Positions 1 through 59,876 of a DNA stretch of 59,876 bases are shown one piece after another (the stretch's first letter is position 1; the number at the start of each line of letters is the position of its first letter). The DNA comes from Bacillus sp. ISL-45 (GTDB lineage Bacteria > Bacillota > Bacilli > Bacillales > Cytobacillaceae): the NCBI RefSeq assembly GCF_018613195.1, contig NZ_JAGGQQ010000014.1:1-59876 (forward strand), given 5' to 3'. The notes beneath the pieces were generated by a model, which saw only the letters and a program-made list of their open reading frames with translations, did not search any database and was not told where the DNA came from. A program made the position numbers and the translations under genes.

Positions 1-56
<56 letters not shown>

Positions 57-140
57 AAATAGATTGCTCGTTCTTCTTGAATTCTTCTTACAACATTATC
101 TAGTTTTGAAGGAATAAATACTTTCCTTTCAATTAAATAG

Positions 141-256
<116 letters not shown>

Positions 257-261
257 ACGCA

Positions 262-292
262 AAAGAACAGCTGTAATGGCTGTTCTTTTTTT
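262..292 (+). terminator. rrn operon terminator
   Basis: A perfect 8-bp stem, AGAACAGC paired with GCTGTTCT around a 7-base loop, is followed by a run of eight T. It lies directly after 5S. Confidence 0.92.
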
Positions 293-348
293 GTATGCTG
301 ATTTATAAATGATGTGTGAAATATGGCAGTAACTGAATATATTTGGCC

Positions 349-1175
349 TGACTTCGGACAAGTTTGGAGGTAATGAACGAAAAGTTGTCTGAACCTGAGT
401 CAACTTCAGACAGGTTTGGTGGAAAAACACGAAAAGTTGTCTGAACTTGAGCCAACTTCAGACAGGTTTGGTGGAAAAACACGAAAAGTTGTCTGAACTT
501 GATGCAACTTCAGACAGGTTTAAGGAAAAATAACGAAAAGTTGTCTGAACTTGAGTCAACTTCAGACAGGTTTGGTGGAAAAGCATAAAAAGTTGTCTGA
601 ACCTGAGTCAACTTCAGACAGGTTTGAAGGAAAAACACGAAAAGTTGTCTGAACTTGATGCAACTTCAGATAGGTTTGATGGAAAAACACGAAAAGTTGT
701 CTGAACTTGATGCAACTTCAGACAGGTTTGATGGAAAAACACGAAAAGTTATCTGAACTTGAGCCAACTTCAGACAGGTCTGAAGGAAAAACACGGAAAG
801 TTGTCTGAACTTGATGCAACTTCAGACAGGTTTGAAGGAAAAACACGAAAAGTTGTCAGAACTTGAGCCAACTTCAGACAGGTATGATGGAAAAACACGA
901 AAAGTTGTCAGAACTTGATGCAACTTCAGACAGGTTTGGTGGAAAAGCACACAAAGTTGTCTGAACCTGAGTTAACTTCAGACAGGTTTGAAGGAAAAAC
1001 ACGAAAAGTTGTCAGAACCTGAGCCAACTTCAGACAGGTTTGAAGGAAAAACACGAAAAGTTGTCTGAACTTGATGCAACTTCAGCCAGGTTTGAAGGAA
1101 AAACACACAAAGTTGTCTGAACTTAATACAACTTCAGTCAGGTTTGGAGGAAAAGTCCGAAAATTTGTCCCAACC
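349..1175. repeat. 52-bp tandem array with internal palindromes (15 clear copies)
   Basis: The segment CAACTTCAG recurs at 401, 453, 505, 557, 609, 661, 713, 765, 817, 869, 921, 973 (TAACTTCAG), 1025, 1077 and 1129, always 52 bases apart. A degenerate copy lies in the same register at 351. Each unit reads roughly AAGTTGTCTGAAC, TTGAGCCAACTTCAGACAGG, then TTTGAAGGAAAAACACGA. Two mutually exclusive hairpins are possible per unit: TGTCTGAA with TTCAGACA, and AAGTTG with CAACTT. The period is not a multiple of three and no long reading frame crosses it, so it is not coding. It fills most of the 1.1-kb gap between 5S and csfB. Copies differ by scattered substitutions, such as GTCAGAA in three units between 850 and 1015. 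Confidence 0.95.
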
Positions 1176-1358
1176 AAAACAAACCTTTCATCAATCGTAA
1201 TATAATCCTAAATCCCTGATCTAAACCATCTAAAAATCAACAACCATTTCTTCTCAAATAATAAACCAACCTAAATTGTTATAAGACATACAAGGAATCC
1301 GAATGTCAATCATAAAATATAAAACAACTAAACTTTCTAAAATATTATTCGAAAAATT

Positions 1359-1388
1359 GTATACAAAAAAACGCTCCTGGCAACAATA
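1359..1388 (+). promoter_or_regulatory. sigma-F type promoter of csfB
   Basis: GTATA at 1359-1363, a 15-base spacer and GGCAACAATA at 1379-1388 match the forespore sigma-F/G consensus (GYWTA, 15 bases, GGNRANAMTW) at every position. csfB of B. subtilis is known to be sigma-F controlled, so this is a strong regulatory assignment. Transcription would begin near 1394-1396, almost at the ribosome binding site. Confidence 0.8.
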
Positions 1389-1408
1389 GGTGTACGGAGG
1401 TGGAGAAT

Positions 1409-1612
1409 TTGGGTTCGCTTTTAGCTAAGAATCAAATCGGGGAAACGTGTGTGATTTGCGAGCAGAAAAAAAGTGCTGGCATACACCTGTATACTTCTTT
1501 TATATGCACAGACTGTGAGAGCATCATGATCAAGACAGATACGAGTGATCCTAAATATAAATATTATGTAGAAAAGCTAAGGAAAGTAACAAAGCCTGGC
1601 ATTTACAGTTAA
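1409..1612 (+). CDS. csfB: Anti-sigma-G factor Gin (CsfB)
   Basis: Small zinc-binding inhibitor of the forespore sigma factor SigG; it keeps SigG silent during early forespore development and can also act on SigE. The 67-residue product has the family pattern of two CXXC pairs (C14-C17 and C33-C36) around the segment GIHLYTSFICTDC, then a conserved tail TSDPKYKYYVEKL ending in IYS. I start at TTG 1409, because GGAGGTGG (1396-1403) sits 5 bases upstream. A GTG at 1400 lies inside that binding site and only a few bases after the predicted transcription start. In B. subtilis xpaC and yaaN follow csfB; here yaaO follows directly. A hairpin terminator overlaps the stop codon, so it is a single-gene unit. 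Confidence 0.9.
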   Translation: MGSLLAKNQIGETCVICEQKKSAGIHLYTSFICTDCESIMIKTDTSDPKYKYYVEKLRKVTKPGIYS

Positions 1613-1640
1613 AAGCTCATTTCGAGCTTTTATTTTTTTT
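1612..1640 (+). terminator. csfB terminator
   Basis: AAAGCTC paired with GAGCTTT around a short loop, followed by TTATTTTTTTT. It begins in the csfB stop codon. Confidence 0.85.
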
Positions 1641-1695
1641 GCTGAAAAACAGTGTTAGAATAGATAGGTGTGAATTTATAGATATAGGTGAGATT

Positions 1696-3117
1696 ATGGA
1701 TCAATCCAAAACACCCTTGTACTCTCAATTGGTTAACCATTCAAATGGAAACCCTCTATCGCTTCATGTACCGGGGCACAAATATGGGTCTTTTTTTTCC
1801 GTAGAGGGCCAAATCTTCTTTCAGCAGATTTTGAAATTGGATGCAACCGAAATAACAGGATTGGATGACCTTCATTCGCCCGAGGGAGTTATTTTCGAAG
1901 CTGAGGTTTTACTTAGCGATTTATATAAAACAAAAAAAAGCTTTTTTTTAATAAATGGATCAACTGTCGGGAATCTTGCGATGATCATGGCGGCAATCAA
2001 TGAAGATGATTTGGTGCTTGTCCAGCGTAATTCCCATAAATCCATTATGAATGCTATAAGACTCGCAAAAGCAAAACCAGTATTCATAAGCCCGGAGTAC
2101 AACGAAGAGTTCGGAGTGGCTGCCGGGTTAAGTATTGATGGTGTCAAATCAGCCATTAGCCAGTATCCGGATGCAAAGGCACTTATTTTAACCTACCCAA
2201 ATTATTACGGACTGACTTATGATCTCAAAAGCATTATAGATTTGGCTCATGAGCATAGCATTCCTGTATTGGTGGATGAGGCTCATGGTGTACATTTTAT
2301 CGCAGGGGATTATTTTCCGGAGTCTGCCGTTGAACTTGGGGCCGATATTGTCGTACAGTCTGCTCATAAAACATTGCCGGCGATGACAATGGGAGCCTTT
2401 CTCCATTATCAGTCGAACTCGGTATCACTCAGTAAGCTAAAGTTCTATTTACAGGCCCTACAGTCAAGCAGCCCTTCCTATCCGCTGATGGCATCCCTCG
2501 ATTTGGCACGGAGCTTCCTGGGTACTTATAAACAGGAAGACTTGTCATATTTGAAAACAGAACTGCAGGAATTCAAAGAAAAACTAGAGAAATTGGCATC
2601 CATTCGGGTTTTGCCAGGGGCTGATCCATTAAAGCTGACCATTCAATCCTGGTCTGGTTTCGAGCTGCAATCCAGGCTTGAATCGAAAGGGATTTATACG
2701 GAAATGGCTGACCCTTATAATGTGCTGCTCGTTCTTCCGTTGCTGAAGCATGGCATGGAGCATCGCTTGCTGGAAGCTGCTGAAAAGATTGCTGAGGTAG
2801 TAAGCACCATTCCGGATGAGAAAAATAAACCTGAGTCAAAAGTCATCCAAAAAAGTATTTCAACTTTGGAAGTCAGCTATAAAGAGATGGAGAATCAGCA
2901 GACAGAATACGTCCTGTTACAGGATTCCGCAGGCAAGGTCTGTGCGGAACAAATCATTCCTTATCCGCCAGGAATACCACTTTGTCTCCCTGGTGAAGTT
3001 GTGACGGAAGCCGATATTGAAACAATCTTTTTCTTAAAAGCAAAACAAGCAAAAATCCAGGGCGGAGAATCTTTGCATGCTGGTAAAATAAAAGTGTTTA
3101 AGAGTTGGGGGCTTTAA
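1696..3117 (+). CDS. yaaO: PLP-dependent Orn/Lys/Arg decarboxylase family protein YaaO
   Basis: Fold-type I pyridoxal-phosphate enzyme of the ornithine/lysine/arginine decarboxylase family, 473 residues. N-terminal HVPGHKYG (about 24-31) is typical. STVGNLAMI and SHKSIMNAI line the cofactor pocket, VDEAHGVHF supplies the Asp contacting the pyridine nitrogen, and SAHKTLPAM holds the Schiff-base lysine (K225). The C-terminal decarboxylase segment [13 protein letters not shown] is present. The true substrate is not decided by sequence; B. subtilis YaaO is a paralogue of the arginine decarboxylase SpeA. I start at ATG 1696 after AGGTGAG. An upstream in-frame TTG at 1639 lies in the T-run of the csfB terminator and is unlikely. 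tmk follows 2 bases after the stop, suggesting cotranscription. Confidence 0.88.
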
Positions 3118-3119
3118 AA

Positions 3120-3770
3120 GTGGAAAAAGGAATATTTATTACGATTGAAGGTCCGGATGGTTCTGGAAAGACGACAATCCTTCAGATGCTTGCTCAAAAC
3201 CTTGAAAAAGAAGGATACGCCGTGGTGGCTACTCGTGAGCCTGGAGGCATCGATATTGCTGAACAAATCAGGGAAGTGATCCTGGATCCGGAAAATACTG
3301 CAATGGACCCGCGAACAGAAGCACTTCTATATGCCGCGGCGAGAAGGCAGCATCTTGCAGAGAAGGTGAAGCCTGCTCTCGAAGAAGGAAAAATTGTCCT
3401 ATGTGATCGTTTTGTTGATAGTTCTCTTGCGTACCAAGGGCATGCTCGAGGTTTAGGTATTAATGAAGTATACTCCATCAACGAATTTGCGATTGAAAAT
3501 ATGATGCCGGCGATGACTCTATACTTTGATGTCGCACCGGAGATTGGGCTGGAAAGAATCAATAAAAACAAAGGCCGTGAAGTCAATCGACTGGACCTGG
3601 AAAAGCTCGACTTCCACCAAAAGGTGAGAGAAGGCTATTTAATCCTGGCTGAGATGTTCCCAAAACGAATTGTTAAAGTGGATGCTTCTAAGGAACTCGA
3701 TACAGTATATGGACAAGCAGAAGCTGAAATTAAAACGCTCATAAATACATTTTTTCCAAACAAGTCTTGA
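3120..3770 (+). CDS. tmk: Thymidylate kinase
   Basis: Phosphorylates dTMP to dTDP with ATP, the last specific step of dTTP supply, in the cytoplasm. The 216-residue protein has the P-loop GPDGSGKTT (11-19), the DRF motif at 96-98 followed by VDSSLAYQG, and the LID-region Arg/Lys stretch [12 protein letters not shown]. The start is GTG 3120, two bases after the yaaO stop, with GGGGG at 3107-3111 as binding site. The earlier in-frame TTG at 3105 would place the binding site inside the gene. Next comes a terminator, then darA, as in B. subtilis. Confidence 0.96.
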
Positions 3771-3793
3771 TCAACCTGAGGCTTGTTTTTATT
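3760..3793 (+). terminator. tmk terminator
   Basis: ACAAGTCT pairs with AGGCTTGT (one G-T pair) and is followed by TTTTTATTT. It spans the tmk stop codon. Confidence 0.7.
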
Positions 3794-3800
3794 TAGATTG

Positions 3801-3860
3801 GCGAATAAAGGCTTATTTTAGCGAATGGTATCAACTGGAAGCCAATGGGATTTCACGTTT
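3801..3860. repeat. Three 20-bp units in the tmk-darA spacer
   Basis: GCGAATAAAGG at 3801, GCGAATGGTAT at 3821 and GCCAATGGGAT at 3841 are spaced 20 bases apart. Only the first six bases of each unit are well conserved, so this is a weak array. Confidence 0.35.
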
Positions 3861-3870
3861 AAATCATGTC

Positions 3871-3900
3871 TTGACCCATGAATCCTGTTATAATGATAAT
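3871..3900 (+). promoter_or_regulatory. Sigma-A promoter upstream of darA
   Basis: TTGACC at 3871 is followed by TGTTATAATGATAAT. Either an extended -10 (TGTTATAAT, 3886-3894) or GATAAT at 3895-3900 (18-base spacer from TTGACC) could serve. The region is 85-110 bases before the darA start. Confidence 0.6.
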
Positions 3901-3981
3901 ACAAAAGTTACGGAGTGAAATCTTTTCGTTGAGCTTGCGCCGTGTATAGCAAGTCTATAAAAAAGTCTAGGGGGATAATGA

Positions 3982-4311
<330 letters not shown>

Positions 4312-4338
4312 CAGGAAATACCCGGAAGTTAGCAAGAG

Positions 4339-4779
4339 ATGAAGATTAATCAGGATATGCGCCTTAACATAGATAAAATCCGACAGGATCAAAAACAACA
4401 GCCTGGAGGCGGAATCAGGTTCAATGAAATGGTGGTAAAGCAAGAACATAAATTGCAGCTCGGACAGATGCAGCAATTAATGAAGGAAGTCGAGTCTGCC
4501 GGTGAAAGGCTTGCGCGGTTTAGGACGTTCAAGGACCTGGCCAAATTCAAGCCACTGGTTAAGCAATTCGTAAAAGAAGCGGTCAGCTTTGAAATGGAGC
4601 TAAAGCACTCGCATAGCTGGAATGAATATGGCGAAGGCAGGTCATTGAAACTTGTAGAGAATATTGATGAAAAGCTCGTCGAGTTGACAGAAGAGTTGAT
4701 GGATAATAAAGATGAACAGATTGATATCCTTGGCAAAGTAGGGGAAATCAAAGGTCTGTTGATCAATTTATATACGTAA
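4339..4779 (+). CDS. yaaR: DUF327 family protein YaaR
   Basis: A 146-residue soluble, charged and mostly helical protein of the YaaR/DUF327 family; molecular function unknown. It has no signal peptide or membrane segment. The conserved core is FRTFKDLAKFKPLVKQFVKE (about 55-74), and the C-terminal region is rich in Leu/Glu heptad-like spacing that could form a coiled coil. It sits between darA and holB with short gaps, the same order as in B. subtilis, so it probably shares their transcript. The ribosome binding site before ATG 4339 is poor (GCAAGAG). Confidence 0.85.
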   Translation: MKINQDMRLNIDKIRQDQKQQPGGGIRFNEMVVKQEHKLQLGQMQQLMKEVESAGERLARFRTFKDLAKFKPLVKQFVKEAVSFEMELKHSHSWNEYGEGRSLKLVENIDEKLVELTEELMDNKDEQIDILGKVGEIKGLLINLYT

Positions 4780-4783
4780 GTGA

Positions 4784-5800
4784 GTGATCGCATTGGCAAA
4801 GACGTGGGACGAGCTGGAGAGACTTCAGCCGAATGTTTTGAAAATGATTAAAAACAGCATCCTGAAAAATCGAATAGCCCATGCGTATTTATTTGAAGGA
4901 ATGAGGGGCACCGGCAAAAAGGAGATTAGTATTCTTCTTGCCAAGAGCATCAATTGCCGGGCGCCTGTTGATGGCTATAAACCTTGTGAAAGCTGCTTGA
5001 ACTGCAAAAGGATCAACCATGGCAACCATCCGGATATCCATCTTGTCGAGCCCGATGGCCTGTCGATAAAGAAAGGGCAAATCCAGCAGCTGCAGGAGGA
5101 GTTTTCAAAAACAGGGGTAGAGTCAAAGAATAAGCTATACACCATTGTCCATGCTGATCGGATGACGACAAATGCGGCAAACAGTTTGCTGAAATTCCTT
5201 GAGGAGCCGCATGCGGGAACTGTTGCCGTGTTGATCACCGAGCAGGCCCAGCAAATGCTGCCGACTATTTTATCGAGATGCCAGTTGATCAATTTCACGC
5301 CGTTATCTCCTAAAAATATGGCAGAACAACTGATTGCCAATGGGATACAACCGCAACTGGCACCTCTGTTGGCACAGCTAACCAATAATTTGGAAGAAGC
5401 TTTAGAGATAAGTCATGATGATTGGTTTGCACAAGCACAAAAAATAGTGTTAAAATTATATGAAGTGCTGAAAAAGAATTCCCTTGAAGCTATGGTCGCG
5501 CTTCAAGAGAACTGGTTTATGCACTTCAAAGAGAAAGAACAAATCGATCGTGGTTTGGATTTATTACTTCTTATTTTTAAGGATTTACTATACATTCAGC
5601 TTGGCAAGAAAGACCAGGTTGTATATCTAAACGAAAGCTCACGTTTAGAACAATTTGCATTACAGACATCCGGACGGCGTCTTACCGAACAAATGGCAGC
5701 CATTCTGGAGGCGAAGAGGAAGCTGCATGCCAATATGAATCCCCAGCTGCTCATGGAAGAGCTGGTGTTAAAATTGCAGGAGGGATCTACACTTGTATGA
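4784..5800 (+). CDS. holB: DNA polymerase III delta-prime subunit
   Basis: A clamp-loader ATPase-fold subunit that with delta and tau opens the beta sliding clamp at the replication fork. 338 residues, with Walker A region GMRGTGKK (39-46) and a four-cysteine zinc module at C58, C68, C71 and C74. The sequence LLKFLEEPH is followed by LPTILSRCQ with the SRC sensor motif. The start may be GTG 4784 or TTG 4793; homologues do not decide it strongly. The 3' end overlaps ricT by 8 bases. DarA-YaaR-HolB-RicT-YabA form one tight cluster. Confidence 0.95.
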   Translation: MIALAKTWDELERLQPNVLKMIKNSILKNRIAHAYLFEGMRGTGKKEISILLAKSINCRAPVDGYKPCESCLNCKRINHGNHPDIHLVEPDGLSIKKGQIQQLQEEFSKTGVESKNKLYTIVHADRMTTNAANSLLKFLEEPHAGTVAVLITEQAQQMLPTILSRCQLINFTPLSPKNMAEQLIANGIQPQLAPLLAQLTNNLEEALEISHDDWFAQAQKIVLKLYEVLKKNSLEAMVALQENWFMHFKEKEQIDRGLDLLLLIFKDLLYIQLGKKDQVVYLNESSRLEQFALQTSGRRLTEQMAAILEAKRKLHANMNPQLLMEELVLKLQEGSTLV

Positions 5801-6623
5801 TGTAGTAGGTGTCCGCTTCAAGAAAGCGGGAAAGATTTATTATTTTGATCCCGGCGATCTCTCAATTCAAAAGGACGAATTCGTCATTGTCGAAACTGTA
5901 AGGGGCGTTGAGTACGGAAGAGTCGTAACTCCCCGTAAACAGGTCGGCGAAAAGGATGTAGTCCTGCCTCTGAAAAAGGTAGTCAGAATTGCAGATCAGA
6001 AGGATCGCCTTATTGTCGAGGAGAACAAAACAGCTGCAAAGGAAGCGTACGATGTTTGCAGTGAAAAAGTGAGTGAGCATCAACTGGATATGAAACTGGT
6101 TGATGTTGAATATACATTTGACCGCAATAAAGTCATTTTCTACTTCACGGCTGACGGCCGCGTCGATTTCCGGGAACTGGTCAAGGATTTGGCCTCGATT
6201 TTCCGGACAAGGATTGAACTGCGCCAGATTGGCGTAAGGGATGAAGCGAAAATGCTTGGCGGGATAGGACCATGCGGCAGAATGCTTTGCTGCTCCACGT
6301 TCCTGGGGGACTTTGATCCAGTTTCAATCAAGATGGCCAAGGATCAAAACCTCTCGCTTAACCCAACAAAGATTTCCGGCCTTTGCGGCAGGCTCATGTG
6401 CTGTTTGAAATATGAGAACGACCAATATGAAACAGCGAAAGAGCAGCTGCCTGATCTGGGTGAAATGATTGTTACACCTGATGGTACAGGAAAGGTTGTG
6501 GGGTTGAACATCCTGGAACGAGTCATGCAAGTCGATATACCTGGCCAGGAACGCGTGCTGGAATATACACTTGAGGAAATACAGGAAGCAGGAGCTGTAT
6601 CGTTGCAATCATCCACAGATTAA
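5793..6623 (+). CDS. ricT: RicT (YaaT), PSP1-domain subunit of the RicAFT complex
   Basis: In B. subtilis RicT with RicA and RicF forms an iron-sulfur-containing complex that partners RNase Y in mRNA maturation and affects biofilm formation, competence and Spo0A activation. The 276-residue protein carries the PSP1 domain. It shows the two signature cysteine clusters: GPCGRMLCC (C161, C166, C167) and [10 protein letters not shown] (C198, C203, C204). The start is TTG 5793, with AGGAGGG at 5778-5784, 8 bases away; the reading frame overlaps the end of holB. yabA follows 13 bases after the stop. Confidence 0.95.
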
Positions 6624-6636
6624 TGAGGTGGAACAG

Positions 6637-7008
6637 GTGGATAAAAAAGATATCTTTGACTCAGTAAGTAATATGGAATCGCAGATTGGTGATTTATACC
6701 GTCAGCTTGGTGAGTTAAAACAGCATTTGGCAGAGGTTCTGGAAGAGAACAATGCATTAAAGCTGGAAAATGAGCATATAAGACGCCGTCTGGATCAAAC
6801 CATTGGTAAAAAAGATCCAACCATTAAGAAGAGCGGTAAGGGAAACAGCAATCAGGCACAGGGTGATAAAAATGTGGTCGACATCGGTGAAGGCTACGAT
6901 AACCTTGCCCGCCTGTATCAGGAAGGCTTCCATATCTGCAACCTGCATTTCGGAAGCCCCCGCAAAGAGGATTGCTTATTCTGCCTATCCTTTCTTAATA
7001 AAAAATAA
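6637..7008 (+). CDS. yabA: Replication initiation control protein YabA
   Basis: A negative regulator of DnaA that bridges DnaA and the beta clamp and limits initiation at oriC. 123 residues: an N-terminal leucine-rich coiled coil (about 8-55) for tetramerisation, a linker rich in Lys/Gly/Asn, and a C-terminal zinc-binding domain with HICNLHFG and CLFC (C101, C113, C116, with H99 or H104). The start is GTG 6637, 5 bases after GAGGTGG; upstream frame extension runs into ricT. It ends the darA-yabA transcription unit at a clear terminator. Confidence 0.93.
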
Positions 7009-7012
7009 TTGG

Positions 7013-7042
7013 CAGCCTTCCTTAATTGGGAAGGCTATTTTT
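7013..7042 (+). terminator. yabA terminator
   Basis: AGCCTTCC pairs with GGAAGGCT around a 7-base loop and is followed by ATTTTTA. Confidence 0.88.
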
Positions 7043-7235
7043 ATAATACTCTTTCGTAAAGTTATAAGCATTTACACACTATTTAACACATGTTCGATTT
7101 GGCATCTTCGAAAGGAGCCCAAAACCCCTAAGAATGCTGATACCTATATATACTCGAAAAGCAACAATCAATTTTTAATTAGCAGTTCACAGGTTCACAG
7201 CCATTGAACATATATGTATGGAGGAACTATCTATA

Positions 7236-7979
7236 ATGGTTAATTTACGGGAAGATGAACGATTGGATTATTTGCTGGCAGAGGATTTAAGGATTATCCA
7301 GAGCCCGAATGTATTTTCGTTTTCATTGGACGCTGTTTTGCTTGCAAGGTTTGTCTGGGTGCCAATCCAAAAAGGCAAGATTGTCGACCTGTGCAGCGGC
7401 AATGGGGTAATTCCATTGTTTTTAAGCGCAAGGACAAAGGGGACAATTACCGGGGTGGAGATCCAGGAGCGGTTGTACGATATGGCAGTCCGCAGTATTG
7501 AATATAATAATCTAGACGATCGGTTACATATGATTCATGGTGATCTCAAGGATGCGGCTAAAGAGCTCGGCTACGAGAAGTATGATGTCGTAACATGCAA
7601 TCCTCCTTATTTCCTTACACCTTCAAAGGAAGAAATAAATATGAATGAACACCTTGCGATTGCGCGTCATGAGATCCTCTGCACACTCGAGGATGCGATT
7701 AAATCATCAAGCCAGCTTGTGAAGCAGGGCGGTAAGGTTGCCTTTGTCCACCGTCCTGGCAGATTGATCGATATCATCGAAATGATGAGGAAATACCGGC
7801 TTGAGCCTAAGCGGATCCAGTTTGTTTATCCTAAGGCCGGGAAGGAAGCGAATACGCTTTTGGTAGAGGCAATCAAGGATGGAAGTCCTGACCTTAAAAT
7901 TCTTGAGCCATTGACGGTATATGATGAAAATAATGAGTATACCCCGGTGATCAAAGAAATGTTATATGGAAGCAAATAA
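7236..7979 (+). CDS. yabB: tRNA1(Val) adenine-N6 methyltransferase-like protein YabB
   Basis: A class I SAM-dependent methyltransferase of the TrmN6/YfiC family, 247 residues. [14 protein letters not shown] is motif I for SAM binding and CNPPYF (NPPY at 122-125) is the amino-methyltransferase catalytic motif. By family it should methylate adenine N6 in a tRNA, probably position 37 of tRNA-Val; the exact target is inferred. I start at ATG 7236 ([14 protein letters not shown]) because GGAGGAAC at 7220-7227 sits 8 bases upstream. The in-frame ATG at 7218 overlaps that site. In B. subtilis yazA lies between yabB and rsmI; here only 23 bases separate them, so yazA is absent at this locus. Confidence 0.9.
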
Positions 7980-8002
7980 GTACAGAGAAACGGGTGATTT
8001 AC

Positions 8003-8884
8003 ATGCAACGGCAGAAAAGCTTTGAACGGGAATATGAAAAAGGGATTCTTTACCTCGTACCGACTCCTATCGGGAACCTTGAAGACATGACATTCAGGGC
8101 GATCAGGATCATGAAGGAAGCCGATTGGATTGCGGCGGAGGATACGAGGAATACGAAAAAGCTATGTAATTATTTTGAGATTGAAACGCCCGTTACCAGC
8201 TATCATGAACATAATAAGGAAAGCAGCGGATTTAAATTGATTGAAAGGATCAAAGAGGGAGCAAAAGTCGCACTTGTCAGTGATGCGGGAATGCCAACTA
8301 TCTCTGATCCAGGCACGGAGCTGGTGGTCGAGGCGATCGCCGAGGGACTGACTGTCGTACCGTTACCAGGGGCGAACGCGGCTTTGACAGCTTTGATTGC
8401 CTCTGGCATTCTTCCTCAACCATTCTACTATTATGGGTTTCTCCAAAGGGGCAAAAAGGATAAGAAAAAGGAACTTGAGCTGCTGGCAAAGCAGACGGCA
8501 ACCATCGTTCTCTATGAATCCCCCCATCGTTTGAAGGAAACGCTGTCCTTGATGCTTGAGGGACTAGGCGATCGGAAAATGGTCCTTTGTCGTGAACTGA
8601 CGAAGAAATACGAGGAGTTCCTAAGGGGAACAGTTGCTGAAGCATTGGCATGGGCAGAGGAAGAAGAAGTCCGCGGGGAATTTGTATTGATCATCGAAGG
8701 GGCATCTCCTGATTCAATTTCCGAAGAAGAAAACCAATGGTGGGAAAGATTAAGCATTGAAGAACATGTTGAACATTATATTGCCAAAGAACAAATGAAC
8801 TCTAAGGAAGCAATCAAGCAAGCAGCAAAAGATAGAGGTATGCAAAAGAGAGAGGTTTACCAGGCGTATCATATTAAAGAATAG
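8003..8884 (+). CDS. rsmI: 16S rRNA 2'-O-ribose C1402 methyltransferase RsmI
   Basis: A SAM-dependent tetrapyrrole-methylase-fold enzyme that 2'-O-methylates C1402 of 16S rRNA in the decoding centre. 293 residues. Motifs: LYLVPTPIGNLEDMT near the N-terminus, AAEDTRNTKKL, the SAM loop SDAGMPTISDPG, PGANAALTAL, and YESPHRLKETL. The C-terminal part is HTH-like and family-typical. The start is ATG 8003 with GGGTGA 5 bases upstream; GTG 7994 is less likely. It ends just before the terminator shared with convergent abrB. Confidence 0.95.
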   Translation: MQRQKSFEREYEKGILYLVPTPIGNLEDMTFRAIRIMKEADWIAAEDTRNTKKLCNYFEIETPVTSYHEHNKESSGFKLIERIKEGAKVALVSDAGMPTISDPGTELVVEAIAEGLTVVPLPGANAALTALIASGILPQPFYYYGFLQRGKKDKKKELELLAKQTATIVLYESPHRLKETLSLMLEGLGDRKMVLCRELTKKYEEFLRGTVAEALAWAEEEEVRGEFVLIIEGASPDSISEEENQWWERLSIEEHVEHYIAKEQMNSKEAIKQAAKDRGMQKREVYQAYHIKE

Positions 8885-8902
8885 TGCGGAAACAGCACAT
8901 AT

Positions 8903-8935
8903 AAAAAAGGCCGTGGATTCATCCACGGCCTTGAG
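8903..8935 (-). terminator. abrB terminator (between convergent rsmI and abrB)
   Basis: A 12-bp perfect stem AAGGCCGTGGAT/ATCCACGGCCTT. The T-run (AAAAAA on the + strand) is on the minus-strand side, so it mainly stops abrB. It could also act weakly on rsmI. Confidence 0.88.
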
Positions 8936-8943
8936 TATTAGAT

Positions 8944-9231
8944 TTATGCTTTTACAGGCTCGAAGCTTCCCTGGATTTCTTGAAGAAGCTGTTCAGCACC
9001 TTCACGGCTAAGGATCAGCTTGCCGCCTGCCAATGTGATGTTATTGTCAGAAACTTCACCAGTGATGTGGCAAGTCATGTTAGGCTTGTACTTCTTAAGG
9101 ATGATGCGGTCATCATCAACATAAATCTCCAAAGCATCCTTTTCTGCGATGCCAAGAGTCCTTCTAAGTTCGATTGGAATTACCACACGGCCAAGCTCAT
9201 CAACTTTACGAACAATTCCAGTAGATTTCAT
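8944..9231 (-). CDS. abrB: Transition state regulator AbrB
   Basis: A DNA-binding repressor of many post-exponential genes, itself shut off by phosphorylated Spo0A. 95 residues. The N-terminal swapped-hairpin AbrB fold (STGIVRKVDELGRVVIPIEL, then RTLGIAEKDALEIYVDD) is nearly invariant, and the C-terminal multimerisation domain contains the family cysteine (MTCHITGE). It is the only protein gene read leftward in this window, as in B. subtilis. The binding site GAGGAG lies just upstream of the start on the minus strand. Its promoter and two Spo0A boxes are described separately. Confidence 0.97.
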   Translation of the reverse strand: MKSTGIVRKVDELGRVVIPIELRRTLGIAEKDALEIYVDDDRIILKKYKPNMTCHITGEVSDNNITLAGGKLILSREGAEQLLQEIQGSFEPVKA

Positions 9232-9267
9232 TTTTTTAATCTCCTCTCATTTTCCCCATCTATTAAG

Positions 9268-9332
9268 TTCGTCATTTTTCGACATTTTTCTCTTATTGGT
9301 TTTATAATACCAAGGATTCCAATAACCGTCAA
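9268..9332 (-). promoter_or_regulatory. abrB promoter with tandem Spo0A boxes
   Basis: On the minus strand TTGACG (9332-9327), a 17-base spacer and TATTAT (9309-9304) form a sigma-A promoter with start near 9297. Downstream are two perfect Spo0A boxes (TGNCGAA): TGTCGAA at 9284-9278 and TGACGAA at 9274-9268. They are 10 bases apart, at roughly +13 to +29. This is the same arrangement as the B. subtilis abrB P2 promoter, where Spo0A~P binds just past the start site and represses. Confidence 0.88.
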
Positions 9333-9483
9333 TTATTTTATTTTTCTTCTATTAGTAAATTTTTACACAGAACGAAAACCTTTTCATATCAAGGGTTATG
9401 GATGAGAAAGGTAATAAGGAATAAGGAATGGTGCGGTTATCTCGAATTGAGGATAATGAAAAAATATTATTGAGGTAATAGTA

Positions 9484-9544
9484 TTCGACGCATAATTCGA
9501 CAAAATTCTACAATATCATTCGACAAAATGTCACAATTTCGACA
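9484..9544 (+). promoter_or_regulatory. Cluster of Spo0A boxes upstream of a sigma-A promoter
   Basis: TTCGACA (reverse of TGTCGAA) occurs perfectly at 9496-9502, 9519-9525 and 9538-9544. Degenerate copies are TTCGACG at 9484 and TTCTACA at 9506. All have the same orientation. They lie about 150-250 bases behind the abrB start and immediately upstream of the promoter at 9558-9586. Confidence 0.7.
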
Positions 9545-9557
9545 AACCCTAGATGGA

Positions 9558-9586
9558 TTGTATATTATTTTAGTAACAGGTATATT
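9558..9586 (+). promoter_or_regulatory. Sigma-A promoter facing metS
   Basis: TTGTAT (9558-9563), a 17-base spacer and TATATT (9581-9586). The predicted start is near 9593. The nearest Spo0A box ends 13 bases before the -35, a distance compatible with activation. Confidence 0.6.
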
Positions 9587-9592
9587 CTATTT

Positions 9593-9680
9593 GTGGATTT
9601 GGTTATGATTTTATTATGCAGAATATCAACCTTTCAGGACACTAAAGCTCATGCCAACGAACTGAGGCGGGGCTTTTTTT
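9593..9680 (+). ncRNA. Putative short Spo0A-linked transcript between abrB and metS
   Basis: Between the promoter at 9558-9586 and the terminator at 9644-9680 lies a potential transcript of about 85 bases. No known riboswitch or T-box core was found in it. Two tiny frames exist: ATG 9605, 32 codons running through the terminator, and ATG 9616, 9 codons. Neither has a convincing ribosome binding site. It could be a small RNA or an attenuated metS leader. The existence of the RNA is inference from sequence signals. Confidence 0.4.
9644..9680 (+). terminator. Terminator in the abrB-metS gap
   Basis: AAAGCTC pairs with GGGCTTT and, inside a small bulge, GCC pairs with GGC; a run of seven T follows. 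No protein gene lies upstream on this strand for 750 bases, so it must end a non-coding transcript or attenuate one. Confidence 0.7.
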
Positions 9681-9876
9681 ATAAAAATATATTAGGGGCA
9701 TAGCCCCATAATGAATCTCTACTGACAAAGTTCGTAAGCTCTATAGAGAGAATGTCCGTAGCGGAACTTTTTCAGGAAATTCTGTTTTTACCATTTGATA
9801 AAATAAGAATATCTTAACCCTGGATAATGGCTCATAGTTTTGGGTTTTAAAGTGTTAGGAATCCCGGTGCATAAAC
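9681..9876 (+). other. Structured gap before metS
   Basis: Contains GGGGCATAGCCCC (9694-9706), a tight 5-bp hairpin. It is followed by AAAGTTC near 9728 and GGAACTTT near 9764, which can close a longer stem around an inner CTCTATAGAG palindrome and is followed by TTTTC. No T-box sequence (GGGTGGNACCGCG) or SAM-riboswitch core was seen. Confidence 0.45.
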
Positions 9877-9885
9877 TGGTATAAT
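9877..9885 (+). promoter_or_regulatory. metS extended -10 promoter
   Basis: TGGTATAAT is a perfect extended -10 element. The -35 region is weak (TTAGGA with a 19-base spacer). The transcript would start about 40 bases before metS. Confidence 0.65.
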
Positions 9886-9916
9886 AACTACTATTAGAAT
9901 GAACTAGCAGTTTTAG

Positions 9917-11887
<1,971 letters not shown>

Positions 11888-11898
11888 AACCATTTAGA

Positions 11899-11936
11899 CC
11901 TGAAAATGTTTCATGTGTAACATTTTCAGGTTTTTT
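11899..11936 (+). terminator. metS terminator
   Basis: CCTGAAAATG pairs perfectly with CATTTTCAGG and is followed by TTTTTTG. Confidence 0.92.
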
Positions 11937-11992
11937 GTGTTAAAAAGGCAATTTTTTTAAAAGAGTGATTTATGATAGTAAGAGAGTCAGAT

Positions 11993-12076
11993 AGCAAGCA
12001 AAGCGCGAGCGCCCTTGCTCAGCCCTGACAAGCGCTTTTAATAACGCAAGCATTCCCGACACTTGTCGGGTTTTTA
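11993..12076. repeat. Inverted degenerate copy of dispersed palindromic repeat A, plus hairpin
   Basis: Read on the minus strand, 12041-11993 resembles GCGCTTGTCGGGGCTGACCA followed by AGGCGCTTGCGCTT, the core of repeat A seen at 18671, 31205 and 41121. It is followed on the + strand by the hairpin CCCGAC-ACTT-GTCGGG with TTTTTA (12055-12076), which may act as a terminator. Confidence 0.55.
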
Positions 12077-12095
12077 TGAAACCGAATTCAAAAAT

Positions 12096-12125
12096 TTGAC
12101 CTGGACATTGAAAAAAAGTTATGAT
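12096..12125 (+). promoter_or_regulatory. tatD sigma-A promoter
   Basis: TTGACC (12096-12101), an 18-base spacer and TATGAT (12120-12125). Confidence 0.6.
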
Positions 12126-12235
12126 ATCGACACAACTTTATCACAATAATAAGAACACCACAGTGATTCTATTCTACTTAATGTCAGGAATCACTAGAAT
12201 GAAACTGCAGGGCAATGCTGCAAAGGAGTTTTAAC

Positions 12236-13003
12236 ATGCTTTTTGATACACATGTACACTTAAATGCAGAACAATTCAATGATGATCTCCAGGAGGTTAT
12301 TGACCGGGCGCTTGCTGAGGGTGTGACGAACATGGTTGTTGTCGGGTTCGATGAGGCGACGATCAAGAAAGCGATAGAACTTGCTGAAGGCTATGATTTT
12401 ATCTATGCAAGTGTAGGCTGGCATCCAGTCGATGCGATTGATATGACGCAAGAGCATCTGGACTGGCTTAGAGAACTGGCCAGCCATCCGAAAGTAGTCG
12501 CACTCGGGGAAATGGGCCTTGATTATTATTGGGACAAGTCACCAAAGGACATCCAGAAAGAGGTCTTCCGCAAACAAATCAGGCTGGCAAAAGAAGTGAA
12601 TCTTCCTATTATCATACATAATCGTGATGCAACAGCAGACATAGTTGAAATTTTAAAGGAAGAGAACGCCGGGGAAGTAGGCGGAATCATGCATTGCTAT
12701 AGCGGCAGTGTGGAAACCGCGCTAGAATGTATCGATATGAACTTCTATATTTCGCTTGGCGGACCGGTTACATTCAAAAACGCGAAGAAACCGAAAGAAG
12801 TGGCAGAATCGATTCCAATGGATCGACTGTTGGTCGAAACAGATTGCCCTTACCTGACGCCCCATCCATATCGCGGAAAAAGAAATGAACCAGCGTATGT
12901 AAAATTGGTGGCCGAACAAATTGCAGAACTGAAAGGGTTAACACTCGAAGAAGTTGCAGGCGAAACAGCCAAAAATGCAAAAAAATTATTCGGCATAAAG
13001 TGA
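12236..13003 (+). CDS. tatD: TatD family metal-dependent hydrolase (YabD)
   Basis: A TIM-barrel amidohydrolase-type nuclease of the TatD family; members show metal-dependent DNase activity linked to DNA quality control. 255 residues. Metal-site motifs: DTHVHLN at the N-terminus (HxH), GEMGLDYYWD (Glu), PIIIHNRDA (His), GIMHCYSG (His) and VETDCPYLTP (Asp). The start is ATG 12236 with AAAGGAG 7 bases upstream; an in-frame TTG at 12215 precedes that site and is rejected. Its place between metS and yabE is conserved in B. subtilis. Confidence 0.93.
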   Translation: MLFDTHVHLNAEQFNDDLQEVIDRALAEGVTNMVVVGFDEATIKKAIELAEGYDFIYASVGWHPVDAIDMTQEHLDWLRELASHPKVVALGEMGLDYYWDKSPKDIQKEVFRKQIRLAKEVNLPIIIHNRDATADIVEILKEENAGEVGGIMHCYSGSVETALECIDMNFYISLGGPVTFKNAKKPKEVAESIPMDRLLVETDCPYLTPHPYRGKRNEPAYVKLVAEQIAELKGLTLEEVAGETAKNAKKLFGIK

Positions 13004-13170
13004 TAAAGAATGTTGTCGATTTTTCAACAAGGTTGTCCAAACTTTTTCTGTTTCTAAAAAGTTCTACATGTCTCACTGGCGACATAGGATAACCGTGTCG
13101 ATAACTCTTGCTTTTCTTTTTATGGAGCATCTTGCATAATAGGGACTACGTTTGGGCAAGGGTGTCTGGG

Positions 13171-13200
13171 TTGACAAGTCGGCAACAATATCTTTATAAT
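13171..13200 (+). promoter_or_regulatory. yabE sigma-A promoter
   Basis: Consensus TTGACA (13171-13176), an 18-base spacer and consensus TATAAT (13195-13200). Confidence 0.85.
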
Positions 13201-13229
13201 CACTCCGAGAAGAGGAGGCGTTTTTCATC

Positions 13230-14426
13230 GTGATTAATAGTATGAAAAACCTGTTTTCCAAGACTTTGAGTAAAAAGAAACTGGTGATTTTTTCTGCTAG
13301 TTTCCTAGTTTTTGCTGCTGCTCTTGGGTTCTTCATGTATGAAGGGACCAAAAAGACAGTTGCATTGACGCTGGATGGCGAAGAAAGAGTCATTAAAACA
13401 CATGCAAATACTATCCAAGATCTATTTAATGATCTCAAAATCTCACTACGCTCAGAGGATTATTTATCACTGGCGGCAAACACAGAGGTGAAGAACAACC
13501 TTTCGATTGTGTGGAAGCCGGCAAAACAGGTAGAGCTAATTCAAGATCAGGAAAAGAAAACGTATTGGACAGCAGCTGATACGGTTGAGGGCTTCCTGAA
13601 AGAACAGAATATCGTCATAAATGAACACGACAAATTAAACCTAAACCCAGACGCTAAGTTAAAGCAAGATTTGAAGATTGCCATTCAGAGAGCTTTCCCG
13701 CTTAAGATTGTAGTTGGCGGAAAAGAGCGAGATGTATGGTCGACTTCGACTACGGTCGCTGACTTTTTATCACAGCAAGGAATCACACTGAACGAAATGG
13801 ACCGTGTTGAGCCTGCTTTAAAGCAGACAGTCACAAAAGATGCCGTGATTAATGTTATTCGAGTTGAAAAAGTCACCGATGTAGTGGAAGAACCAATTAG
13901 CTATGCAGTCGTTACGAAAAATGACAGCAAACTGGAAAAAGGGAAACAGAAAGTCGTAACAGAAGGCCAGGAAGGCTTGCTTTCCAAGGAGTATGAAGTC
14001 ATCCTTGAAAATGGCAAGGAAGTATCAAGAAAACTGGTCAGTGAAAAGAAACTGAAAGAGAAACAGGATAAAGTCGTGGCAATGGGAACGAAGGTCATCG
14101 TAGCTCAAGTTTCCCGCGGCTCAAGTGAACCGGCAGGCAAGGAGTTTTATGTTACTTCCACAGCGTACACTGCAAACTGTAACGGCTGCTCCGGCTACAC
14201 GGCTACAGGGATCAACCTGAGGGCAAACCCTAACATCAAGGTCATTGCAGTAGATCCAAGAGTTATTCCTTTAGGTACCAAAGTTTATGTAGAGGGCTAT
14301 GGCTATGCAATAGCTGCCGATAAAGGCTCAGCTATCAAAGGCAATAAAATCGATGTCTTTTTCGCGTCAAAAGCAGATGCATACCGTTGGGGCCGTAAAA
14401 CCGTCAAAATCAAAATCCTGAATTAA
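13230..14426 (+). CDS. yabE: Cell-wall-binding Rpf-like protein YabE (DUF348-G5-3D)
   Basis: An extracytoplasmic protein of the resuscitation-factor-like (Sps/YabE) family, probably a peptidoglycan-active enzyme. 398 residues: one N-terminal membrane anchor or signal (about 17-38), three DUF348 repeats (about 41-80, 98-137, 155-195), a G5 domain (about 213-276), and a C-terminal 3D domain (about 308-380). The 3D domain has the catalytic-type aspartates in VIAVDPRVIPLG, IAADKGSAI and KIDVFF. A CNGC pair lies inside it. The start is GTG 13230, about 10 bases after GAGGAGGCG; the later ATG 13242 is too far from that site. It is driven by a strong promoter and ends at its own terminator. Confidence 0.93.
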   Translation: MINSMKNLFSKTLSKKKLVIFSASFLVFAAALGFFMYEGTKKTVALTLDGEERVIKTHANTIQDLFNDLKISLRSEDYLSLAANTEVKNNLSIVWKPAKQVELIQDQEKKTYWTAADTVEGFLKEQNIVINEHDKLNLNPDAKLKQDLKIAIQRAFPLKIVVGGKERDVWSTSTTVADFLSQQGITLNEMDRVEPALKQTVTKDAVINVIRVEKVTDVVEEPISYAVVTKNDSKLEKGKQKVVTEGQEGLLSKEYEVILENGKEVSRKLVSEKKLKEKQDKVVAMGTKVIVAQVSRGSSEPAGKEFYVTSTAYTANCNGCSGYTATGINLRANPNIKVIAVDPRVIPLGTKVYVEGYGYAIAADKGSAIKGNKIDVFFASKADAYRWGRKTVKIKILN

Positions 14427-14430
14427 TTAT

Positions 14431-14462
14431 GAATGCAGGGGATTCTTCCTCTGCATTTTTGT
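14431..14462 (+). terminator. yabE terminator
   Basis: ATGCAGGGGA pairs with TTCCTCTGCAT (short loop) and is followed by TTTTTGTTTTTT. Confidence 0.88.
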
Positions 14463-14590
14463 TTTTTCATTTTACGTTTAAGGTATAATAAGAAAAGCGT
14501 AATCGCTTAAAAACTTTACACCTATATAGACGATTATATTTCAAAAATGTTTCATTTATTTCAAAGAAAATTTATTTCTTTTTTAATTTT

Positions 14591-14777
14591 GGCTCTGTTA
14601 ATGCTAAATGTTGATTATTACATCCTGTTGATTGTAGTGGAAGGCGCGTAGACTCCTGGGGGATGAGAAAGTCATGGGGAGACCCCGCAGGCGCATAAAG
14701 CGCCGAGGAGGCTCCCCGACTTCCCGCGGAAAGCGAAGCGCCTGGAACGAAAATCAACAGCCGTGTTTAACAGAGCC
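14591..14777. mobile_element. MITE-like palindromic element, 187 bp (repeat B)
   Basis: Terminal inverted repeats GGCTCTGTTA (14591-14600) and TAACAGAGCC (14768-14777) enclose a second nested pair, CTGTTGATT (14626) with AATCAACAG (14752). The interior, GGAAGGCGCGTAGACTCCTG to AAGCGAAGCGCCTGGAACG, is highly self-complementary and GC-rich compared with its surroundings. It encodes nothing convincing. Related copies occur at 24745-24825 (fragment) and 47520-47775 (enlarged). This repeat type is widespread in Bacillaceae spacers. No target duplication is evident. Confidence 0.7.
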
Positions 14778-14837
14778 TAGACTATAAAGAAAAATCATAT
14801 CCATTTGAAGATGAATGAGTTCGAGTACGGAGGAATC

Positions 14838-16267
<1,430 letters not shown>

Positions 16268-16269
<2 letters not shown>

Positions 16270-16295
16270 AGTCCGGAGATTTCGGGCTTTTTTTG
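16268..16295 (+). terminator. ksgA terminator
   Basis: AAAGTCCG pairs with CGGGCTTT (one G-T pair) and is followed by TTTTT. Confidence 0.78.
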
Positions 16296-16301
16296 ATGTT
16301 C

Positions 16302-16404
16302 GGAATAAAACCCGAAATTGAGGAATATATCTATTTTTTTAGGAAAAAAGCTCTGCGATTCAGGAATATATTAGCCGAACTCAGGAATATCCTTCCCGAA
16401 TGAT
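16302..16404. repeat. 20-21-bp phased repeat array before yabG
   Basis: GGAATA-type segments at 16302, 16322, 16363 and 16384, with a GGAAAA version at 16342, are spaced 20-21 bases. Several units also carry CCCGAA or GCCGAA. Five imperfect units. Confidence 0.6.
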
Positions 16405-16421
16405 CCACTCCGTCCAGAAAG

Positions 16422-16450
16422 CACATGTCTATAGGTATTTGCATATTTTA
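16422..16450 (+). promoter_or_regulatory. Sigma-K type promoter of yabG
   Basis: CACA at 16422-16425, a 16-base spacer and CATATTTTA (16442-16450) fit the mother-cell sigma-K consensus (mACm, 16, CATANNNTA). B. subtilis yabG is a sigma-K gene. Confidence 0.62.
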
Positions 16451-16503
16451 TGAAAGAATACCACTTAGCGCAGCCTGTGTGCGGGGCAATTGGAGTGAGG
16501 ATG

Positions 16504-17382
16504 ATGAATATTAACCTCATGGATATCGTCGGCAGGGTTTCGCATCAATGCGATATTATGTTCCGGGTTATCGATATCAGAGAGAAACATGGCAAAAAAA
16601 TCGCGATATTATATGGTGAGGATTTCCGGTTAATTGCGGATGCGCCCTATGAAGATCTAATTAAAATCGATCCGAGTATGCGCATGAGGCTGACAAAGGA
16701 ATTCCGTTCACTTGAAGAACAGTCATATAAGCTATTCAGGCAGGATGTTGATCTATTACAGCAAAAGCAGGAGTATGAGGCAACCGAGGGCTACAGCAAG
16801 TCTTACAACTACTTTCAGATGCCTGGGAAGGTGCTCCACGTTGATGGAGATCCGAATTATTTAAAAAAGTGCCTGACTCTTTATGAGAAAGTAGGGGTCC
16901 CGGTGTATGGATTCCATTGCAATGAAAAAGAAATGCCGGACAAAGTCGGAATGCTGATTGATTATTATAGACCTGATATTCTGGTCATCACCGGGCATGA
17001 TGCCTATTCAAAGTCTAAAGGATCTATGGATGATATCAACGCTTATCGACACTCCAAGCATTTTGTTCGGACAGTAAGAGAGGCTCGAAAGAAAGTTCCT
17101 CATTTGGACCAGCTGGTCATATTCGCTGGCGCTTGCCAGTCTCATTTTGAGTCGTTGATACATGCTGGTGCCAATTTTGCAAGTTCCCCTTCAAGAGTTA
17201 ATATCCATGCGCTTGATCCGGTTTATATCGTCGCTAAAATCAGCTTCACACCGTTCATGGAGCGCATTAATGTGTGGGATGTACTTCGCAATACCTTGAC
17301 TGGTGATAAGGGTCTGGGCGGCATCGAAACAAAGGGAGTATTAAGGACAGGAATGCCATATAAAAAAAAATCGTCGGACTGA
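16504..17382 (+). CDS. yabG: Sporulation-specific protease YabG
   Basis: A cysteine-type protease of the U57 family, made in the mother cell; it trims spore coat proteins such as SpoIVA and cooperates in coat cross-linking. 292 residues. Highly conserved segments: MPGKVLHVDGDPNYLKKCL, PDILVITGHDAYSKSKG, AYRHSKHFVRTVREARK, and VIFAGACQSHFESLIHAGAN containing Cys and His residues of the likely active site, then SPSRVNIHALDPVYIVAK. I choose ATG 16504, 8 bases after GGAG; ATG 16501 is possible. The N-terminal extension to 16450 overlaps the promoter and is rejected. Confidence 0.94.
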   Translation: MNINLMDIVGRVSHQCDIMFRVIDIREKHGKKIAILYGEDFRLIADAPYEDLIKIDPSMRMRLTKEFRSLEEQSYKLFRQDVDLLQQKQEYEATEGYSKSYNYFQMPGKVLHVDGDPNYLKKCLTLYEKVGVPVYGFHCNEKEMPDKVGMLIDYYRPDILVITGHDAYSKSKGSMDDINAYRHSKHFVRTVREARKKVPHLDQLVIFAGACQSHFESLIHAGANFASSPSRVNIHALDPVYIVAKISFTPFMERINVWDVLRNTLTGDKGLGGIETKGVLRTGMPYKKKSSD

Positions 17383-17406
17383 AGAAAACACGTCCGGCGT
17401 TTTTTA
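17371..17406 (+). terminator. yabG terminator
   Basis: CGTCGGAC pairs with GTCCGGCG and is followed by TTTTTTATT; the stem starts within the last codons of yabG. Confidence 0.85.
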
Positions 17407-17486
17407 TTATTTTGGTACATATTTTATCGCATTAAAGGCTACGCTAAAATTGTTGAAATTTAGAAGAAAAAGAAGTCCGAAATATA

Positions 17487-17516
17487 TTGACTTTTAAATT
17501 TAAGTACTGTTATAAT
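17487..17516 (+). promoter_or_regulatory. veg promoter 1
   Basis: TTGACT (17487-17492), an 18-base spacer and consensus TATAAT (17511-17516). Confidence 0.8.
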
Positions 17517-17528
17517 TTATGTTTTTGT

Positions 17529-17557
17529 TTGACTAAATAGTGTCAGCGTGTTATACT
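17529..17557 (+). promoter_or_regulatory. veg promoter 2
   Basis: TTGACT (17529-17534), a 17-base spacer and TATACT (17552-17557). It lies 42 bases downstream of promoter 1. In B. subtilis veg is known for very strong vegetative promoters. Confidence 0.8.
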
Positions 17558-17578
17558 TTACACAGTGAGGTGGACCGA

Positions 17579-17842
17579 ATGCCAAAAACATTATCGGATA
17601 TCAAAAAAGCGCTTGATTCAAACTTAGGAAAAAGACTCATGCTAAAGGCCAACGGAGGACGGAGAAAGACGATTGAACGTTCTGGCGTGTTAGCGGAAAC
17701 TTATCCTTCTGTTTTCGTCATCGAGCTTGACCAGGATGAAAATGCTTTTGAACGTGTTTCGTACAGCTACGCAGATGTTCTAACTGAAACAGTGGAAATT
17801 ACCTTCTTTGAAGATACAACAGGATCAATAGCATTGAGCTGA
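17579..17842 (+). CDS. veg: Veg protein
   Basis: A small, highly expressed cytoplasmic protein; in B. subtilis it stimulates biofilm formation by interfering with the SinR repressor. 87 residues. The N-terminal half is basic and contains [20 protein letters not shown], then [15 protein letters not shown]; the rest is beta-rich ([20 protein letters not shown]). The start is ATG 17579 with GTGAGGTGG just upstream. Two near-consensus promoters precede it and two hairpins follow, so it is monocistronic and strongly transcribed. Confidence 0.96.
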
Positions 17843-17897
17843 TTTTTGGCTCAATGCAGTACAGGCAGTCAACTTTCGGGTTAGCTGCTTTTTATTT
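17831..17897 (+). terminator. veg double hairpin terminator
   Basis: GCATTGAGC/GCTCAATGC (17831-17857) overlaps the stop codon. It is followed by GCAG-AAC paired with GTT-CTGC (17864-17888) and TTTTTATTTT. Confidence 0.8.
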
Positions 17898-17914
17898 TGC
17901 CTTTTTTAAAAAAG

Positions 17915-18043
17915 GCTCTTTTCTCAAACTTTGTTGCTATTGATTGCAAGGCGCTTTTCTCAAACTTTGTTGCTATTGACTGCAAAATAGGATTGAATGA
18001 CCTGTTTTTTTTCGCACACTTGCCTCTTTTGTGAGAAAAGAGC
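17915..18043. repeat. 36-bp direct repeat bounded by a 12-bp inverted repeat
   Basis: CTTTTCTCAAACTTTGTTGC followed by TATTGA-TGCAA occurs twice, 36 bases apart (from 17919 and 17955). The first arm GCTCTTTTCTCA (17915-17926) is exactly complementary to TGAGAAAAGAGC at 18032-18043. The segment lies between veg and sspF and has no coding potential. Confidence 0.75.
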
Positions 18044-18169
18044 ATGCAAAACTTAATACCGACCAGCAAAATGGCCTTATATTACGTCATGTTAAAATCG
18101 GCTTTAGGGTTTTAACAACAATCTTTACGAAAACAGGCTTAAAAAAAGACAGGATAAATAAGGTGCACA

Positions 18170-18196
18170 TGAAAATCTCTTTTTTCAAAAATACTA
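18170..18196 (+). promoter_or_regulatory. Possible sigma-G promoter of sspF
   Basis: AATACTA at 18190-18196 resembles the sigma-G -10 (CATACTA); TGAAAA at 18170 is a weak -35 with a 14-base spacer. Support comes mostly from the known forespore control of ssp genes. Confidence 0.35.
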
Positions 18197-18229
18197 AGGA
18201 CACCGCGGTGGTGAAAGGAGATGGTAGTA

Positions 18230-18409
18230 ATGGGCAGAAGAAGAGGGATTATGTCTGAAAGGTTGAAGGAAGAGCTTGCGAAAGAACTTGGCTTCTATGA
18301 TGTCGTCCAGAATGAAGGATGGGGCGGCATAAAGGCCAAGGATGCAGGTAATATGGTGAAGCGAGCGATTGAGCTGGCCGAACAGCAGCTTGCGAACCAA
18401 AACCGCTGA
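18230..18409 (+). CDS. sspF: Small acid-soluble spore protein, alpha/beta type (SspF)
   Basis: Coats and protects DNA in the spore core and is degraded at germination. 59 residues. Opening [20 protein letters not shown], the helix-turn-helix-like [19 protein letters not shown] with the conserved Gly residues, and [14 protein letters not shown] match SspF throughout. The start is ATG 18230, 9 bases after AAAGGAG; an in-frame ATG at 18221 abuts that site and is unlikely. Confidence 0.95.
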
Positions 18410-18484
18410 CCCAGATGAAGATTCTTTAGAGACTGCCAAACAGCTGTTTTCACAGTTGCCAATAAAATTCAGATCCATCGCGGC

Positions 18485-18513
18485 GCCGGGGCTTATGCTC
18501 CGGCTTTATTTAT
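18485..18513 (+). terminator. sspF terminator
   Basis: GCCGGGGC pairs with GCTCCGGC around TTAT and is followed by TTTATTTAT. Confidence 0.82.
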
Positions 18514-18670
18514 GGATAAAAAGGTGTGCAGCTTCCATGTATCCTCCTGCCATTCTAATTCTTTGTGAATTTACTGTATTCGCCATAATGCAAATGATAA
18601 AATAAAGGAATGTTTCTTGCAGGGGAGTCTTACTTAATTTACACGAAGGAATGGATTGATAGTGACGATC

Positions 18671-18738
18671 GTCCAACTCCAGTGCCAAGCCCTCGAGTCG
18701 CTTGTCGGGGCTGATCAAGGCGCTTGCGCTTTTCTTTT
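18671..18738. repeat. Dispersed palindromic repeat A (short copy)
   Basis: CAACTCCAGTGCCAAGCCCT, CGAGTCGCTTGTCGGGGCTG, then ATCAAGGCGCTTGCGCTTTT. Related copies lie at 11993 (inverted), 21886, 24471, 31205, 38135 and 41121. The GCGCTTGTCGGGGCTGACCA plus AGGCGCTTGCGC core can fold on itself. Confidence 0.75.
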
Positions 18739-18745
18739 CTTTTTG

Positions 18746-18754
18746 TGGTAAAAT
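18746..18754 (+). promoter_or_regulatory. Possible extended -10 promoter of ispE
   Basis: TGGTAAAAT is an extended -10; TTGCGC inside the end of repeat A lies 19 bases upstream. Weak candidate. Confidence 0.38.
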
Positions 18755-18793
18755 AGGACAAAATGTGGAATTCGTTTAAAGTAGGTGGAAGTT

Positions 18794-19663
18794 GTGAAGG
18801 TTTTAGTGAAGGCGCCGGCAAAAATCAATTTGTCACTGGATGTTTTGCACAAACGTCCGGACGGTTACCATGAGGTGGAAATGGTCATGACGACGATTGA
18901 TTTGGCTGATCGCATCGAACTTAGTTTACTAGAAGAAGAGAGGATCGTGATCCATTCCCATAATCGGTTTGTGCCGGATGATCAGCGGAATCTTGCTTAC
19001 CAGGCAGCGCATCTGTTGAAGGAGAGGTTCCAGGTGAAGCAAGGTGTTCTCATTGGCATTGAGAAGACCATTCCGGTGGCAGCTGGGCTTGCTGGCGGCA
19101 GCAGTGATGCAGCGGCGACATTAAGAGGCTTGAATAAACTATGGAAGCTTGGTCTGTCTTTGGACGAGCTGGCAGTGCTGGGTGCGGAAATTGGCTCAGA
19201 TGTTTCTTTCTGTGTGTACGGAGGAACAGCGCTTGCGACAGGCAGAGGGGAAATTATCGAGGAACTGCCGGCACCGCCGACGTGCTGGATTGTATTGGCG
19301 AAACCGTTTATCGGTGTATCGACTGCGGAGGTATATCGCCGCCTTAATGTAGAGAAAATTCAGCATCCGCCTACGAATCAAATGATCACCGCTATTGAAA
19401 ATGGAGATTTCCATGGAGTCTGCAATAGTGTCGGAAATGTTTTGGAAGATGTGACGCTTTCGCTTTATCCCGAGGTAGCACAGATTAAAGATCAAATGAA
19501 GCGGTTCGGTGCTGATGCTGTTTTGATGAGCGGAAGCGGCCCGACAGTATTCAGCCTTGTGGCACATGATTCGCGAATGCATCGTATTTATAACGGTCTG
19601 CGAGGGTTTTGTGACCAGGTATTTGCAGTAAGAATGCTTGGAGAGCGTCATACCCTTGATTAA
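18794..19663 (+). CDS. ispE: 4-diphosphocytidyl-2-C-methyl-D-erythritol kinase
   Basis: An ATP-dependent kinase of the MEP isoprenoid pathway, GHMP superfamily. 289 residues. [20 protein letters not shown] near the N-terminus holds the substrate-binding Lys/Asn, [20 protein letters not shown] is the GHMP ATP-binding loop, and [12 protein letters not shown] is motif 3. I start at GTG 18794, 5 bases after AGGTGG, aligning with the B. subtilis N-terminus; the GTG at 18785 overlaps that site. It precedes purR by 55 bases; the purR promoter overlaps its last codons. Confidence 0.95.
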
Positions 19664-19685
19664 ATCCGTATAATGGTGGTATATT
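19656..19685 (+). promoter_or_regulatory. purR sigma-A promoter
   Basis: TTGATT (19656-19661), an 18-base spacer and TATATT (19680-19685), overlapping the ispE stop codon and both flanked and overlapped by PurBoxes. Confidence 0.55.
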
Positions 19686-19705
19686 AACCTTAAATATTCG
19701 GATTT
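19662..19705 (+). promoter_or_regulatory. Inverted PurBox pair (PurR operator)
   Basis: AAATCCGTATAAT at 19662-19674 matches AWWWCCGAACWWT at 11 of 13 positions on the + strand. AAATCCGAATATT on the minus strand at 19705-19693 matches 12 of 13. They face each other with 18 bases between them, close to the 16-17 of B. subtilis PurR operators. Autoregulation of purR is the likely role. Confidence 0.72.
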
Positions 19706-19718
19706 TGGAGGTTCTTGA

Positions 19719-20543
19719 ATGAAATTTCGACGCAGCGAGCGTTTGATCGATATGACGACTTATTTACTGGAACATCCGCGCCAATTGGTACCGTTAACCT
19801 ATTTTGCCGAAAAGTATGGTTCAGCAAAGTCCTCGATCAGTGAAGATCTCGGAATCATCAAAGAAACATTTGAACAGCGGGGAATCGGTGTCCTCCAGAC
19901 TGTGCCAGGCGCTGCCGGCGGAGTCAAGTTCCATGTCCATGTCAGTGAGGAAAAAGCCCGGAAGGTAATCGATGAACTTTGTAACATAATGGCAAGTCCC
20001 GATCGATTGCTGCCAGGCGGTTACCTTTACATGAATGATATTCTTGGAAATCCAGCAATTGTGCAGGAAGTCGGAAGGCTGCTCGCATCTGCTTTTGCCG
20101 ATAAGGATATTGAGGTTGTCATGACTGTGGCGACAAAGGGGATTCCGATCGCTTACGCAGTCGCAAGCCACTTGAATGTCCCGGTCGTGATTGTCAGAAG
20201 GGATAGCAAAGTGACTGAAGGATCGACAGTAAGCATCAACTACGTTTCAGGTTCTTCAAAAAGGATCCAGACGATGGTGCTATCAAAGCGCAGCCTTGCA
20301 GAGGGCTCGAAGGTTCTGATTGTCGATGACTTCATGAAAGCGGGCGGCACCGTTAATGGCATGATTAATTTGCTTGAAGAGTTCAATGCGGAGTTAGCGG
20401 GAATAGCGGTACTGGTTGAGTCGGAGAATATAGAAGAAAGACTTGTCGATGAGTATCTCTCACTCGTACGCCTTTCAGGTGTAGACGTAAAAGAACGTAA
20501 AATTACCGTGAGTGAAGGAAATTACTTCGCTCGCAGAGAATAG
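19719..20543 (+). CDS. purR: Purine operon repressor PurR
   Basis: A DNA-binding repressor of purine synthesis and transport genes; PRPP acts as inducer and (p)ppGpp as anti-inducer. 274 residues. The N-terminal winged-helix domain is MKFRRSERLIDMTTYLLEHP through about 75. The C-terminal phosphoribosyltransferase-like domain contains the PRPP loop VLIVDDFMKAGGTV but serves as effector site rather than catalyst. The start is ATG 19719 after TTGGAGG. ridA follows 32 bases later, and spoVG comes next, as in B. subtilis. It is preceded by a paired PurBox. Confidence 0.96.
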   Translation: MKFRRSERLIDMTTYLLEHPRQLVPLTYFAEKYGSAKSSISEDLGIIKETFEQRGIGVLQTVPGAAGGVKFHVHVSEEKARKVIDELCNIMASPDRLLPGGYLYMNDILGNPAIVQEVGRLLASAFADKDIEVVMTVATKGIPIAYAVASHLNVPVVIVRRDSKVTEGSTVSINYVSGSSKRIQTMVLSKRSLAEGSKVLIVDDFMKAGGTVNGMINLLEEFNAELAGIAVLVESENIEERLVDEYLSLVRLSGVDVKERKITVSEGNYFARRE

Positions 20544-20575
20544 TTGTTCATATAAAAAGAATGGGGTGACAATGA

Positions 20576-20950
20576 ATGAATATTGTACAGACTTCAAATG
20601 CGCCTGCCGCAATTGGTCCATATTCGCAAGGTGTGGTTGTGAACAATCTCTTCTACAGCTCAGGCCAAATTCCCTTGACTCCTGAGGGTGTAATGGTTGA
20701 AGGAGACATCCAGGCCCAGACGCATCAGGTATTCAGTAACCTGAAAGCAGTTCTTGAGGCTGCAGGTGCTTCACTTGAAACAGTCGTAAAAGCAACTGTC
20801 TTCATCAAAAATATGGATGAATTCGCTCAATTGAATGAAGTATATGCAGAGTATTTCAATGTGCATAAGCCAGCACGCTCAACAGTAGAAGTGGCAAGAC
20901 TTCCCAAGGATGCACTGGTGGAAATCGAAGTAGTAGCGCTCGTTAAATAA
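20576..20950 (+). CDS. ridA: RidA family reactive enamine/imine deaminase (YabJ)
   Basis: A trimeric cytoplasmic protein that hydrolyses reactive 2-aminoacrylate-type enamines; YabJ was also linked to PurR control in B. subtilis. 124 residues. Typical motifs: [25 protein letters not shown], and the C-terminal catalytic region [20 protein letters not shown] with the conserved Arg. The start is ATG 20576 with GGGGTGA 6 bases upstream. It follows purR closely and ends in a terminator. Confidence 0.95.
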
Positions 20951-20964
20951 CGGGCGTTTTTTTA
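20937..20964 (+). terminator. purR-ridA terminator
   Basis: CGCTCGTT pairs with AACGGGCG (T-G pair) and is followed by TTTTTTTATT; it includes the ridA stop. Confidence 0.82.
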
Positions 20965-20966
20965 TT

Positions 20967-21118
20967 ATTGAAAGAGTGAAGCGTGGAATGGGAGCTGAAT
21001 ACATCACAAGAGGAATTAACATGTGCCCGTGAAAAGAGAAAAAACAATTTGACGGTCACAAAAAGGGCAAACATGTGCCTGGGAAAGGAAAAACCAATTT
21101 GACGGTCACAAGAAAGGC
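20967..21118. repeat. 50-52-bp tandem repeat (two clear copies, one degenerate)
   Basis: ACATGTGCC at 21019 and again at 21071 (52 apart) is followed in both by GAAAAG/GAAAGG, AAAAACAATTTGACGGTCACA and a GGCA tail. TCACAA at 21004, 21056 and 21106 keeps 52 and 50 spacing, indicating a degenerate first unit. TGTGCC can pair with GGCACA across a unit. The sequence is unrelated to the array at 349-1175, but the period is the same. Confidence 0.75.
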
Positions 21119-21411
21119 ACAGCTCCCGTTATAGGTACCCTTATATTTAGAAACCACACATATGGCTTATATACAAAACCGGATACCTGATAGCAGCTTT
21201 CAACTTTTGCTTGAATGAATATTTTTAATCCAAAAATTTTTTGGGATAAATGAATAATAAAGGAGTCAATTCAGAAGGTTTATTAGAATTTTTCCGCATC
21301 GTCAATAGCTCCAAAAGCCTATTTTTAAAAGATAAATCAGCATGCAAAGGCTTTCTCCATGAAAAAGTTCACAAATTCGCCCTATTTTTTCAAAAAAATT
21401 TTCTTGTAAAA

Positions 21412-21440
21412 GAAGGAGATTTGATTTCAATGTGGAATTA
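21412..21440 (+). promoter_or_regulatory. Sigma-H promoter of spoVG
   Basis: GAAGGAGAT (21412-21420) and GTGGAATTA (21432-21440), separated by 11 bases, fit the sigma-H consensus RnAGGAWWW and RnnGAATWW with one mismatch. The region upstream is very AT-rich, as at the B. subtilis spoVG promoter. Confidence 0.78.
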
Positions 21441-21481
21441 TTTAACTAGAATTTTATCTATTTGTAAAGGTGGTGAACAGA

Positions 21482-21772
21482 ATGGAAGTAACTGACGTAA
21501 GATTACGCCGCGTTAATACAGATGGACGGATGAGAGCGATCGCTTCCATCACGCTTGACAACGAGTTTGTTGTCCATGATATCAGGGTGATTGATGGAAA
21601 CAACGGCCTATTTGTTGCAATGCCTAGTAAGCGCACTCCTGATGGCGAGTTCCGTGATATCGCGCATCCGATCAATTCGGGTACACGCGGAAAAATCCAG
21701 GATGCTGTACTGGCAGAGTACCACCGCTTAGGTGAATTGGAAGTTGAATTCGAAGAAGCTGGAGCTTCCTAG
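21482..21772 (+). CDS. spoVG: SpoVG regulator
   Basis: A small nucleic-acid-binding regulator; in B. subtilis it affects septation and spore cortex timing and in relatives virulence and capsule genes. 96 residues. The full family signature is present: [20 protein letters not shown], then [34 protein letters not shown] and [16 protein letters not shown]. The start is ATG 21482 with AAGGTGGTG upstream; an in-frame GTG at 21470 overlaps that site. It has a sigma-H promoter and its own terminator. Confidence 0.97.
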
Positions 21773-21793
21773 AATATATAATTGCATAACATC

Positions 21794-21826
21794 AAGAGCC
21801 TGCTTCATAAGTTAGGCTCTTTTTTA
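21794..21826 (+). terminator. spoVG terminator
   Basis: AGAGCCT pairs with AGGCTCT and is followed by TTTTTTATTT. Confidence 0.88.
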
Positions 21827-21885
21827 TTTCCCCAGTTTGTCCGCTAGCTAAACCTATTCTTATAAAAATCACTTCGGAACTTGTT

Positions 21886-21939
21886 CAGCTCTTCTCCTAA
21901 CTCCTCGAGATGTTTGTCTAGTGTCGCCTCCGCTTTTCG
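21886..21939. repeat. Dispersed repeat A, truncated copy
   Basis: CAGCTCTTCTCCTAACTCCT, then CGAGATGTTTGTCTAGTGTC and GCCTCCGCTTTTCG; it has both ends of the repeat A consensus but lacks the middle. Confidence 0.6.
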
Positions 21940-21991
21940 GTTAATACCTTCCCCCCTAAACTGACAAATAATTGTACTTATTCTTCTATTC

Positions 21992-22020
21992 TTGAAATGG
22001 CTGGCTATTTAAGATATATT
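21992..22020 (+). promoter_or_regulatory. glmU sigma-A promoter
   Basis: TTGAAA (21992-21997), a 17-base spacer and TATATT (22015-22020). Confidence 0.65.
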
Positions 22021-22040
22021 CGTAATGGATAAAAAGGTAA

Positions 22041-23429
<1,389 letters not shown>

Positions 23430-23447
23430 GAGTCTTGGAGGTCCATA

Positions 23448-24404
23448 ATGTCAAACCAGTATCTTGACCCAAATTTGAAGGTTTTTTCACTGAACTCAAA
23501 TGTTGAACTTGCCCAGGAAATCGCGAAGGTAATCGGGGTAGAGCTAGGGAAATGCTCTGTATCCCAATTCAGCGATGGAGAAATCCAGATCAACATTGAA
23601 GAAAGCATCCGTGGCTGCGATGTTTATGTCATCCAGTCAACAAGCTCTCCAGTAAATGAGAACATCATGGAATTGCTGATCATGATTGATGCATTGAAGC
23701 GTGCATCAGCAAAAACAATCAATATTGTTATGCCTTATTACGGCTATGCAAGACAGGACCGTAAAGCGCGCGCACGTGAACCAATCACTGCTAAGCTTGT
23801 GGCAAACCTGCTTGAGACTGCTGGCGCTACACGCGTGATCACGCTTGACCTTCACGCTCCGCAAATTCAAGGCTTCTTTGATATTCCAATCGATCACTTG
23901 ATGGGTGTGCCGATTCTTGCGGATCACTTCAACAGCAAGGAATTGAACGGTGACGTTGTCATTGTATCTCCTGACCATGGCGGTGTTACTCGTGCAAGGA
24001 AGATGGCTGAAAGACTGAAAGCGCCGATTGCGATCATTGATAAGCGCCGTCCAAAGCCAAATGTTGCTGAAGTCATGAATATTGTTGGTAATATCGAAGG
24101 CAAGATTGCGATCTTGATTGATGATATCATCGATACAGCTGGGACGATTACATTAGCTGCAAATGCCCTGGTTGAAAATGGGGCACTTGAAGTTTACGCG
24201 TGCTGTACGCACCCTGTATTATCAGGTCCTGCGATTGAGCGTATCGAAAACTCCAAGATCAAAGAACTGGTTGTGACAAATACAATCGCGCTTCCAGAAG
24301 AAAAGCGCATTGAAAAAATCGATCAGCTGTCTGTTGCTCCATTGATCGGGGAAGCGATTATCCGCGTCCACGAAGAGCAATCTGTCAGCACGCTTTTTGA
24401 TTGA
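23448..24404 (+). CDS. prs: Ribose-phosphate pyrophosphokinase
   Basis: Makes PRPP from ribose 5-phosphate and ATP for nucleotide, His and Trp synthesis; regulated allosterically by ADP and phosphate. 318 residues. Class I motifs: [32 protein letters not shown] (flexible loop), [27 protein letters not shown], and the PRPP loop [11 protein letters not shown]. The start is ATG 23448 with CTTGGAGG. It pairs functionally with purR nearby, which senses PRPP. Confidence 0.98.
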
Positions 24405-24419
24405 TTTTATAAGGGACTA

Positions 24420-24441
24420 CAGGCTTGCCAAGCGGCAAGCC
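24420..24441 (+). terminator. Hairpin after prs
   Basis: AGGCTTGCC pairs with GGCAAGCCT around AAGC. The following stretch TACTCTTGTTT is only moderately T-rich, so termination may be partial. Confidence 0.5.
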
Positions 24442-24470
24442 TACTCTTGTTTATGAGTGCTTTAAAATAC

Positions 24471-24503
24471 GGCTTGGTCTGACCAAGGCGGCTTGCGTTT
24501 TTC
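24471..24503. repeat. Fragment of dispersed repeat A
   Basis: GGCTTGGTCTGACCAAGGCG then GCTTGCGTTTTTC corresponds to the 3' half of repeat A. The GGTCTGACC centre is palindromic. Confidence 0.5.
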
Positions 24504-24528
24504 ATGTTTTTCAGGTAAAGAGGAGTCA

Positions 24529-24715
24529 AGCTGTCAAGAAAAGCTTGTAATTATGACAGCTTCAGGAGAAGAGGTCAAAGCTGTCAAGAAAAGCTCGTAA
24601 TTATGACAGCTTTTGAGGGGAAGAGGTCAAAGCTGTCAAGAAAAGCTCGTAATTATGACAGCTTTTGTGGAGAAGAGCTCAAAGCTGTCAATAACCCTAG
24701 CAATTCAGACACTTG
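24529..24715. repeat. 50-52-bp tandem array with palindromic units (3.5 copies)
   Basis: AGCTGTCA starts at 24529, 24579, 24631 and 24683 (spacing 50, 52, 52). In the first three units it faces TGACAGCTT about 25 bases on, giving an 8-9-bp stem AAGCTGTCA/TGACAGCTT around AGAAAAGCTCGTAATTA. The fourth unit is truncated. Non-coding, downstream of prs. Confidence 0.88.
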
Positions 24716-24744
24716 TGTAATCAGAAAGAAATGGATGATTACGT

Positions 24745-24830
24745 GACATGGAGCGTGGCAAACTCATGGGAGACCCGGCAGGCAATGAAGCGCCTGGAAC
24801 GAAAATCAACAGCCTTGTTGAAAGGGCTCA
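24745..24830. repeat. Degraded copy of repeat B
   Basis: Contains GGGAGACCCGGCAGGC, AATGAAGCGCCTGGAACG and AAAATCAACAGCC, the right half of the element at 14591-14777, followed by TTGAAAGGGCTC. Confidence 0.65.
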
Positions 24831-24841
24831 AAAAGTATAAC

Positions 24842-24866
24842 GTTTAGACCTTCCTGTTTTGGGGCA
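24842..24866 (+). promoter_or_regulatory. Possible sigma-B promoter of ctc
   Basis: GTTTAG (24842-24847), a 13-base spacer and GGGGCA (24861-24866) resemble the sigma-B consensus GTTTAA and GGGWAW. The match is imperfect, but the position, spacing and known sigma-B control of ctc support it. Confidence 0.5.
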
Positions 24867-24912
24867 TTTTTTATATAGACAAGAACTTACGAAATAGGAA
24901 GGGGACAAAACC

Positions 24913-25545
24913 ATGAGTGCAGTATTGAAAGCAAATGAGCGCACAAGTACTCAACGTTCTAGCCTGAGGAAGTTACGCCAGGAGGGCAATATTCCGGCAG
25001 TGGTCTATGGAAGGACTACAGATAGCAAGTCCATTTATGTGGACAGCATCGAGTTTGTGAAGACCATCCGTGAAAATGGCCGAAATGGTGTCATTTCGCT
25101 TGATGTAGGCGGCAGCCAGCAAAGTGTCATGTTGACGGATTATCAAGAAGATCATATCAAGAATGAAATTCTTCATGCTGATTTCCTTGTGGTCGATAAA
25201 AGCTCCAAGGTACATGCAAGCGTCAGGGTGAATCTCATTGGCCAAGCTGCAGGTGTCAAGGATGGCGGCGTCATTCAGCAGCCGATCCACGAAGTGAACA
25301 TCACAGCGACTCCAGGCAATATCCCTGAGACTATTGATGTGGATGTCACAAACCTGCAGGTTAATGAAAACTTGACACTTGCTGATATCAAAACTGGAAA
25401 TTATGAAATTAATGATGATGAAAATACGGTAGTCGTTTCAATCCTTCCTCCTAAAGTGGAAGAAGAAATCAACTCCGGCGAAGAACAAGAACCGGGAGAG
25501 CCTGAAAATGAAGAAGGAAGAGAAACAGAAGCGAGCGAAGAATAA
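24913..25545 (+). CDS. ctc: Ribosomal protein L25/TL5 family general stress protein Ctc
   Basis: Binds 5S rRNA in the large subunit under stress conditions. 210 residues: an N-terminal L25 domain (about 1-90, with RKLRQEGNIPAVVYGR and LHADFLVVD) and a C-terminal TL5-type beta domain (about 95-180, VNLIGQAAGVKDGGVIQQPI). An acidic Glu-rich tail of about 25 residues follows. The start is ATG 24913, with GGAAGGGG upstream. Regulation is probably by sigma-B. pth follows after a weak terminator. Confidence 0.94.
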   Translation: MSAVLKANERTSTQRSSLRKLRQEGNIPAVVYGRTTDSKSIYVDSIEFVKTIRENGRNGVISLDVGGSQQSVMLTDYQEDHIKNEILHADFLVVDKSSKVHASVRVNLIGQAAGVKDGGVIQQPIHEVNITATPGNIPETIDVDVTNLQVNENLTLADIKTGNYEINDDENTVVVSILPPKVEEEINSGEEQEPGEPENEEGRETEASEE

Positions 25546-25553
25546 AGCAGTAA

Positions 25554-25584
25554 TAGACGTAGCCTGAAAAGGGTTACGTCTTTT
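25554..25584 (+). terminator. Weak ctc terminator
   Basis: AGACGTA pairs with TACGTCT and is followed by TTTG only, so read-through into pth is likely. Confidence 0.5.
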
Positions 25585-25668
25585 GCGGTTTTCATGTACA
25601 TTAGAAACAGAGGTTCTTTCTGGTTTCCCTGAAAGAATAAGATAAGCGTTTGGTTAGGGGTGTGGAAA

Positions 25669-26229
25669 GTGAAGTTGTTTGTTGGACTTGGGAATCCGGG
25701 GAGGCAATATGACAAAACAAGGCACAATATTGGCTTTGAGGTCATAGATGAATTATCAAAACGGTGGAATATCCCATTGGATCAGGCAAAGCATAAAGGC
25801 TTATATGGAAAGGGATTCGTTGGCGGTGAAAAGGTCATCTTGCTTAAGCCTTTAACTTATATGAACCTTTCTGGTGAATCGATCAGGGCCGTTATGGATT
25901 TTTACGATATCGACTTGGAAGATCTGGTCGTAATTTATGACGATCTCGATATGCCAACAGGCAGGATCAGATTGCGCCAAAAAGGCAGCGCAGGCGGCCA
26001 TAATGGAATCAAGTCGACGATTGCCCATACAGGGACACAGGAGTTCAAGCGAATCAGGGTAGGCATCAGCCGCCCGACAAATGGAATGGCGATCACCGAT
26101 TGGGTGCTTGGCCGTTTTACAGCCGAAGAAAATGAACAAATGGCAGAGTCTGTCTTGAAATCTGCCGATGCTTGTGAGGAATGGATGAAAAAGCCATTCT
26201 TAGAAGTTATGAATACATTTAATCAATAG
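25669..26229 (+). CDS. pth: Peptidyl-tRNA hydrolase
   Basis: Frees tRNA from prematurely released peptidyl-tRNA. 186 residues. [20 protein letters not shown] gives the N-terminal signature with catalytic His (RHNIGF) and Asn; [20 protein letters not shown] with GGHNGIKS gives the second signature and catalytic Asp. The start is GTG 25669, 6 bases after AGGGGTG; GTG 25660 overlaps that site. The neighbours ctc-pth-fin-mfd match B. subtilis. Confidence 0.96.
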
Positions 26230-26315
26230 TGGGAGTCTGAAAAGATGGCAATCCAAACGTGCCAATCTTTTGATCAAGTAATATAATGTAAAAAAAGCAT
26301 CATACAATAGGCTAA

Positions 26316-26344
26316 GTGCATAAGTTCCTGCCAAAGGGTCAATA
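26316..26344 (+). promoter_or_regulatory. Possible sigma-F promoter of fin
   Basis: GCATA (26316-26320), a 14-base spacer and GGTCAATAAT (26335-26344) match the sigma-F pattern with one mismatch in the -10. fin is sigma-F controlled in B. subtilis. Confidence 0.42.
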
Positions 26345-26376
26345 ATGAGTAATGACTTAAATTGGGAGGGACGGGC

Positions 26377-26607
26377 ATGGCTATACATTATCAATGCCGT
26401 CATTGCGGCACGAATATCGGCTCATTGGACAGATTGTCTGTCCACAGTGAAAGTTTAGGGCTGCATAAGCTGACCGAGGAAGAGCGCCAGGAGATGGTAT
26501 CTTACGCAGGGAACGGTGACATCCATATAAAATCGATCTGTGAAGACTGTCAGGAAGCCCTGGAGCGCAACCCAGACTTCCACCAGCATGACTACCTGAT
26601 TCACTGA
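26377..26607 (+). CDS. fin: Anti-sigma-F factor Fin (YabK)
   Basis: A small protein that helps the switch from sigma-F to sigma-G in the forespore by inhibiting sigma-F. 76 residues with two zinc-type pairs, CRHC near the N-terminus (YQCRHCGTNIGSLD) and CEDC near 57-60, plus conserved GLHKLTEEERQEMVSY. The start is ATG 26377 with GGGAGG 7 bases upstream; the in-frame extension to 26362 overlaps that site. Its presence with csfB gives two forespore anti-sigma factors in one window. Confidence 0.93.
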   Translation: MAIHYQCRHCGTNIGSLDRLSVHSESLGLHKLTEEERQEMVSYAGNGDIHIKSICEDCQEALERNPDFHQHDYLIH

Positions 26608-26608
26608 A

Positions 26609-26640
26609 AAGCTTTGGATTCTACATCCAAAGCATTTTTC
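26609..26640 (+). terminator. fin terminator
   Basis: GCTTTGGAT pairs perfectly with ATCCAAAGC and is followed by ATTTTTCTG. Confidence 0.88.
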
Positions 26641-26708
26641 TGTTTGTATATTGGCCGTATATTTAAAAAGGAAAGATTAGCATTTTTTATAGAGAGGGAG
26701 AGGTTTGG

Positions 26709-29700
26709 ATGCAGGGGCTGAAAGCTCTATTTAGTCATCAGGATGATGTCCAATCTGTTATTTCCGGAATGGATGAAGGACTCAGGGAACAGCTCGTCGC
26801 AGGCCTGTCCGGTTCGGCAAGGACGGTCTTTTTAGCCGCCATCTACGAACAGACGAAGCGCCCCGTCCTGATCGTGACACATAATTTATTGCAAGCGCAA
26901 AAACTATATGATGATCTTGCGAATTTAATAGGGGAAAATGATGTCTATCTTTACCCGGCAAATGAATTGATTGCCGCAGAAATAAGTATTTCAAGTCCAG
27001 AGCTGAAGGCACAGAGAATAGAAGCTCTGAACCATTGGAGCAAAAAGAATACGGGTATTGTGATTGTCCCGATGGCTGGCTTGAGGAAGCTGCTTCCACC
27101 AAAGGATCTGTGGGCAAAATTCCAGCTGACATTCAAGCTAGGCGAAGAAATCGATCTCGAATCGGTCCTTAACCGGTTTGTCAGCATGGGATATGTCAGG
27201 GCGGGAATGGTTGCGGCTCCCGGAGAATTCAGCGTCCGCGGCGGAATTATTGATATTTACCCGCTGACATCCGCAGATCCGATCAGGATTGAGCTGTTTG
27301 ATGCAGAGGTTGATTCAATCAGGACATTCTCGCTTGAGGACCAGCGTTCGAAGGAAAAAATGAAAACAGTAGCAATCGGGCCGGCGACAGAAAATCCGAT
27401 TGAGAGTGAACAGCTGGACCGTCTGATCACAGGATTGGAAGACGGGCTCTCAAGCAGTTTAAAGAAGCTTAAGGATGATAAGGCAAAGACTTTGATGGCG
27501 CAAAATATTGGCTATGAATTGGAACAGCTCCGCAATGGGCAAATACCTGATCAACTATTCAAGTACTTGTCCATAGCTTATGAAAGGCCTCAAAGTTTAA
27601 TAGATTACTTGCCGTCAAAGGGTTTCCTGTTCATTGATGAAATAAGCAGGGTTCAGGAAATGAATGAGTCCCTTGGCAAGGAAGAAGCGGAATGGTATAC
27701 AAGTCTCCTGGGAGAAGGCCAGATCATCCATGACCTGAAAATTTCACACCAGCTTCCTGACTTGATGAGTAAAGCTGGAAAGCCGATTGTGTATTTATCA
27801 TTATTTTTAAGGCATGTACCAAACACAAGTCCGCAGAACATCATTAATATATCCTGCAAGCAGATGCAGAATTTCCACGGACAGATGCATGTGCTGAAAG
27901 GTGAAGTGGATCGCTGGCGGAAAGGAAACTATGCAGTTATTTTCCTCGGGCCGGATGCCGAAAGAGTCAAAAAACTCGAACGGGTTCTGGAAGACTATGA
28001 AATCGATGCGGTAAAAATGGGCAGCAAGCAGGAGCTGCTTCCAGGAAAAGTCCAGATTATCCAGGGCAGCCTGAATACGGGCTTTGAATTCCCAATCCAA
28101 AAGATTGCCGTAATTACAGAAGAGGAACTTTTCAATAAAAAAACAAAGAAACCTGCCAGAAGACAAAAGTTGTCTAATGCAGAGCGAATTAAGAGCTATT
28201 CGGAACTTAAGATCGGCGATTATGTCGTTCACGTAAACCATGGAATCGGTAAATACCTGGGCATTGAAACGCTCGTAATCAATGGTATCCATAAAGATTA
28301 TCTCCATATCCGCTACCAGGGAACAGATAAGCTTTATGTCCCAGTCGAGCAGATTGACCTTGTCCAAAAGTACGTTGGCTCAGAAGGAAAAGAACCTAAG
28401 GTCTATAAGCTCGGCGGAAGCGACTGGAAACGTGTCAAGAGCAAGGTTCAGTCCTCTGTCCAGGATATTGCGGATGATTTGATCAAGCTTTACGCAGAGC
28501 GTGAGGCTAGCGTCGGGCATGCGTTCTCTCCTGATGGCGAGATGCAGCGCGATTTTGAATCTTCATTTCCTTATCAGGAAACGGAAGACCAGGTACGTTC
28601 CATCCATGAAATCAAGCTTGATATGGAACGTGAACGCCCAATGGACCGTCTGCTGTGCGGAGATGTCGGCTATGGTAAAACCGAGGTGGCAATCAGGGCG
28701 GCCTTCAAGGCGATAGCCGATGGTAAACAGGTTGCTTTCCTTGTGCCAACAACCATCCTTGCCCAGCAGCATTATGAGACACTCAGGGAAAGGTTTCAGG
28801 ATTTCCCAATCAATATCGGATTGTTGAGCAGATTCCGTACCCGCAAGCAGCAAACCGAGACGATCAAAGGTCTTAAAGCAGGAAGTGTGGATATTGTCGT
28901 TGGAACCCACAGGCTTTTATCTAAAGAAATCGTCTACAGGGACCTAGGCCTTCTGATCATAGATGAAGAGCAGCGTTTTGGGGTTACGCATAAGGAGAAG
29001 ATCAAGAAACTAAAAACAAATGTGGATGTCCTGACTTTGACAGCGACACCGATTCCAAGGACGCTGCATATGTCAATGCTAGGCGTCAGAGATTTATCAG
29101 TCATCGAGACACCGCCCGAGAACCGCTTCCCTGTCCAGACATATGTCATGGAATACAATGGGGGGCTTGTCCGCGAGGCGATTGAACGCGAGCTAGCAAG
29201 GGACGGACAAGTGTATTTTCTTTATAACCGTGTTGAGGACATCGAGCGGAAGGCTGAAGAAATATCCATGCTTGTGCCTGATGCGCGTGTCACCTTTGCC
29301 CATGGCCGCATGACCGAAAATGAACTGGAGTCCGTCATGCTTGGCTTCCTTGAAGGTGAATATGATGTGCTTGTAAGTACAACAATCATCGAGACAGGTG
29401 TGGACATTCCAAACGTCAATACACTGATTGTTTATGATGCAGATAAAATGGGCCTTTCTCAGCTGTACCAGCTTAGAGGAAGGGTAGGCCGCTCCAACAG
29501 GGTTGCCTATGCTTATTTTACTTACCGAAAAGACAAAGTCCTCACTGAAGTGGCTGAAAAGCGTCTCCAGGCAATCAAGGAATTCACGGAGCTTGGCTCT
29601 GGTTTCAAAATTGCAATGCGCGACTTATCAATCCGTGGTGCCGGCAACCTGCTAGGCGCCCAGCAGCATGGGTTTATCGATTCGGTCGGTTTCGATCTGT

Positions 29701-30245
29701 ATTCCCAGATGCTGAAGGAAGCGATTGAAGAACGAAAGCCGGAAAAAGACCAAATCCGCAAGCCTTCGATTGAAATTGATCTTGAGCTCGATGCCTATAT
29801 ACCTGATGGCTATATTTCTGATGGACACCAGAAAATCGAGATGTATAAGCGGTTCCGCGGTATCGAGTCATTGAAGGATATTGATGAATTAAAAGAAGAG
29901 ATCATTGATCGATTTGGGGATTATCCAGAAGAAGTGGAAACGTTATTTAAAGTTGCAGAATTAAAGGTATATGCCATTACCGCTGGAGTGGAATCCATTA
30001 AAATGGCTAAGCAGGATGTGACGATCCTTTTAACAGAGGATGGAAGCAGCCGGATTGACGGACAAAAGGTGTTCAAGCTAAGCAGCCAGTACAGGAATGC
30101 GGTGGGTCTCGGTATGGAAGGCAATAAGCTCAAGATGGTTGTCCATACTAAAGGAATTAAAAATGACCGCTGGTTCGAAATTACTTTCGAGATGATTAAG
30201 GGACTTCATGACTCCCAAAAAGAGCAGGAAAATACAGTATCGTAA
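26709..30245 (+). CDS. mfd: Transcription-repair coupling factor
   Basis: An ATP-driven translocase that removes RNA polymerase stalled at DNA damage and recruits UvrA. 1178 residues. The N-terminal part is UvrB-like (about 1-340), followed by the RNA-polymerase-interacting CarD-like domain (about 490-560, [20 protein letters not shown]). The superfamily 2 helicase motor has GDVGYGKT (651-658), DEEQ (752-755), SAT-like LTATPIPRT, and QLRGRVGRS. The C-terminal TRCF domain follows. The start is ATG 26709 after GAGAGGGAGAGG. Full length with no disruption. Confidence 0.98.
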   Translation: [1178 protein letters not shown]

Positions 30246-30577
30246 CCATATGGAAATATTTTGTAATCTAAATGTAAAATGATAAGGTGTTTCAAAAAAG
30301 ATAGACAAGGGTAATTTCTGTGTGTACGCAAATATTAGCTGGAAGGTTTATCCGTTTTTGGCACCTTTATCACTTCAAAGAAAATAATAATGAGAAGTGT
30401 ATAGAACTTTCCATATGAAAGATACTAAGTTCAAATCTTGGTAAGGTTGATTAATAAAGGCATTATTATTTCCAATGCTGTTTTCGTAAATTGGATTGAT
30501 TTTAAACGAAAGCAGTAATTATAGCAAAACAACCTTATCTAAAAAATAATCATCAGATGAAAGTGAGGCAACGTTGG
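30246..30577 (+). other. mfd-spoVT spacer with 10-bp inverted repeat
   Basis: CATATGGAAA (30247-30256) is exactly complementary to TTTCCATATG (30408-30417), 150 bases apart. I see no terminator with a T-run after mfd and no clear sigma-G promoter for spoVT. Confidence 0.5.
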
Positions 30578-31114
30578 ATGAAAGCAACTGGTATTGTTCG
30601 TCGAATCGATGATTTAGGTCGTGTCGTAATTCCAAAAGAAATCAGAAGAACACTTCGTATTCGTGAAGGGGATCCACTTGAAATCTTTGTGGACCGTGAT
30701 GGTGAAGTCATTTTAAAAAAGTATTCACCAATCAGTGAGCTGAGTGATTTTGCGAAGGAATATGCAGAAGCTCTGTACGACAGCTTAGGAAACCCGGTAT
30801 TGATCTGCGATAGAGATACTTATATCGCATTGGCAGGAGGTTCCAAGAAGGACTACTTGAATAAAAACATCAGTGAACTTGTTGAAAAGACGATGGAAGA
30901 CCGTACTTCGTCCCTAGTGAACCAGCAGACAAGCATTTCGCTTGTAGAGGGGAATGAAGAGCCTGTTTCTGCTTATACAATTGGACCAATCATTGCAAAC
31001 GGGGATCCAATCGGGGCAGTAATTATCTTCTCTAAAGAAGGATCATTGGGTGACGTGGAACAAAAAGCTGTTGAAACAGCTGCAGGCTTCCTGGCAAGAC
31101 AGATGGAGCAATAA
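30578..31114 (+). CDS. spoVT: Stage V sporulation protein T (AbrB family regulator)
   Basis: A forespore transcription regulator that tunes sigma-G genes and spore germination properties. 178 residues: an N-terminal AbrB-type DNA-binding domain (MKATGIVRRIDDLGRVVIPK, then EIRRTLRIREGDPLEIF, about 1-50) and a C-terminal GAF-like domain (about 56-178). The N-terminal domain is strikingly similar to AbrB at 8944-9231. The start is ATG 30578, with AAGTGAGG 9 bases upstream. Monocistronic, with a terminator after it. Confidence 0.97.
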   Translation: MKATGIVRRIDDLGRVVIPKEIRRTLRIREGDPLEIFVDRDGEVILKKYSPISELSDFAKEYAEALYDSLGNPVLICDRDTYIALAGGSKKDYLNKNISELVEKTMEDRTSSLVNQQTSISLVEGNEEPVSAYTIGPIIANGDPIGAVIIFSKEGSLGDVEQKAVETAAGFLARQMEQ

Positions 31115-31138
31115 TCATCACCGATTTATAATCTTACC

Positions 31139-31169
31139 TGAAAGGGCAGCTGACGAGGCTGCCTCTTTT
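31139..31169 (+). terminator. spoVT terminator
   Basis: GAAAGGGCAGC pairs with GCTGCCTCTTTT, the 7-bp core being GGGCAGC/GCTGCCT with one G-T pair; a T-run follows. Confidence 0.78.
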
Positions 31170-31204
31170 CGTGCTTGGAAGTATAAACTTGTTGCACAAT
31201 TAGG

Positions 31205-31612
31205 GTGTCCAACTCCGCGCTTGTCGGGGCTGACCAAGGCGCTAGCGCTTTTCTATTTGTCTAGCTTCAGCGCCTAGCCAGTTTCATCCCGGAGATGTCT
31301 TCCCTGAGTATCTTGCGATAAGCGTTAGCTTTGAGCAGCTCGAGTCGCTTGTCTAGTGTCGCCTCCTAGAAACTCCGAAACTTCAACTCCGCCGGCAGAA
31401 GCAAAAAGCGCTTCTTTGTCGGAGTCTCCAGTTTCTGTGTTTCTGGACAGTCGGCTATACTTTTCGATTTCGGTCCTGCCAATGAAGTCAAAGAACGACT
31501 TCACTGTCAAGCCCTCCGAGGAACAGGATGTGCTAGACCCGCCAGCCACAGGACGTGGCGCTTTAAGGCGCTTGCGCTTGTCGGGCTGACCAAGGCGCTT
31601 GCGCTTTTCTAT
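31205..31612. repeat. Composite of dispersed repeat A (three segments)
   Basis: A short copy at 31205-31254 is followed by a partial one at 31260-31345 and a long one at 31345-31612. The segment 31353-31517 matches 41157-41321 with about six differences in 165 bases. The long form contains the hairpin TGAAGTC-AAAGAAC-GACTTCA. A minus-strand reading frame of about 60 codons crosses both long copies but shows no coding signature. The block nearly fills the spoVT-yabM gap. Confidence 0.82.
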
Positions 31613-31674
31613 GTTACAGCTGTCTAACAAATTAATGTTGTCTGTTTCGCTTGCGGCCGCCGCTTTTTCCCTTG

Positions 31675-31683
31675 TGATATAAT
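31675..31683 (+). promoter_or_regulatory. yabM extended -10 promoter
   Basis: TGATATAAT is a consensus extended -10 element 34 bases before the gene. No good -35 at normal distance. Confidence 0.5.
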
Positions 31684-31716
31684 ACGTTTGAAACTGAAAT
31701 TGGAAGGAGATGGGCG

Positions 31717-33321
31717 ATGAAGCCCGTTGCAGATTCAAAGGAATTGATGAAGGGAGCTATGATCCTTACTCTGGCTGCCCTGGTTACGAAAATTTTAAGC
31801 GCCCTATACCGTGTCCCTTTTCAAAATATCGTCGGGGACATTGGTTTTTATATTTATCAGCAGGTGTATCCCTTTTTTGGCATTGTCATGGTTTTATCTA
31901 CATATGGATTTCCGGTTGTCATTTCAAAGCTTTATACGGAGCAGCAGGCGGCCGGTAATAGTGGCAGGGCTGATCGCCTATTGGCCATTTCGCTCGTATT
32001 TCTCGGTATCATTGGGTTGTTCCTTTTTTCCTTTTTCTATATTGGTGCTGGATGGATTGCCAATAAAATCGGTGATCCTGAACTGAAGCCCTTATTTAAG
32101 GTTGTATCTGTGCCATTTCTGATCTTCCCCTTCACCGCAGTGTTCAGGGGATATTTCCAGGGGAAGGGTAACATGGTGCCGACAGCGATTTCTCAGGTTT
32201 CAGAACAGTTTATCCGGGTCGCGACCATTCTTACCTTGTCAGCGGTGCTTGTACAGCAGGGTTTCTCTCTATATGTCACTGGGGCCGGAGCTGTATTCGG
32301 ATCGATAACAGGCGGGGTTATCTCCGTTTTGATACTCGGATTTTTTTATCTGAAAAATGGAGGAGCCAATCCCTTCACCTATTTTCACTTCAAGGATTTA
32401 TTTAAGGACGCAGCCTGGGTCGTAAAAGCATTGATCATTCAGGGATTTGCGATCAGCATCAGTGGCATGCTGTTAATATTGCTGCAGCTTGCGGATTCCT
32501 TGAATATGTATTCTTCATTGCTGGCAAGGGGGCTGACAGCCGAGGAAGCAAAGTCGGCAAAAGGCATTTTTGACAGAGGGCAGCCGCTGATCCAGCTTGG
32601 GACAGTTGTCGCCACTTCGATGTCCTTAAGCCTTGTTCCGGCAATTTCAGGTGACAAATCAAGTAATCGCCGCGATAGAATCCTGCCCAAAGTGAGACTC
32701 GCCCTTCAGACAAGCTTGATTTTTGGAGCTGCCGCTGCGGTTGGGTTATATAGCATCATCGTTCCAGCTAATATCATGCTGTTTGAGAATGCTGATGGAT
32801 CTAATGTGCTTGGAGTGCTCAGCTTGATGATTTTATTTGGATCTGTCATCCTGACGATTATGAGCATTTTGCAGGGTCTTGATAAGTCAATTTTTCCGGC
32901 TGCAGTCATACTTGCCGGATTTGGCTTGAAATACATATTGAACCTGATACTGATCCCGGATATTGGGACAATGGGGGCAGCTTATGCCACATTGGCGGCG
33001 ATGCTGGCAGTCATGTTCATCCTCATTTTTAAGCTGAGACATGAACTCGGCCAACCAGTTCTATCACTTGTTTTCATTGGAAAAATCCTGTTTTCCTCGG
33101 CAGTGATGGTTATAGTTTTACGATTATTTCTATATATAACGGATTTCGGTTATGACTATATTGAACCCGACAGGCTCGGAGCTGTATTCCAAGCATTAAG
33201 CTCTATAGTTATCGGAGCACTTGTTTATTTTTTCATATTAATCAAAACGAAGGCTTTGACTGAAGATGAACTAGTGACTTTGCCATTCGGCAGCAGGATG
33301 GTCCAGTTATTCTTTAAATAG
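31717..33321 (+). CDS. yabM: MATE/MVF-type polysaccharide transporter YabM (SpoVB-like)
   Basis: An integral membrane protein of the MOP flippase superfamily, related to SpoVB and to MurJ-type lipid flippases; 534 residues with about 14 hydrophobic segments. Conserved family features: KGAMILTLAALVTKILSALY, then FGIVMVLSTYGFPVVISKLY at the N-terminus, PFTAVFRGYFQGKGNMVPTA, and SQVSEQFIRV. The substrate is not known; export of a cell-envelope precursor is a family-based guess. The start is ATG 31717 with GGAAGGAGAT 6 bases upstream. yabN starts 29 bases after the stop. Order spoVT-yabM-yabN-rqcP is as in B. subtilis. Confidence 0.9.
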   Translation: MKPVADSKELMKGAMILTLAALVTKILSALYRVPFQNIVGDIGFYIYQQVYPFFGIVMVLSTYGFPVVISKLYTEQQAAGNSGRADRLLAISLVFLGIIGLFLFSFFYIGAGWIANKIGDPELKPLFKVVSVPFLIFPFTAVFRGYFQGKGNMVPTAISQVSEQFIRVATILTLSAVLVQQGFSLYVTGAGAVFGSITGGVISVLILGFFYLKNGGANPFTYFHFKDLFKDAAWVVKALIIQGFAISISGMLLILLQLADSLNMYSSLLARGLTAEEAKSAKGIFDRGQPLIQLGTVVATSMSLSLVPAISGDKSSNRRDRILPKVRLALQTSLIFGAAAAVGLYSIIVPANIMLFENADGSNVLGVLSLMILFGSVILTIMSILQGLDKSIFPAAVILAGFGLKYILNLILIPDIGTMGAAYATLAAMLAVMFILIFKLRHELGQPVLSLVFIGKILFSSAVMVIVLRLFLYITDFGYDYIEPDRLGAVFQALSSIVIGALVYFFILIKTKALTEDELVTLPFGSRMVQLFFK

Positions 33322-33350
33322 GGTTTTACATGAAGGAGGAAAAAAGGGAA

Positions 33351-34814
33351 ATGACAAACAAGATTTTGATCATCGGACTGGGAGCGGGCGACCTCGACCA
33401 GCTTCCGCTTGGTGTATATAAAAAATTGAAGCAGGAGAAAAACCTGTTTTTGCGGACAAAAGAGCATCCGGTCGTTGCTGAGCTTGAGAAGGAAGGGCTG
33501 CAGTTTCAATCGTTCGATGGAATTTATGAGAAGCATGACCAGTTTGAGGATGTTTATGAGGAAATCACCGAGTTTTTGCTTGCTGAAAGTGCCGAGGCTC
33601 CTGTAATCTATGCCGTTCCAGGACATCCCTTGATTGCGGAGCGGACGGTGCAGCTCCTGCTCGAACGAGGACCAGGGCGGAATACGGAAATTGAGATCGG
33701 CGGCGGCCAGAGTTTCCTGGACGCCATGTTCCAGTCCCTGGCGATCGATCCGATCGAAGGTTTTCAGCTGCTAGATGGCACAGCATTGTCAAAGGAAGAT
33801 TTGCTGCTGAAGAACCACACAATCATCGGACAGGTGTATGATGCGTTCGTAGCATCTGAGGTCAAGCTGACACTTATGGAAAGATTGCCCGATGATTATG
33901 AGGTATGGATCGTGACAGCGGCGGGAAGCAGTGATGAGGTCATCAAAAAGGTCCCATTATACGAATTGGACAGGGAGATGGAGCTAAGCAATCTGACATC
34001 GGTTTATGTTCCGCCGGTTGAAGATGAACAAATTTTATACAAGGATTTTCTGAAGCTGCGTGGAATTATATCAGAACTGCGCGGTCCGAATGGCTGTCCT
34101 TGGGATAAGAAGCAGACCCACCAGTCTCTCAAGAAATACTTGATTGAAGAATCATATGAATTGCTGGAGGCAATCGATCATGATGATATCGATCATATGA
34201 TTGAAGAGCTGGGCGATGTGCTGCTTCAAGTCATGCTTCATGCGCAGATAGGTGAGGACGACGGCTACTTTACCATCGATGATGTAATTGAAGGCATATC
34301 TGCAAAAATGGTCCGCAGGCACCCCCATGTTTTCGGGGACAAAACGGCGGAGAACGAAGAAGATGTCATGAAAAACTGGCAGGAAATCAAGGAGCAGGAA
34401 AAAGGCGGTGCGACAAAGTCTATGCTGGAGGGAGCCGGAAAAGGGCTTCCGAATCTGCTAAAGGCATATGAGCTGCAGAAGGAAGCGGCTAAAGTTGGAT
34501 TTGACTGGAAGACGGCGGCACCCATCCTTGATAAGGTAAAGGAAGAAATTGAAGAGCTATCCGAGGAAATCACCGAAAAAGGCATTCAGGAAGATATCGA
34601 GCTGGAATACGGAGATCTTTTGTTTGCGCTTGTCAATTTCGCAAGGCATTACGATATCAATCCGGAAATGGCACTGAACAAGACCAACAGGAAGTTCATG
34701 CGCCGCTTTGCCTATATCGAACAAAAAGCAGCAGACAGTGGGCGAAGTGTCGAGGACTACACGCTGGATGAATTGGATGCTTTTTGGGAGGAAGCTAAGA
34801 CACAAGGTTTATAG
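33351..34814 (+). CDS. yabN: Tetrapyrrole-methylase / MazG fusion pyrophosphohydrolase YabN
   Basis: 487 residues in two domains. The N-terminal part (about 1-215) has the tetrapyrrole methylase fold (IIGLGAGDLDQLPLG, YAVPGHPLIAERTVQLL). The C-terminal MazG domain (about 225-487) is a nucleoside triphosphate pyrophosphohydrolase, with LRGPNGCPWDKKQTHQSLK and the metal-binding EESYELLEAID and EELGDVLLQV. A house-cleaning role against aberrant NTPs is likely; the substrate of the methylase-like part is unknown. I start at ATG 33351, 10 bases after AAGGAGGA; ATG 33330 precedes that site. Confidence 0.95.
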   Translation: MTNKILIIGLGAGDLDQLPLGVYKKLKQEKNLFLRTKEHPVVAELEKEGLQFQSFDGIYEKHDQFEDVYEEITEFLLAESAEAPVIYAVPGHPLIAERTVQLLLERGPGRNTEIEIGGGQSFLDAMFQSLAIDPIEGFQLLDGTALSKEDLLLKNHTIIGQVYDAFVASEVKLTLMERLPDDYEVWIVTAAGSSDEVIKKVPLYELDREMELSNLTSVYVPPVEDEQILYKDFLKLRGIISELRGPNGCPWDKKQTHQSLKKYLIEESYELLEAIDHDDIDHMIEELGDVLLQVMLHAQIGEDDGYFTIDDVIEGISAKMVRRHPHVFGDKTAENEEDVMKNWQEIKEQEKGGATKSMLEGAGKGLPNLLKAYELQKEAAKVGFDWKTAAPILDKVKEEIEELSEEITEKGIQEDIELEYGDLLFALVNFARHYDINPEMALNKTNRKFMRRFAYIEQKAADSGRSVEDYTLDELDAFWEEAKTQGL

Positions 34815-34835
34815 GTAAAGGGTATTTCGCATTGT

Positions 34836-34965
34836 TTGTTGCTTTTCGAACAACACTTACAGTTATGCGCATTTTAGAGTTTCGGGCTCTTTTCGAAGAT
34901 GCTGCCGAAATGAATATGCGTGCATAATCGTAAAAATCCAGATGGGTGTGGAAGCAACAAAGCTT
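34836..34965. repeat. 10-bp inverted repeat in the yabN-rqcP spacer
   Basis: TTTGTTGCTT near 34837 is complementary to AAGCAACAAA near 34953, enclosing about 105 bases. Confidence 0.4.
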
Positions 34966-35018
34966 ATGAAAAGAGCGCAGGTAAAACAAACCAATAATGA
35001 AAAAGGGGTTTAAATACG

Positions 35019-35291
35019 ATGAGGCTGGATAAATTTTTAAAAGTATCAAGATTAATCAAAAGAAGGACATTGGCGAAAGAAGTATCCGATCAAGGGAGGA
35101 TTTCCGTCAACGGTGTGCCGGCGAAAGCAAGTACGAATGTAAAAGTGGGCGATGAATTGGCGATCCGCTTTGGACAAAAAGTCGTCTCTGCAAAAATCGA
35201 GAGAATACAGGAAACATCCCGTAAAGATGAAGCTGCCGGAATGTATACCCTTCTCGGGGAAGAACGTATCCCAGGGGACGATGAAGAGTAA
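35019..35291 (+). CDS. rqcP: RqcP (YabO), S4-domain ribosome quality control protein
   Basis: Works with RqcH on stalled 50S-peptidyl-tRNA complexes during alanine tailing of incomplete chains. 90 residues dominated by an S4 RNA-binding domain (MRLDKFLKVSRLIKRRTLAK, then ISVNGVPAKASTNVKVGD). The start is ATG 35019 after AAAGGGG. yabP and yabQ follow, so it heads the rqcP-yabP-yabQ-divIC stretch. Confidence 0.95.
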   Translation: MRLDKFLKVSRLIKRRTLAKEVSDQGRISVNGVPAKASTNVKVGDELAIRFGQKVVSAKIERIQETSRKDEAAGMYTLLGEERIPGDDEE

Positions 35292-35333
35292 GCTGAGCTT
35301 CGTGTGAAGGCTTGTTCTATTCTCCCTTATTCA

Positions 35334-35362
35334 ATCATAAACATGTACAAAAGTGCATTATG
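35334..35362 (+). promoter_or_regulatory. Possible sigma-E promoter of yabP
   Basis: ATCATAA (35334-35340), 14 bases, then CATTATGA (35355-35362) partly resembles the sigma-E elements; yabP/yabQ are sigma-E genes in B. subtilis. The -10 match is poor. Confidence 0.3.
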
Positions 35363-35378
35363 ATTGTGAGGGATATTA

Positions 35379-35681
35379 ATGAGCCAATATTATGAAACGA
35401 ATCAGACAAAAAGCAATGTGCCAGACCACGATTTAGTGATGAGAGGCAGACGGACACTGGATATCACCGGAGTAAAGCAGGTTGAAAGCTTCGATAATGA
35501 AGAGTTTTTATTAGAGACAGTCATGGGATTCCTTGCGATCAAGGGACAGAATCTTCAAATGAAGAATCTGGACGTCGACAAAGGGATTGTGTCGATCAAA
35601 GGGAAAATCTTTGACCTGGTCTATCTTGATGACCAGCATGGGGAGAAGGCTAAAGGCTTCTTTAGCAAGTTATTCCGATGA
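35379..35681 (+). CDS. yabP: Spore protein YabP
   Basis: A mother-cell sporulation protein needed with YabQ for a late stage of spore formation. 100 residues, YabP/YqfC family: HDLVMRGRRTLDITGVKQVE, SFDNEEFLLETVMGFLAIKG and MKNLDVDKGIVSIKGKI. No membrane segment. The start is ATG 35379 after GTGAGGG. The stop overlaps the start of yabQ (ATGA), implying coupled translation. Confidence 0.94.
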   Translation: MSQYYETNQTKSNVPDHDLVMRGRRTLDITGVKQVESFDNEEFLLETVMGFLAIKGQNLQMKNLDVDKGIVSIKGKIFDLVYLDDQHGEKAKGFFSKLFR

Positions 35682-36313
35682 CGCTTTCGACCCAATTTTT
35701 GACCATGCTCGCCATGATTTGGATGGGCAGTCTATTCGGTGCTTCACTTGATACGCATAATCGGTTTCTGAAAAGATCTAAGCGAAAATCCTGGATCGTC
35801 TTCATCAATGACATCCTGTTCTGGGTAGTCCAGGGCCTGTCGATTTTCTATGTATTATTTTCAGTGAATATGGGAGAATTGCGTTTTTATATCTTCCTTG
35901 CCTTATTATGCGGTTTTGCGGCCTATCAGAGCCTGTTCAAGAAACTTTATCTGAAGATGCTGGAACGGTCTATCACCTATACGATCAATGTATATGTATT
36001 CATGGTGAAGGCTGTCAGGATCCTTGTGGTCAGGCCTCTCCAGTTTTTGGCCGCCACCGCACTGTCACTATTGCTTTTGACGGGAAGAGGCCTTTATTCT
36101 CTTTTAAAATGGCTTCTTGCCGTTTTGCTATGGCTGCTCAATAACTTAATTTGGAAGCCAGTCAAGATGATTCTCCTGCTTTTTTGGAAACTTTTGCCGA
36201 AAACAGTTAAAAAAAGCGTCGAGAAATTATATAATAAATTGGCAGGATTTCTAATTATAGTAAAGAATTATTTTACTAAGCCGATAAAATGGATAAAGAA
36301 GTTAAAAAAATAG
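35678..36313 (+). CDS. yabQ: Spore cortex biosynthesis protein YabQ
   Basis: A membrane protein that B. subtilis needs for spore cortex formation. 211 residues. Hydrophobic segments at about 4-22, 40-60, 66-86, 110-135 and 145-170, separated by basic stretches, and a strongly basic C-terminus (KPIKWIKKLKK). N-terminal TQFLTMLAMIWMGSLFGASL, with DTHNRF next, is family-typical. The start is ATG 35678, overlapping the yabP stop. The product should sit in the outer forespore membrane from the mother-cell side. Confidence 0.92.
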   Translation: MTLSTQFLTMLAMIWMGSLFGASLDTHNRFLKRSKRKSWIVFINDILFWVVQGLSIFYVLFSVNMGELRFYIFLALLCGFAAYQSLFKKLYLKMLERSITYTINVYVFMVKAVRILVVRPLQFLAATALSLLLLTGRGLYSLLKWLLAVLLWLLNNLIWKPVKMILLLFWKLLPKTVKKSVEKLYNKLAGFLIIVKNYFTKPIKWIKKLKK

Positions 36314-36393
36314 GCTGTATGAAAGCAATTGTTATTCAATGTCTTGTTGAACGGAATCAACAGCAAAAAAATATATAAGGAGGACTGCGGGGA

Positions 36394-36792
36394 ATGAGTG
36401 CCATCAGGAAAAAAAGCATAGCCAAGATTGAAAATCAATATGTACAACAGCGTGAAAAAGCCGGGATTGCAGAAAGCAGGAAGCGAAAACTGCTTTTCAG
36501 GCGCCTCGCAGTCTTTGCCCTATTCGCATCGGTCATTTCTTATTTGATGATCTCAACCTACATTTCCCAGTCTGCAGCCCTCGAAAAGAAGCAGTCGGAA
36601 AAGGAACAGCTAGAGCAAAAATTAGCAAGCCTTCAAAAGCAGCAGGAAATCCTGGATGAGGAAATCGTCAAATTGAACGATGATGAATACATAGCAAAGC
36701 TTGCCCGCAAGGAATATTTCCTGTCCGAAAAGAATGAAATCATCTTCAACCTTCCTAAAGAGAAAAAGGACTCCCAAGATTCGCCTTATTGA
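36394..36792 (+). CDS. divIC: Cell division protein DivIC
   Basis: A bitopic divisome protein of the FtsB/DivIC family that complexes with FtsL and DivIB. 132 residues: a basic cytoplasmic N-terminus, one membrane span (about 36-56, AVFALFASVISYLMISTY) and an extracellular coiled coil (about 60-95, rich in Glu/Lys/Gln/Leu), then DEYIAKLARKEYFLSE. The start is ATG 36394 with AAGGAGG upstream. The yabR promoter begins in its last codons. Confidence 0.95.
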   Translation: MSAIRKKSIAKIENQYVQQREKAGIAESRKRKLLFRRLAVFALFASVISYLMISTYISQSAALEKKQSEKEQLEQKLASLQKQQEILDEEIVKLNDDEYIAKLARKEYFLSEKNEIIFNLPKEKKDSQDSPY

Positions 36793-36818
36793 CACTCTTT
36801 TTTCATATTCTGTATAAT
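36789..36818 (+). promoter_or_regulatory. yabR sigma-A promoter
   Basis: Consensus TTGACA (36789-36794), an 18-base spacer and TATAAT (36813-36818), overlapping the divIC stop. Confidence 0.85.
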
Positions 36819-36866
36819 ATAATGTAAGTTTGATTTTTTATATCTTTAAGGAGGCAAAACTTTTTT

Positions 36867-37322
36867 ATGTCAATCGAAGTAGGCAGCAAGTTACAGGGAA
36901 AGGTAACAGGTATTACAAATTTCGGGGCGTTCGTCGAGCTGCCGGGTGGCTCAACAGGACTTGTTCACATCAGTGAGGTTGCAGACAACTATGTCAAGGA
37001 TATCAATGACCACCTGAAAGTTGGCGACCAGGTTGAAGTAAAGGTTATCAATGTTGAGAAAGACGGTAAAATCGGTTTATCTATCAAGAAGGCAGTTGAT
37101 AGGCCTGAACGACCTGCAAGACCAGAAAGATCTGAATCAAGACCTTACTCACAGCGTCCACGCGGCGGCGGGGGCGGCAGAGGAAACGACAACCGCAATG
37201 CCCGTCCTGAAAATTTCGAATCAAAAATGGCGAAATTCTTGAAGGACAGTGAAGACCGCCTGTCCACTCTAAAACGTGCTACTGAATCCAAGCGCGGAGG
37301 AAGAGGAGCTAGAAGAGGGTAA
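36867..37322 (+). CDS. yabR: S1 RNA-binding domain protein YabR
   Basis: 151 residues with one S1 domain at 1-72 (GSKLQGKVTGITNFGAFVEL, then GLVHISEVADNYVKDI), followed by a low-complexity tail rich in Arg, Pro and Gly (RPERPARPERSESRPY and GGGGRG). The tail suggests RNA binding with disorder. Related to B. subtilis YabR/YugI and general stress protein 13; the function is not settled. The start is ATG 36867 after AAGGAGG. Strong own promoter and terminator. Confidence 0.93.
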   Translation: MSIEVGSKLQGKVTGITNFGAFVELPGGSTGLVHISEVADNYVKDINDHLKVGDQVEVKVINVEKDGKIGLSIKKAVDRPERPARPERSESRPYSQRPRGGGGGRGNDNRNARPENFESKMAKFLKDSEDRLSTLKRATESKRGGRGARRG

Positions 37323-37370
37323 CTTGCTGCTAAGTGAATATATATAATAGCAGGAATCATGCTATACCAA

Positions 37371-37410
37371 GACAAGTCTCTTACAGGGCTTGTCTTTTTG
37401 TTTTTTTTCG
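37371..37410 (+). terminator. yabR terminator
   Basis: AGACAAGTC pairs with GGCTTGTCT (one G-T pair) and is followed by TTTTTGTTTTTTTT. Confidence 0.9.
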
Positions 37411-37585
37411 AGGCCTGATTGCAGGAGAGAATTTGGTGCTGTTTTTTCACTGATTAATAGGATAAAAGCCAATGAAAGATGATTCTCCGCATTAATTGCT
37501 CATTCAATATGGAAAATCGGGCAGAAGCACGCCTGATTTAATGAATAATGGTAACTGGAAAAATTATTCTCTTAATGAACATCGA

Positions 37586-37690
37586 TAATTGCCCAGTCAT
37601 TCTGCGTAATCTCCCGATCAAAAGGAATAATCTCCCGAAAAAGGACCGTAATTGCCCAAACAAACGCAATAATCATGCCGTCATCCAAAT
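37586..37690. repeat. 21-bp tandem array (five units)
   Basis: TAATTGCCC or TAATCTCCC starts at 37586, 37607, 37628, 37649 and 37670 (TAATCATGCC), exactly 21 bases apart. Unit consensus is about TAATCTCCCGAAAAAGGACCG. 21 bases is a multiple of three, but no frame of useful length has a ribosome binding site. Confidence 0.85.
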
Positions 37691-37798
37691 TAAGGGAAAT
37701 TATACTAATGTGGAAATGGAATCAAGACTAAAAGCACACCAAGTCTGGAATTAAAAAGGTAATTGGAGAGATTAATCTTTTGACTGATTGAAGAATTG

Positions 37799-38005
37799 GG
37801 CGATGTGTACTGCTTTTAACATAAGACACTGCCTGAATAATAGTGTTTGAGCGAATTTGGGTAAAAGAAAAAGCGCCGCATTGCCCGAAAAGTGCTGCCG
37901 AAGCGAATTTGGATAAAAGCAAAGTGTCTGGATTTCCCGAAAAACAGTGCAGGAGTGAATAAAGGTAAAAGCAGGAGTGCTGATGCATTCCACAGCCCGA
38001 AAATA
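37799..38005. repeat. 52-bp tandem array downstream of yabR
   Basis: GCGAATTTGG at 37851, the same at 37903, and GTGAATAAAGG at 37955 are 52 apart. CCCGAAAA at 37884 and 37936 keeps the same spacing; the third CCCGAAAA at 37996 is shifted by 8. A degenerate unit precedes at 37799. Each unit also has GGTAAAAGC/GGATAAAAGC. Sequence unrelated to the other 52-bp arrays. Confidence 0.82.
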
Positions 38006-38012
38006 AACAAAA

Positions 38013-38043
38013 AAAACCTCGCTCCCAAAGGAACGAGGTTTTC
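38013..38043 (-). terminator. tRNA cluster terminator
   Basis: On the minus strand AACCTCGTTCC pairs with GGAGCGAGGTT-type sequence (AACCTCGTTC/GAGCGAGGTT) and is followed by eight T. Confidence 0.88.
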
Positions 38044-38052
38044 GTACGCGGA

Positions 38053-38124
38053 TGACCCCTACGGGATTCGAACCCGTGTTACCGCCGTGAAAGGGCGGTG
38101 TCTTAACCGCTTGACCAAGGGGCC
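38053..38124 (-). tRNA. tRNA-Glu (anticodon UUC)
   Basis: The minus-strand sequence starts GGCCCCTTGGTCAAGCGGTT. The anticodon arm is CCGCC-CTTTCAC-GGCGG with anticodon TTC, and the T arm is ACGGGTTCGAATCCCGT. The acceptor 3' end is AGGGGTCA. CCA is not encoded. Confidence 0.97.
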
Positions 38125-38134
38125 ATATATTGTT

Positions 38135-38252
38135 GTCCAGCTTCGGCTCCTAGCTCCTCGAGTCGCTTCGGTCCGTCCGATGAAGTCAAAGAACGACTTC
38201 ACCTGCCGGCCCTCCAGCGCTTGTCGGAGCTAAGCAGTCGCCTACGCTTTTC
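38135..38252. repeat. Dispersed repeat A inserted between two tRNA genes
   Basis: Begins GTCCAGCTTCGGCTCCTAGC, has the TGAAGTC-AAAGAAC-GACTTCA hairpin, and ends AGCGCTTGTCGGAGCTAAGC AGTCGCCTACGC. Intermediate in length between the short and long forms. Spaces the tRNA genes 133 bases apart. Confidence 0.8.
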
Positions 38253-38257
38253 GTTAG

Positions 38258-38331
38258 TAGCGGCGGAGGGGATCGAACCCCCGACCTTACGGGTATGAAC
38301 CGTACGCTCTAGCCAGCTGAGCTACACCGCC
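38258..38331 (-). tRNA. tRNA-Met (anticodon CAU)
   Basis: The minus-strand sequence starts GGCGGTGTAGCTCAGCTGGC. The anticodon stem ACGGT/ACCCGT-like region has loop TTCATAC with anticodon CAT, and the T arm is GGGGGTTCGATCCCC. The first pair is G-U rather than the mismatched C-A of initiators, so it is the elongator type. CCA is not encoded. Confidence 0.96.
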
Positions 38332-38506
38332 ATATTGTTAATGTGTTTTGAGGCACAAGAAATATAATACATAGATATTAAAATAGTGTCAATGCATTTT
38401 AAAAAGAAAAGAGAAAAATATTATCAGGTAAATTTTAGTGGCGTTTGGCGTGAAGGTTAAAATAATCCGTGGTATTTCGAGGAATTGCATTATTTTCGGG
38501 GAAATG

Positions 38507-38572
38507 CGTCGAACGAAACTTTCATGCTTGTCCTTATTTTTGACAAACTTCTGGATGACTCCCTTTTATAAT
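38507..38572 (+). promoter_or_regulatory. Spo0A-dependent type promoter of spoIIE (21-bp spacer)
   Basis: TTGACA (38540-38545) and TATAAT (38567-38572) are both consensus but 21 bases apart, too far for normal sigma-A use. B. subtilis spoIIE has the same 21-base spacing and needs Spo0A~P. Spo0A-like boxes are CGTCGAA (38507-38513, 6 of 7) and TGACAAA (38541-38547, 6 of 7), the latter overlapping the -35. Confidence 0.78.
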
Positions 38573-38607
38573 AATCAGCAACGATAAAAAAACGGGGAGT
38601 GTATTAA

Positions 38608-41082
38608 ATGCAAAAGGTAGAAAGGAACATGATGGAACCGATCGGTGAAGTTCATCTCGAGGAATCACGATTCAGGTTTGCAAAAGGCATGTCGAAGCTG
38701 CAATCCAAAATTGAAAACCTTTTCCTGAAAAAAGGCTATATTTTCTTGATCATTGGATTTTTGCTTGGCCGTGCCTTGATACTGGCAAAGTTGACCCCTT
38801 TTAGCCTTCCATTTTTTGCGGCTGTGTATCTTATCCGGAAAGACCGTGCGCCTATTGCGCTGTTTGGTTTGGTTGCCGGGGCTGCAACCTTGTCATTTAC
38901 TGACGCCGTCTTCACCTTCGCTTCTGTATTTTTATTTTTACTGCTATATAAGCTTACGGAAAAATGGGTCAAGAATTCTATGAAAGTCCTTCCGCTTTAT
39001 ATATTTTTCACTATTTTAATAGCCAAAATGTTAAAAGCTCTTATTTTGTCAGGAAATATCACTATGTATGAGGGAATGATGACTGGAGTCGAAGCCGGGT
39101 TAGGTCTTGTGTTGACATTCATCTTCATGCAAAGCATTCCATTGATGACAGCCAGCAAGCGAAAGCAGTCATTGAAAACGGAGGAAATAGTCTGTTTGAT
39201 CATCATGCTTGCTTCGGTGATGACAGGAACCATTGGGTGGACAATCTATGATTTGTCGGTAGAACACATAATGTCCCGGTATTTAGTCCTCATTTTTTCA
39301 TTTGTCGCTGGAGCCACAGTAGGTTCTACAGTCGGGGTCGTTACTGGACTGATCTTCAGTCTCGCAAATGTGTCTAGTTTTTACCATATGAGCCTTCTGG
39401 CTTTCTCAGGATTGCTTGGCGGCTTGCTAAAAGAAGGAAAGAAGCCAGGGGTTGCACTTGGCCTTTTCATCGCCACCCTGTTGATTGGAATGTATGGTGA
39501 AGGCGGAGGTGCGCTTAGCCAGACGCTGACCGAATCGGCAGCAGCCGTCCTGTTATTTTTCCTGACGCCACAATCACTTACATCAAAAATCGCCAAACAT
39601 ATTCCGGGAACGCCGGAGTATTCAGCCGAACAGCAGCAATATATGAGAAAAATGAGAGATGTGACAGCGCAGCGTGTCGTCCAGTTCTCAAATGTATTTG
39701 AAGCTCTGTCGAAAAGCTTTACTACTCTGCAGGTGCAGGATGAAACACTTGAAACCGACCGCGATATGGATTATTTCTTGAGCAATGTCACAGAAAAAAC
39801 ATGCCAGACATGCTTCAAGAAGGATCATTGCTGGACAAGGAACTTTAATACAACCTATGACTATATGAGCGAGATTATGCAGGAGATGGATCAAAATTCT
39901 GGCGCCGTACCGCAAAAACTTTCGCGCGAATGGGACAAACATTGCACCAGGTCGAAAAAGGTCATGGAAATCATGCAGCAGCAGCTAACCTATTATCAAG
40001 CAAACAAAAAACTCAAGAAACAGGTCCAGGAAAGCAGGCGTCTCGTGGCAGACCAATTGCTTGGTGTTTCGGAAGTCATGGGGGATTTCGCCAAGGAAAT
40101 CCAGCGTGAGCGTGAAAACCACTCAAAGCAGGAAGAACAAATTCTGGAGGCCCTCCAGGACTTCGGCATCCATATCGAGCATGTGGAAATCTACAGTCTG
40201 GAACAAGGAAATGTGGATATTGACATGACGATTCCATATTGCCAGGGGCATGGCGAATGCGAAAAGTTAATCGCACCGATGCTTTCGGATATCCTGAAAG
40301 AAAATATCGTGGTCAATTCAGAAGAATGCTCGACGTTCCCGAATGGTTATTGCCATGTGACATTCCGATCTGCCAAGGCCTATGCTGTATCTACAGGGGT
40401 CGCCCATGCGGCCAAGGATGGAGACCTTATATCAGGAGATAGTTATTCCACCATTGAGCTGAGCGGCGGAAAGTATGCAATCGCCATCAGTGATGGAATG
40501 GGTAATGGGGAAAGGGCTCATTCCGAAAGCCGTGACACTTTATTGTTGCTGCAGCAAATCCTGCAATCTGGAATTGAGGAAAAAGTAGCGATTAAGTCCG
40601 TGAACTCGATTTTATCACTAAGAACCACGGATGAAATGTTCTCTACCCTGGATTTGGTCATGGTGGACCTTCAAAACGCATCTGCCCGTTTCTTGAAAAT
40701 CGGTTCGACGCCGAGCTTCATCAAACGCGGAGGAAAGGTAATGAAAGTCCAGGCGAGCAATCTGCCGATGGGAATATTGCAGGAATTTGAGGTGGATGTA
40801 GTTAGTGAACAGCTTAAAGCGGGCGACTTGCTGGTCATGATGAGCGATGGCGTATTCGAAGGGCCAAAGCATGTCGAGAATTATGATTTATGGATGAAGC
40901 GGAAAATCAATGAGCTCCAGACAGAAGATCCGCAGGCGATCGCCGACTTGATCATGGAGGAAGTCATCCGTTCCCGCGATGGCTCAATTGAAGATGACAT
41001 GACAGTAGTAGTCGCAAAAATCGATCACAATATCCCGAAATGGGCATCCATACCGGTGACTAATTATCAAAAGAGAGCTTAA
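38608..41082 (+). CDS. spoIIE: Stage II sporulation protein E (serine phosphatase)
   Basis: A bifunctional membrane phosphatase: it dephosphorylates SpoIIAA to release sigma-F in the forespore and helps place the polar septum through FtsZ. 824 residues. About ten membrane spans lie at 45-330, a central regulatory region at about 335-590 includes a Cys-rich stretch (CQTCFKKDHCW), and a C-terminal PP2C-type phosphatase domain at 595-815 has metal-binding Asp in SDGMGNGERAHSES (D629) and SDGVFEG (D747). The start is ATG 38608, 7-8 bases after GGGGAG. The promoter has the 21-base spacer typical of this gene. Confidence 0.97.
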   Translation: MQKVERNMMEPIGEVHLEESRFRFAKGMSKLQSKIENLFLKKGYIFLIIGFLLGRALILAKLTPFSLPFFAAVYLIRKDRAPIALFGLVAGAATLSFTDAVFTFASVFLFLLLYKLTEKWVKNSMKVLPLYIFFTILIAKMLKALILSGNITMYEGMMTGVEAGLGLVLTFIFMQSIPLMTASKRKQSLKTEEIVCLIIMLASVMTGTIGWTIYDLSVEHIMSRYLVLIFSFVAGATVGSTVGVVTGLIFSLANVSSFYHMSLLAFSGLLGGLLKEGKKPGVALGLFIATLLIGMYGEGGGALSQTLTESAAAVLLFFLTPQSLTSKIAKHIPGTPEYSAEQQQYMRKMRDVTAQRVVQFSNVFEALSKSFTTLQVQDETLETDRDMDYFLSNVTEKTCQTCFKKDHCWTRNFNTTYDYMSEIMQEMDQNSGAVPQKLSREWDKHCTRSKKVMEIMQQQLTYYQANKKLKKQVQESRRLVADQLLGVSEVMGDFAKEIQRERENHSKQEEQILEALQDFGIHIEHVEIYSLEQGNVDIDMTIPYCQGHGECEKLIAPMLSDILKENIVVNSEECSTFPNGYCHVTFRSAKAYAVSTGVAHAAKDGDLISGDSYSTIELSGGKYAIAISDGMGNGERAHSESRDTLLLLQQILQSGIEEKVAIKSVNSILSLRTTDEMFSTLDLVMVDLQNASARFLKIGSTPSFIKRGGKVMKVQASNLPMGILQEFEVDVVSEQLKAGDLLVMMSDGVFEGPKHVENYDLWMKRKINELQTEDPQAIADLIMEEVIRSRDGSIEDDMTVVVAKIDHNIPKWASIPVTNYQKRA

Positions 41083-41120
41083 CTGATTAATTTGAGCATA
41101 GAGTCTTGACTTTGAGAAAT

Positions 41121-41362
41121 GTCTAGCTCCAGCGCCTAGCCCCTCGAGACGCTTGTCTAGTGTCGCCTCCTAGAAACTCCGAAACTTCAACTCCGTCGGC
41201 AGAAGCAAAAAGCGCTTCTTTGTCGGAGTCTCCAGTTTCTGCGTTTCTGGACAGTCGGCTATACATTTCAATTTCGGGCCTGCCAATGAAGTCAAAGAAC
41301 GACTTCACTGTCAGGCCCTCCAGCGCTTGTCGGGGCTGACCAAGGCGCTTTCGCTTTTCTTA
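41121..41362. repeat. Dispersed repeat A, full-length copy
   Basis: Starts CTAGCTCCAGCGCCTAGCCC, contains the internal hairpin TGAAGTC-AAAGAAC-GACTTCA, and ends CAGCGCTTGTCGGGGCTGAC then CAAGGCGCTTTCGCTTTTCT. The best preserved copy in the window; 165 bases are about 96 percent identical by eye to 31353-31517. Confidence 0.85.
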
Positions 41363-41363
41363 T

Positions 41364-41393
41364 GTATATTTCCCCTCTACTTCGTCGAAAATG
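41364..41393 (+). promoter_or_regulatory. Possible sigma-F promoter of yabS
   Basis: GTATA (41364-41368), a 15-base spacer and GTCGAAAATG (41384-41393) match the sigma-F pattern at most positions (two -10 mismatches). It abuts the end of repeat A. Confidence 0.42.
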
Positions 41394-41465
41394 GTAACAA
41401 ATTTATTATAGGCTTCTTTCTTTTACTAGATTGTAAAAAATAGAGCCTGGAAGTGAGGGGATTGC

Positions 41466-42203
41466 ATGAAAACAGGTACAATCAGGCAAATATTGCTCAT
41501 TACGGATGGCTGCTCGAACCAGGGGGAAGATCCAATTGCAATGGCTGCGCTGGCCAAGGAGCAGGGGATTACGGTCAATGTCATCGGTGTGATGGAACAG
41601 GATGTAATAGATGAACAGGGCATGACAGAAATCGAGGGAATCGCTATGTCTGGCGGCGGTGTCAGCCAGATTGTGTACGCGCAGCAATTATCGCAAACTG
41701 TCCAGATGGTGACAAGGAAAGCGATGACCCAGACACTTCAGGGGGTAGTGAACAAGGAACTGCAGCAAATCCTTGGGGGCAGCCGGACAGTGGAAGACCT
41801 TCCGCCAGAGCAGCGCGGCGAGGTTATGGAGGTTGTGGATGAGCTCGGGGAGACGGTCGAGCTCGATGTGTTGATTCTTGTCGATACCAGTGCAAGCATG
41901 AAGCACAAGCTGCCCACAGTAAAAGAAGCCTTGCTGGACTTGAGCTTAAGTTTGAATGCAAGGTCAGGGGATAACCGCTTTTCTGTATTTGTATTTCCCG
42001 GGAAACGAAAAGATGTCGAAAAGTTGTTGGATTGGACTCCGAAACTTGAGTCACTCACGAGCATTTTTGCCAAGCTGACAACCGGAGGAATTACGCCAAC
42101 AGGCCCTGCCATTCGCGAGGCACTTTCCCATTTTAATAAAAAACGATCTTTAAGGAGCCTATTGTCCGGTGATGATGAATCCTTCTTTGAAGAATCTGTG
42201 TAA
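41466..42203 (+). CDS. yabS: VWA-domain protein YabS
   Basis: 245 residues. The central part has a von Willebrand A type fold with a MIDAS motif DTSASM (about 140-145) and downstream GGITPTGPAIREAL. The N-terminal part looks like a second VWA-like half (ILLITDGCSNQGEDPIAMAA) lacking a full metal site at its start. No signal peptide. The role is unknown; coupling to yabT suggests joint action in sporulation signalling. The start is ATG 41466 after GTGAGGGG. It overlaps yabT by 35 bases. Confidence 0.85.
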   Translation: MKTGTIRQILLITDGCSNQGEDPIAMAALAKEQGITVNVIGVMEQDVIDEQGMTEIEGIAMSGGGVSQIVYAQQLSQTVQMVTRKAMTQTLQGVVNKELQQILGGSRTVEDLPPEQRGEVMEVVDELGETVELDVLILVDTSASMKHKLPTVKEALLDLSLSLNARSGDNRFSVFVFPGKRKDVEKLLDWTPKLESLTSIFAKLTTGGITPTGPAIREALSHFNKKRSLRSLLSGDDESFFEESV

Positions 42204-43200
42204 AGTCATTCCTGGTACGATCATCGAAGGGCAATGGCATCACAACCGATATACAATCATAAAAGAGCTTGGTTTTGGAGCGAATGGAATTGTCTATCTG
42301 GCAAGGTACGATAACAGACAAGTCGCATTGAAAATGAGTGACAATGGAATGTCGATCACCTCTGAGGTCAATGTGTTGAAATCTTTTGCCAAGGTCCAGG
42401 GATCTGCCCTCGGACCTTCTTTACTGGATGTGGATGATTGGGAACGTCCGGGTAAAAAAGTGAGCTTTTATGTAATGGAATTCATTAAGGGACCTGATTT
42501 CCTGGCTTTCCTGCAGCAAAAAGGGCCGGACTGGACCGGTGTGATAATCCTGCAACTGCTTGCTGATTTGCAGCTGCTCCATGAAAACGGCTGGGTATTT
42601 GGCGATCTGAAGCCGGAAAATATGATAGTGACCGGCCCCCCGGCAAGGATTCGCTGCATAGATGTCGGCGGTACGACAATAAAAGGGAGGGCGATAAAAG
42701 AGTTCACAGAATTCTATGACCGGGGCTATTGGGGTCTTGGCAGCAGGAAAGCAGATCCGGGCTATGATTTATTCGCTGTCGGGATGATCATGGTGAACAC
42801 GGCCTATCCGAAAAGATTTACGAAGAAGTCTGGCGGAATGAACGAAATTATGGATAAAGTAAAACAAAGCCGGGAACTGAAAATCTATGAAAAGATAATC
42901 TATAACGCGCTTGCAGGTAAATATCATTCTGCCAGAGAGATGAGGACAGAGCTTCTGCAAGTCCATCAGCCTGCTCCGGAACCGAAAAAAAGTACCCGGC
43001 ATCATAACGCACCGCCGCAACCAAAAGCACAACCGCAAAAAAAAGCAAATATATCGAGGGCGAATTCAAACCCAGCTGGCCGGCAAACACGGATGGGATA
43101 CAGCAAGAAAAAGAAAAAATCCTCGGCGCTTGAAACAGTCACCATCATTTTGGTGATCTCTTTGTTATATTTTTTCTATATTTATAGCCAAATTACCTGA
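42169..43200 (+). CDS. yabT: Serine/threonine protein kinase YabT (PrkD)
   Basis: A Hanks-type kinase; in B. subtilis it is a septum-associated, DNA-activated kinase of early sporulation that phosphorylates RecA and others. 343 residues. Gly-rich loop LGFGANGIVYLA, ATP-anchoring VALKM (K55), catalytic GDLKPEN (D146), and a metal motif that reads DVGG rather than DFG. A Lys/Pro/Gln-rich linker follows and a single C-terminal membrane span (about 322-340). The start is GTG 42169, 11 bases after TAAGGAG; ATG 42172 is possible. It overlaps the end of yabS, so the two are coupled. Confidence 0.92.
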   Translation: MMMNPSLKNLCKVIPGTIIEGQWHHNRYTIIKELGFGANGIVYLARYDNRQVALKMSDNGMSITSEVNVLKSFAKVQGSALGPSLLDVDDWERPGKKVSFYVMEFIKGPDFLAFLQQKGPDWTGVIILQLLADLQLLHENGWVFGDLKPENMIVTGPPARIRCIDVGGTTIKGRAIKEFTEFYDRGYWGLGSRKADPGYDLFAVGMIMVNTAYPKRFTKKSGGMNEIMDKVKQSRELKIYEKIIYNALAGKYHSAREMRTELLQVHQPAPEPKKSTRHHNAPPQPKAQPQKKANISRANSNPAGRQTRMGYSKKKKKSSALETVTIILVISLLYFFYIYSQIT

Positions 43201-43376
43201 GATTTTTTGAAACCTTTGCCCGTCTCGTCCGTACATAAGGGATTAAGCTCTGACTTTTGAAAAAAGATGGCTGAAAGTGTTAAGCTGAAAAATAATAAAC
43301 CTGTGTTATTAGAAGATTAATGGTTTGCCGGCATGGGTATAGTCTTAAACCGGCAATACTAGTAAGGAAGAACAAG

Positions 43377-44762
43377 ATGATTGATACAAAGGTAAATGAC
43401 TTTCTTGAAAAGCATGGTTTTCAGCTGAATAACAAGTCAATTGCAGTGGGGGTTTCTGGTGGTCCGGACTCGCTCGCGCTGCTCCACTTTTTATCCGGGC
43501 AGCGGGAAAGGAACTCCCTGAAGATCGTAGCTGTCCATGTGGACCATATGTTCCGAGGCGAAGAGTCTTACCAGGATGCCTTATTTGTGAAAGATTTTTG
43601 TGAAAAAAGGGGTATCCCCTTTGAGATGAAAAGAATCGATGTACCTTCCTATATGCGCGAGACAGGGCTAAGCTCCCAGCAGGCTGCCCGTGCATGCCGA
43701 TACGGCTTTTTTGAGCAAGTAATGGAAAAGCATCATCTTCAATATCTTGCATTGGGCCATCATGGCGATGACCAGGTAGAGACGGTACTAATGAGGCTCA
43801 CCAGGGGAAGTTCCGGGAAAGCCAGGGCAGGAATGCCTTTTATGCGGGAATTCGGTCCGTTCACCGTTTTCAGGCCATTTTTATGCCTGGCAAAAGAGGA
43901 ATTGGAAGAATATTGCTCTGTGAATTTATTGGAGCCAAGGATCGATCCCAGCAATGAAAAGGCATACTATAGCAGGAATCGATTCAGGAAAACAGTTCTC
44001 CCTTTTTTAAAAGAAGAGAATCCGGCGGTCCATGAGCACTTCCAGCGTTTTGCCGAGGAACTTCAGATGGATGAAGAGTATCTTATTGAATTAACAAGCG
44101 AAGAATTGAATAAAGTAATGAAGAAAGAGGACAAAAAGATAAGTATTAGTATCCGTTCTTTTCAGGAAATGCCAATGCCTTTACAAAGAAGAGGGATTAA
44201 ACTAATATTAAATTATCTTTACAATGATCGACCTGCTTCTCTTTCCGCTATACATATTGAAAAGATTTTTTCAATAATTCGCAACCCCCATCCATCTGGT
44301 ACTCTTGATTTCCCCGGCGGTTTAAGAATTATACGATCGTATGGAAATTGCCACTTTGAATTGAATCCGCCAGAAAGGCAAAGCTATCGTTTCGAATTAT
44401 CAGGTCCTGATCAGCTGGTTTTGCCAAATGGTAATGCCATTGATGCTCAATTGCTCAATGGTGCTCATGACAAAGAGTTTTCCAATAATGATCGCTTTAC
44501 CGTTGACCTGGAGCAAACAGGAACTCCGCTGATCATCCGGACAAGGCAAAATGGCGACCGGATGTCATTGAAGGGGATGGATGGTTCAAGGAAGGTAAAG
44601 GATATTTTCATCGATATGAAAATTCCATTAGCCCAAAGAGATGAATGGCCGATTGTGACAGACAGTGAGGGCAGGATCCTTTGGCTTCCAGGGCTTAAAA
44701 AATCGAACAGTGAAGCAACAGAAGGAAACAGGTTATTACTATTAACTTATATAAAGTATTGA
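43377..44762 (+). CDS. tilS: tRNA(Ile)-lysidine synthetase
   Basis: An ATP-dependent enzyme that converts C34 of the CAU anticodon of tRNA-Ile2 to lysidine, switching its charging from Met to Ile; essential. 461 residues: an N-terminal PP-loop domain with GVSGGPDSLALLHFL, HVDHMFRGEESYQDA and LGHHGDDQVETVLMRL, then the middle and C-terminal TilS domains (TRQNGDRMSLKGMDGSRKVK). The start is ATG 43377, 6 bases after AAGGAAG. hprT follows 24 bases after the stop and ftsH next, the conserved Bacillus order. Confidence 0.96.
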   Translation: MIDTKVNDFLEKHGFQLNNKSIAVGVSGGPDSLALLHFLSGQRERNSLKIVAVHVDHMFRGEESYQDALFVKDFCEKRGIPFEMKRIDVPSYMRETGLSSQQAARACRYGFFEQVMEKHHLQYLALGHHGDDQVETVLMRLTRGSSGKARAGMPFMREFGPFTVFRPFLCLAKEELEEYCSVNLLEPRIDPSNEKAYYSRNRFRKTVLPFLKEENPAVHEHFQRFAEELQMDEEYLIELTSEELNKVMKKEDKKISISIRSFQEMPMPLQRRGIKLILNYLYNDRPASLSAIHIEKIFSIIRNPHPSGTLDFPGGLRIIRSYGNCHFELNPPERQSYRFELSGPDQLVLPNGNAIDAQLLNGAHDKEFSNNDRFTVDLEQTGTPLIIRTRQNGDRMSLKGMDGSRKVKDIFIDMKIPLAQRDEWPIVTDSEGRILWLPGLKKSNSEATEGNRLLLLTYIKY

Positions 44763-44786
44763 TATCTTCCAGGGGGCACAAGGATC

Positions 44787-45329
44787 ATGATGAAAAATGA
44801 TATTGAAAAGGTATTATTTACAGAAGAGGAAATTCAGGAAAAGACAAGGCAGCTGGCGGCTCAATTAACAGATGAGTACAAGGACCGCTTCCCACTGGCA
44901 ATTGGTGTTTTAAAAGGTGCCATGCCATTCATGGGAGACCTGCTAAAGCGCATGGATGCGTATCTTGAGATGGATTTCATGGATGTTTCCAGCTATGGAA
45001 ATGCCATGGTATCTTCCGGAGAGGTGAAAATCCTAAAAGACCTCGATACTTCCGTAGAAGGAAGGGATATCCTGATCATTGAGGACATCATCGACAGCGG
45101 TTTGACTCTCAGTTATCTAGTTGAGCTATTCAGATACCGCAAGGCAAAATCAATTAAAATCGTCACTCTGCTTGATAAACCAACAGGAAGAAAGGCTGAT
45201 ATAACTGCTGACTATGTTGGATTCATTGTTCCTGACGAGTTTGTTGTCGGATATGGTCTTGATTACGCGGAAAAATATCGCAATCTGCCGTATATCGGCG
45301 TCCTGAAGCCAGAAGTTTATTCAAAATAA
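44787..45329 (+). CDS. hprT: Hypoxanthine-guanine phosphoribosyltransferase
   Basis: Purine salvage: converts hypoxanthine and guanine to IMP and GMP with PRPP. 180 residues. The PRPP-binding loop is [17 protein letters not shown], the flexible region [13 protein letters not shown], and the base-binding [20 protein letters not shown]. In B. subtilis HprT also works with TilS in activating ftsH transcription, which fits its place between them. The start is ATG 44787 or 44790. Confidence 0.96.
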
Positions 45330-45415
45330 AAACGGTTGCGATTTAGTGAATGAAATTCAACATTTCGATTAAGAAGCAAATATTCTGAATGTTAATTTCT
45401 TGTATTAGCATAATT

Positions 45416-45436
45416 TGCTATGATACTATTTAGTAT
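45416..45436 (+). promoter_or_regulatory. ftsH promoter with overlapping palindrome
   Basis: An extended -10 TGCTATGAT (45416-45424) is overlapped by the palindrome ATACTA-TT-TAGTAT (45423-45436). A TTGTAT at 45400 gives an alternative -35 for GATACT (16-base spacer). Confidence 0.5.
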
Positions 45437-45465
45437 AGTTTGTCTACCGTGGGAGGAGGTAAGGG

Positions 45466-47442
45466 ATGAATCGGATCTTCCGTAATACCATCTTTTATTT
45501 ATTGATATTTTTAGTCATTATCGGAGTTGTGAGTTTCTTTAATGGCAATAACCAGCCAACTGAACCAATCTCTTACGATAAATTCATGCAGGAACTAGAG
45601 GCAGGCAATGTTGACGGTGAACTGACGCTTCAGCCTGAACGTGGTGTGTATGAAGTAAGAGGCCAGATGAAAGGCCAAGAGGAAGGCAAAGGCTTCATCA
45701 CCTATGTCTGGAACAATCCTGAAACGCTTAACAGAATCGAACAGGCGGCAGCCGACGCAGATGTCGAAATCCTGCCTGCTAAAGAAACAAGCGGATGGGT
45801 GACCTTCTTTACGTCGATCATTCCATTTATCATCATTTTCATTTTGTTCTTCTTCTTGCTGAACCAGGCTCAGGGCGGCGGAAGCCGTGTCATGAACTTC
45901 GGCAAGAGCAAAGCGAAGCTTTATAACGAAGAAAAGAAGAAAGTCCGCTTCAAGGATGTCGCGGGCGCAGACGAAGAAAAGCAAGAGCTTGTCGAGGTTG
46001 TTGAATTCTTGAAGGATCCTCGCAAATTTGCTGATCTTGGGGCTCGTATTCCAAAGGGTATCCTTTTGGTAGGACCTCCGGGTACTGGTAAGACATTGCT
46101 TGCCCGTGCAGTTGCAGGGGAAGCTGGAGTGCCATTTTTCTCAATCAGTGGCTCAGACTTCGTAGAAATGTTTGTTGGTGTCGGTGCATCACGTGTACGT
46201 GATTTATTCGAAACAGCTAAAAAGAATGCTCCATGTATCATATTCATAGATGAAATTGATGCAGTCGGCCGCCAGCGTGGCGCTGGTCTCGGCGGAGGAC
46301 ATGATGAGCGAGAACAGACGCTTAACCAATTGCTAGTGGAAATGGATGGATTCGGTGCCAACGAAGGGATCATCATCGTAGCCGCTACCAACCGCCCTGA
46401 TATCCTTGACCCAGCATTACTGCGTCCAGGACGTTTTGACCGCCAGATCACAGTAGACCGTCCTGATGTTGCAGGCCGTGAAGCTGTATTGAAGGTACAT
46501 GCTAGAAATAAGCCACTTGATGAGTCCGTTAACTTGAAAAGTATTGCGTCTCGTACTCCAGGTTTCTCTGGAGCGGATCTTGAAAACTTATTGAACGAAG
46601 CTGCGCTTGTTGCAGCCAGGAGAGATAAGAAGAAGATAGACATGGAAGATCTTGATGAAGCAACAGACCGCATCATAGCCGGTCCTGCCAAGAAAAATCG
46701 TGTCATCTCCAAAAAGGAAAGAAATATCGTTGCGTTCCATGAAGCTGGCCATACCGTCATCGGGGTTGTCCTTGATGAAGCTGAAATGGTCCACAAGGTA
46801 ACGATTGTTCCTCGCGGACAGGCAGGCGGTTATGCTGTCATGCTTCCAAAGGAAGACCGTTACTTCATGACTAAACCAGAGCTTTTGGATAAAATCACTG
46901 GACTCCTTGGCGGCCGTGTAGCTGAAGAAATCGTCTTTGGTGAAGTAAGCACAGGTGCACACAATGACTTCCAGCGTGCCACAGGCATTGCGAGAAGAAT
47001 GGTTACTGAATTCGGTATGAGTGATAAGCTCGGACCAATGCAGTTTGGCCAGGCGCAGGGCCAAGTATTCTTAGGCCGTGACCTGAACAATGAGCAGAAT
47101 TACTCTGACAAGATCGCATATGAAATCGACCTTGAAATCCAGGCAATCATTAAGGAAAGTTATGCAAGAGCGAAAAAACTGCTGACAGAGAATCGTGATA
47201 AGCTTGATATAATTGCGAACACGTTATTAGAGGTTGAAACTCTTGATGCAGAACAAATCAAGTATTTGATCGACCATGGCCGTCTACCTGACCGCAAAGT
47301 CAGTGTTGAGAATGACGACATGAAAGTAACGATCAATAAGAAAAAAGATGAGATGCCTGCAATCGAAGAGACTGATAAGAATGTTGACACAGTTATCGAA
47401 GATCCAAAGGCTATTGACGAAAATCCAAAACCAAAAGAATAG
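45466..47442 (+). CDS. ftsH: ATP-dependent zinc metalloprotease FtsH
   Basis: A membrane-bound AAA protease hexamer that degrades misfolded membrane proteins and regulators such as Spo0E and SpoVM. 658 residues: two membrane spans (about 6-24 and 112-131) around an extracytoplasmic domain, an AAA ATPase domain with GPPGTGKT (203-210) and [17 protein letters not shown], and a zinc protease domain with HEAGH (425-429). An acidic, Lys-rich C-terminal tail follows. The start is ATG 45466 after GGGAGGAGG. Confidence 0.98.
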
Positions 47443-47450
47443 AATTCATG

Positions 47451-47488
47451 AAGCAGGTGTTCTTAACGGAGCATCTGCTTTTTTTTGT
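47451..47488 (+). terminator. ftsH terminator
   Basis: AAGCAGGTG pairs with CATCTGCTT (one G-T pair) and is followed by eight T. Confidence 0.85.
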
Positions 47489-47519
47489 TTTGGTTGTATT
47501 AAAGCCTATCGGTGTTTTA

Positions 47520-47775
47520 AGCCCTGTTGATTGGAGTGGAAGGCGCGTAGACTCCTCCGAAAATGCTAACGCATTTCCCTCGTGCGTGGGCTGATTCAAG
47601 GAAGCTAATCAAAGTCCTGCGGGATCAACTGGACAGGTGAGACCCCGCAGGAGCTTGCGACGAGGAGGCTCAGCGCCAGCAAGGAAGAATTTGATCTTGA
47701 AAAAGACGGTAGTTGGGCTTTTTCATAATTCTTCCCCGCGCAAAGCGAAGCGTCTGGAACGGAAATCAACAGCCA
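47520..47775. mobile_element. Enlarged copy of repeat B
   Basis: Ends are CTGTTGATTGGAGTGGAAGG and ATCAACAG, as in 14591-14777, with GTGAGACCCCGCAGGAGC and AAAGCGAAGCGTCTGGAACG shared. The left part carries extra sequence (about 47556-47630) and the right part another insert (about 47680-47735) that disrupt the palindrome. No reading frame of note. Confidence 0.65.
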
Positions 47776-47814
47776 AGTTTTTTTAAAAAGCCTTTGTTTT
47801 AAAAGGATGTTTAC

Positions 47815-47844
47815 TTTACTTAGTGAATTCCTGGCGATTATGAT
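47815..47844 (+). promoter_or_regulatory. coaX sigma-A promoter
   Basis: TTTACT (47815-47820), an 18-base spacer and TATGAT (47839-47844). Confidence 0.5.
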
Positions 47845-47895
47845 ATGATATTTTCAGTATTGATTAAGAAAACTATTAATAAGTTGGTGAATAGC

Positions 47896-48672
47896 TTGAT
47901 TTTTGTTTTTGACGTCGGGAATACAAATATCGTGTTAGGTGTATATGATAAAGAAGAGTTGAAGCACCATTGGAGAATAGAGACAAACCGTCATCGAACG
48001 GAAGATGAATTTGGCATGATCGTCAAAAATCTGTTTGACCATGTCAACCTTTCTTTTTCAGATATAGATGGAATTATTATATCGTCTGTCGTGCCGCCGA
48101 TCATGTTCTCGCTTGAGCGGATGTGCCAGAAATACTTCCACCTTAAGCCATTGGTCGTTGGTCCTGGCATTAAGACAGGGCTGGACATTAAATATGAAAA
48201 TCCGAGGGAAGTTGGAGCGGACCGGATTGTCAATGCGGTCGCAGCCATCCATGAATATGGAAGCCCGCTGGTCATTGTCGACTTTGGGACTGCTACAACC
48301 TACTGCTACATCAATGAGCATAATCAATATATGGGCGGAGCGATTGCACCGGGGATAGGCATCTCCACTGAGGCCCTCTATTCAAGGGCAGCGAAGCTCC
48401 CGCGAATTGAGATCAGCAGACCTGACGACGTGGTTGGAAAGAATACCGTTTCGGCCATGCAAGCTGGCATTCTATATGGATATGTTGGACAAGTAGAGGG
48501 AATAGTTAAACGGATGAAAGATAAGAGTAAAGTCCCTCCAAAAGTCATCGCGACAGGCGGCCTGGCAAACCTGATCGCCCAGGAATCGAATATGATCGAT
48601 GCTGTCGATCCATTTTTGACGTTAAAGGGACTTCAGCTTATCTATAAGCGCAATATCGAAAAAAACAATTAA
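47896..48672 (+). CDS. coaX: Type III pantothenate kinase
   Basis: First step of coenzyme A synthesis, pantothenate to 4'-phosphopantothenate; not inhibited by CoA in this family. 258 residues, the same as B. subtilis CoaX. Acetate/sugar kinase fold: [14 protein letters not shown] (P-loop-like), [23 protein letters not shown] and [11 protein letters not shown] start at TTG 47896, which follows GGTGA by 6 bases and aligns with the family N-terminus. GTG 47887 and an ATG at 47845 would add unrelated residues and the latter lies on the promoter. Confidence 0.93.
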
Positions 48673-48722
48673 GCTTCCTTAAGAGGACGCATACAACTTT
48701 ACAGCACGAAGGGAGTAAAAAA

Positions 48723-49601
48723 ATGAGCGATTATTTAGTAAGAGCACTTGCTTTTGACGGGCAGGTAAGAGCATATGCAGCAAAAACAACGGAAACAGTT
48801 GGGGAGGCACAGCGCCGCCATTATACATGGCCGGTAGCCTCTGCCGCACTTGGCCGGACAATGACAGCTGGGGTTATGATGGGTGCCATGCTCAAGGGCG
48901 ATGATAAAATGACAATCAAAATCGAAGGCGGAGGTCCGCTTGGACTCATTCTTGTGGACAGCAATGCCAAAGGGCAGGTAAGGGGCTATGTATCAAACCC
49001 TCATGTCCACTTCGAATTGAATGAACACGGCAAGCTTGATGTAAGACAAGGTGTCGGTACAGATGGAACGCTTACGGTCGTGAAGGATTTAGGCTTGCGC
49101 GACTATTTTACAGGACAGGTGCCGATTGTCTCTGGTGAGCTAGGAGAGGACTTCACTTATTATTTCGCAACTTCCGAACAGGTCAATTCTTCAGTTGGTG
49201 TCGGGGTACTGGTTAATCCCGATAACTCCATTAAAGCAGCGGGAGGATTCATCATCCAGCTGATGCCTGGGACAACAGAAGAAACGATCACAGCAATCGA
49301 ACAACGTTTGCAGTCTATTCCGCCAGTTTCAAAGCTGATTGAAAAAGGATTATCTCCTGAAGAGTTGCTGGAAGAATTGCTTGGAAAAGAGAATGTAAAA
49401 GTCCTTGATACAATGCCGGTGAATTTTGAATGCAATTGCTCCAAGGACCGATTCAGCAATGCCATGATCAGCCTTGGTTCAGATGAAATCCGTGATATGA
49501 TCGAGACAGAGGGACAGGCAGAAGCACACTGCCATTTCTGCAATGAGAAATACATGTTTACAAAAGAAGAACTGGAAGAGATAGAGAAAGAAGCAAAATA
49601 A
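48723..49601 (+). CDS. hslO: 33-kDa redox chaperone Hsp33
   Basis: An oxidation-activated holdase chaperone that protects proteins during peroxide and heat stress. 292 residues. The N-terminal domain has [20 protein letters not shown]; the C-terminal redox switch has the four zinc-binding cysteines C237 and C239 (CNC) and C270 and C273 (CHFC). The start is ATG 48723 after AGGGAG. yacD follows 21 bases later; coaX-hslO-yacD-cysK is the B. subtilis order. Confidence 0.97.
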
Positions 49602-49622
49602 GCGATATCTGGGGGAAAAGAA

Positions 49623-50507
49623 GTGGAAAAGAAGCAGCTTTGGTACATTATTGCCGGGTTAGCCATTTTGAACGCAATAACTCTTGTGATGCTGCTAGCC
49701 AAGCCTGCAATCCTTGAAGGAAACAAAGAATCAGTTGCGGAAATTGGCAATGAGTCGATTTCCCGCCAGGAATGGCTCACTGAGCTTGAAGAACGATACG
49801 GCCAAGATACGTTAAGGGACATGATCGACCAGGAAGTAGTCAAACAAATGGCTGAGAAGTATGATGTCAAGTTGTCTGATGAGGCTGTCGAACGCGAATT
49901 GACTATTTATAAGGCACTGTATTCCACCACAGGTAACGAACCAAAAACAGAGGAGAAATGGAAACAGCAGATTAAATACAGTCTGCTGCTCGAAGAAATT
50001 TTAACAAGGGATGTTAAAGTATCGGAAAAGGATATGAAGTCCTTTTACGCACAGAATAACAGTCTTTTTGATATCCCTGGATCCTATCACCTGTCACAAA
50101 TAGTCGTTGAAACAAAAGAAGAGGCTGATTCAGCGGTGAAGGAGCTGAAGAATGGCTCCAGCTTCGCTGCTCTCGCGATGGAGCGGTCTGTCGATGAGTT
50201 TTCGGCTAATGCAGGTGGTGATATTGGCTTTGTTACTGCAGAAGATGAGCTTGTTTCCCCGGAGATAATAGATGCAGCAAAAATGCTGAAATCCGGAGAG
50301 TGGACAGGCCCTGTTAAAGTGGAGAATGGTTATGTTATCGTTTATCTTCATGAGAAGCTTGAAGGAAAGAAATACGCATACAATGAAGTTGAAAACCAGA
50401 TTCGCAGGCAAATAGCCCTCGAACAAATGGATATCCCTGTTTCTGCCCGGGCTTTCTGGAATGATGCAGAAGTCAGCTGGTTTTATGGAGACAGTGAGAA
50501 GAAATAA
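49623..50507 (+). CDS. yacD: PpiC/SurA-type peptidyl-prolyl isomerase YacD
   Basis: 294 residues. A single N-terminal hydrophobic segment (about 6-26) anchors or exports it. A SurA_N-like helical region (about 40-125) is followed by a parvulin domain (about 135-240; YHLSQIVVETKEEAD and FSANAGGDIGFV are typical). It probably folds secreted proteins at the outer face of the membrane; there is no lipobox cysteine of the PrsA kind. The start is GTG 49623 after GGGGGAAAAG. It ends at a strong terminator before cysK. Confidence 0.9.
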   Translation: MEKKQLWYIIAGLAILNAITLVMLLAKPAILEGNKESVAEIGNESISRQEWLTELEERYGQDTLRDMIDQEVVKQMAEKYDVKLSDEAVERELTIYKALYSTTGNEPKTEEKWKQQIKYSLLLEEILTRDVKVSEKDMKSFYAQNNSLFDIPGSYHLSQIVVETKEEADSAVKELKNGSSFAALAMERSVDEFSANAGGDIGFVTAEDELVSPEIIDAAKMLKSGEWTGPVKVENGYVIVYLHEKLEGKKYAYNEVENQIRRQIALEQMDIPVSARAFWNDAEVSWFYGDSEKK

Positions 50508-50514
50508 TGAAGGA

Positions 50515-50548
50515 AGCACCGGGTTTTGTCACCGGTGCTTTTTTTGTT
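50515..50548 (+). terminator. yacD terminator
   Basis: AGCACCGG pairs with CCGGTGCT around GTTTTGTCA and is followed by seven T. Confidence 0.92.
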
Positions 50549-50691
50549 TAGGGATATTCAAAAAAGGTTAGTTTAAAAAGGATGGGGCTCTTTTCGGTGA
50601 TGCTTTTGAACAGGCTAGGCTGTTCAGCAGCAAAGTCTACGATAAGAGCCTAGGCAAAAGAATGATTTCAGTTTTTGTCGAAGCATACTGA

Positions 50692-50739
50692 TTGACATAT
50701 ACTTAAAGTACTGGTAAATTTTAATAAAACCAATTAAAA
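50692..50739 (+). promoter_or_regulatory. cysK promoter and operator-like inverted repeat
   Basis: Consensus TTGACA (50692-50697), a 17-base spacer and TAAATT (50715-50720) with an upstream TG. TTTTAAT (50719-50725) and ATTAAAA (50733-50739) form a perfect inverted repeat across the expected start site. CymR controls cysK in B. subtilis; whether this repeat is its site is inference. A lone perfect Spo0A box TGTCGAA lies at 50676-50682. Confidence 0.65.
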
Positions 50740-50764
50740 TAGTCGGATTAAAGGGGTGGATAAT

Positions 50765-51691
50765 TTGGTACGTATTGCAAATTCAATTACAGAGTTGATC
50801 GGCCAGACACCAATTGTGAAGCTGAACGGACTTGGCGATGACCAAAGTGCAGAGGTATATTTGAAGCTTGAATACATGAATCCGGGGAGCAGTGTTAAGG
50901 ATCGTATCGCATTGGCAATGATTGAGGATGCTGAAGCAAAGGGAGCCCTGAAGCAAGGGGATACGATCATCGAGCCAACGAGCGGCAACACAGGGATCGG
51001 GCTTGCGATGGTGGCTGCAGCCAAAGGTTACAAAGCAATCCTTGTCATGCCAGAAACGATGAGCATGGAGCGCAGGAATCTCCTCCGTGCTTATGGAGCG
51101 GAACTTGTGTTGACTCCTGGACCAGAAGGTATGGGCGGTGCTATCCGCAAAGCGGATGAACTGGCAAAGGAAAATGGTTACTTCATGCCGCAACAGTTCG
51201 AGAATGAAGCAAACCCATCCATCCATGAAAGAACGACTGGACCGGAAATTGTCGAGCAGATGGGTGACCAGCTGGATGCTTTCATCTCTGGTATCGGCAC
51301 AGGCGGAACAATTACAGGAGCAGGAAAAGTCCTTCGCGAAAAATACAAGAATATCAAGATAATTGCAGTCGAGCCAACGGATTCTCCGGTATTATCCGGC
51401 GGAAAACCTGGACCACACAAGATTCAGGGAATCGGTGCAGGGTTCGTTCCTGGAGTACTTGATACAAACGTATATGATGAGATCATCAAGGTTGAAAATG
51501 AGCAGGCATTTGACTATGCCCGCCGTGCGGCAAAAGAAGCAGGCATCCTCGGCGGAATCTCATCAGGTGCAGCCATCTATGCAGCACTTGAAACAGCGAA
51601 AAAGCTGGGCAAAGGCAAAAAGGTATTGGCAGTGATCCCAAGTAACGGAGAACGCTATCTAAGTACCCCGCTATACCAATTTGAAGAATAG
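50765..51691 (+). CDS. cysK: Cysteine synthase A (O-acetylserine sulfhydrylase)
   Basis: Makes cysteine from O-acetylserine and sulfide with PLP; in B. subtilis it also binds the repressor CymR. 308 residues. The PLP lysine is in [12 protein letters not shown], the phosphate-binding loop is [10 protein letters not shown], and [15 protein letters not shown] and [12 protein letters not shown] are conserved. I start at TTG 50765, 5 bases after AAGGGGTGG; GTG 50756 lies inside that binding site. Monocistronic with its own promoter and terminator. Confidence 0.96.
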
Positions 51692-51697
51692 TTTTTG

Positions 51698-51732
51698 AAG
51701 AGGCAGGCTTTTATAAGCTTGTCTCTTTTTTG
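51698..51732 (+). terminator. cysK terminator
   Basis: AAGAGGCAGGCTT pairs with AAGCTTGTCTCTT (small mismatches) and is followed by TTTTTG. Confidence 0.78.
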
Positions 51733-51885
51733 TCTATGAAATAGGGTTATTCTTATAAATCAACAGACTAGTTTAAGATGACCAAAAAAATAGCCAAGTT
51801 TTCATGAAAAACCATCATTTTAAAAATGAAAGCGCGCCCTTCATCATGTATGATGGATAAAGAGAAAAAAATTGAGGTGAAAAAC

Positions 51886-53283
51886 TTGCCGAACTATAGC
51901 ATTCAATCAAAGATGATTCCATATACAGCTTCACGTTTTTTTCATCAATACGACCATATTGCACAACAATATAAAGAGCATGTCATCCTCGAAAGCGGGA
52001 GGGGCGGGCGATACAGTATTGCAGCGTTTAATCCCTGGATTGTATTTTCGGGTAAAAATAATCAACTGACGATCACCCAGGATGGTTCTTCAAACATTTT
52101 TGAAGGAAATCCTCTTGAAATTATGAAAAATCAAATGGAAATATATCATGTGCCTGAAGAAGAAGGCTTGCCGGATTTCCAGGGCGGCGCGATCGGCTAT
52201 TTGAGCTATGATTATGCCCGCTATATCGAAAAGCTTCCCGTACTTGCCAAGGATGATTCCGGGATCCCAGAGGTCTACTTCCAGCTATTCAAGGAGTGGT
52301 TTGTTTTTGACCATAAGACTGAAAATCTCTGGCTGATGGCCCTGACGAAAAAAGGCCAGGAAAAGCAGGCAGAGGACAGGCTTTTAGGGTGGTTAGCGAA
52401 CTGGCAGGCTGATGTGCCAGCAGCTGCCGCCGAAAAAAAGCCTGCTGCAGATGAACTGCAAGTATCCATGGATGAAGCTGAATTCATCGCGGCGGTTGAG
52501 AAGGTGCAGCAATACATTGCCCAGGGGGACGTCTTCCAGGTGAATCTATCCGTCAGGCAGTCCAAGCCAATCGAAACGGAAGCGCTGGAAGTGTACCGGC
52601 AGCTGCGCAAGCTAAACCCGTCTCCTTATATGGGTTATTTGCATACGGAGGACTTCCAGCTCGTCAGCGGTTCGCCTGAACTTTTGGCAAAAATAAAAGG
52701 GTCGGAGGTCAGTACAAGGCCGATTGCCGGTACAAGATCAAGGGGCATAACTGACGAAGAAGATTTACAGCTTGCCAATGAACTGATCAATAATGAAAAA
52801 GAGCGTGCCGAACACGTCATGCTTGTCGACCTGGAAAGGAACGACCTTGGCAGGGTGTGCAAGTACGGTACGGTAGAGGTCAATGAGTTCATGGTCATTG
52901 AAAAGTACTCGCATGTCATGCATATTGTCTCCAATGTCAGGGGGGAGCTGGCAGAGGGTGAAACATGGTTCGATGTTGTCAATGCGACCTTCCCTGGCGG
53001 CACGATTACAGGAGCACCGAAGGTAAGGACAATGGAAATCATTGAGGAACTCGAGCCGGTGAGGCGCGGACCGTATACCGGCTCGCTAGGCTGGTTCGGT
53101 TTTAACGGCAATATGGAACTGAACATCATCATCCGGACAATGCTCATCAAGGATGGGATGGCGCATGTCCAGGCAGGAGCAGGTGTTGTTATCGACTCTA
53201 TCCCTGCCAATGAATACAAAGAATCCTTAAAGAAAGCTATTGCTCTTTGGAAGGCGAAAGAGCTTGCGGAGGGTAAAGTATGA
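51886..53283 (+). CDS. pabB: Aminodeoxychorismate synthase component I
   Basis: Converts chorismate plus ammonia to 4-amino-4-deoxychorismate, for p-aminobenzoate and folate. 465 residues. Chorismate-binding domain motifs: [20 protein letters not shown], then [50 protein letters not shown] and [10 protein letters not shown]. The N-terminal part has [18 protein letters not shown]. The start is TTG 51886, 5 bases after GAGGTGA; an ATG at 51826 is upstream of that site. It heads the folate operon; its stop overlaps pabA (ATGA). Confidence 0.95.
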
Positions 53284-53870
53284 TTTTGATGATCGATAAT
53301 TATGATTCATTCACATATAATCTTGTTCAGTATTTAGGTGAAATGGGCGAAGAGCTTAAAGTCATCCGCAATGACCAGACGTCCATCAGGGGAATTGCAG
53401 AGCTCGATCCGCAGTTCTTGATGATTTCACCTGGGCCATGCAGCCCGAATGAAGCGGGCATTAGCCTGGAGGCAATCAAGAATTTTTCAGGCAAGACGCC
53501 AATCTTTGGTGTCTGTCTGGGCCATCAGTCCATTGCCCAGGTATTTGGCGGTGACGTGGTCCGTGCGGAGCGTCTCATGCATGGAAAAACGTCCATGGTC
53601 TATCATGACGGCAAGACGATTTTTGAAGGACTTGAAAATCCGTTTCCTGCAGCACGCTACCATTCGCTTATTGTAAAAAAAGAAACCCTTCCTGACTGTC
53701 TGGAGGTTTCAGCTTGGACGGAGGAAGGCGAAATCATGGCAATCCGCCATAAAAAACTGCCAGTCGAAGGCGTCCAATTCCACCCGGAATCCATTCTAAC
53801 GACGCCAGGAAAGCAGCTGCTGCGCAATTTCGTAGCTCATTACAAGACTGCAAAGGAAGTTAGTTTATAA
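53280..53870 (+). CDS. pabA: Glutamine amidotransferase subunit PabA/TrpG
   Basis: Supplies ammonia from glutamine to PabB and, in Bacillus, also to anthranilate synthase TrpE (amphibolic subunit). 196 residues, class I glutamine amidotransferase: [18 protein letters not shown], the oxyanion region [11 protein letters not shown], nucleophile C79 in GVCLGHQ, and the His-Glu pair in [11 protein letters not shown]. Start ATG 53280 overlaps the pabB stop, and the stop overlaps the pabC start (TAATG), so translation of all three is coupled. Confidence 0.96.
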
Positions 53871-54745
53871 TGTTCGTATACATGAATGGCAGTTTCGTTA
53901 AAAAAGATGAGGCCACCATTTCTCCTTTTGACCATGGGTTTTTATATGGGTTAGGTGTCTTTGAAACGTTCAGGATCTACAATGGCCACCCTTTTTTGCT
54001 GGATGACCATCTGGAGCGGCTGAATGCCAGTCTTCGAATTTTGGATATTGAAGCAGAATTTAACCGGGAGGAAAGCGTAAAGATCCTTGAAGGTTTATTA
54101 GCTAAAAATAAACTCAAGGATTCCTATATCCGCTTCAATGTTTCGGCAGGTAATGGCGAAATAGGCTTGCAGACAGAAAGCTACCTGGAGCCGAACGTGA
54201 TTGTTTTTGCGAAGCCGCTGCCGCAAGCGGGGAGTATGAGTGAGAAAAAAGCTGTGCTGTTGGAATTGAGGCGCAACACACCCGAGGGAACAGAGCGGCT
54301 GAAGTCACACCATTATCTAAACAATGTACTGGCCAAGCGTGAGGCAGGCCCTGAAATGGATACGGAAGGGATTTTTCTGACACGTGATGGCTTTTTAGCC
54401 GAAGGAATTGTCTCTAATATTTTCTGGTACAGGGATGGCCATCTTTTCACGCCTGCAATCGAGACCGGGATTTTAAATGGAGTCACCCGCAGGTTCGTCA
54501 TTGCGCTTGCCCGCAATGCAGGCATCGAGGTTCGTGAAGGCTTTTACAAAAAGGAAGAAGCGGAAGAAGCTGAGGAAATATTCCTGACTAACTCGATTCA
54601 GGAAATCGTTCCGGTCACAGATTTTTCAGGTAAAAGCTTTCCCGGGAAATCAGGGGTGTTGGCGAACAGCCTGTTCGGCAAATATGAAGCTTGCCGGGAA
54701 ACGTTATGGAGCAGAACAAAATTGGATGGAGGACCTCGAAAATGA
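53870..54745 (+). CDS. pabC: 4-amino-4-deoxychorismate lyase
   Basis: A PLP enzyme releasing pyruvate from aminodeoxychorismate to give p-aminobenzoate. 291 residues, fold-type IV aminotransferase family: FDHGFLYGLGVFETFRIYNG, LKSHHYLNNVLAKREA with the catalytic Lys, EGIVSNIFW, and TGILNGVTRRFV. Start ATG 53870 shares its A with the pabA stop. The 3' end overlaps folP by 4 bases. Confidence 0.95.
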   Translation: MFVYMNGSFVKKDEATISPFDHGFLYGLGVFETFRIYNGHPFLLDDHLERLNASLRILDIEAEFNREESVKILEGLLAKNKLKDSYIRFNVSAGNGEIGLQTESYLEPNVIVFAKPLPQAGSMSEKKAVLLELRRNTPEGTERLKSHHYLNNVLAKREAGPEMDTEGIFLTRDGFLAEGIVSNIFWYRDGHLFTPAIETGILNGVTRRFVIALARNAGIEVREGFYKKEEAEEAEEIFLTNSIQEIVPVTDFSGKSFPGKSGVLANSLFGKYEACRETLWSRTKLDGGPRK

Positions 54746-55575
54746 ATACCGTGATAAAAGCCGGTCCATATGCACTGGACTTTACACATAAAACATTGAT
54801 CATGGGAATATTGAACGTCACGCCTGATTCCTTTTCAGACGGCGGTAAATACAATCACCTTGAAAATGCTGTTGCACATGCCAGGCAGATGATTGCCGAT
54901 GGAGCGGATATTCTTGATATCGGCGGCGAATCGACAAGGCCGGGGCATGAGCGGATTTCCGATGAAGAGGAGATCAGCAGGGTGGTGCCTGCGATCGGAG
55001 CCATTTCGAAGGAAGTCCAGGTACCGATTTCCATAGACACTTATAAATCGAAGGTTGCCAAAAGTGCTGTCGATGCTGGTGCGGCCATTATCAATGATAT
55101 CTGGGGAGCGAAGGAAGACCCGGAAATTGCCGATGTCGCGGCAGAAACCGGAGTTCCAATCATCCTGATGCACAATCGGAAAGAACGCAATTATTCAAAC
55201 TTCATCCGAGATGTATTGAACGACTTATATGAAAGCATCACAATCGCGAAAAAAGCAGGGGTAAGCGATGAGCAAATCATCCTGGACCCGGGCATCGGCT
55301 TTGCGAAAGACCTCCGGGAAAACCTTGAGATGATGCGTCACCTTGATACGCTTGTGTCCTTGAGATATCCCGTACTGCTTGGCACATCGAAAAAGTCGAT
55401 GATCGGCGGTGTGCTCGATCTTCCTGTATCTGAACGGACAGAGGGTACGGGAGCGACCATTTGTTATGGAATCCAGAAAGGATGCCAAATCGTCAGGATC
55501 CATGATGTGAAAGAGATGTCGCGCATGGCAAAAATGATGGACGCGATGATGGGAAAGGGTGAATATTGTGGATAA
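54742..55575 (+). CDS. folP: Dihydropteroate synthase
   Basis: Joins p-aminobenzoate to dihydropterin pyrophosphate; the sulfonamide target, also called sul in Bacillus. 277 residues, TIM barrel: MGILNVTPDSFSDGGKY, ADILDIGGESTRPG, ISIDTYKSKVAK, INDIWGAKEDP, ILDPGIGFAKDLRENL and LGTSKKSMIG. I start at ATG 54742, 9 bases after GGAGG and overlapping the pabC stop; the in-frame ATG at 54691 is deep inside pabC. Confidence 0.96.
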   Translation: MNTVIKAGPYALDFTHKTLIMGILNVTPDSFSDGGKYNHLENAVAHARQMIADGADILDIGGESTRPGHERISDEEEISRVVPAIGAISKEVQVPISIDTYKSKVAKSAVDAGAAIINDIWGAKEDPEIADVAAETGVPIILMHNRKERNYSNFIRDVLNDLYESITIAKKAGVSDEQIILDPGIGFAKDLRENLEMMRHLDTLVSLRYPVLLGTSKKSMIGGVLDLPVSERTEGTGATICYGIQKGCQIVRIHDVKEMSRMAKMMDAMMGKGEYCG

Positions 55576-55927
55576 AATACATGTCAATCATATGGAGTTT
55601 TACGGATACCACGGTGTTTTTCCTGAAGAAACAAGATTAGGCCAGCGTTTTGCAGTGGACCTGACGGTAGATCTGGACCTATCGAAAGCGGGAAAAAGCG
55701 ATGAACTGGAGCATTCGATCAACTATGCGGAGTTATATCAGGCTTGCAAGGAAATAGTGGAAGGCAAACCATTCAAGCTAGTGGAAGCCATTGCTGAGAA
55801 AATCGCAGGCACTATTCTGGAGCGCTTTTCACTTGTAGAGGCATGCCATGTAAAGGTCATCAAGCCAGACCCGCCGATCCCTGGACACTACAAATCCGTC
55901 GCAGTCGAAATCACAAGGAGTAGATGA
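55568..55927 (+). CDS. folB: Dihydroneopterin aldolase
   Basis: Cleaves dihydroneopterin to 6-hydroxymethyl-dihydropterin and glycolaldehyde. 119 residues. MEFYGYHGVFPEETRLGQRF near the start, the catalytic Glu in HSINYAELYQACKEIVEG, and C-terminal VKVIKPDPPIPGHYKSVAVE with the catalytic Lys. I start at GTG 55568, 5 bases after AAAGGGTGA and within the end of folP; GTG 55559 overlaps that site. Confidence 0.96.
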   Translation: MDKIHVNHMEFYGYHGVFPEETRLGQRFAVDLTVDLDLSKAGKSDELEHSINYAELYQACKEIVEGKPFKLVEAIAEKIAGTILERFSLVEACHVKVIKPDPPIPGHYKSVAVEITRSR

Positions 55928-56457
55928 CAGTGGAAAACAAAGCATATATTGCGCTAGGCTCCAATATGGGGGACCGGTTCGGATATTTGACACAGGCCAT
56001 CATCCTCCTGGAAAGCCATGAGAAAATCTCGGTGGTAAATACTTCTTCCGTCTATGAGACAGACCCGGTAGGCTACACGGACCAGGACCAATTTTTAAAC
56101 ATGGCAATCCAAGTAGAGACAAGCCTTGCGCCTGTCGAACTACTCGATACATGCCTTGAGATCGAATTGAAACTTGGGAGAAAAAGGGAAGTGAAATGGG
56201 GCCCAAGAACTTTGGACCTTGACATTTTGCTGTTCAATCACGAAAATATTGTAACAGAGAAGCTTACAATTCCGCACCCTCGGATGAGCGAACGCGCATT
56301 TGTAATCCTTCCATTGCTTGATATGGACCCAAATATCACGCTCCCGACCATGAAGGAGCCGCTGAAAAACAGTCTACTAAGTATACCGGATAGAGAAGGA
56401 GTACGGATATGGAAGCAGAAAAATGGGGAAGACGTATTCGCGCTTATCGAAAGCTGA
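55924..56457 (+). CDS. folK: 6-hydroxymethyl-7,8-dihydropterin pyrophosphokinase
   Basis: Transfers pyrophosphate from ATP to the pterin, making the substrate of FolP. 177 residues. YIALGSNMGDRFGYL, SSVYETDPVGYTDQDQFLN, and the signature KWGPRTLDLDILLFN with the two metal-binding Asp. ATG 55924 overlaps the folB stop; GTG 55930 has a better distance (10 bases) from AAGGAG and could be the real start. The last 49 bases are shared with yazB in another frame. Confidence 0.95.
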   Translation: MTVENKAYIALGSNMGDRFGYLTQAIILLESHEKISVVNTSSVYETDPVGYTDQDQFLNMAIQVETSLAPVELLDTCLEIELKLGRKREVKWGPRTLDLDILLFNHENIVTEKLTIPHPRMSERAFVILPLLDMDPNITLPTMKEPLKNSLLSIPDREGVRIWKQKNGEDVFALIES

Positions 56458-56612
56458 AGGGTTTTACACAGGAAAGCTTCGCTAAAGAGCTGGGTGTATC
56501 GGTTTCCATCCTTGGAGAAATCGAACGCGGCAACAGGATGCCTGATGAAAGGCTGATTGTCAAAATCGCAGAATTCCTGGGTGTCGGCATAGATGAATTA
56601 ACACCGCAATAG
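56409..56612 (+). CDS. yazB: Small XRE-type helix-turn-helix protein YazB
   Basis: 67 residues, almost entirely a Cro/C1-type DNA-binding domain: RIRAYRKLKGFTQESFAKEL then GVSVSILGEIERGNRMPDER. The target and effector are unknown. Its conserved place inside the folate operon of Bacillus suggests a link with that operon, without proof. The start is ATG 56409 with AGAAGGAG 8 bases upstream. It overlaps folK by 49 bases in a different frame, a long overlap for this operon. Confidence 0.88.
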   Translation: MEAEKWGRRIRAYRKLKGFTQESFAKELGVSVSILGEIERGNRMPDERLIVKIAEFLGVGIDELTPQ

Positions 56613-56647
56613 GTTTGATATATGGATAAATTAAAAGGAGGCAGAGT

Positions 56648-57649
56648 ATGCTCAAGATTGGCGATATCGAAATGAAAAACCAGGTTGTCCTTGCGCCAAT
56701 GGCTGGCATCTGCAACTCAGCGTTCCGTTTGACGGTAAAAGAATTCGGCGCCGGCCTTGTCTGTGCCGAAATGGTCAGCGACAAAGGGATTGTTTCTCAA
56801 AACAATAGAACACTCGACATGTTATATATAGATGAACGGGAAAAGCCGCTCAGCCTGCAGATTTTTGGCGGTGAAAAGGAAACGCTTGTCCAGGCTGCGC
56901 AATACGTGGATAAAAATACGAATGCCGATATCATTGATATCAACATGGGCTGTCCGGTACCAAAGATCACGAAATGTGATGCAGGTGCGAAATGGCTGCT
57001 TGACCCAAATAAAATCTATGAAATGGTATCAGCTGTGGTAGATGCAGTAGAAAAGCCAGTTACGGTAAAAATGCGCATGGGCTGGGATGACGAACATATT
57101 TTCGCAATCGAGAATGCCCGAGCTGTAGAACGTGCAGGCGGAAATGCCGTAGCCCTTCACGGCCGTACACGTTTACAGATGTATGAAGGAACAGCAAACT
57201 GGGATATCATCCGTGACGTGAAGCAGGCTGTAAACATTCCGGTAATCGGCAACGGGGATGTACAGACTCCACAGGATGCCCGGAGAATGCTTGACGAGAC
57301 AGGCGCAGATGGAGTCATGATTGGCCGTGCTGCTCTCGGAAACCCATGGATGATCTACCGTACGGTAAAATTCCTCGAAACAGGGGAATTAATGGGGGAA
57401 CCAGGTGCGCGCGAAAAAATCGACGTCAGCATCCTGCACCTTGACCGCCTGATTGCTTTAAAGAACGAACATATTGCCGTCCGTGAAATGCGCAAGCATG
57501 CAGCGTGGTACCTAAAGGGTATCCGCGGGAACGCAACTGTCCGTAACGGTATCAATGAATGCTCAACAAGAGACGAGCTTGTCAGCTTGCTGAAAACCTT
57601 CGCGGATGAAGCGGAAGCAAAAGAGCAAATAGCACACCAGGTTGGATAA
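56648..57649 (+). CDS. dusB: tRNA-dihydrouridine synthase (DusB type, YacF)
   Basis: An FMN- and NADPH-dependent enzyme reducing uridines in the tRNA D-loop. 333 residues. VVLAPMAGICNSAFRLTVKE, INMGCPVPKITKCDAGAKWL with the catalytic Cys in the NMGCP motif, VALHGRTRLQMYEG, IGNGDVQTPQDA and GVMIGRAALGNPW. The start is ATG 56648 after AAAAGGAGG. It ends the folate operon; a strong terminator follows. Confidence 0.96.
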   Translation: MLKIGDIEMKNQVVLAPMAGICNSAFRLTVKEFGAGLVCAEMVSDKGIVSQNNRTLDMLYIDEREKPLSLQIFGGEKETLVQAAQYVDKNTNADIIDINMGCPVPKITKCDAGAKWLLDPNKIYEMVSAVVDAVEKPVTVKMRMGWDDEHIFAIENARAVERAGGNAVALHGRTRLQMYEGTANWDIIRDVKQAVNIPVIGNGDVQTPQDARRMLDETGADGVMIGRAALGNPWMIYRTVKFLETGELMGEPGAREKIDVSILHLDRLIALKNEHIAVREMRKHAAWYLKGIRGNATVRNGINECSTRDELVSLLKTFADEAEAKEQIAHQVG

Positions 57650-57697
57650 ATTGACATTAATCGTCACTTTTCCTATAATACCTTTATCCTTAAATGT

Positions 57698-57730
57698 AAC
57701 TGCCAGTGGTCAAACTGGCAGTTTTTATTC
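57698..57730 (+). terminator. Folate operon terminator
   Basis: AACTGCCAG pairs perfectly with CTGGCAGTT around TGGTCAAA and is followed by TTTATT. Confidence 0.92.
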
Positions 57731-57829
57731 TATTAAGGCATTAAAAAAAGAGATTTTTAATGTCTGAATACGTTTGTTTGTGTAAAATAATAAAAGTATC
57801 CGCCAAACATACTCAGGATTACATAATAA

Positions 57830-59344
<1,515 letters not shown>

Positions 59345-59356
59345 TAGATAGAAGAA

Positions 59357-59392
59357 AGGCAAAGCGGCATAAGCTGCTTTGCCTTTTCTTTT
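59357..59392 (+). terminator. lysS terminator
   Basis: GGCAAAGCGGC pairs with GCTGCTTTGCC (one G-T pair) around ATAA and is followed by TTTTCTTTT. Confidence 0.9.
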
Positions 59393-59512
59393 AACAAGCT
59401 AGAATGGCTTAGGGATCATAGTTAAACTGCAGACGCTTTTACAGACTGATTTGACCACAGAAATATGAATTGTCTTTCTTTTAATTCGATGAATAAAAAT
59501 CGAAAAAAGATA

Positions 59513-59541
59513 TTGCTATTGCAGAATAAAGGTGCTATATT
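59513..59541 (+). promoter_or_regulatory. rrn promoter P1
   Basis: TTGCTA (59513-59518), a 17-base spacer and TATATT (59536-59541), preceded by an A/T-rich UP-like tract. Confidence 0.65.
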
Positions 59542-59594
59542 TATATCTGTTGCTACGAGCTACTTAGTTAGCAGCAAAGAAAATAAAAAACTTA

Positions 59595-59623
59595 TTGACA
59601 TTGGGTTTTGAACCTGGTAATAT
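59595..59623 (+). promoter_or_regulatory. rrn promoter P2
   Basis: Consensus TTGACA (59595-59600), a 17-base spacer and TAATAT (59618-59623), with AAAATAAAAAAC just upstream as an UP-like element. 82 bases after P1, as in other Bacillus rrn operons. Confidence 0.88.
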
Positions 59624-59658
59624 ATAAGAGTTGCTTCTAACGGAGCGACAAAACAAAT

Positions 59659-59680
59659 TGTTCTTTGAAAACTAAACAAA
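59659..59680 (+). promoter_or_regulatory. rrn leader antitermination region (boxA-like)
   Basis: TGTTCTTTGAAAACTAAACA in the leader is the typical Bacillaceae sequence between the rrn promoter and 16S, containing the boxA-like TGTTCTTTGA. Confidence 0.6.
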
Positions 59681-59765
59681 CAAGCGTCAACAAACAATAA
59701 ATGATCATGTTTCTTTTATAAGAACATGAGCCAACGTTTTAACTTATGAGCTAACTCATAACTCT

Positions 59766-59876
59766 TTTTTGGAGAGTTTGATCCTGGCTCAGGACGAACG
59801 CTGGCGGCGTGCCTAATACATGCAAGTCGAGCGAATCTTCATTAGCTTTCGTTTGAAGTGCAGCGGCGTACGGGTG
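59766..59876 (+). rRNA. rrs: 16S ribosomal RNA, 5' end (partial)
   Basis: GGAGAGTTTGATCCTGGCTC, AGGACGAACGCTGGCGGCGT and GCCTAATACATGCAAGTCGA are universal 16S starts. The gene runs off the right edge. The variable region begins GCGAATCTTCATTAGC. Confidence 0.97.

Follow-up and report, generated by a model that had tools for sequence, protein, structure and literature searches.

In 176 Bacillus genomes, Subirana and Messeguer (2021) reported 4029 tandem repeats, with 1886 in the 51-53-nt class and 781 in the 20-21-nt class (PMC8161180, in which a 2020 J. Bacteriol. paper is also cited). These repeats keep a constant length while their sequence varies, form several families per species and contain short signals together with their reverse within one repeat; the discoverers called the 52-nt satellites enigmatic (PMC8161180). 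The 82 repeats of B. selenatarsenatis, 59.8% of which have 52 nt, are common to B. boroniphilus and B. subterraneus (PMC8161180), and both B. selenatarsenatis and B. boroniphilus, listed in Table 1 of that paper, are close relatives (Mesobacillus) of the organism studied here. REP/BIME elements of Gammaproteobacteria are likewise intergenic, palindromic, of high copy number and sometimes tandem with alternating arms, with a GT[AG]G tetranucleotide at the palindrome foot, according to PMC6006769; the arrays reported here differ in their fixed 52-nt pitch, their Firmicutes host and the absence of the association with a Y1 (RAYT) gene that marks REP/BIME. The orientation of IS200/IS605 elements follows replication because they act on the lagging-strand template, as stated in PMC5371812. 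The likeness to the arrays lies in this replication-linked orientation and in hairpins in single-stranded DNA, which for the arrays would be predicted; the differences are that the arrays are without transposase, show no fixed ends and consist of tandem units. BOX elements of Streptococcus pneumoniae are intergenic and structured, with boxA and boxC end modules and a variable number of the middle repeat; the arrays resemble them in position, structure and variable repeat number, and differ in unit length. CRISPR was ruled out, since the array units run head to tail with no unique spacers between repeats.

Arrays in the window and their relatives

The window, a stretch of 59,876 nt from Bacillus sp. 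ISL-45 (contig NZ_JAGGQQ010000014.1), holds four arrays to which an earlier note had assigned one shared period of 50-52 bp, and shorter-period arrays beside them. The features are as follows.

141..256, + strand: 5S rRNA gene, which precedes array 1 (Rfam 15 search)
351..1169, + strand: array 1, behind the 5S rRNA gene, 52-bp unit x 15.8 with the inverted repeat TTCAGACA..TGTCTGAA (TRF period 52, 0% indels)
14537..14581, + strand: weak 20-bp array, 2.2 copies (TRF)
21018..21117, + strand: array 2, two units of the GTGCCCG..CGGTCAC cluster (TRF and reading of units)
24528..24691, + strand: array 3, 52-bp unit x 3.2 with the inverted repeat AAAGCTGTCA..TGACAGCTTT (TRF period 52)
37605..37652, + strand: 20-21-bp array, second constant-length class (TRF)
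37853..38008, + strand: array 4, three divergent units of the TTGCCCGAAAA..GGTAAAAG type, beside two tRNA genes (read by eye and lag test)

The arrays are real, and the observation of the note is confirmed in part: TRF recovered arrays 1, 2 and 3 at the noted positions, and the lag test array 4. The shared period is exact in arrays 1, 3 and 4, the unit starts of array 4 (37853, 37905 and 37957) lying exactly 52 apart. The two unit starts of array 2 (21018 and 21070) are also 52 apart, but its second unit is 2 bp shorter, so TRF gives a period of 50 with a 53-letter consensus and no significance is reached in the ungapped lag-52 test (identity 0.42, p 0.48). Array 4, whose units have diverged too far for TRF, was missed at score 30; its lag-52 identity is 0.523 vs a maximum of 0.433 in 1000 shuffles. 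At gathering score, the Rfam 15 matches in the window were limited to 5S, 16S and two tRNAs and included none of the arrays, and the best sub-threshold match of array 1 was IMES-1, at 28 bits vs 81 needed. The spacer of array 2 is presumably the one upstream of spoVG (named from B. subtilis gene order), and array 3 lies downstream of a gene that we take to be prs. The published search was limited to at least four repeats (PMC8161180); the window arrays hold 15.8, about 2, 3.2 and 3 copies, and the orthologous spacers of arrays 2 and 3 hold longer versions in other genomes.

Other repeated sequences accompany the arrays. Sequence like GCGAAGCGCCTGGAACGAAAATCAACAGC, at 24740-24850 of the window, is found behind prs arrays in many species (loci L222-L241) and resembles a widespread Bacillus repeat. 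An inverted repeat element like CTCCAGCGCTTGTCGGAGC lies between the two tRNA genes (38138-38255) and similar sequence occurs in other spacers of the own genome and of a complete relative, G011. The 36-bp repeat at 17912-17985 has sequence in common with a tandem repeat of 191 bp at another place in the genome (L028:7582-7971). The 20-21-bp arrays have cores such as TCGCTATAAA, TCGCCAATAAA and TTTGCGAATAAA (window 37605-37652; L168:13777, L169:5359, L170:9255, L193:10523).

The arrays are almost certainly the constant-length 52-nt intergenic satellites that Subirana and Messeguer described in Bacillus relatives. The unit has 52 nt (51-53) across families of different sequence, several non-coding families occur per genome, signals and their inverse stand in one unit, copy number or presence differs between genomes, and a 20-21-nt class occurs alongside; the genus of the window is among those listed, the clusters are the same in those genomes, and we found no difference in the arrays themselves. 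This is a rediscovery of published Bacillus repeats, and the statement in the earlier note that no named element has these properties was mistaken, since PMC8161180 describes repeats of just these two lengths, 52 nt and 20-21 nt, held constant while the sequence varies.

We collected 178 arrays of about 52 bp, most of them from loci chosen for holding the family. A single-linkage similarity chain joins 162 of the 178, with clusters such as ATTGGTG/CACCAAT and ATAAGGGTAC/GTACCCTTAT standing apart, so the four window arrays, previously taken as unrelated, are not wholly so. The array-1 unit has 100 matches in its own genome, 69-96% identical and most of them at multiples of 52 bp. Matches to the GACAG-type unit were obtained in 19 of the 21 genus genomes (none in G012 and G018, one in G019); in the family, with four candidates scored per genome, 34 of 193 genomes from 7 of 25 genera have them. 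A scan of named genomes placed the GACAG cluster of the window in Mesobacillus boroniphilus, M. selenatarsenatis and others, among the matches listed. Two records titled Chryseobacterium sp. ISL-80 and Cytobacillus oceanisediminis DE0166 (L059, L051) carry Mesobacillus-type arrays and look mislabelled. TRF also detected 52-bp arrays in other genera (three in 100 kb of G151, three in 180 kb of G039, one in 180 kb of G154), and these hold different inverted repeats; in samples of 80 kb each, G033 gave one 51-bp array (in a mechanical ORF), G021 gave one 48-bp array, and G031 gave no array. Within the genus, G018 has three 52-bp arrays in 200 kb taken at contig starts, and 168 kb of G012 gave no 52-bp array by TRF and two lag-52 runs.

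Period, unit length and stems

The distribution of periods was surveyed in 20 stretches of 20 kb at round coordinates on eight large contigs of the own genome (400 kb of 4.6 Mb) and in 40 stretches of 20 kb, one every 120 kb, of G011 (800 kb of 4.84 Mb); merged TRF arrays with a score of 60 or more were counted. The own genome gave 24 arrays, with period 52 in 10, 53 in one, 104 in one and 20-21 in seven. The 65 arrays of G011 have period 52 in 24 cases, 53 in two, 104 in one and 20-21 in seventeen. In a control experiment, one third-order Markov copy of the 1.2 Mb produced a single array, of period 24, and a chance origin of the 52-bp excess is rejected on this ground. An intergenic lag test also gave 52 as the commonest lag (12 runs in the own genome, 26 in G011), followed by 104 and then by 20-21 or 40. 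By proportion we extrapolate to roughly 140-160 arrays per genome. The sharp genome-wide excess at 52 and 20-21 bp that the earlier note had looked for is thus borne out in both samples, and the flat distribution that it named as the opposite outcome is excluded by the TRF survey.

Among 131 arrays with both neighbouring genes called, 26 lie in convergent, 79 in codirectional and 26 in divergent spacers; the position just after a terminator or operon end, noted for the window arrays, is not general. Mechanical ORFs of at least 100 aa cover over half of only 19 of 175 arrays and 52 is not divisible by 3, which fits the claim that the arrays are non-coding. Downstream of prs, TRF detected a 52-bp array in 13 of 21 genus genomes, with 2.9-13.9 copies, so copy number does vary, here between species; among the remaining genomes, two have short remnants by eye, five have a 121-155-bp spacer with no array, and the spacer of G012 holds other sequence. 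The spacer upstream of spoVG has an array in 10 of 21 genus genomes, and both arms change in a matching way between its versions (GTGCCCG..CGGTCAC vs CGCCCG..CGGTCG). We concluded that arrays are retained at orthologous spacers even as their copy number shifts.

The unit length is constrained. Across 149 arrays we counted 337 indels vs 6030 mismatches (1 per 18), and 62 arrays are without indel; the flanks of the orthologous prs array have 1 indel per 5.5 and 5.0 mismatches. Indels are therefore roughly 3.4 times rarer in the arrays than in flanking spacers, a figure that is an estimate because TRF favours regular arrays and the compared ages differ. Together with the rare indels, the recurrence of 52 in other genera and in clusters that differ in their inverted repeats supports a length constraint independent of sequence, as had been proposed. 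Plain helical phasing, offered earlier in explanation, is rejected as a sufficient reason, since other whole-turn periods are not in excess and the arm spacing inside the unit is free. TRF arrays of 31, 32 or 63 bp were absent from the own-genome and G011 stretches, the three 42-bp TRF arrays of G011 are all inside mechanical ORFs, and the few 42 and 63 lags of G018 are multiples of its 21-bp arrays.

An inverted repeat is present in most unit types. It is significant in 42 of 57 non-redundant consensi at p<0.05 and in 28 at p<0.01, against 200 mononucleotide shuffles. Arm-centre distances range from 14/37 to 26/26, and their sum stays about 52. Within the GACAGGTT/AAGCTGTC cluster, 736 of 756 cases have an inner gap of 17 nt, and successive copies are 52 apart in 697, 51 in 15 and 53 in 7, with a few units counted twice where loci overlap. 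The stems are constrained: variation is 3.4% at stem sites vs 13.1% at others, about four times less (92 arrays, 823 units). Double complementary stem changes are in modest excess (17 vs a shuffle mean of 9.9, with a maximum of 16 in 200 shuffles). Among single stem changes, read on the leading-sense strand, G.T is favoured over A.C with an odds ratio of 1.67 and a bootstrap interval of 1.16-2.46, which is optimistic since arrays of one cluster are not independent. Folding energies are moderate for arrays 1 and 3 and no better than shuffles for array 2, and the predicted folding of the arrays shows no strand preference.

These data bear on two explanations. In the proposal of Subirana and Messeguer (PMC8161180), raised in part by the earlier note as well, the units are double-stranded sites along which a protein would polymerise on one helix face, with a five-turn step of 52 bp, in nucleoid organisation. 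The exact pitch and the conserved short signals with their inverse in one unit agree with it, whereas the lack of excess at other whole-turn periods, the free arm spacing and the G.T over A.C asymmetry, which points to single-strand folding, speak against it, and we consider it unlikely. Alternatively, the arrays may be neutral satellites, one old 52-bp family homogenised in each array by slippage and gene conversion and without function. The single-linkage chain, the likeness of units within a locus and the copy-number differences between species would all follow from such a history; the indel depletion, the low stem variation, the exact 52 in unrelated clusters and other genera, and the polarity described below would not, which makes it improbable.

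Orientation relative to replication

Exact-motif counts gave a clear polarity. The directional motif of G011 has 66 forward units, all at or below 2.05 Mb, and 48 reverse units, of which the 34 with listed positions are all at or above 2.92 Mb, and the switch in GC skew falls between about 2.52 and 2.66 Mb. All 100 listed motif units are thus on the leading strand, and the 14 unlisted units are all reverse. In G007, 18 of 19 arrays and 59 of 67 units are leading-strand, with an exception near 3.319 Mb; in G009, 12 of 13 arrays among the matches listed agree, with an exception near 441 kb. The replichore switch was measured in G011 only; elsewhere the chromosome middle was taken as the switch because prs lies near 61 kb as in G011. 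Both exceptions adjoin a gene on the strand of the array and are compatible with small inversions. In four genomes the GTGCCCG cluster shows this orientation at 23 of 23 places, some of them weak single matches. When cluster orientation was combined with local skew, agreement was found for 20 of 24 arrays in G011, 30 of 33 in the own genome and 102 of 113 at named loci (152 of 170 in total), and we tentatively ascribe most of the 18 disagreeing arrays to near-symmetric units. Because symmetric units make cluster-based orientation unsafe (59 parity conflicts among 7895 links), the polarity claim rests on the exact-motif counts in G011 and G007. A purine-content test agreed in 25 of 27 cases in G011 and in 11 of 11 in G018 and other genera; it is weaker because other leading-strand intergenic DNA is also purine-rich (0.527 vs 0.610 in arrays). 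The 20-21-bp arrays of G011, read by eye, occur in both orientations on both replichores, unlike the 52-bp arrays.

An orientation set by the flanking genes is not supported. Of 14 arrays whose two neighbours both oppose the leading strand, 13 still follow it; of 62 whose neighbours both run along it, 53 do. We concluded that array orientation follows replication and not the neighbouring genes. Polarity that disregards genes speaks against read-through RNA and points to a link with replication. The arrays could be transcribed and act as structured small RNAs or sponges, as 52-nt repeats are transcribed in B. coagulans (PMC8161180; also PMC8625621), and the G.T asymmetry fits RNA pairing equally well. 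This explanation leaves the polarity to replication unaccounted for, and the independence from flanking genes and the 26 of 131 arrays in divergent spacers make it distinctly unlikely.

Polarity of the same kind was seen for IS200-type Y1 transposase genes: all 9 copies in G005 and G007 lie along the replication direction. The arrays are palindromic, intergenic and numerous in each genome, and might then be REP-type elements moved by a Y1 (RAYT or IS200-like) transposase. Y1 genes do not track arrays across the genus genomes, however: G016 and G020 are without a Y1 match yet have 134 and 121 array matches, G012 and G018 have Y1 matches but no GACAG-type matches, and no 52-bp array lies within 1.5 kb of the three Y1 genes of the own genome. 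Dependence on Y1 is not supported, and movement by such an enzyme is very improbable.

A possible reading of the 52-nt step

Our preferred explanation, to which we give a probability of about 0.4, is that the leading-sense strand folds as single-stranded lagging-strand template and is read at a 52-nt pitch. This strand would be exposed single-stranded at the fork and could fold into hairpins spaced 52 nt apart, which a host protein or the replication machinery might read; no protein or pitch reader for a 52-nt step was found. Arrays would grow and shrink by slippage or recombination, and their dispersal would go through an event on the lagging-strand template in which orientation is preserved. 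The published family, the excess at 52, the polarity, the stem constraint, the G.T over A.C bias and the polar IS200-type genes count for this folding, and the modest number of double changes, the lack of strand choice in predicted folding, the orientation exceptions and the 52-nt transcripts count against it. In its fuller form the satellites would be replication-polar elements, forming hairpins on the lagging-strand template, with a host factor that fixes the 52-nt step and spread by a Y1-free single-strand process; this combination we regard as somewhat doubtful.

The phenomenon is real and already in print for the Bacillus group; replication polarity is the new clue and the part worth following. 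Neither polarity nor stem constraint, indel depletion or orthologous persistence was found in the text of PMC8161180, which is without the words "orientation", "palindrom" and "hairpin" and does not use "strand" or "replication" for array orientation; the earlier 2020 paper may differ. Since it was described, this kind of bacterial satellite, fixed in length and free in sequence, has been without a known function. The search for one is narrowed by polarity, by the constraint on stems and by the scarcity of indels: gene-linked RNA and plain helical phasing become less attractive, and single-strand folding while the DNA replicates more so. If true, a replication-polar reading would be the first functional handle on this enigmatic class of satellites.
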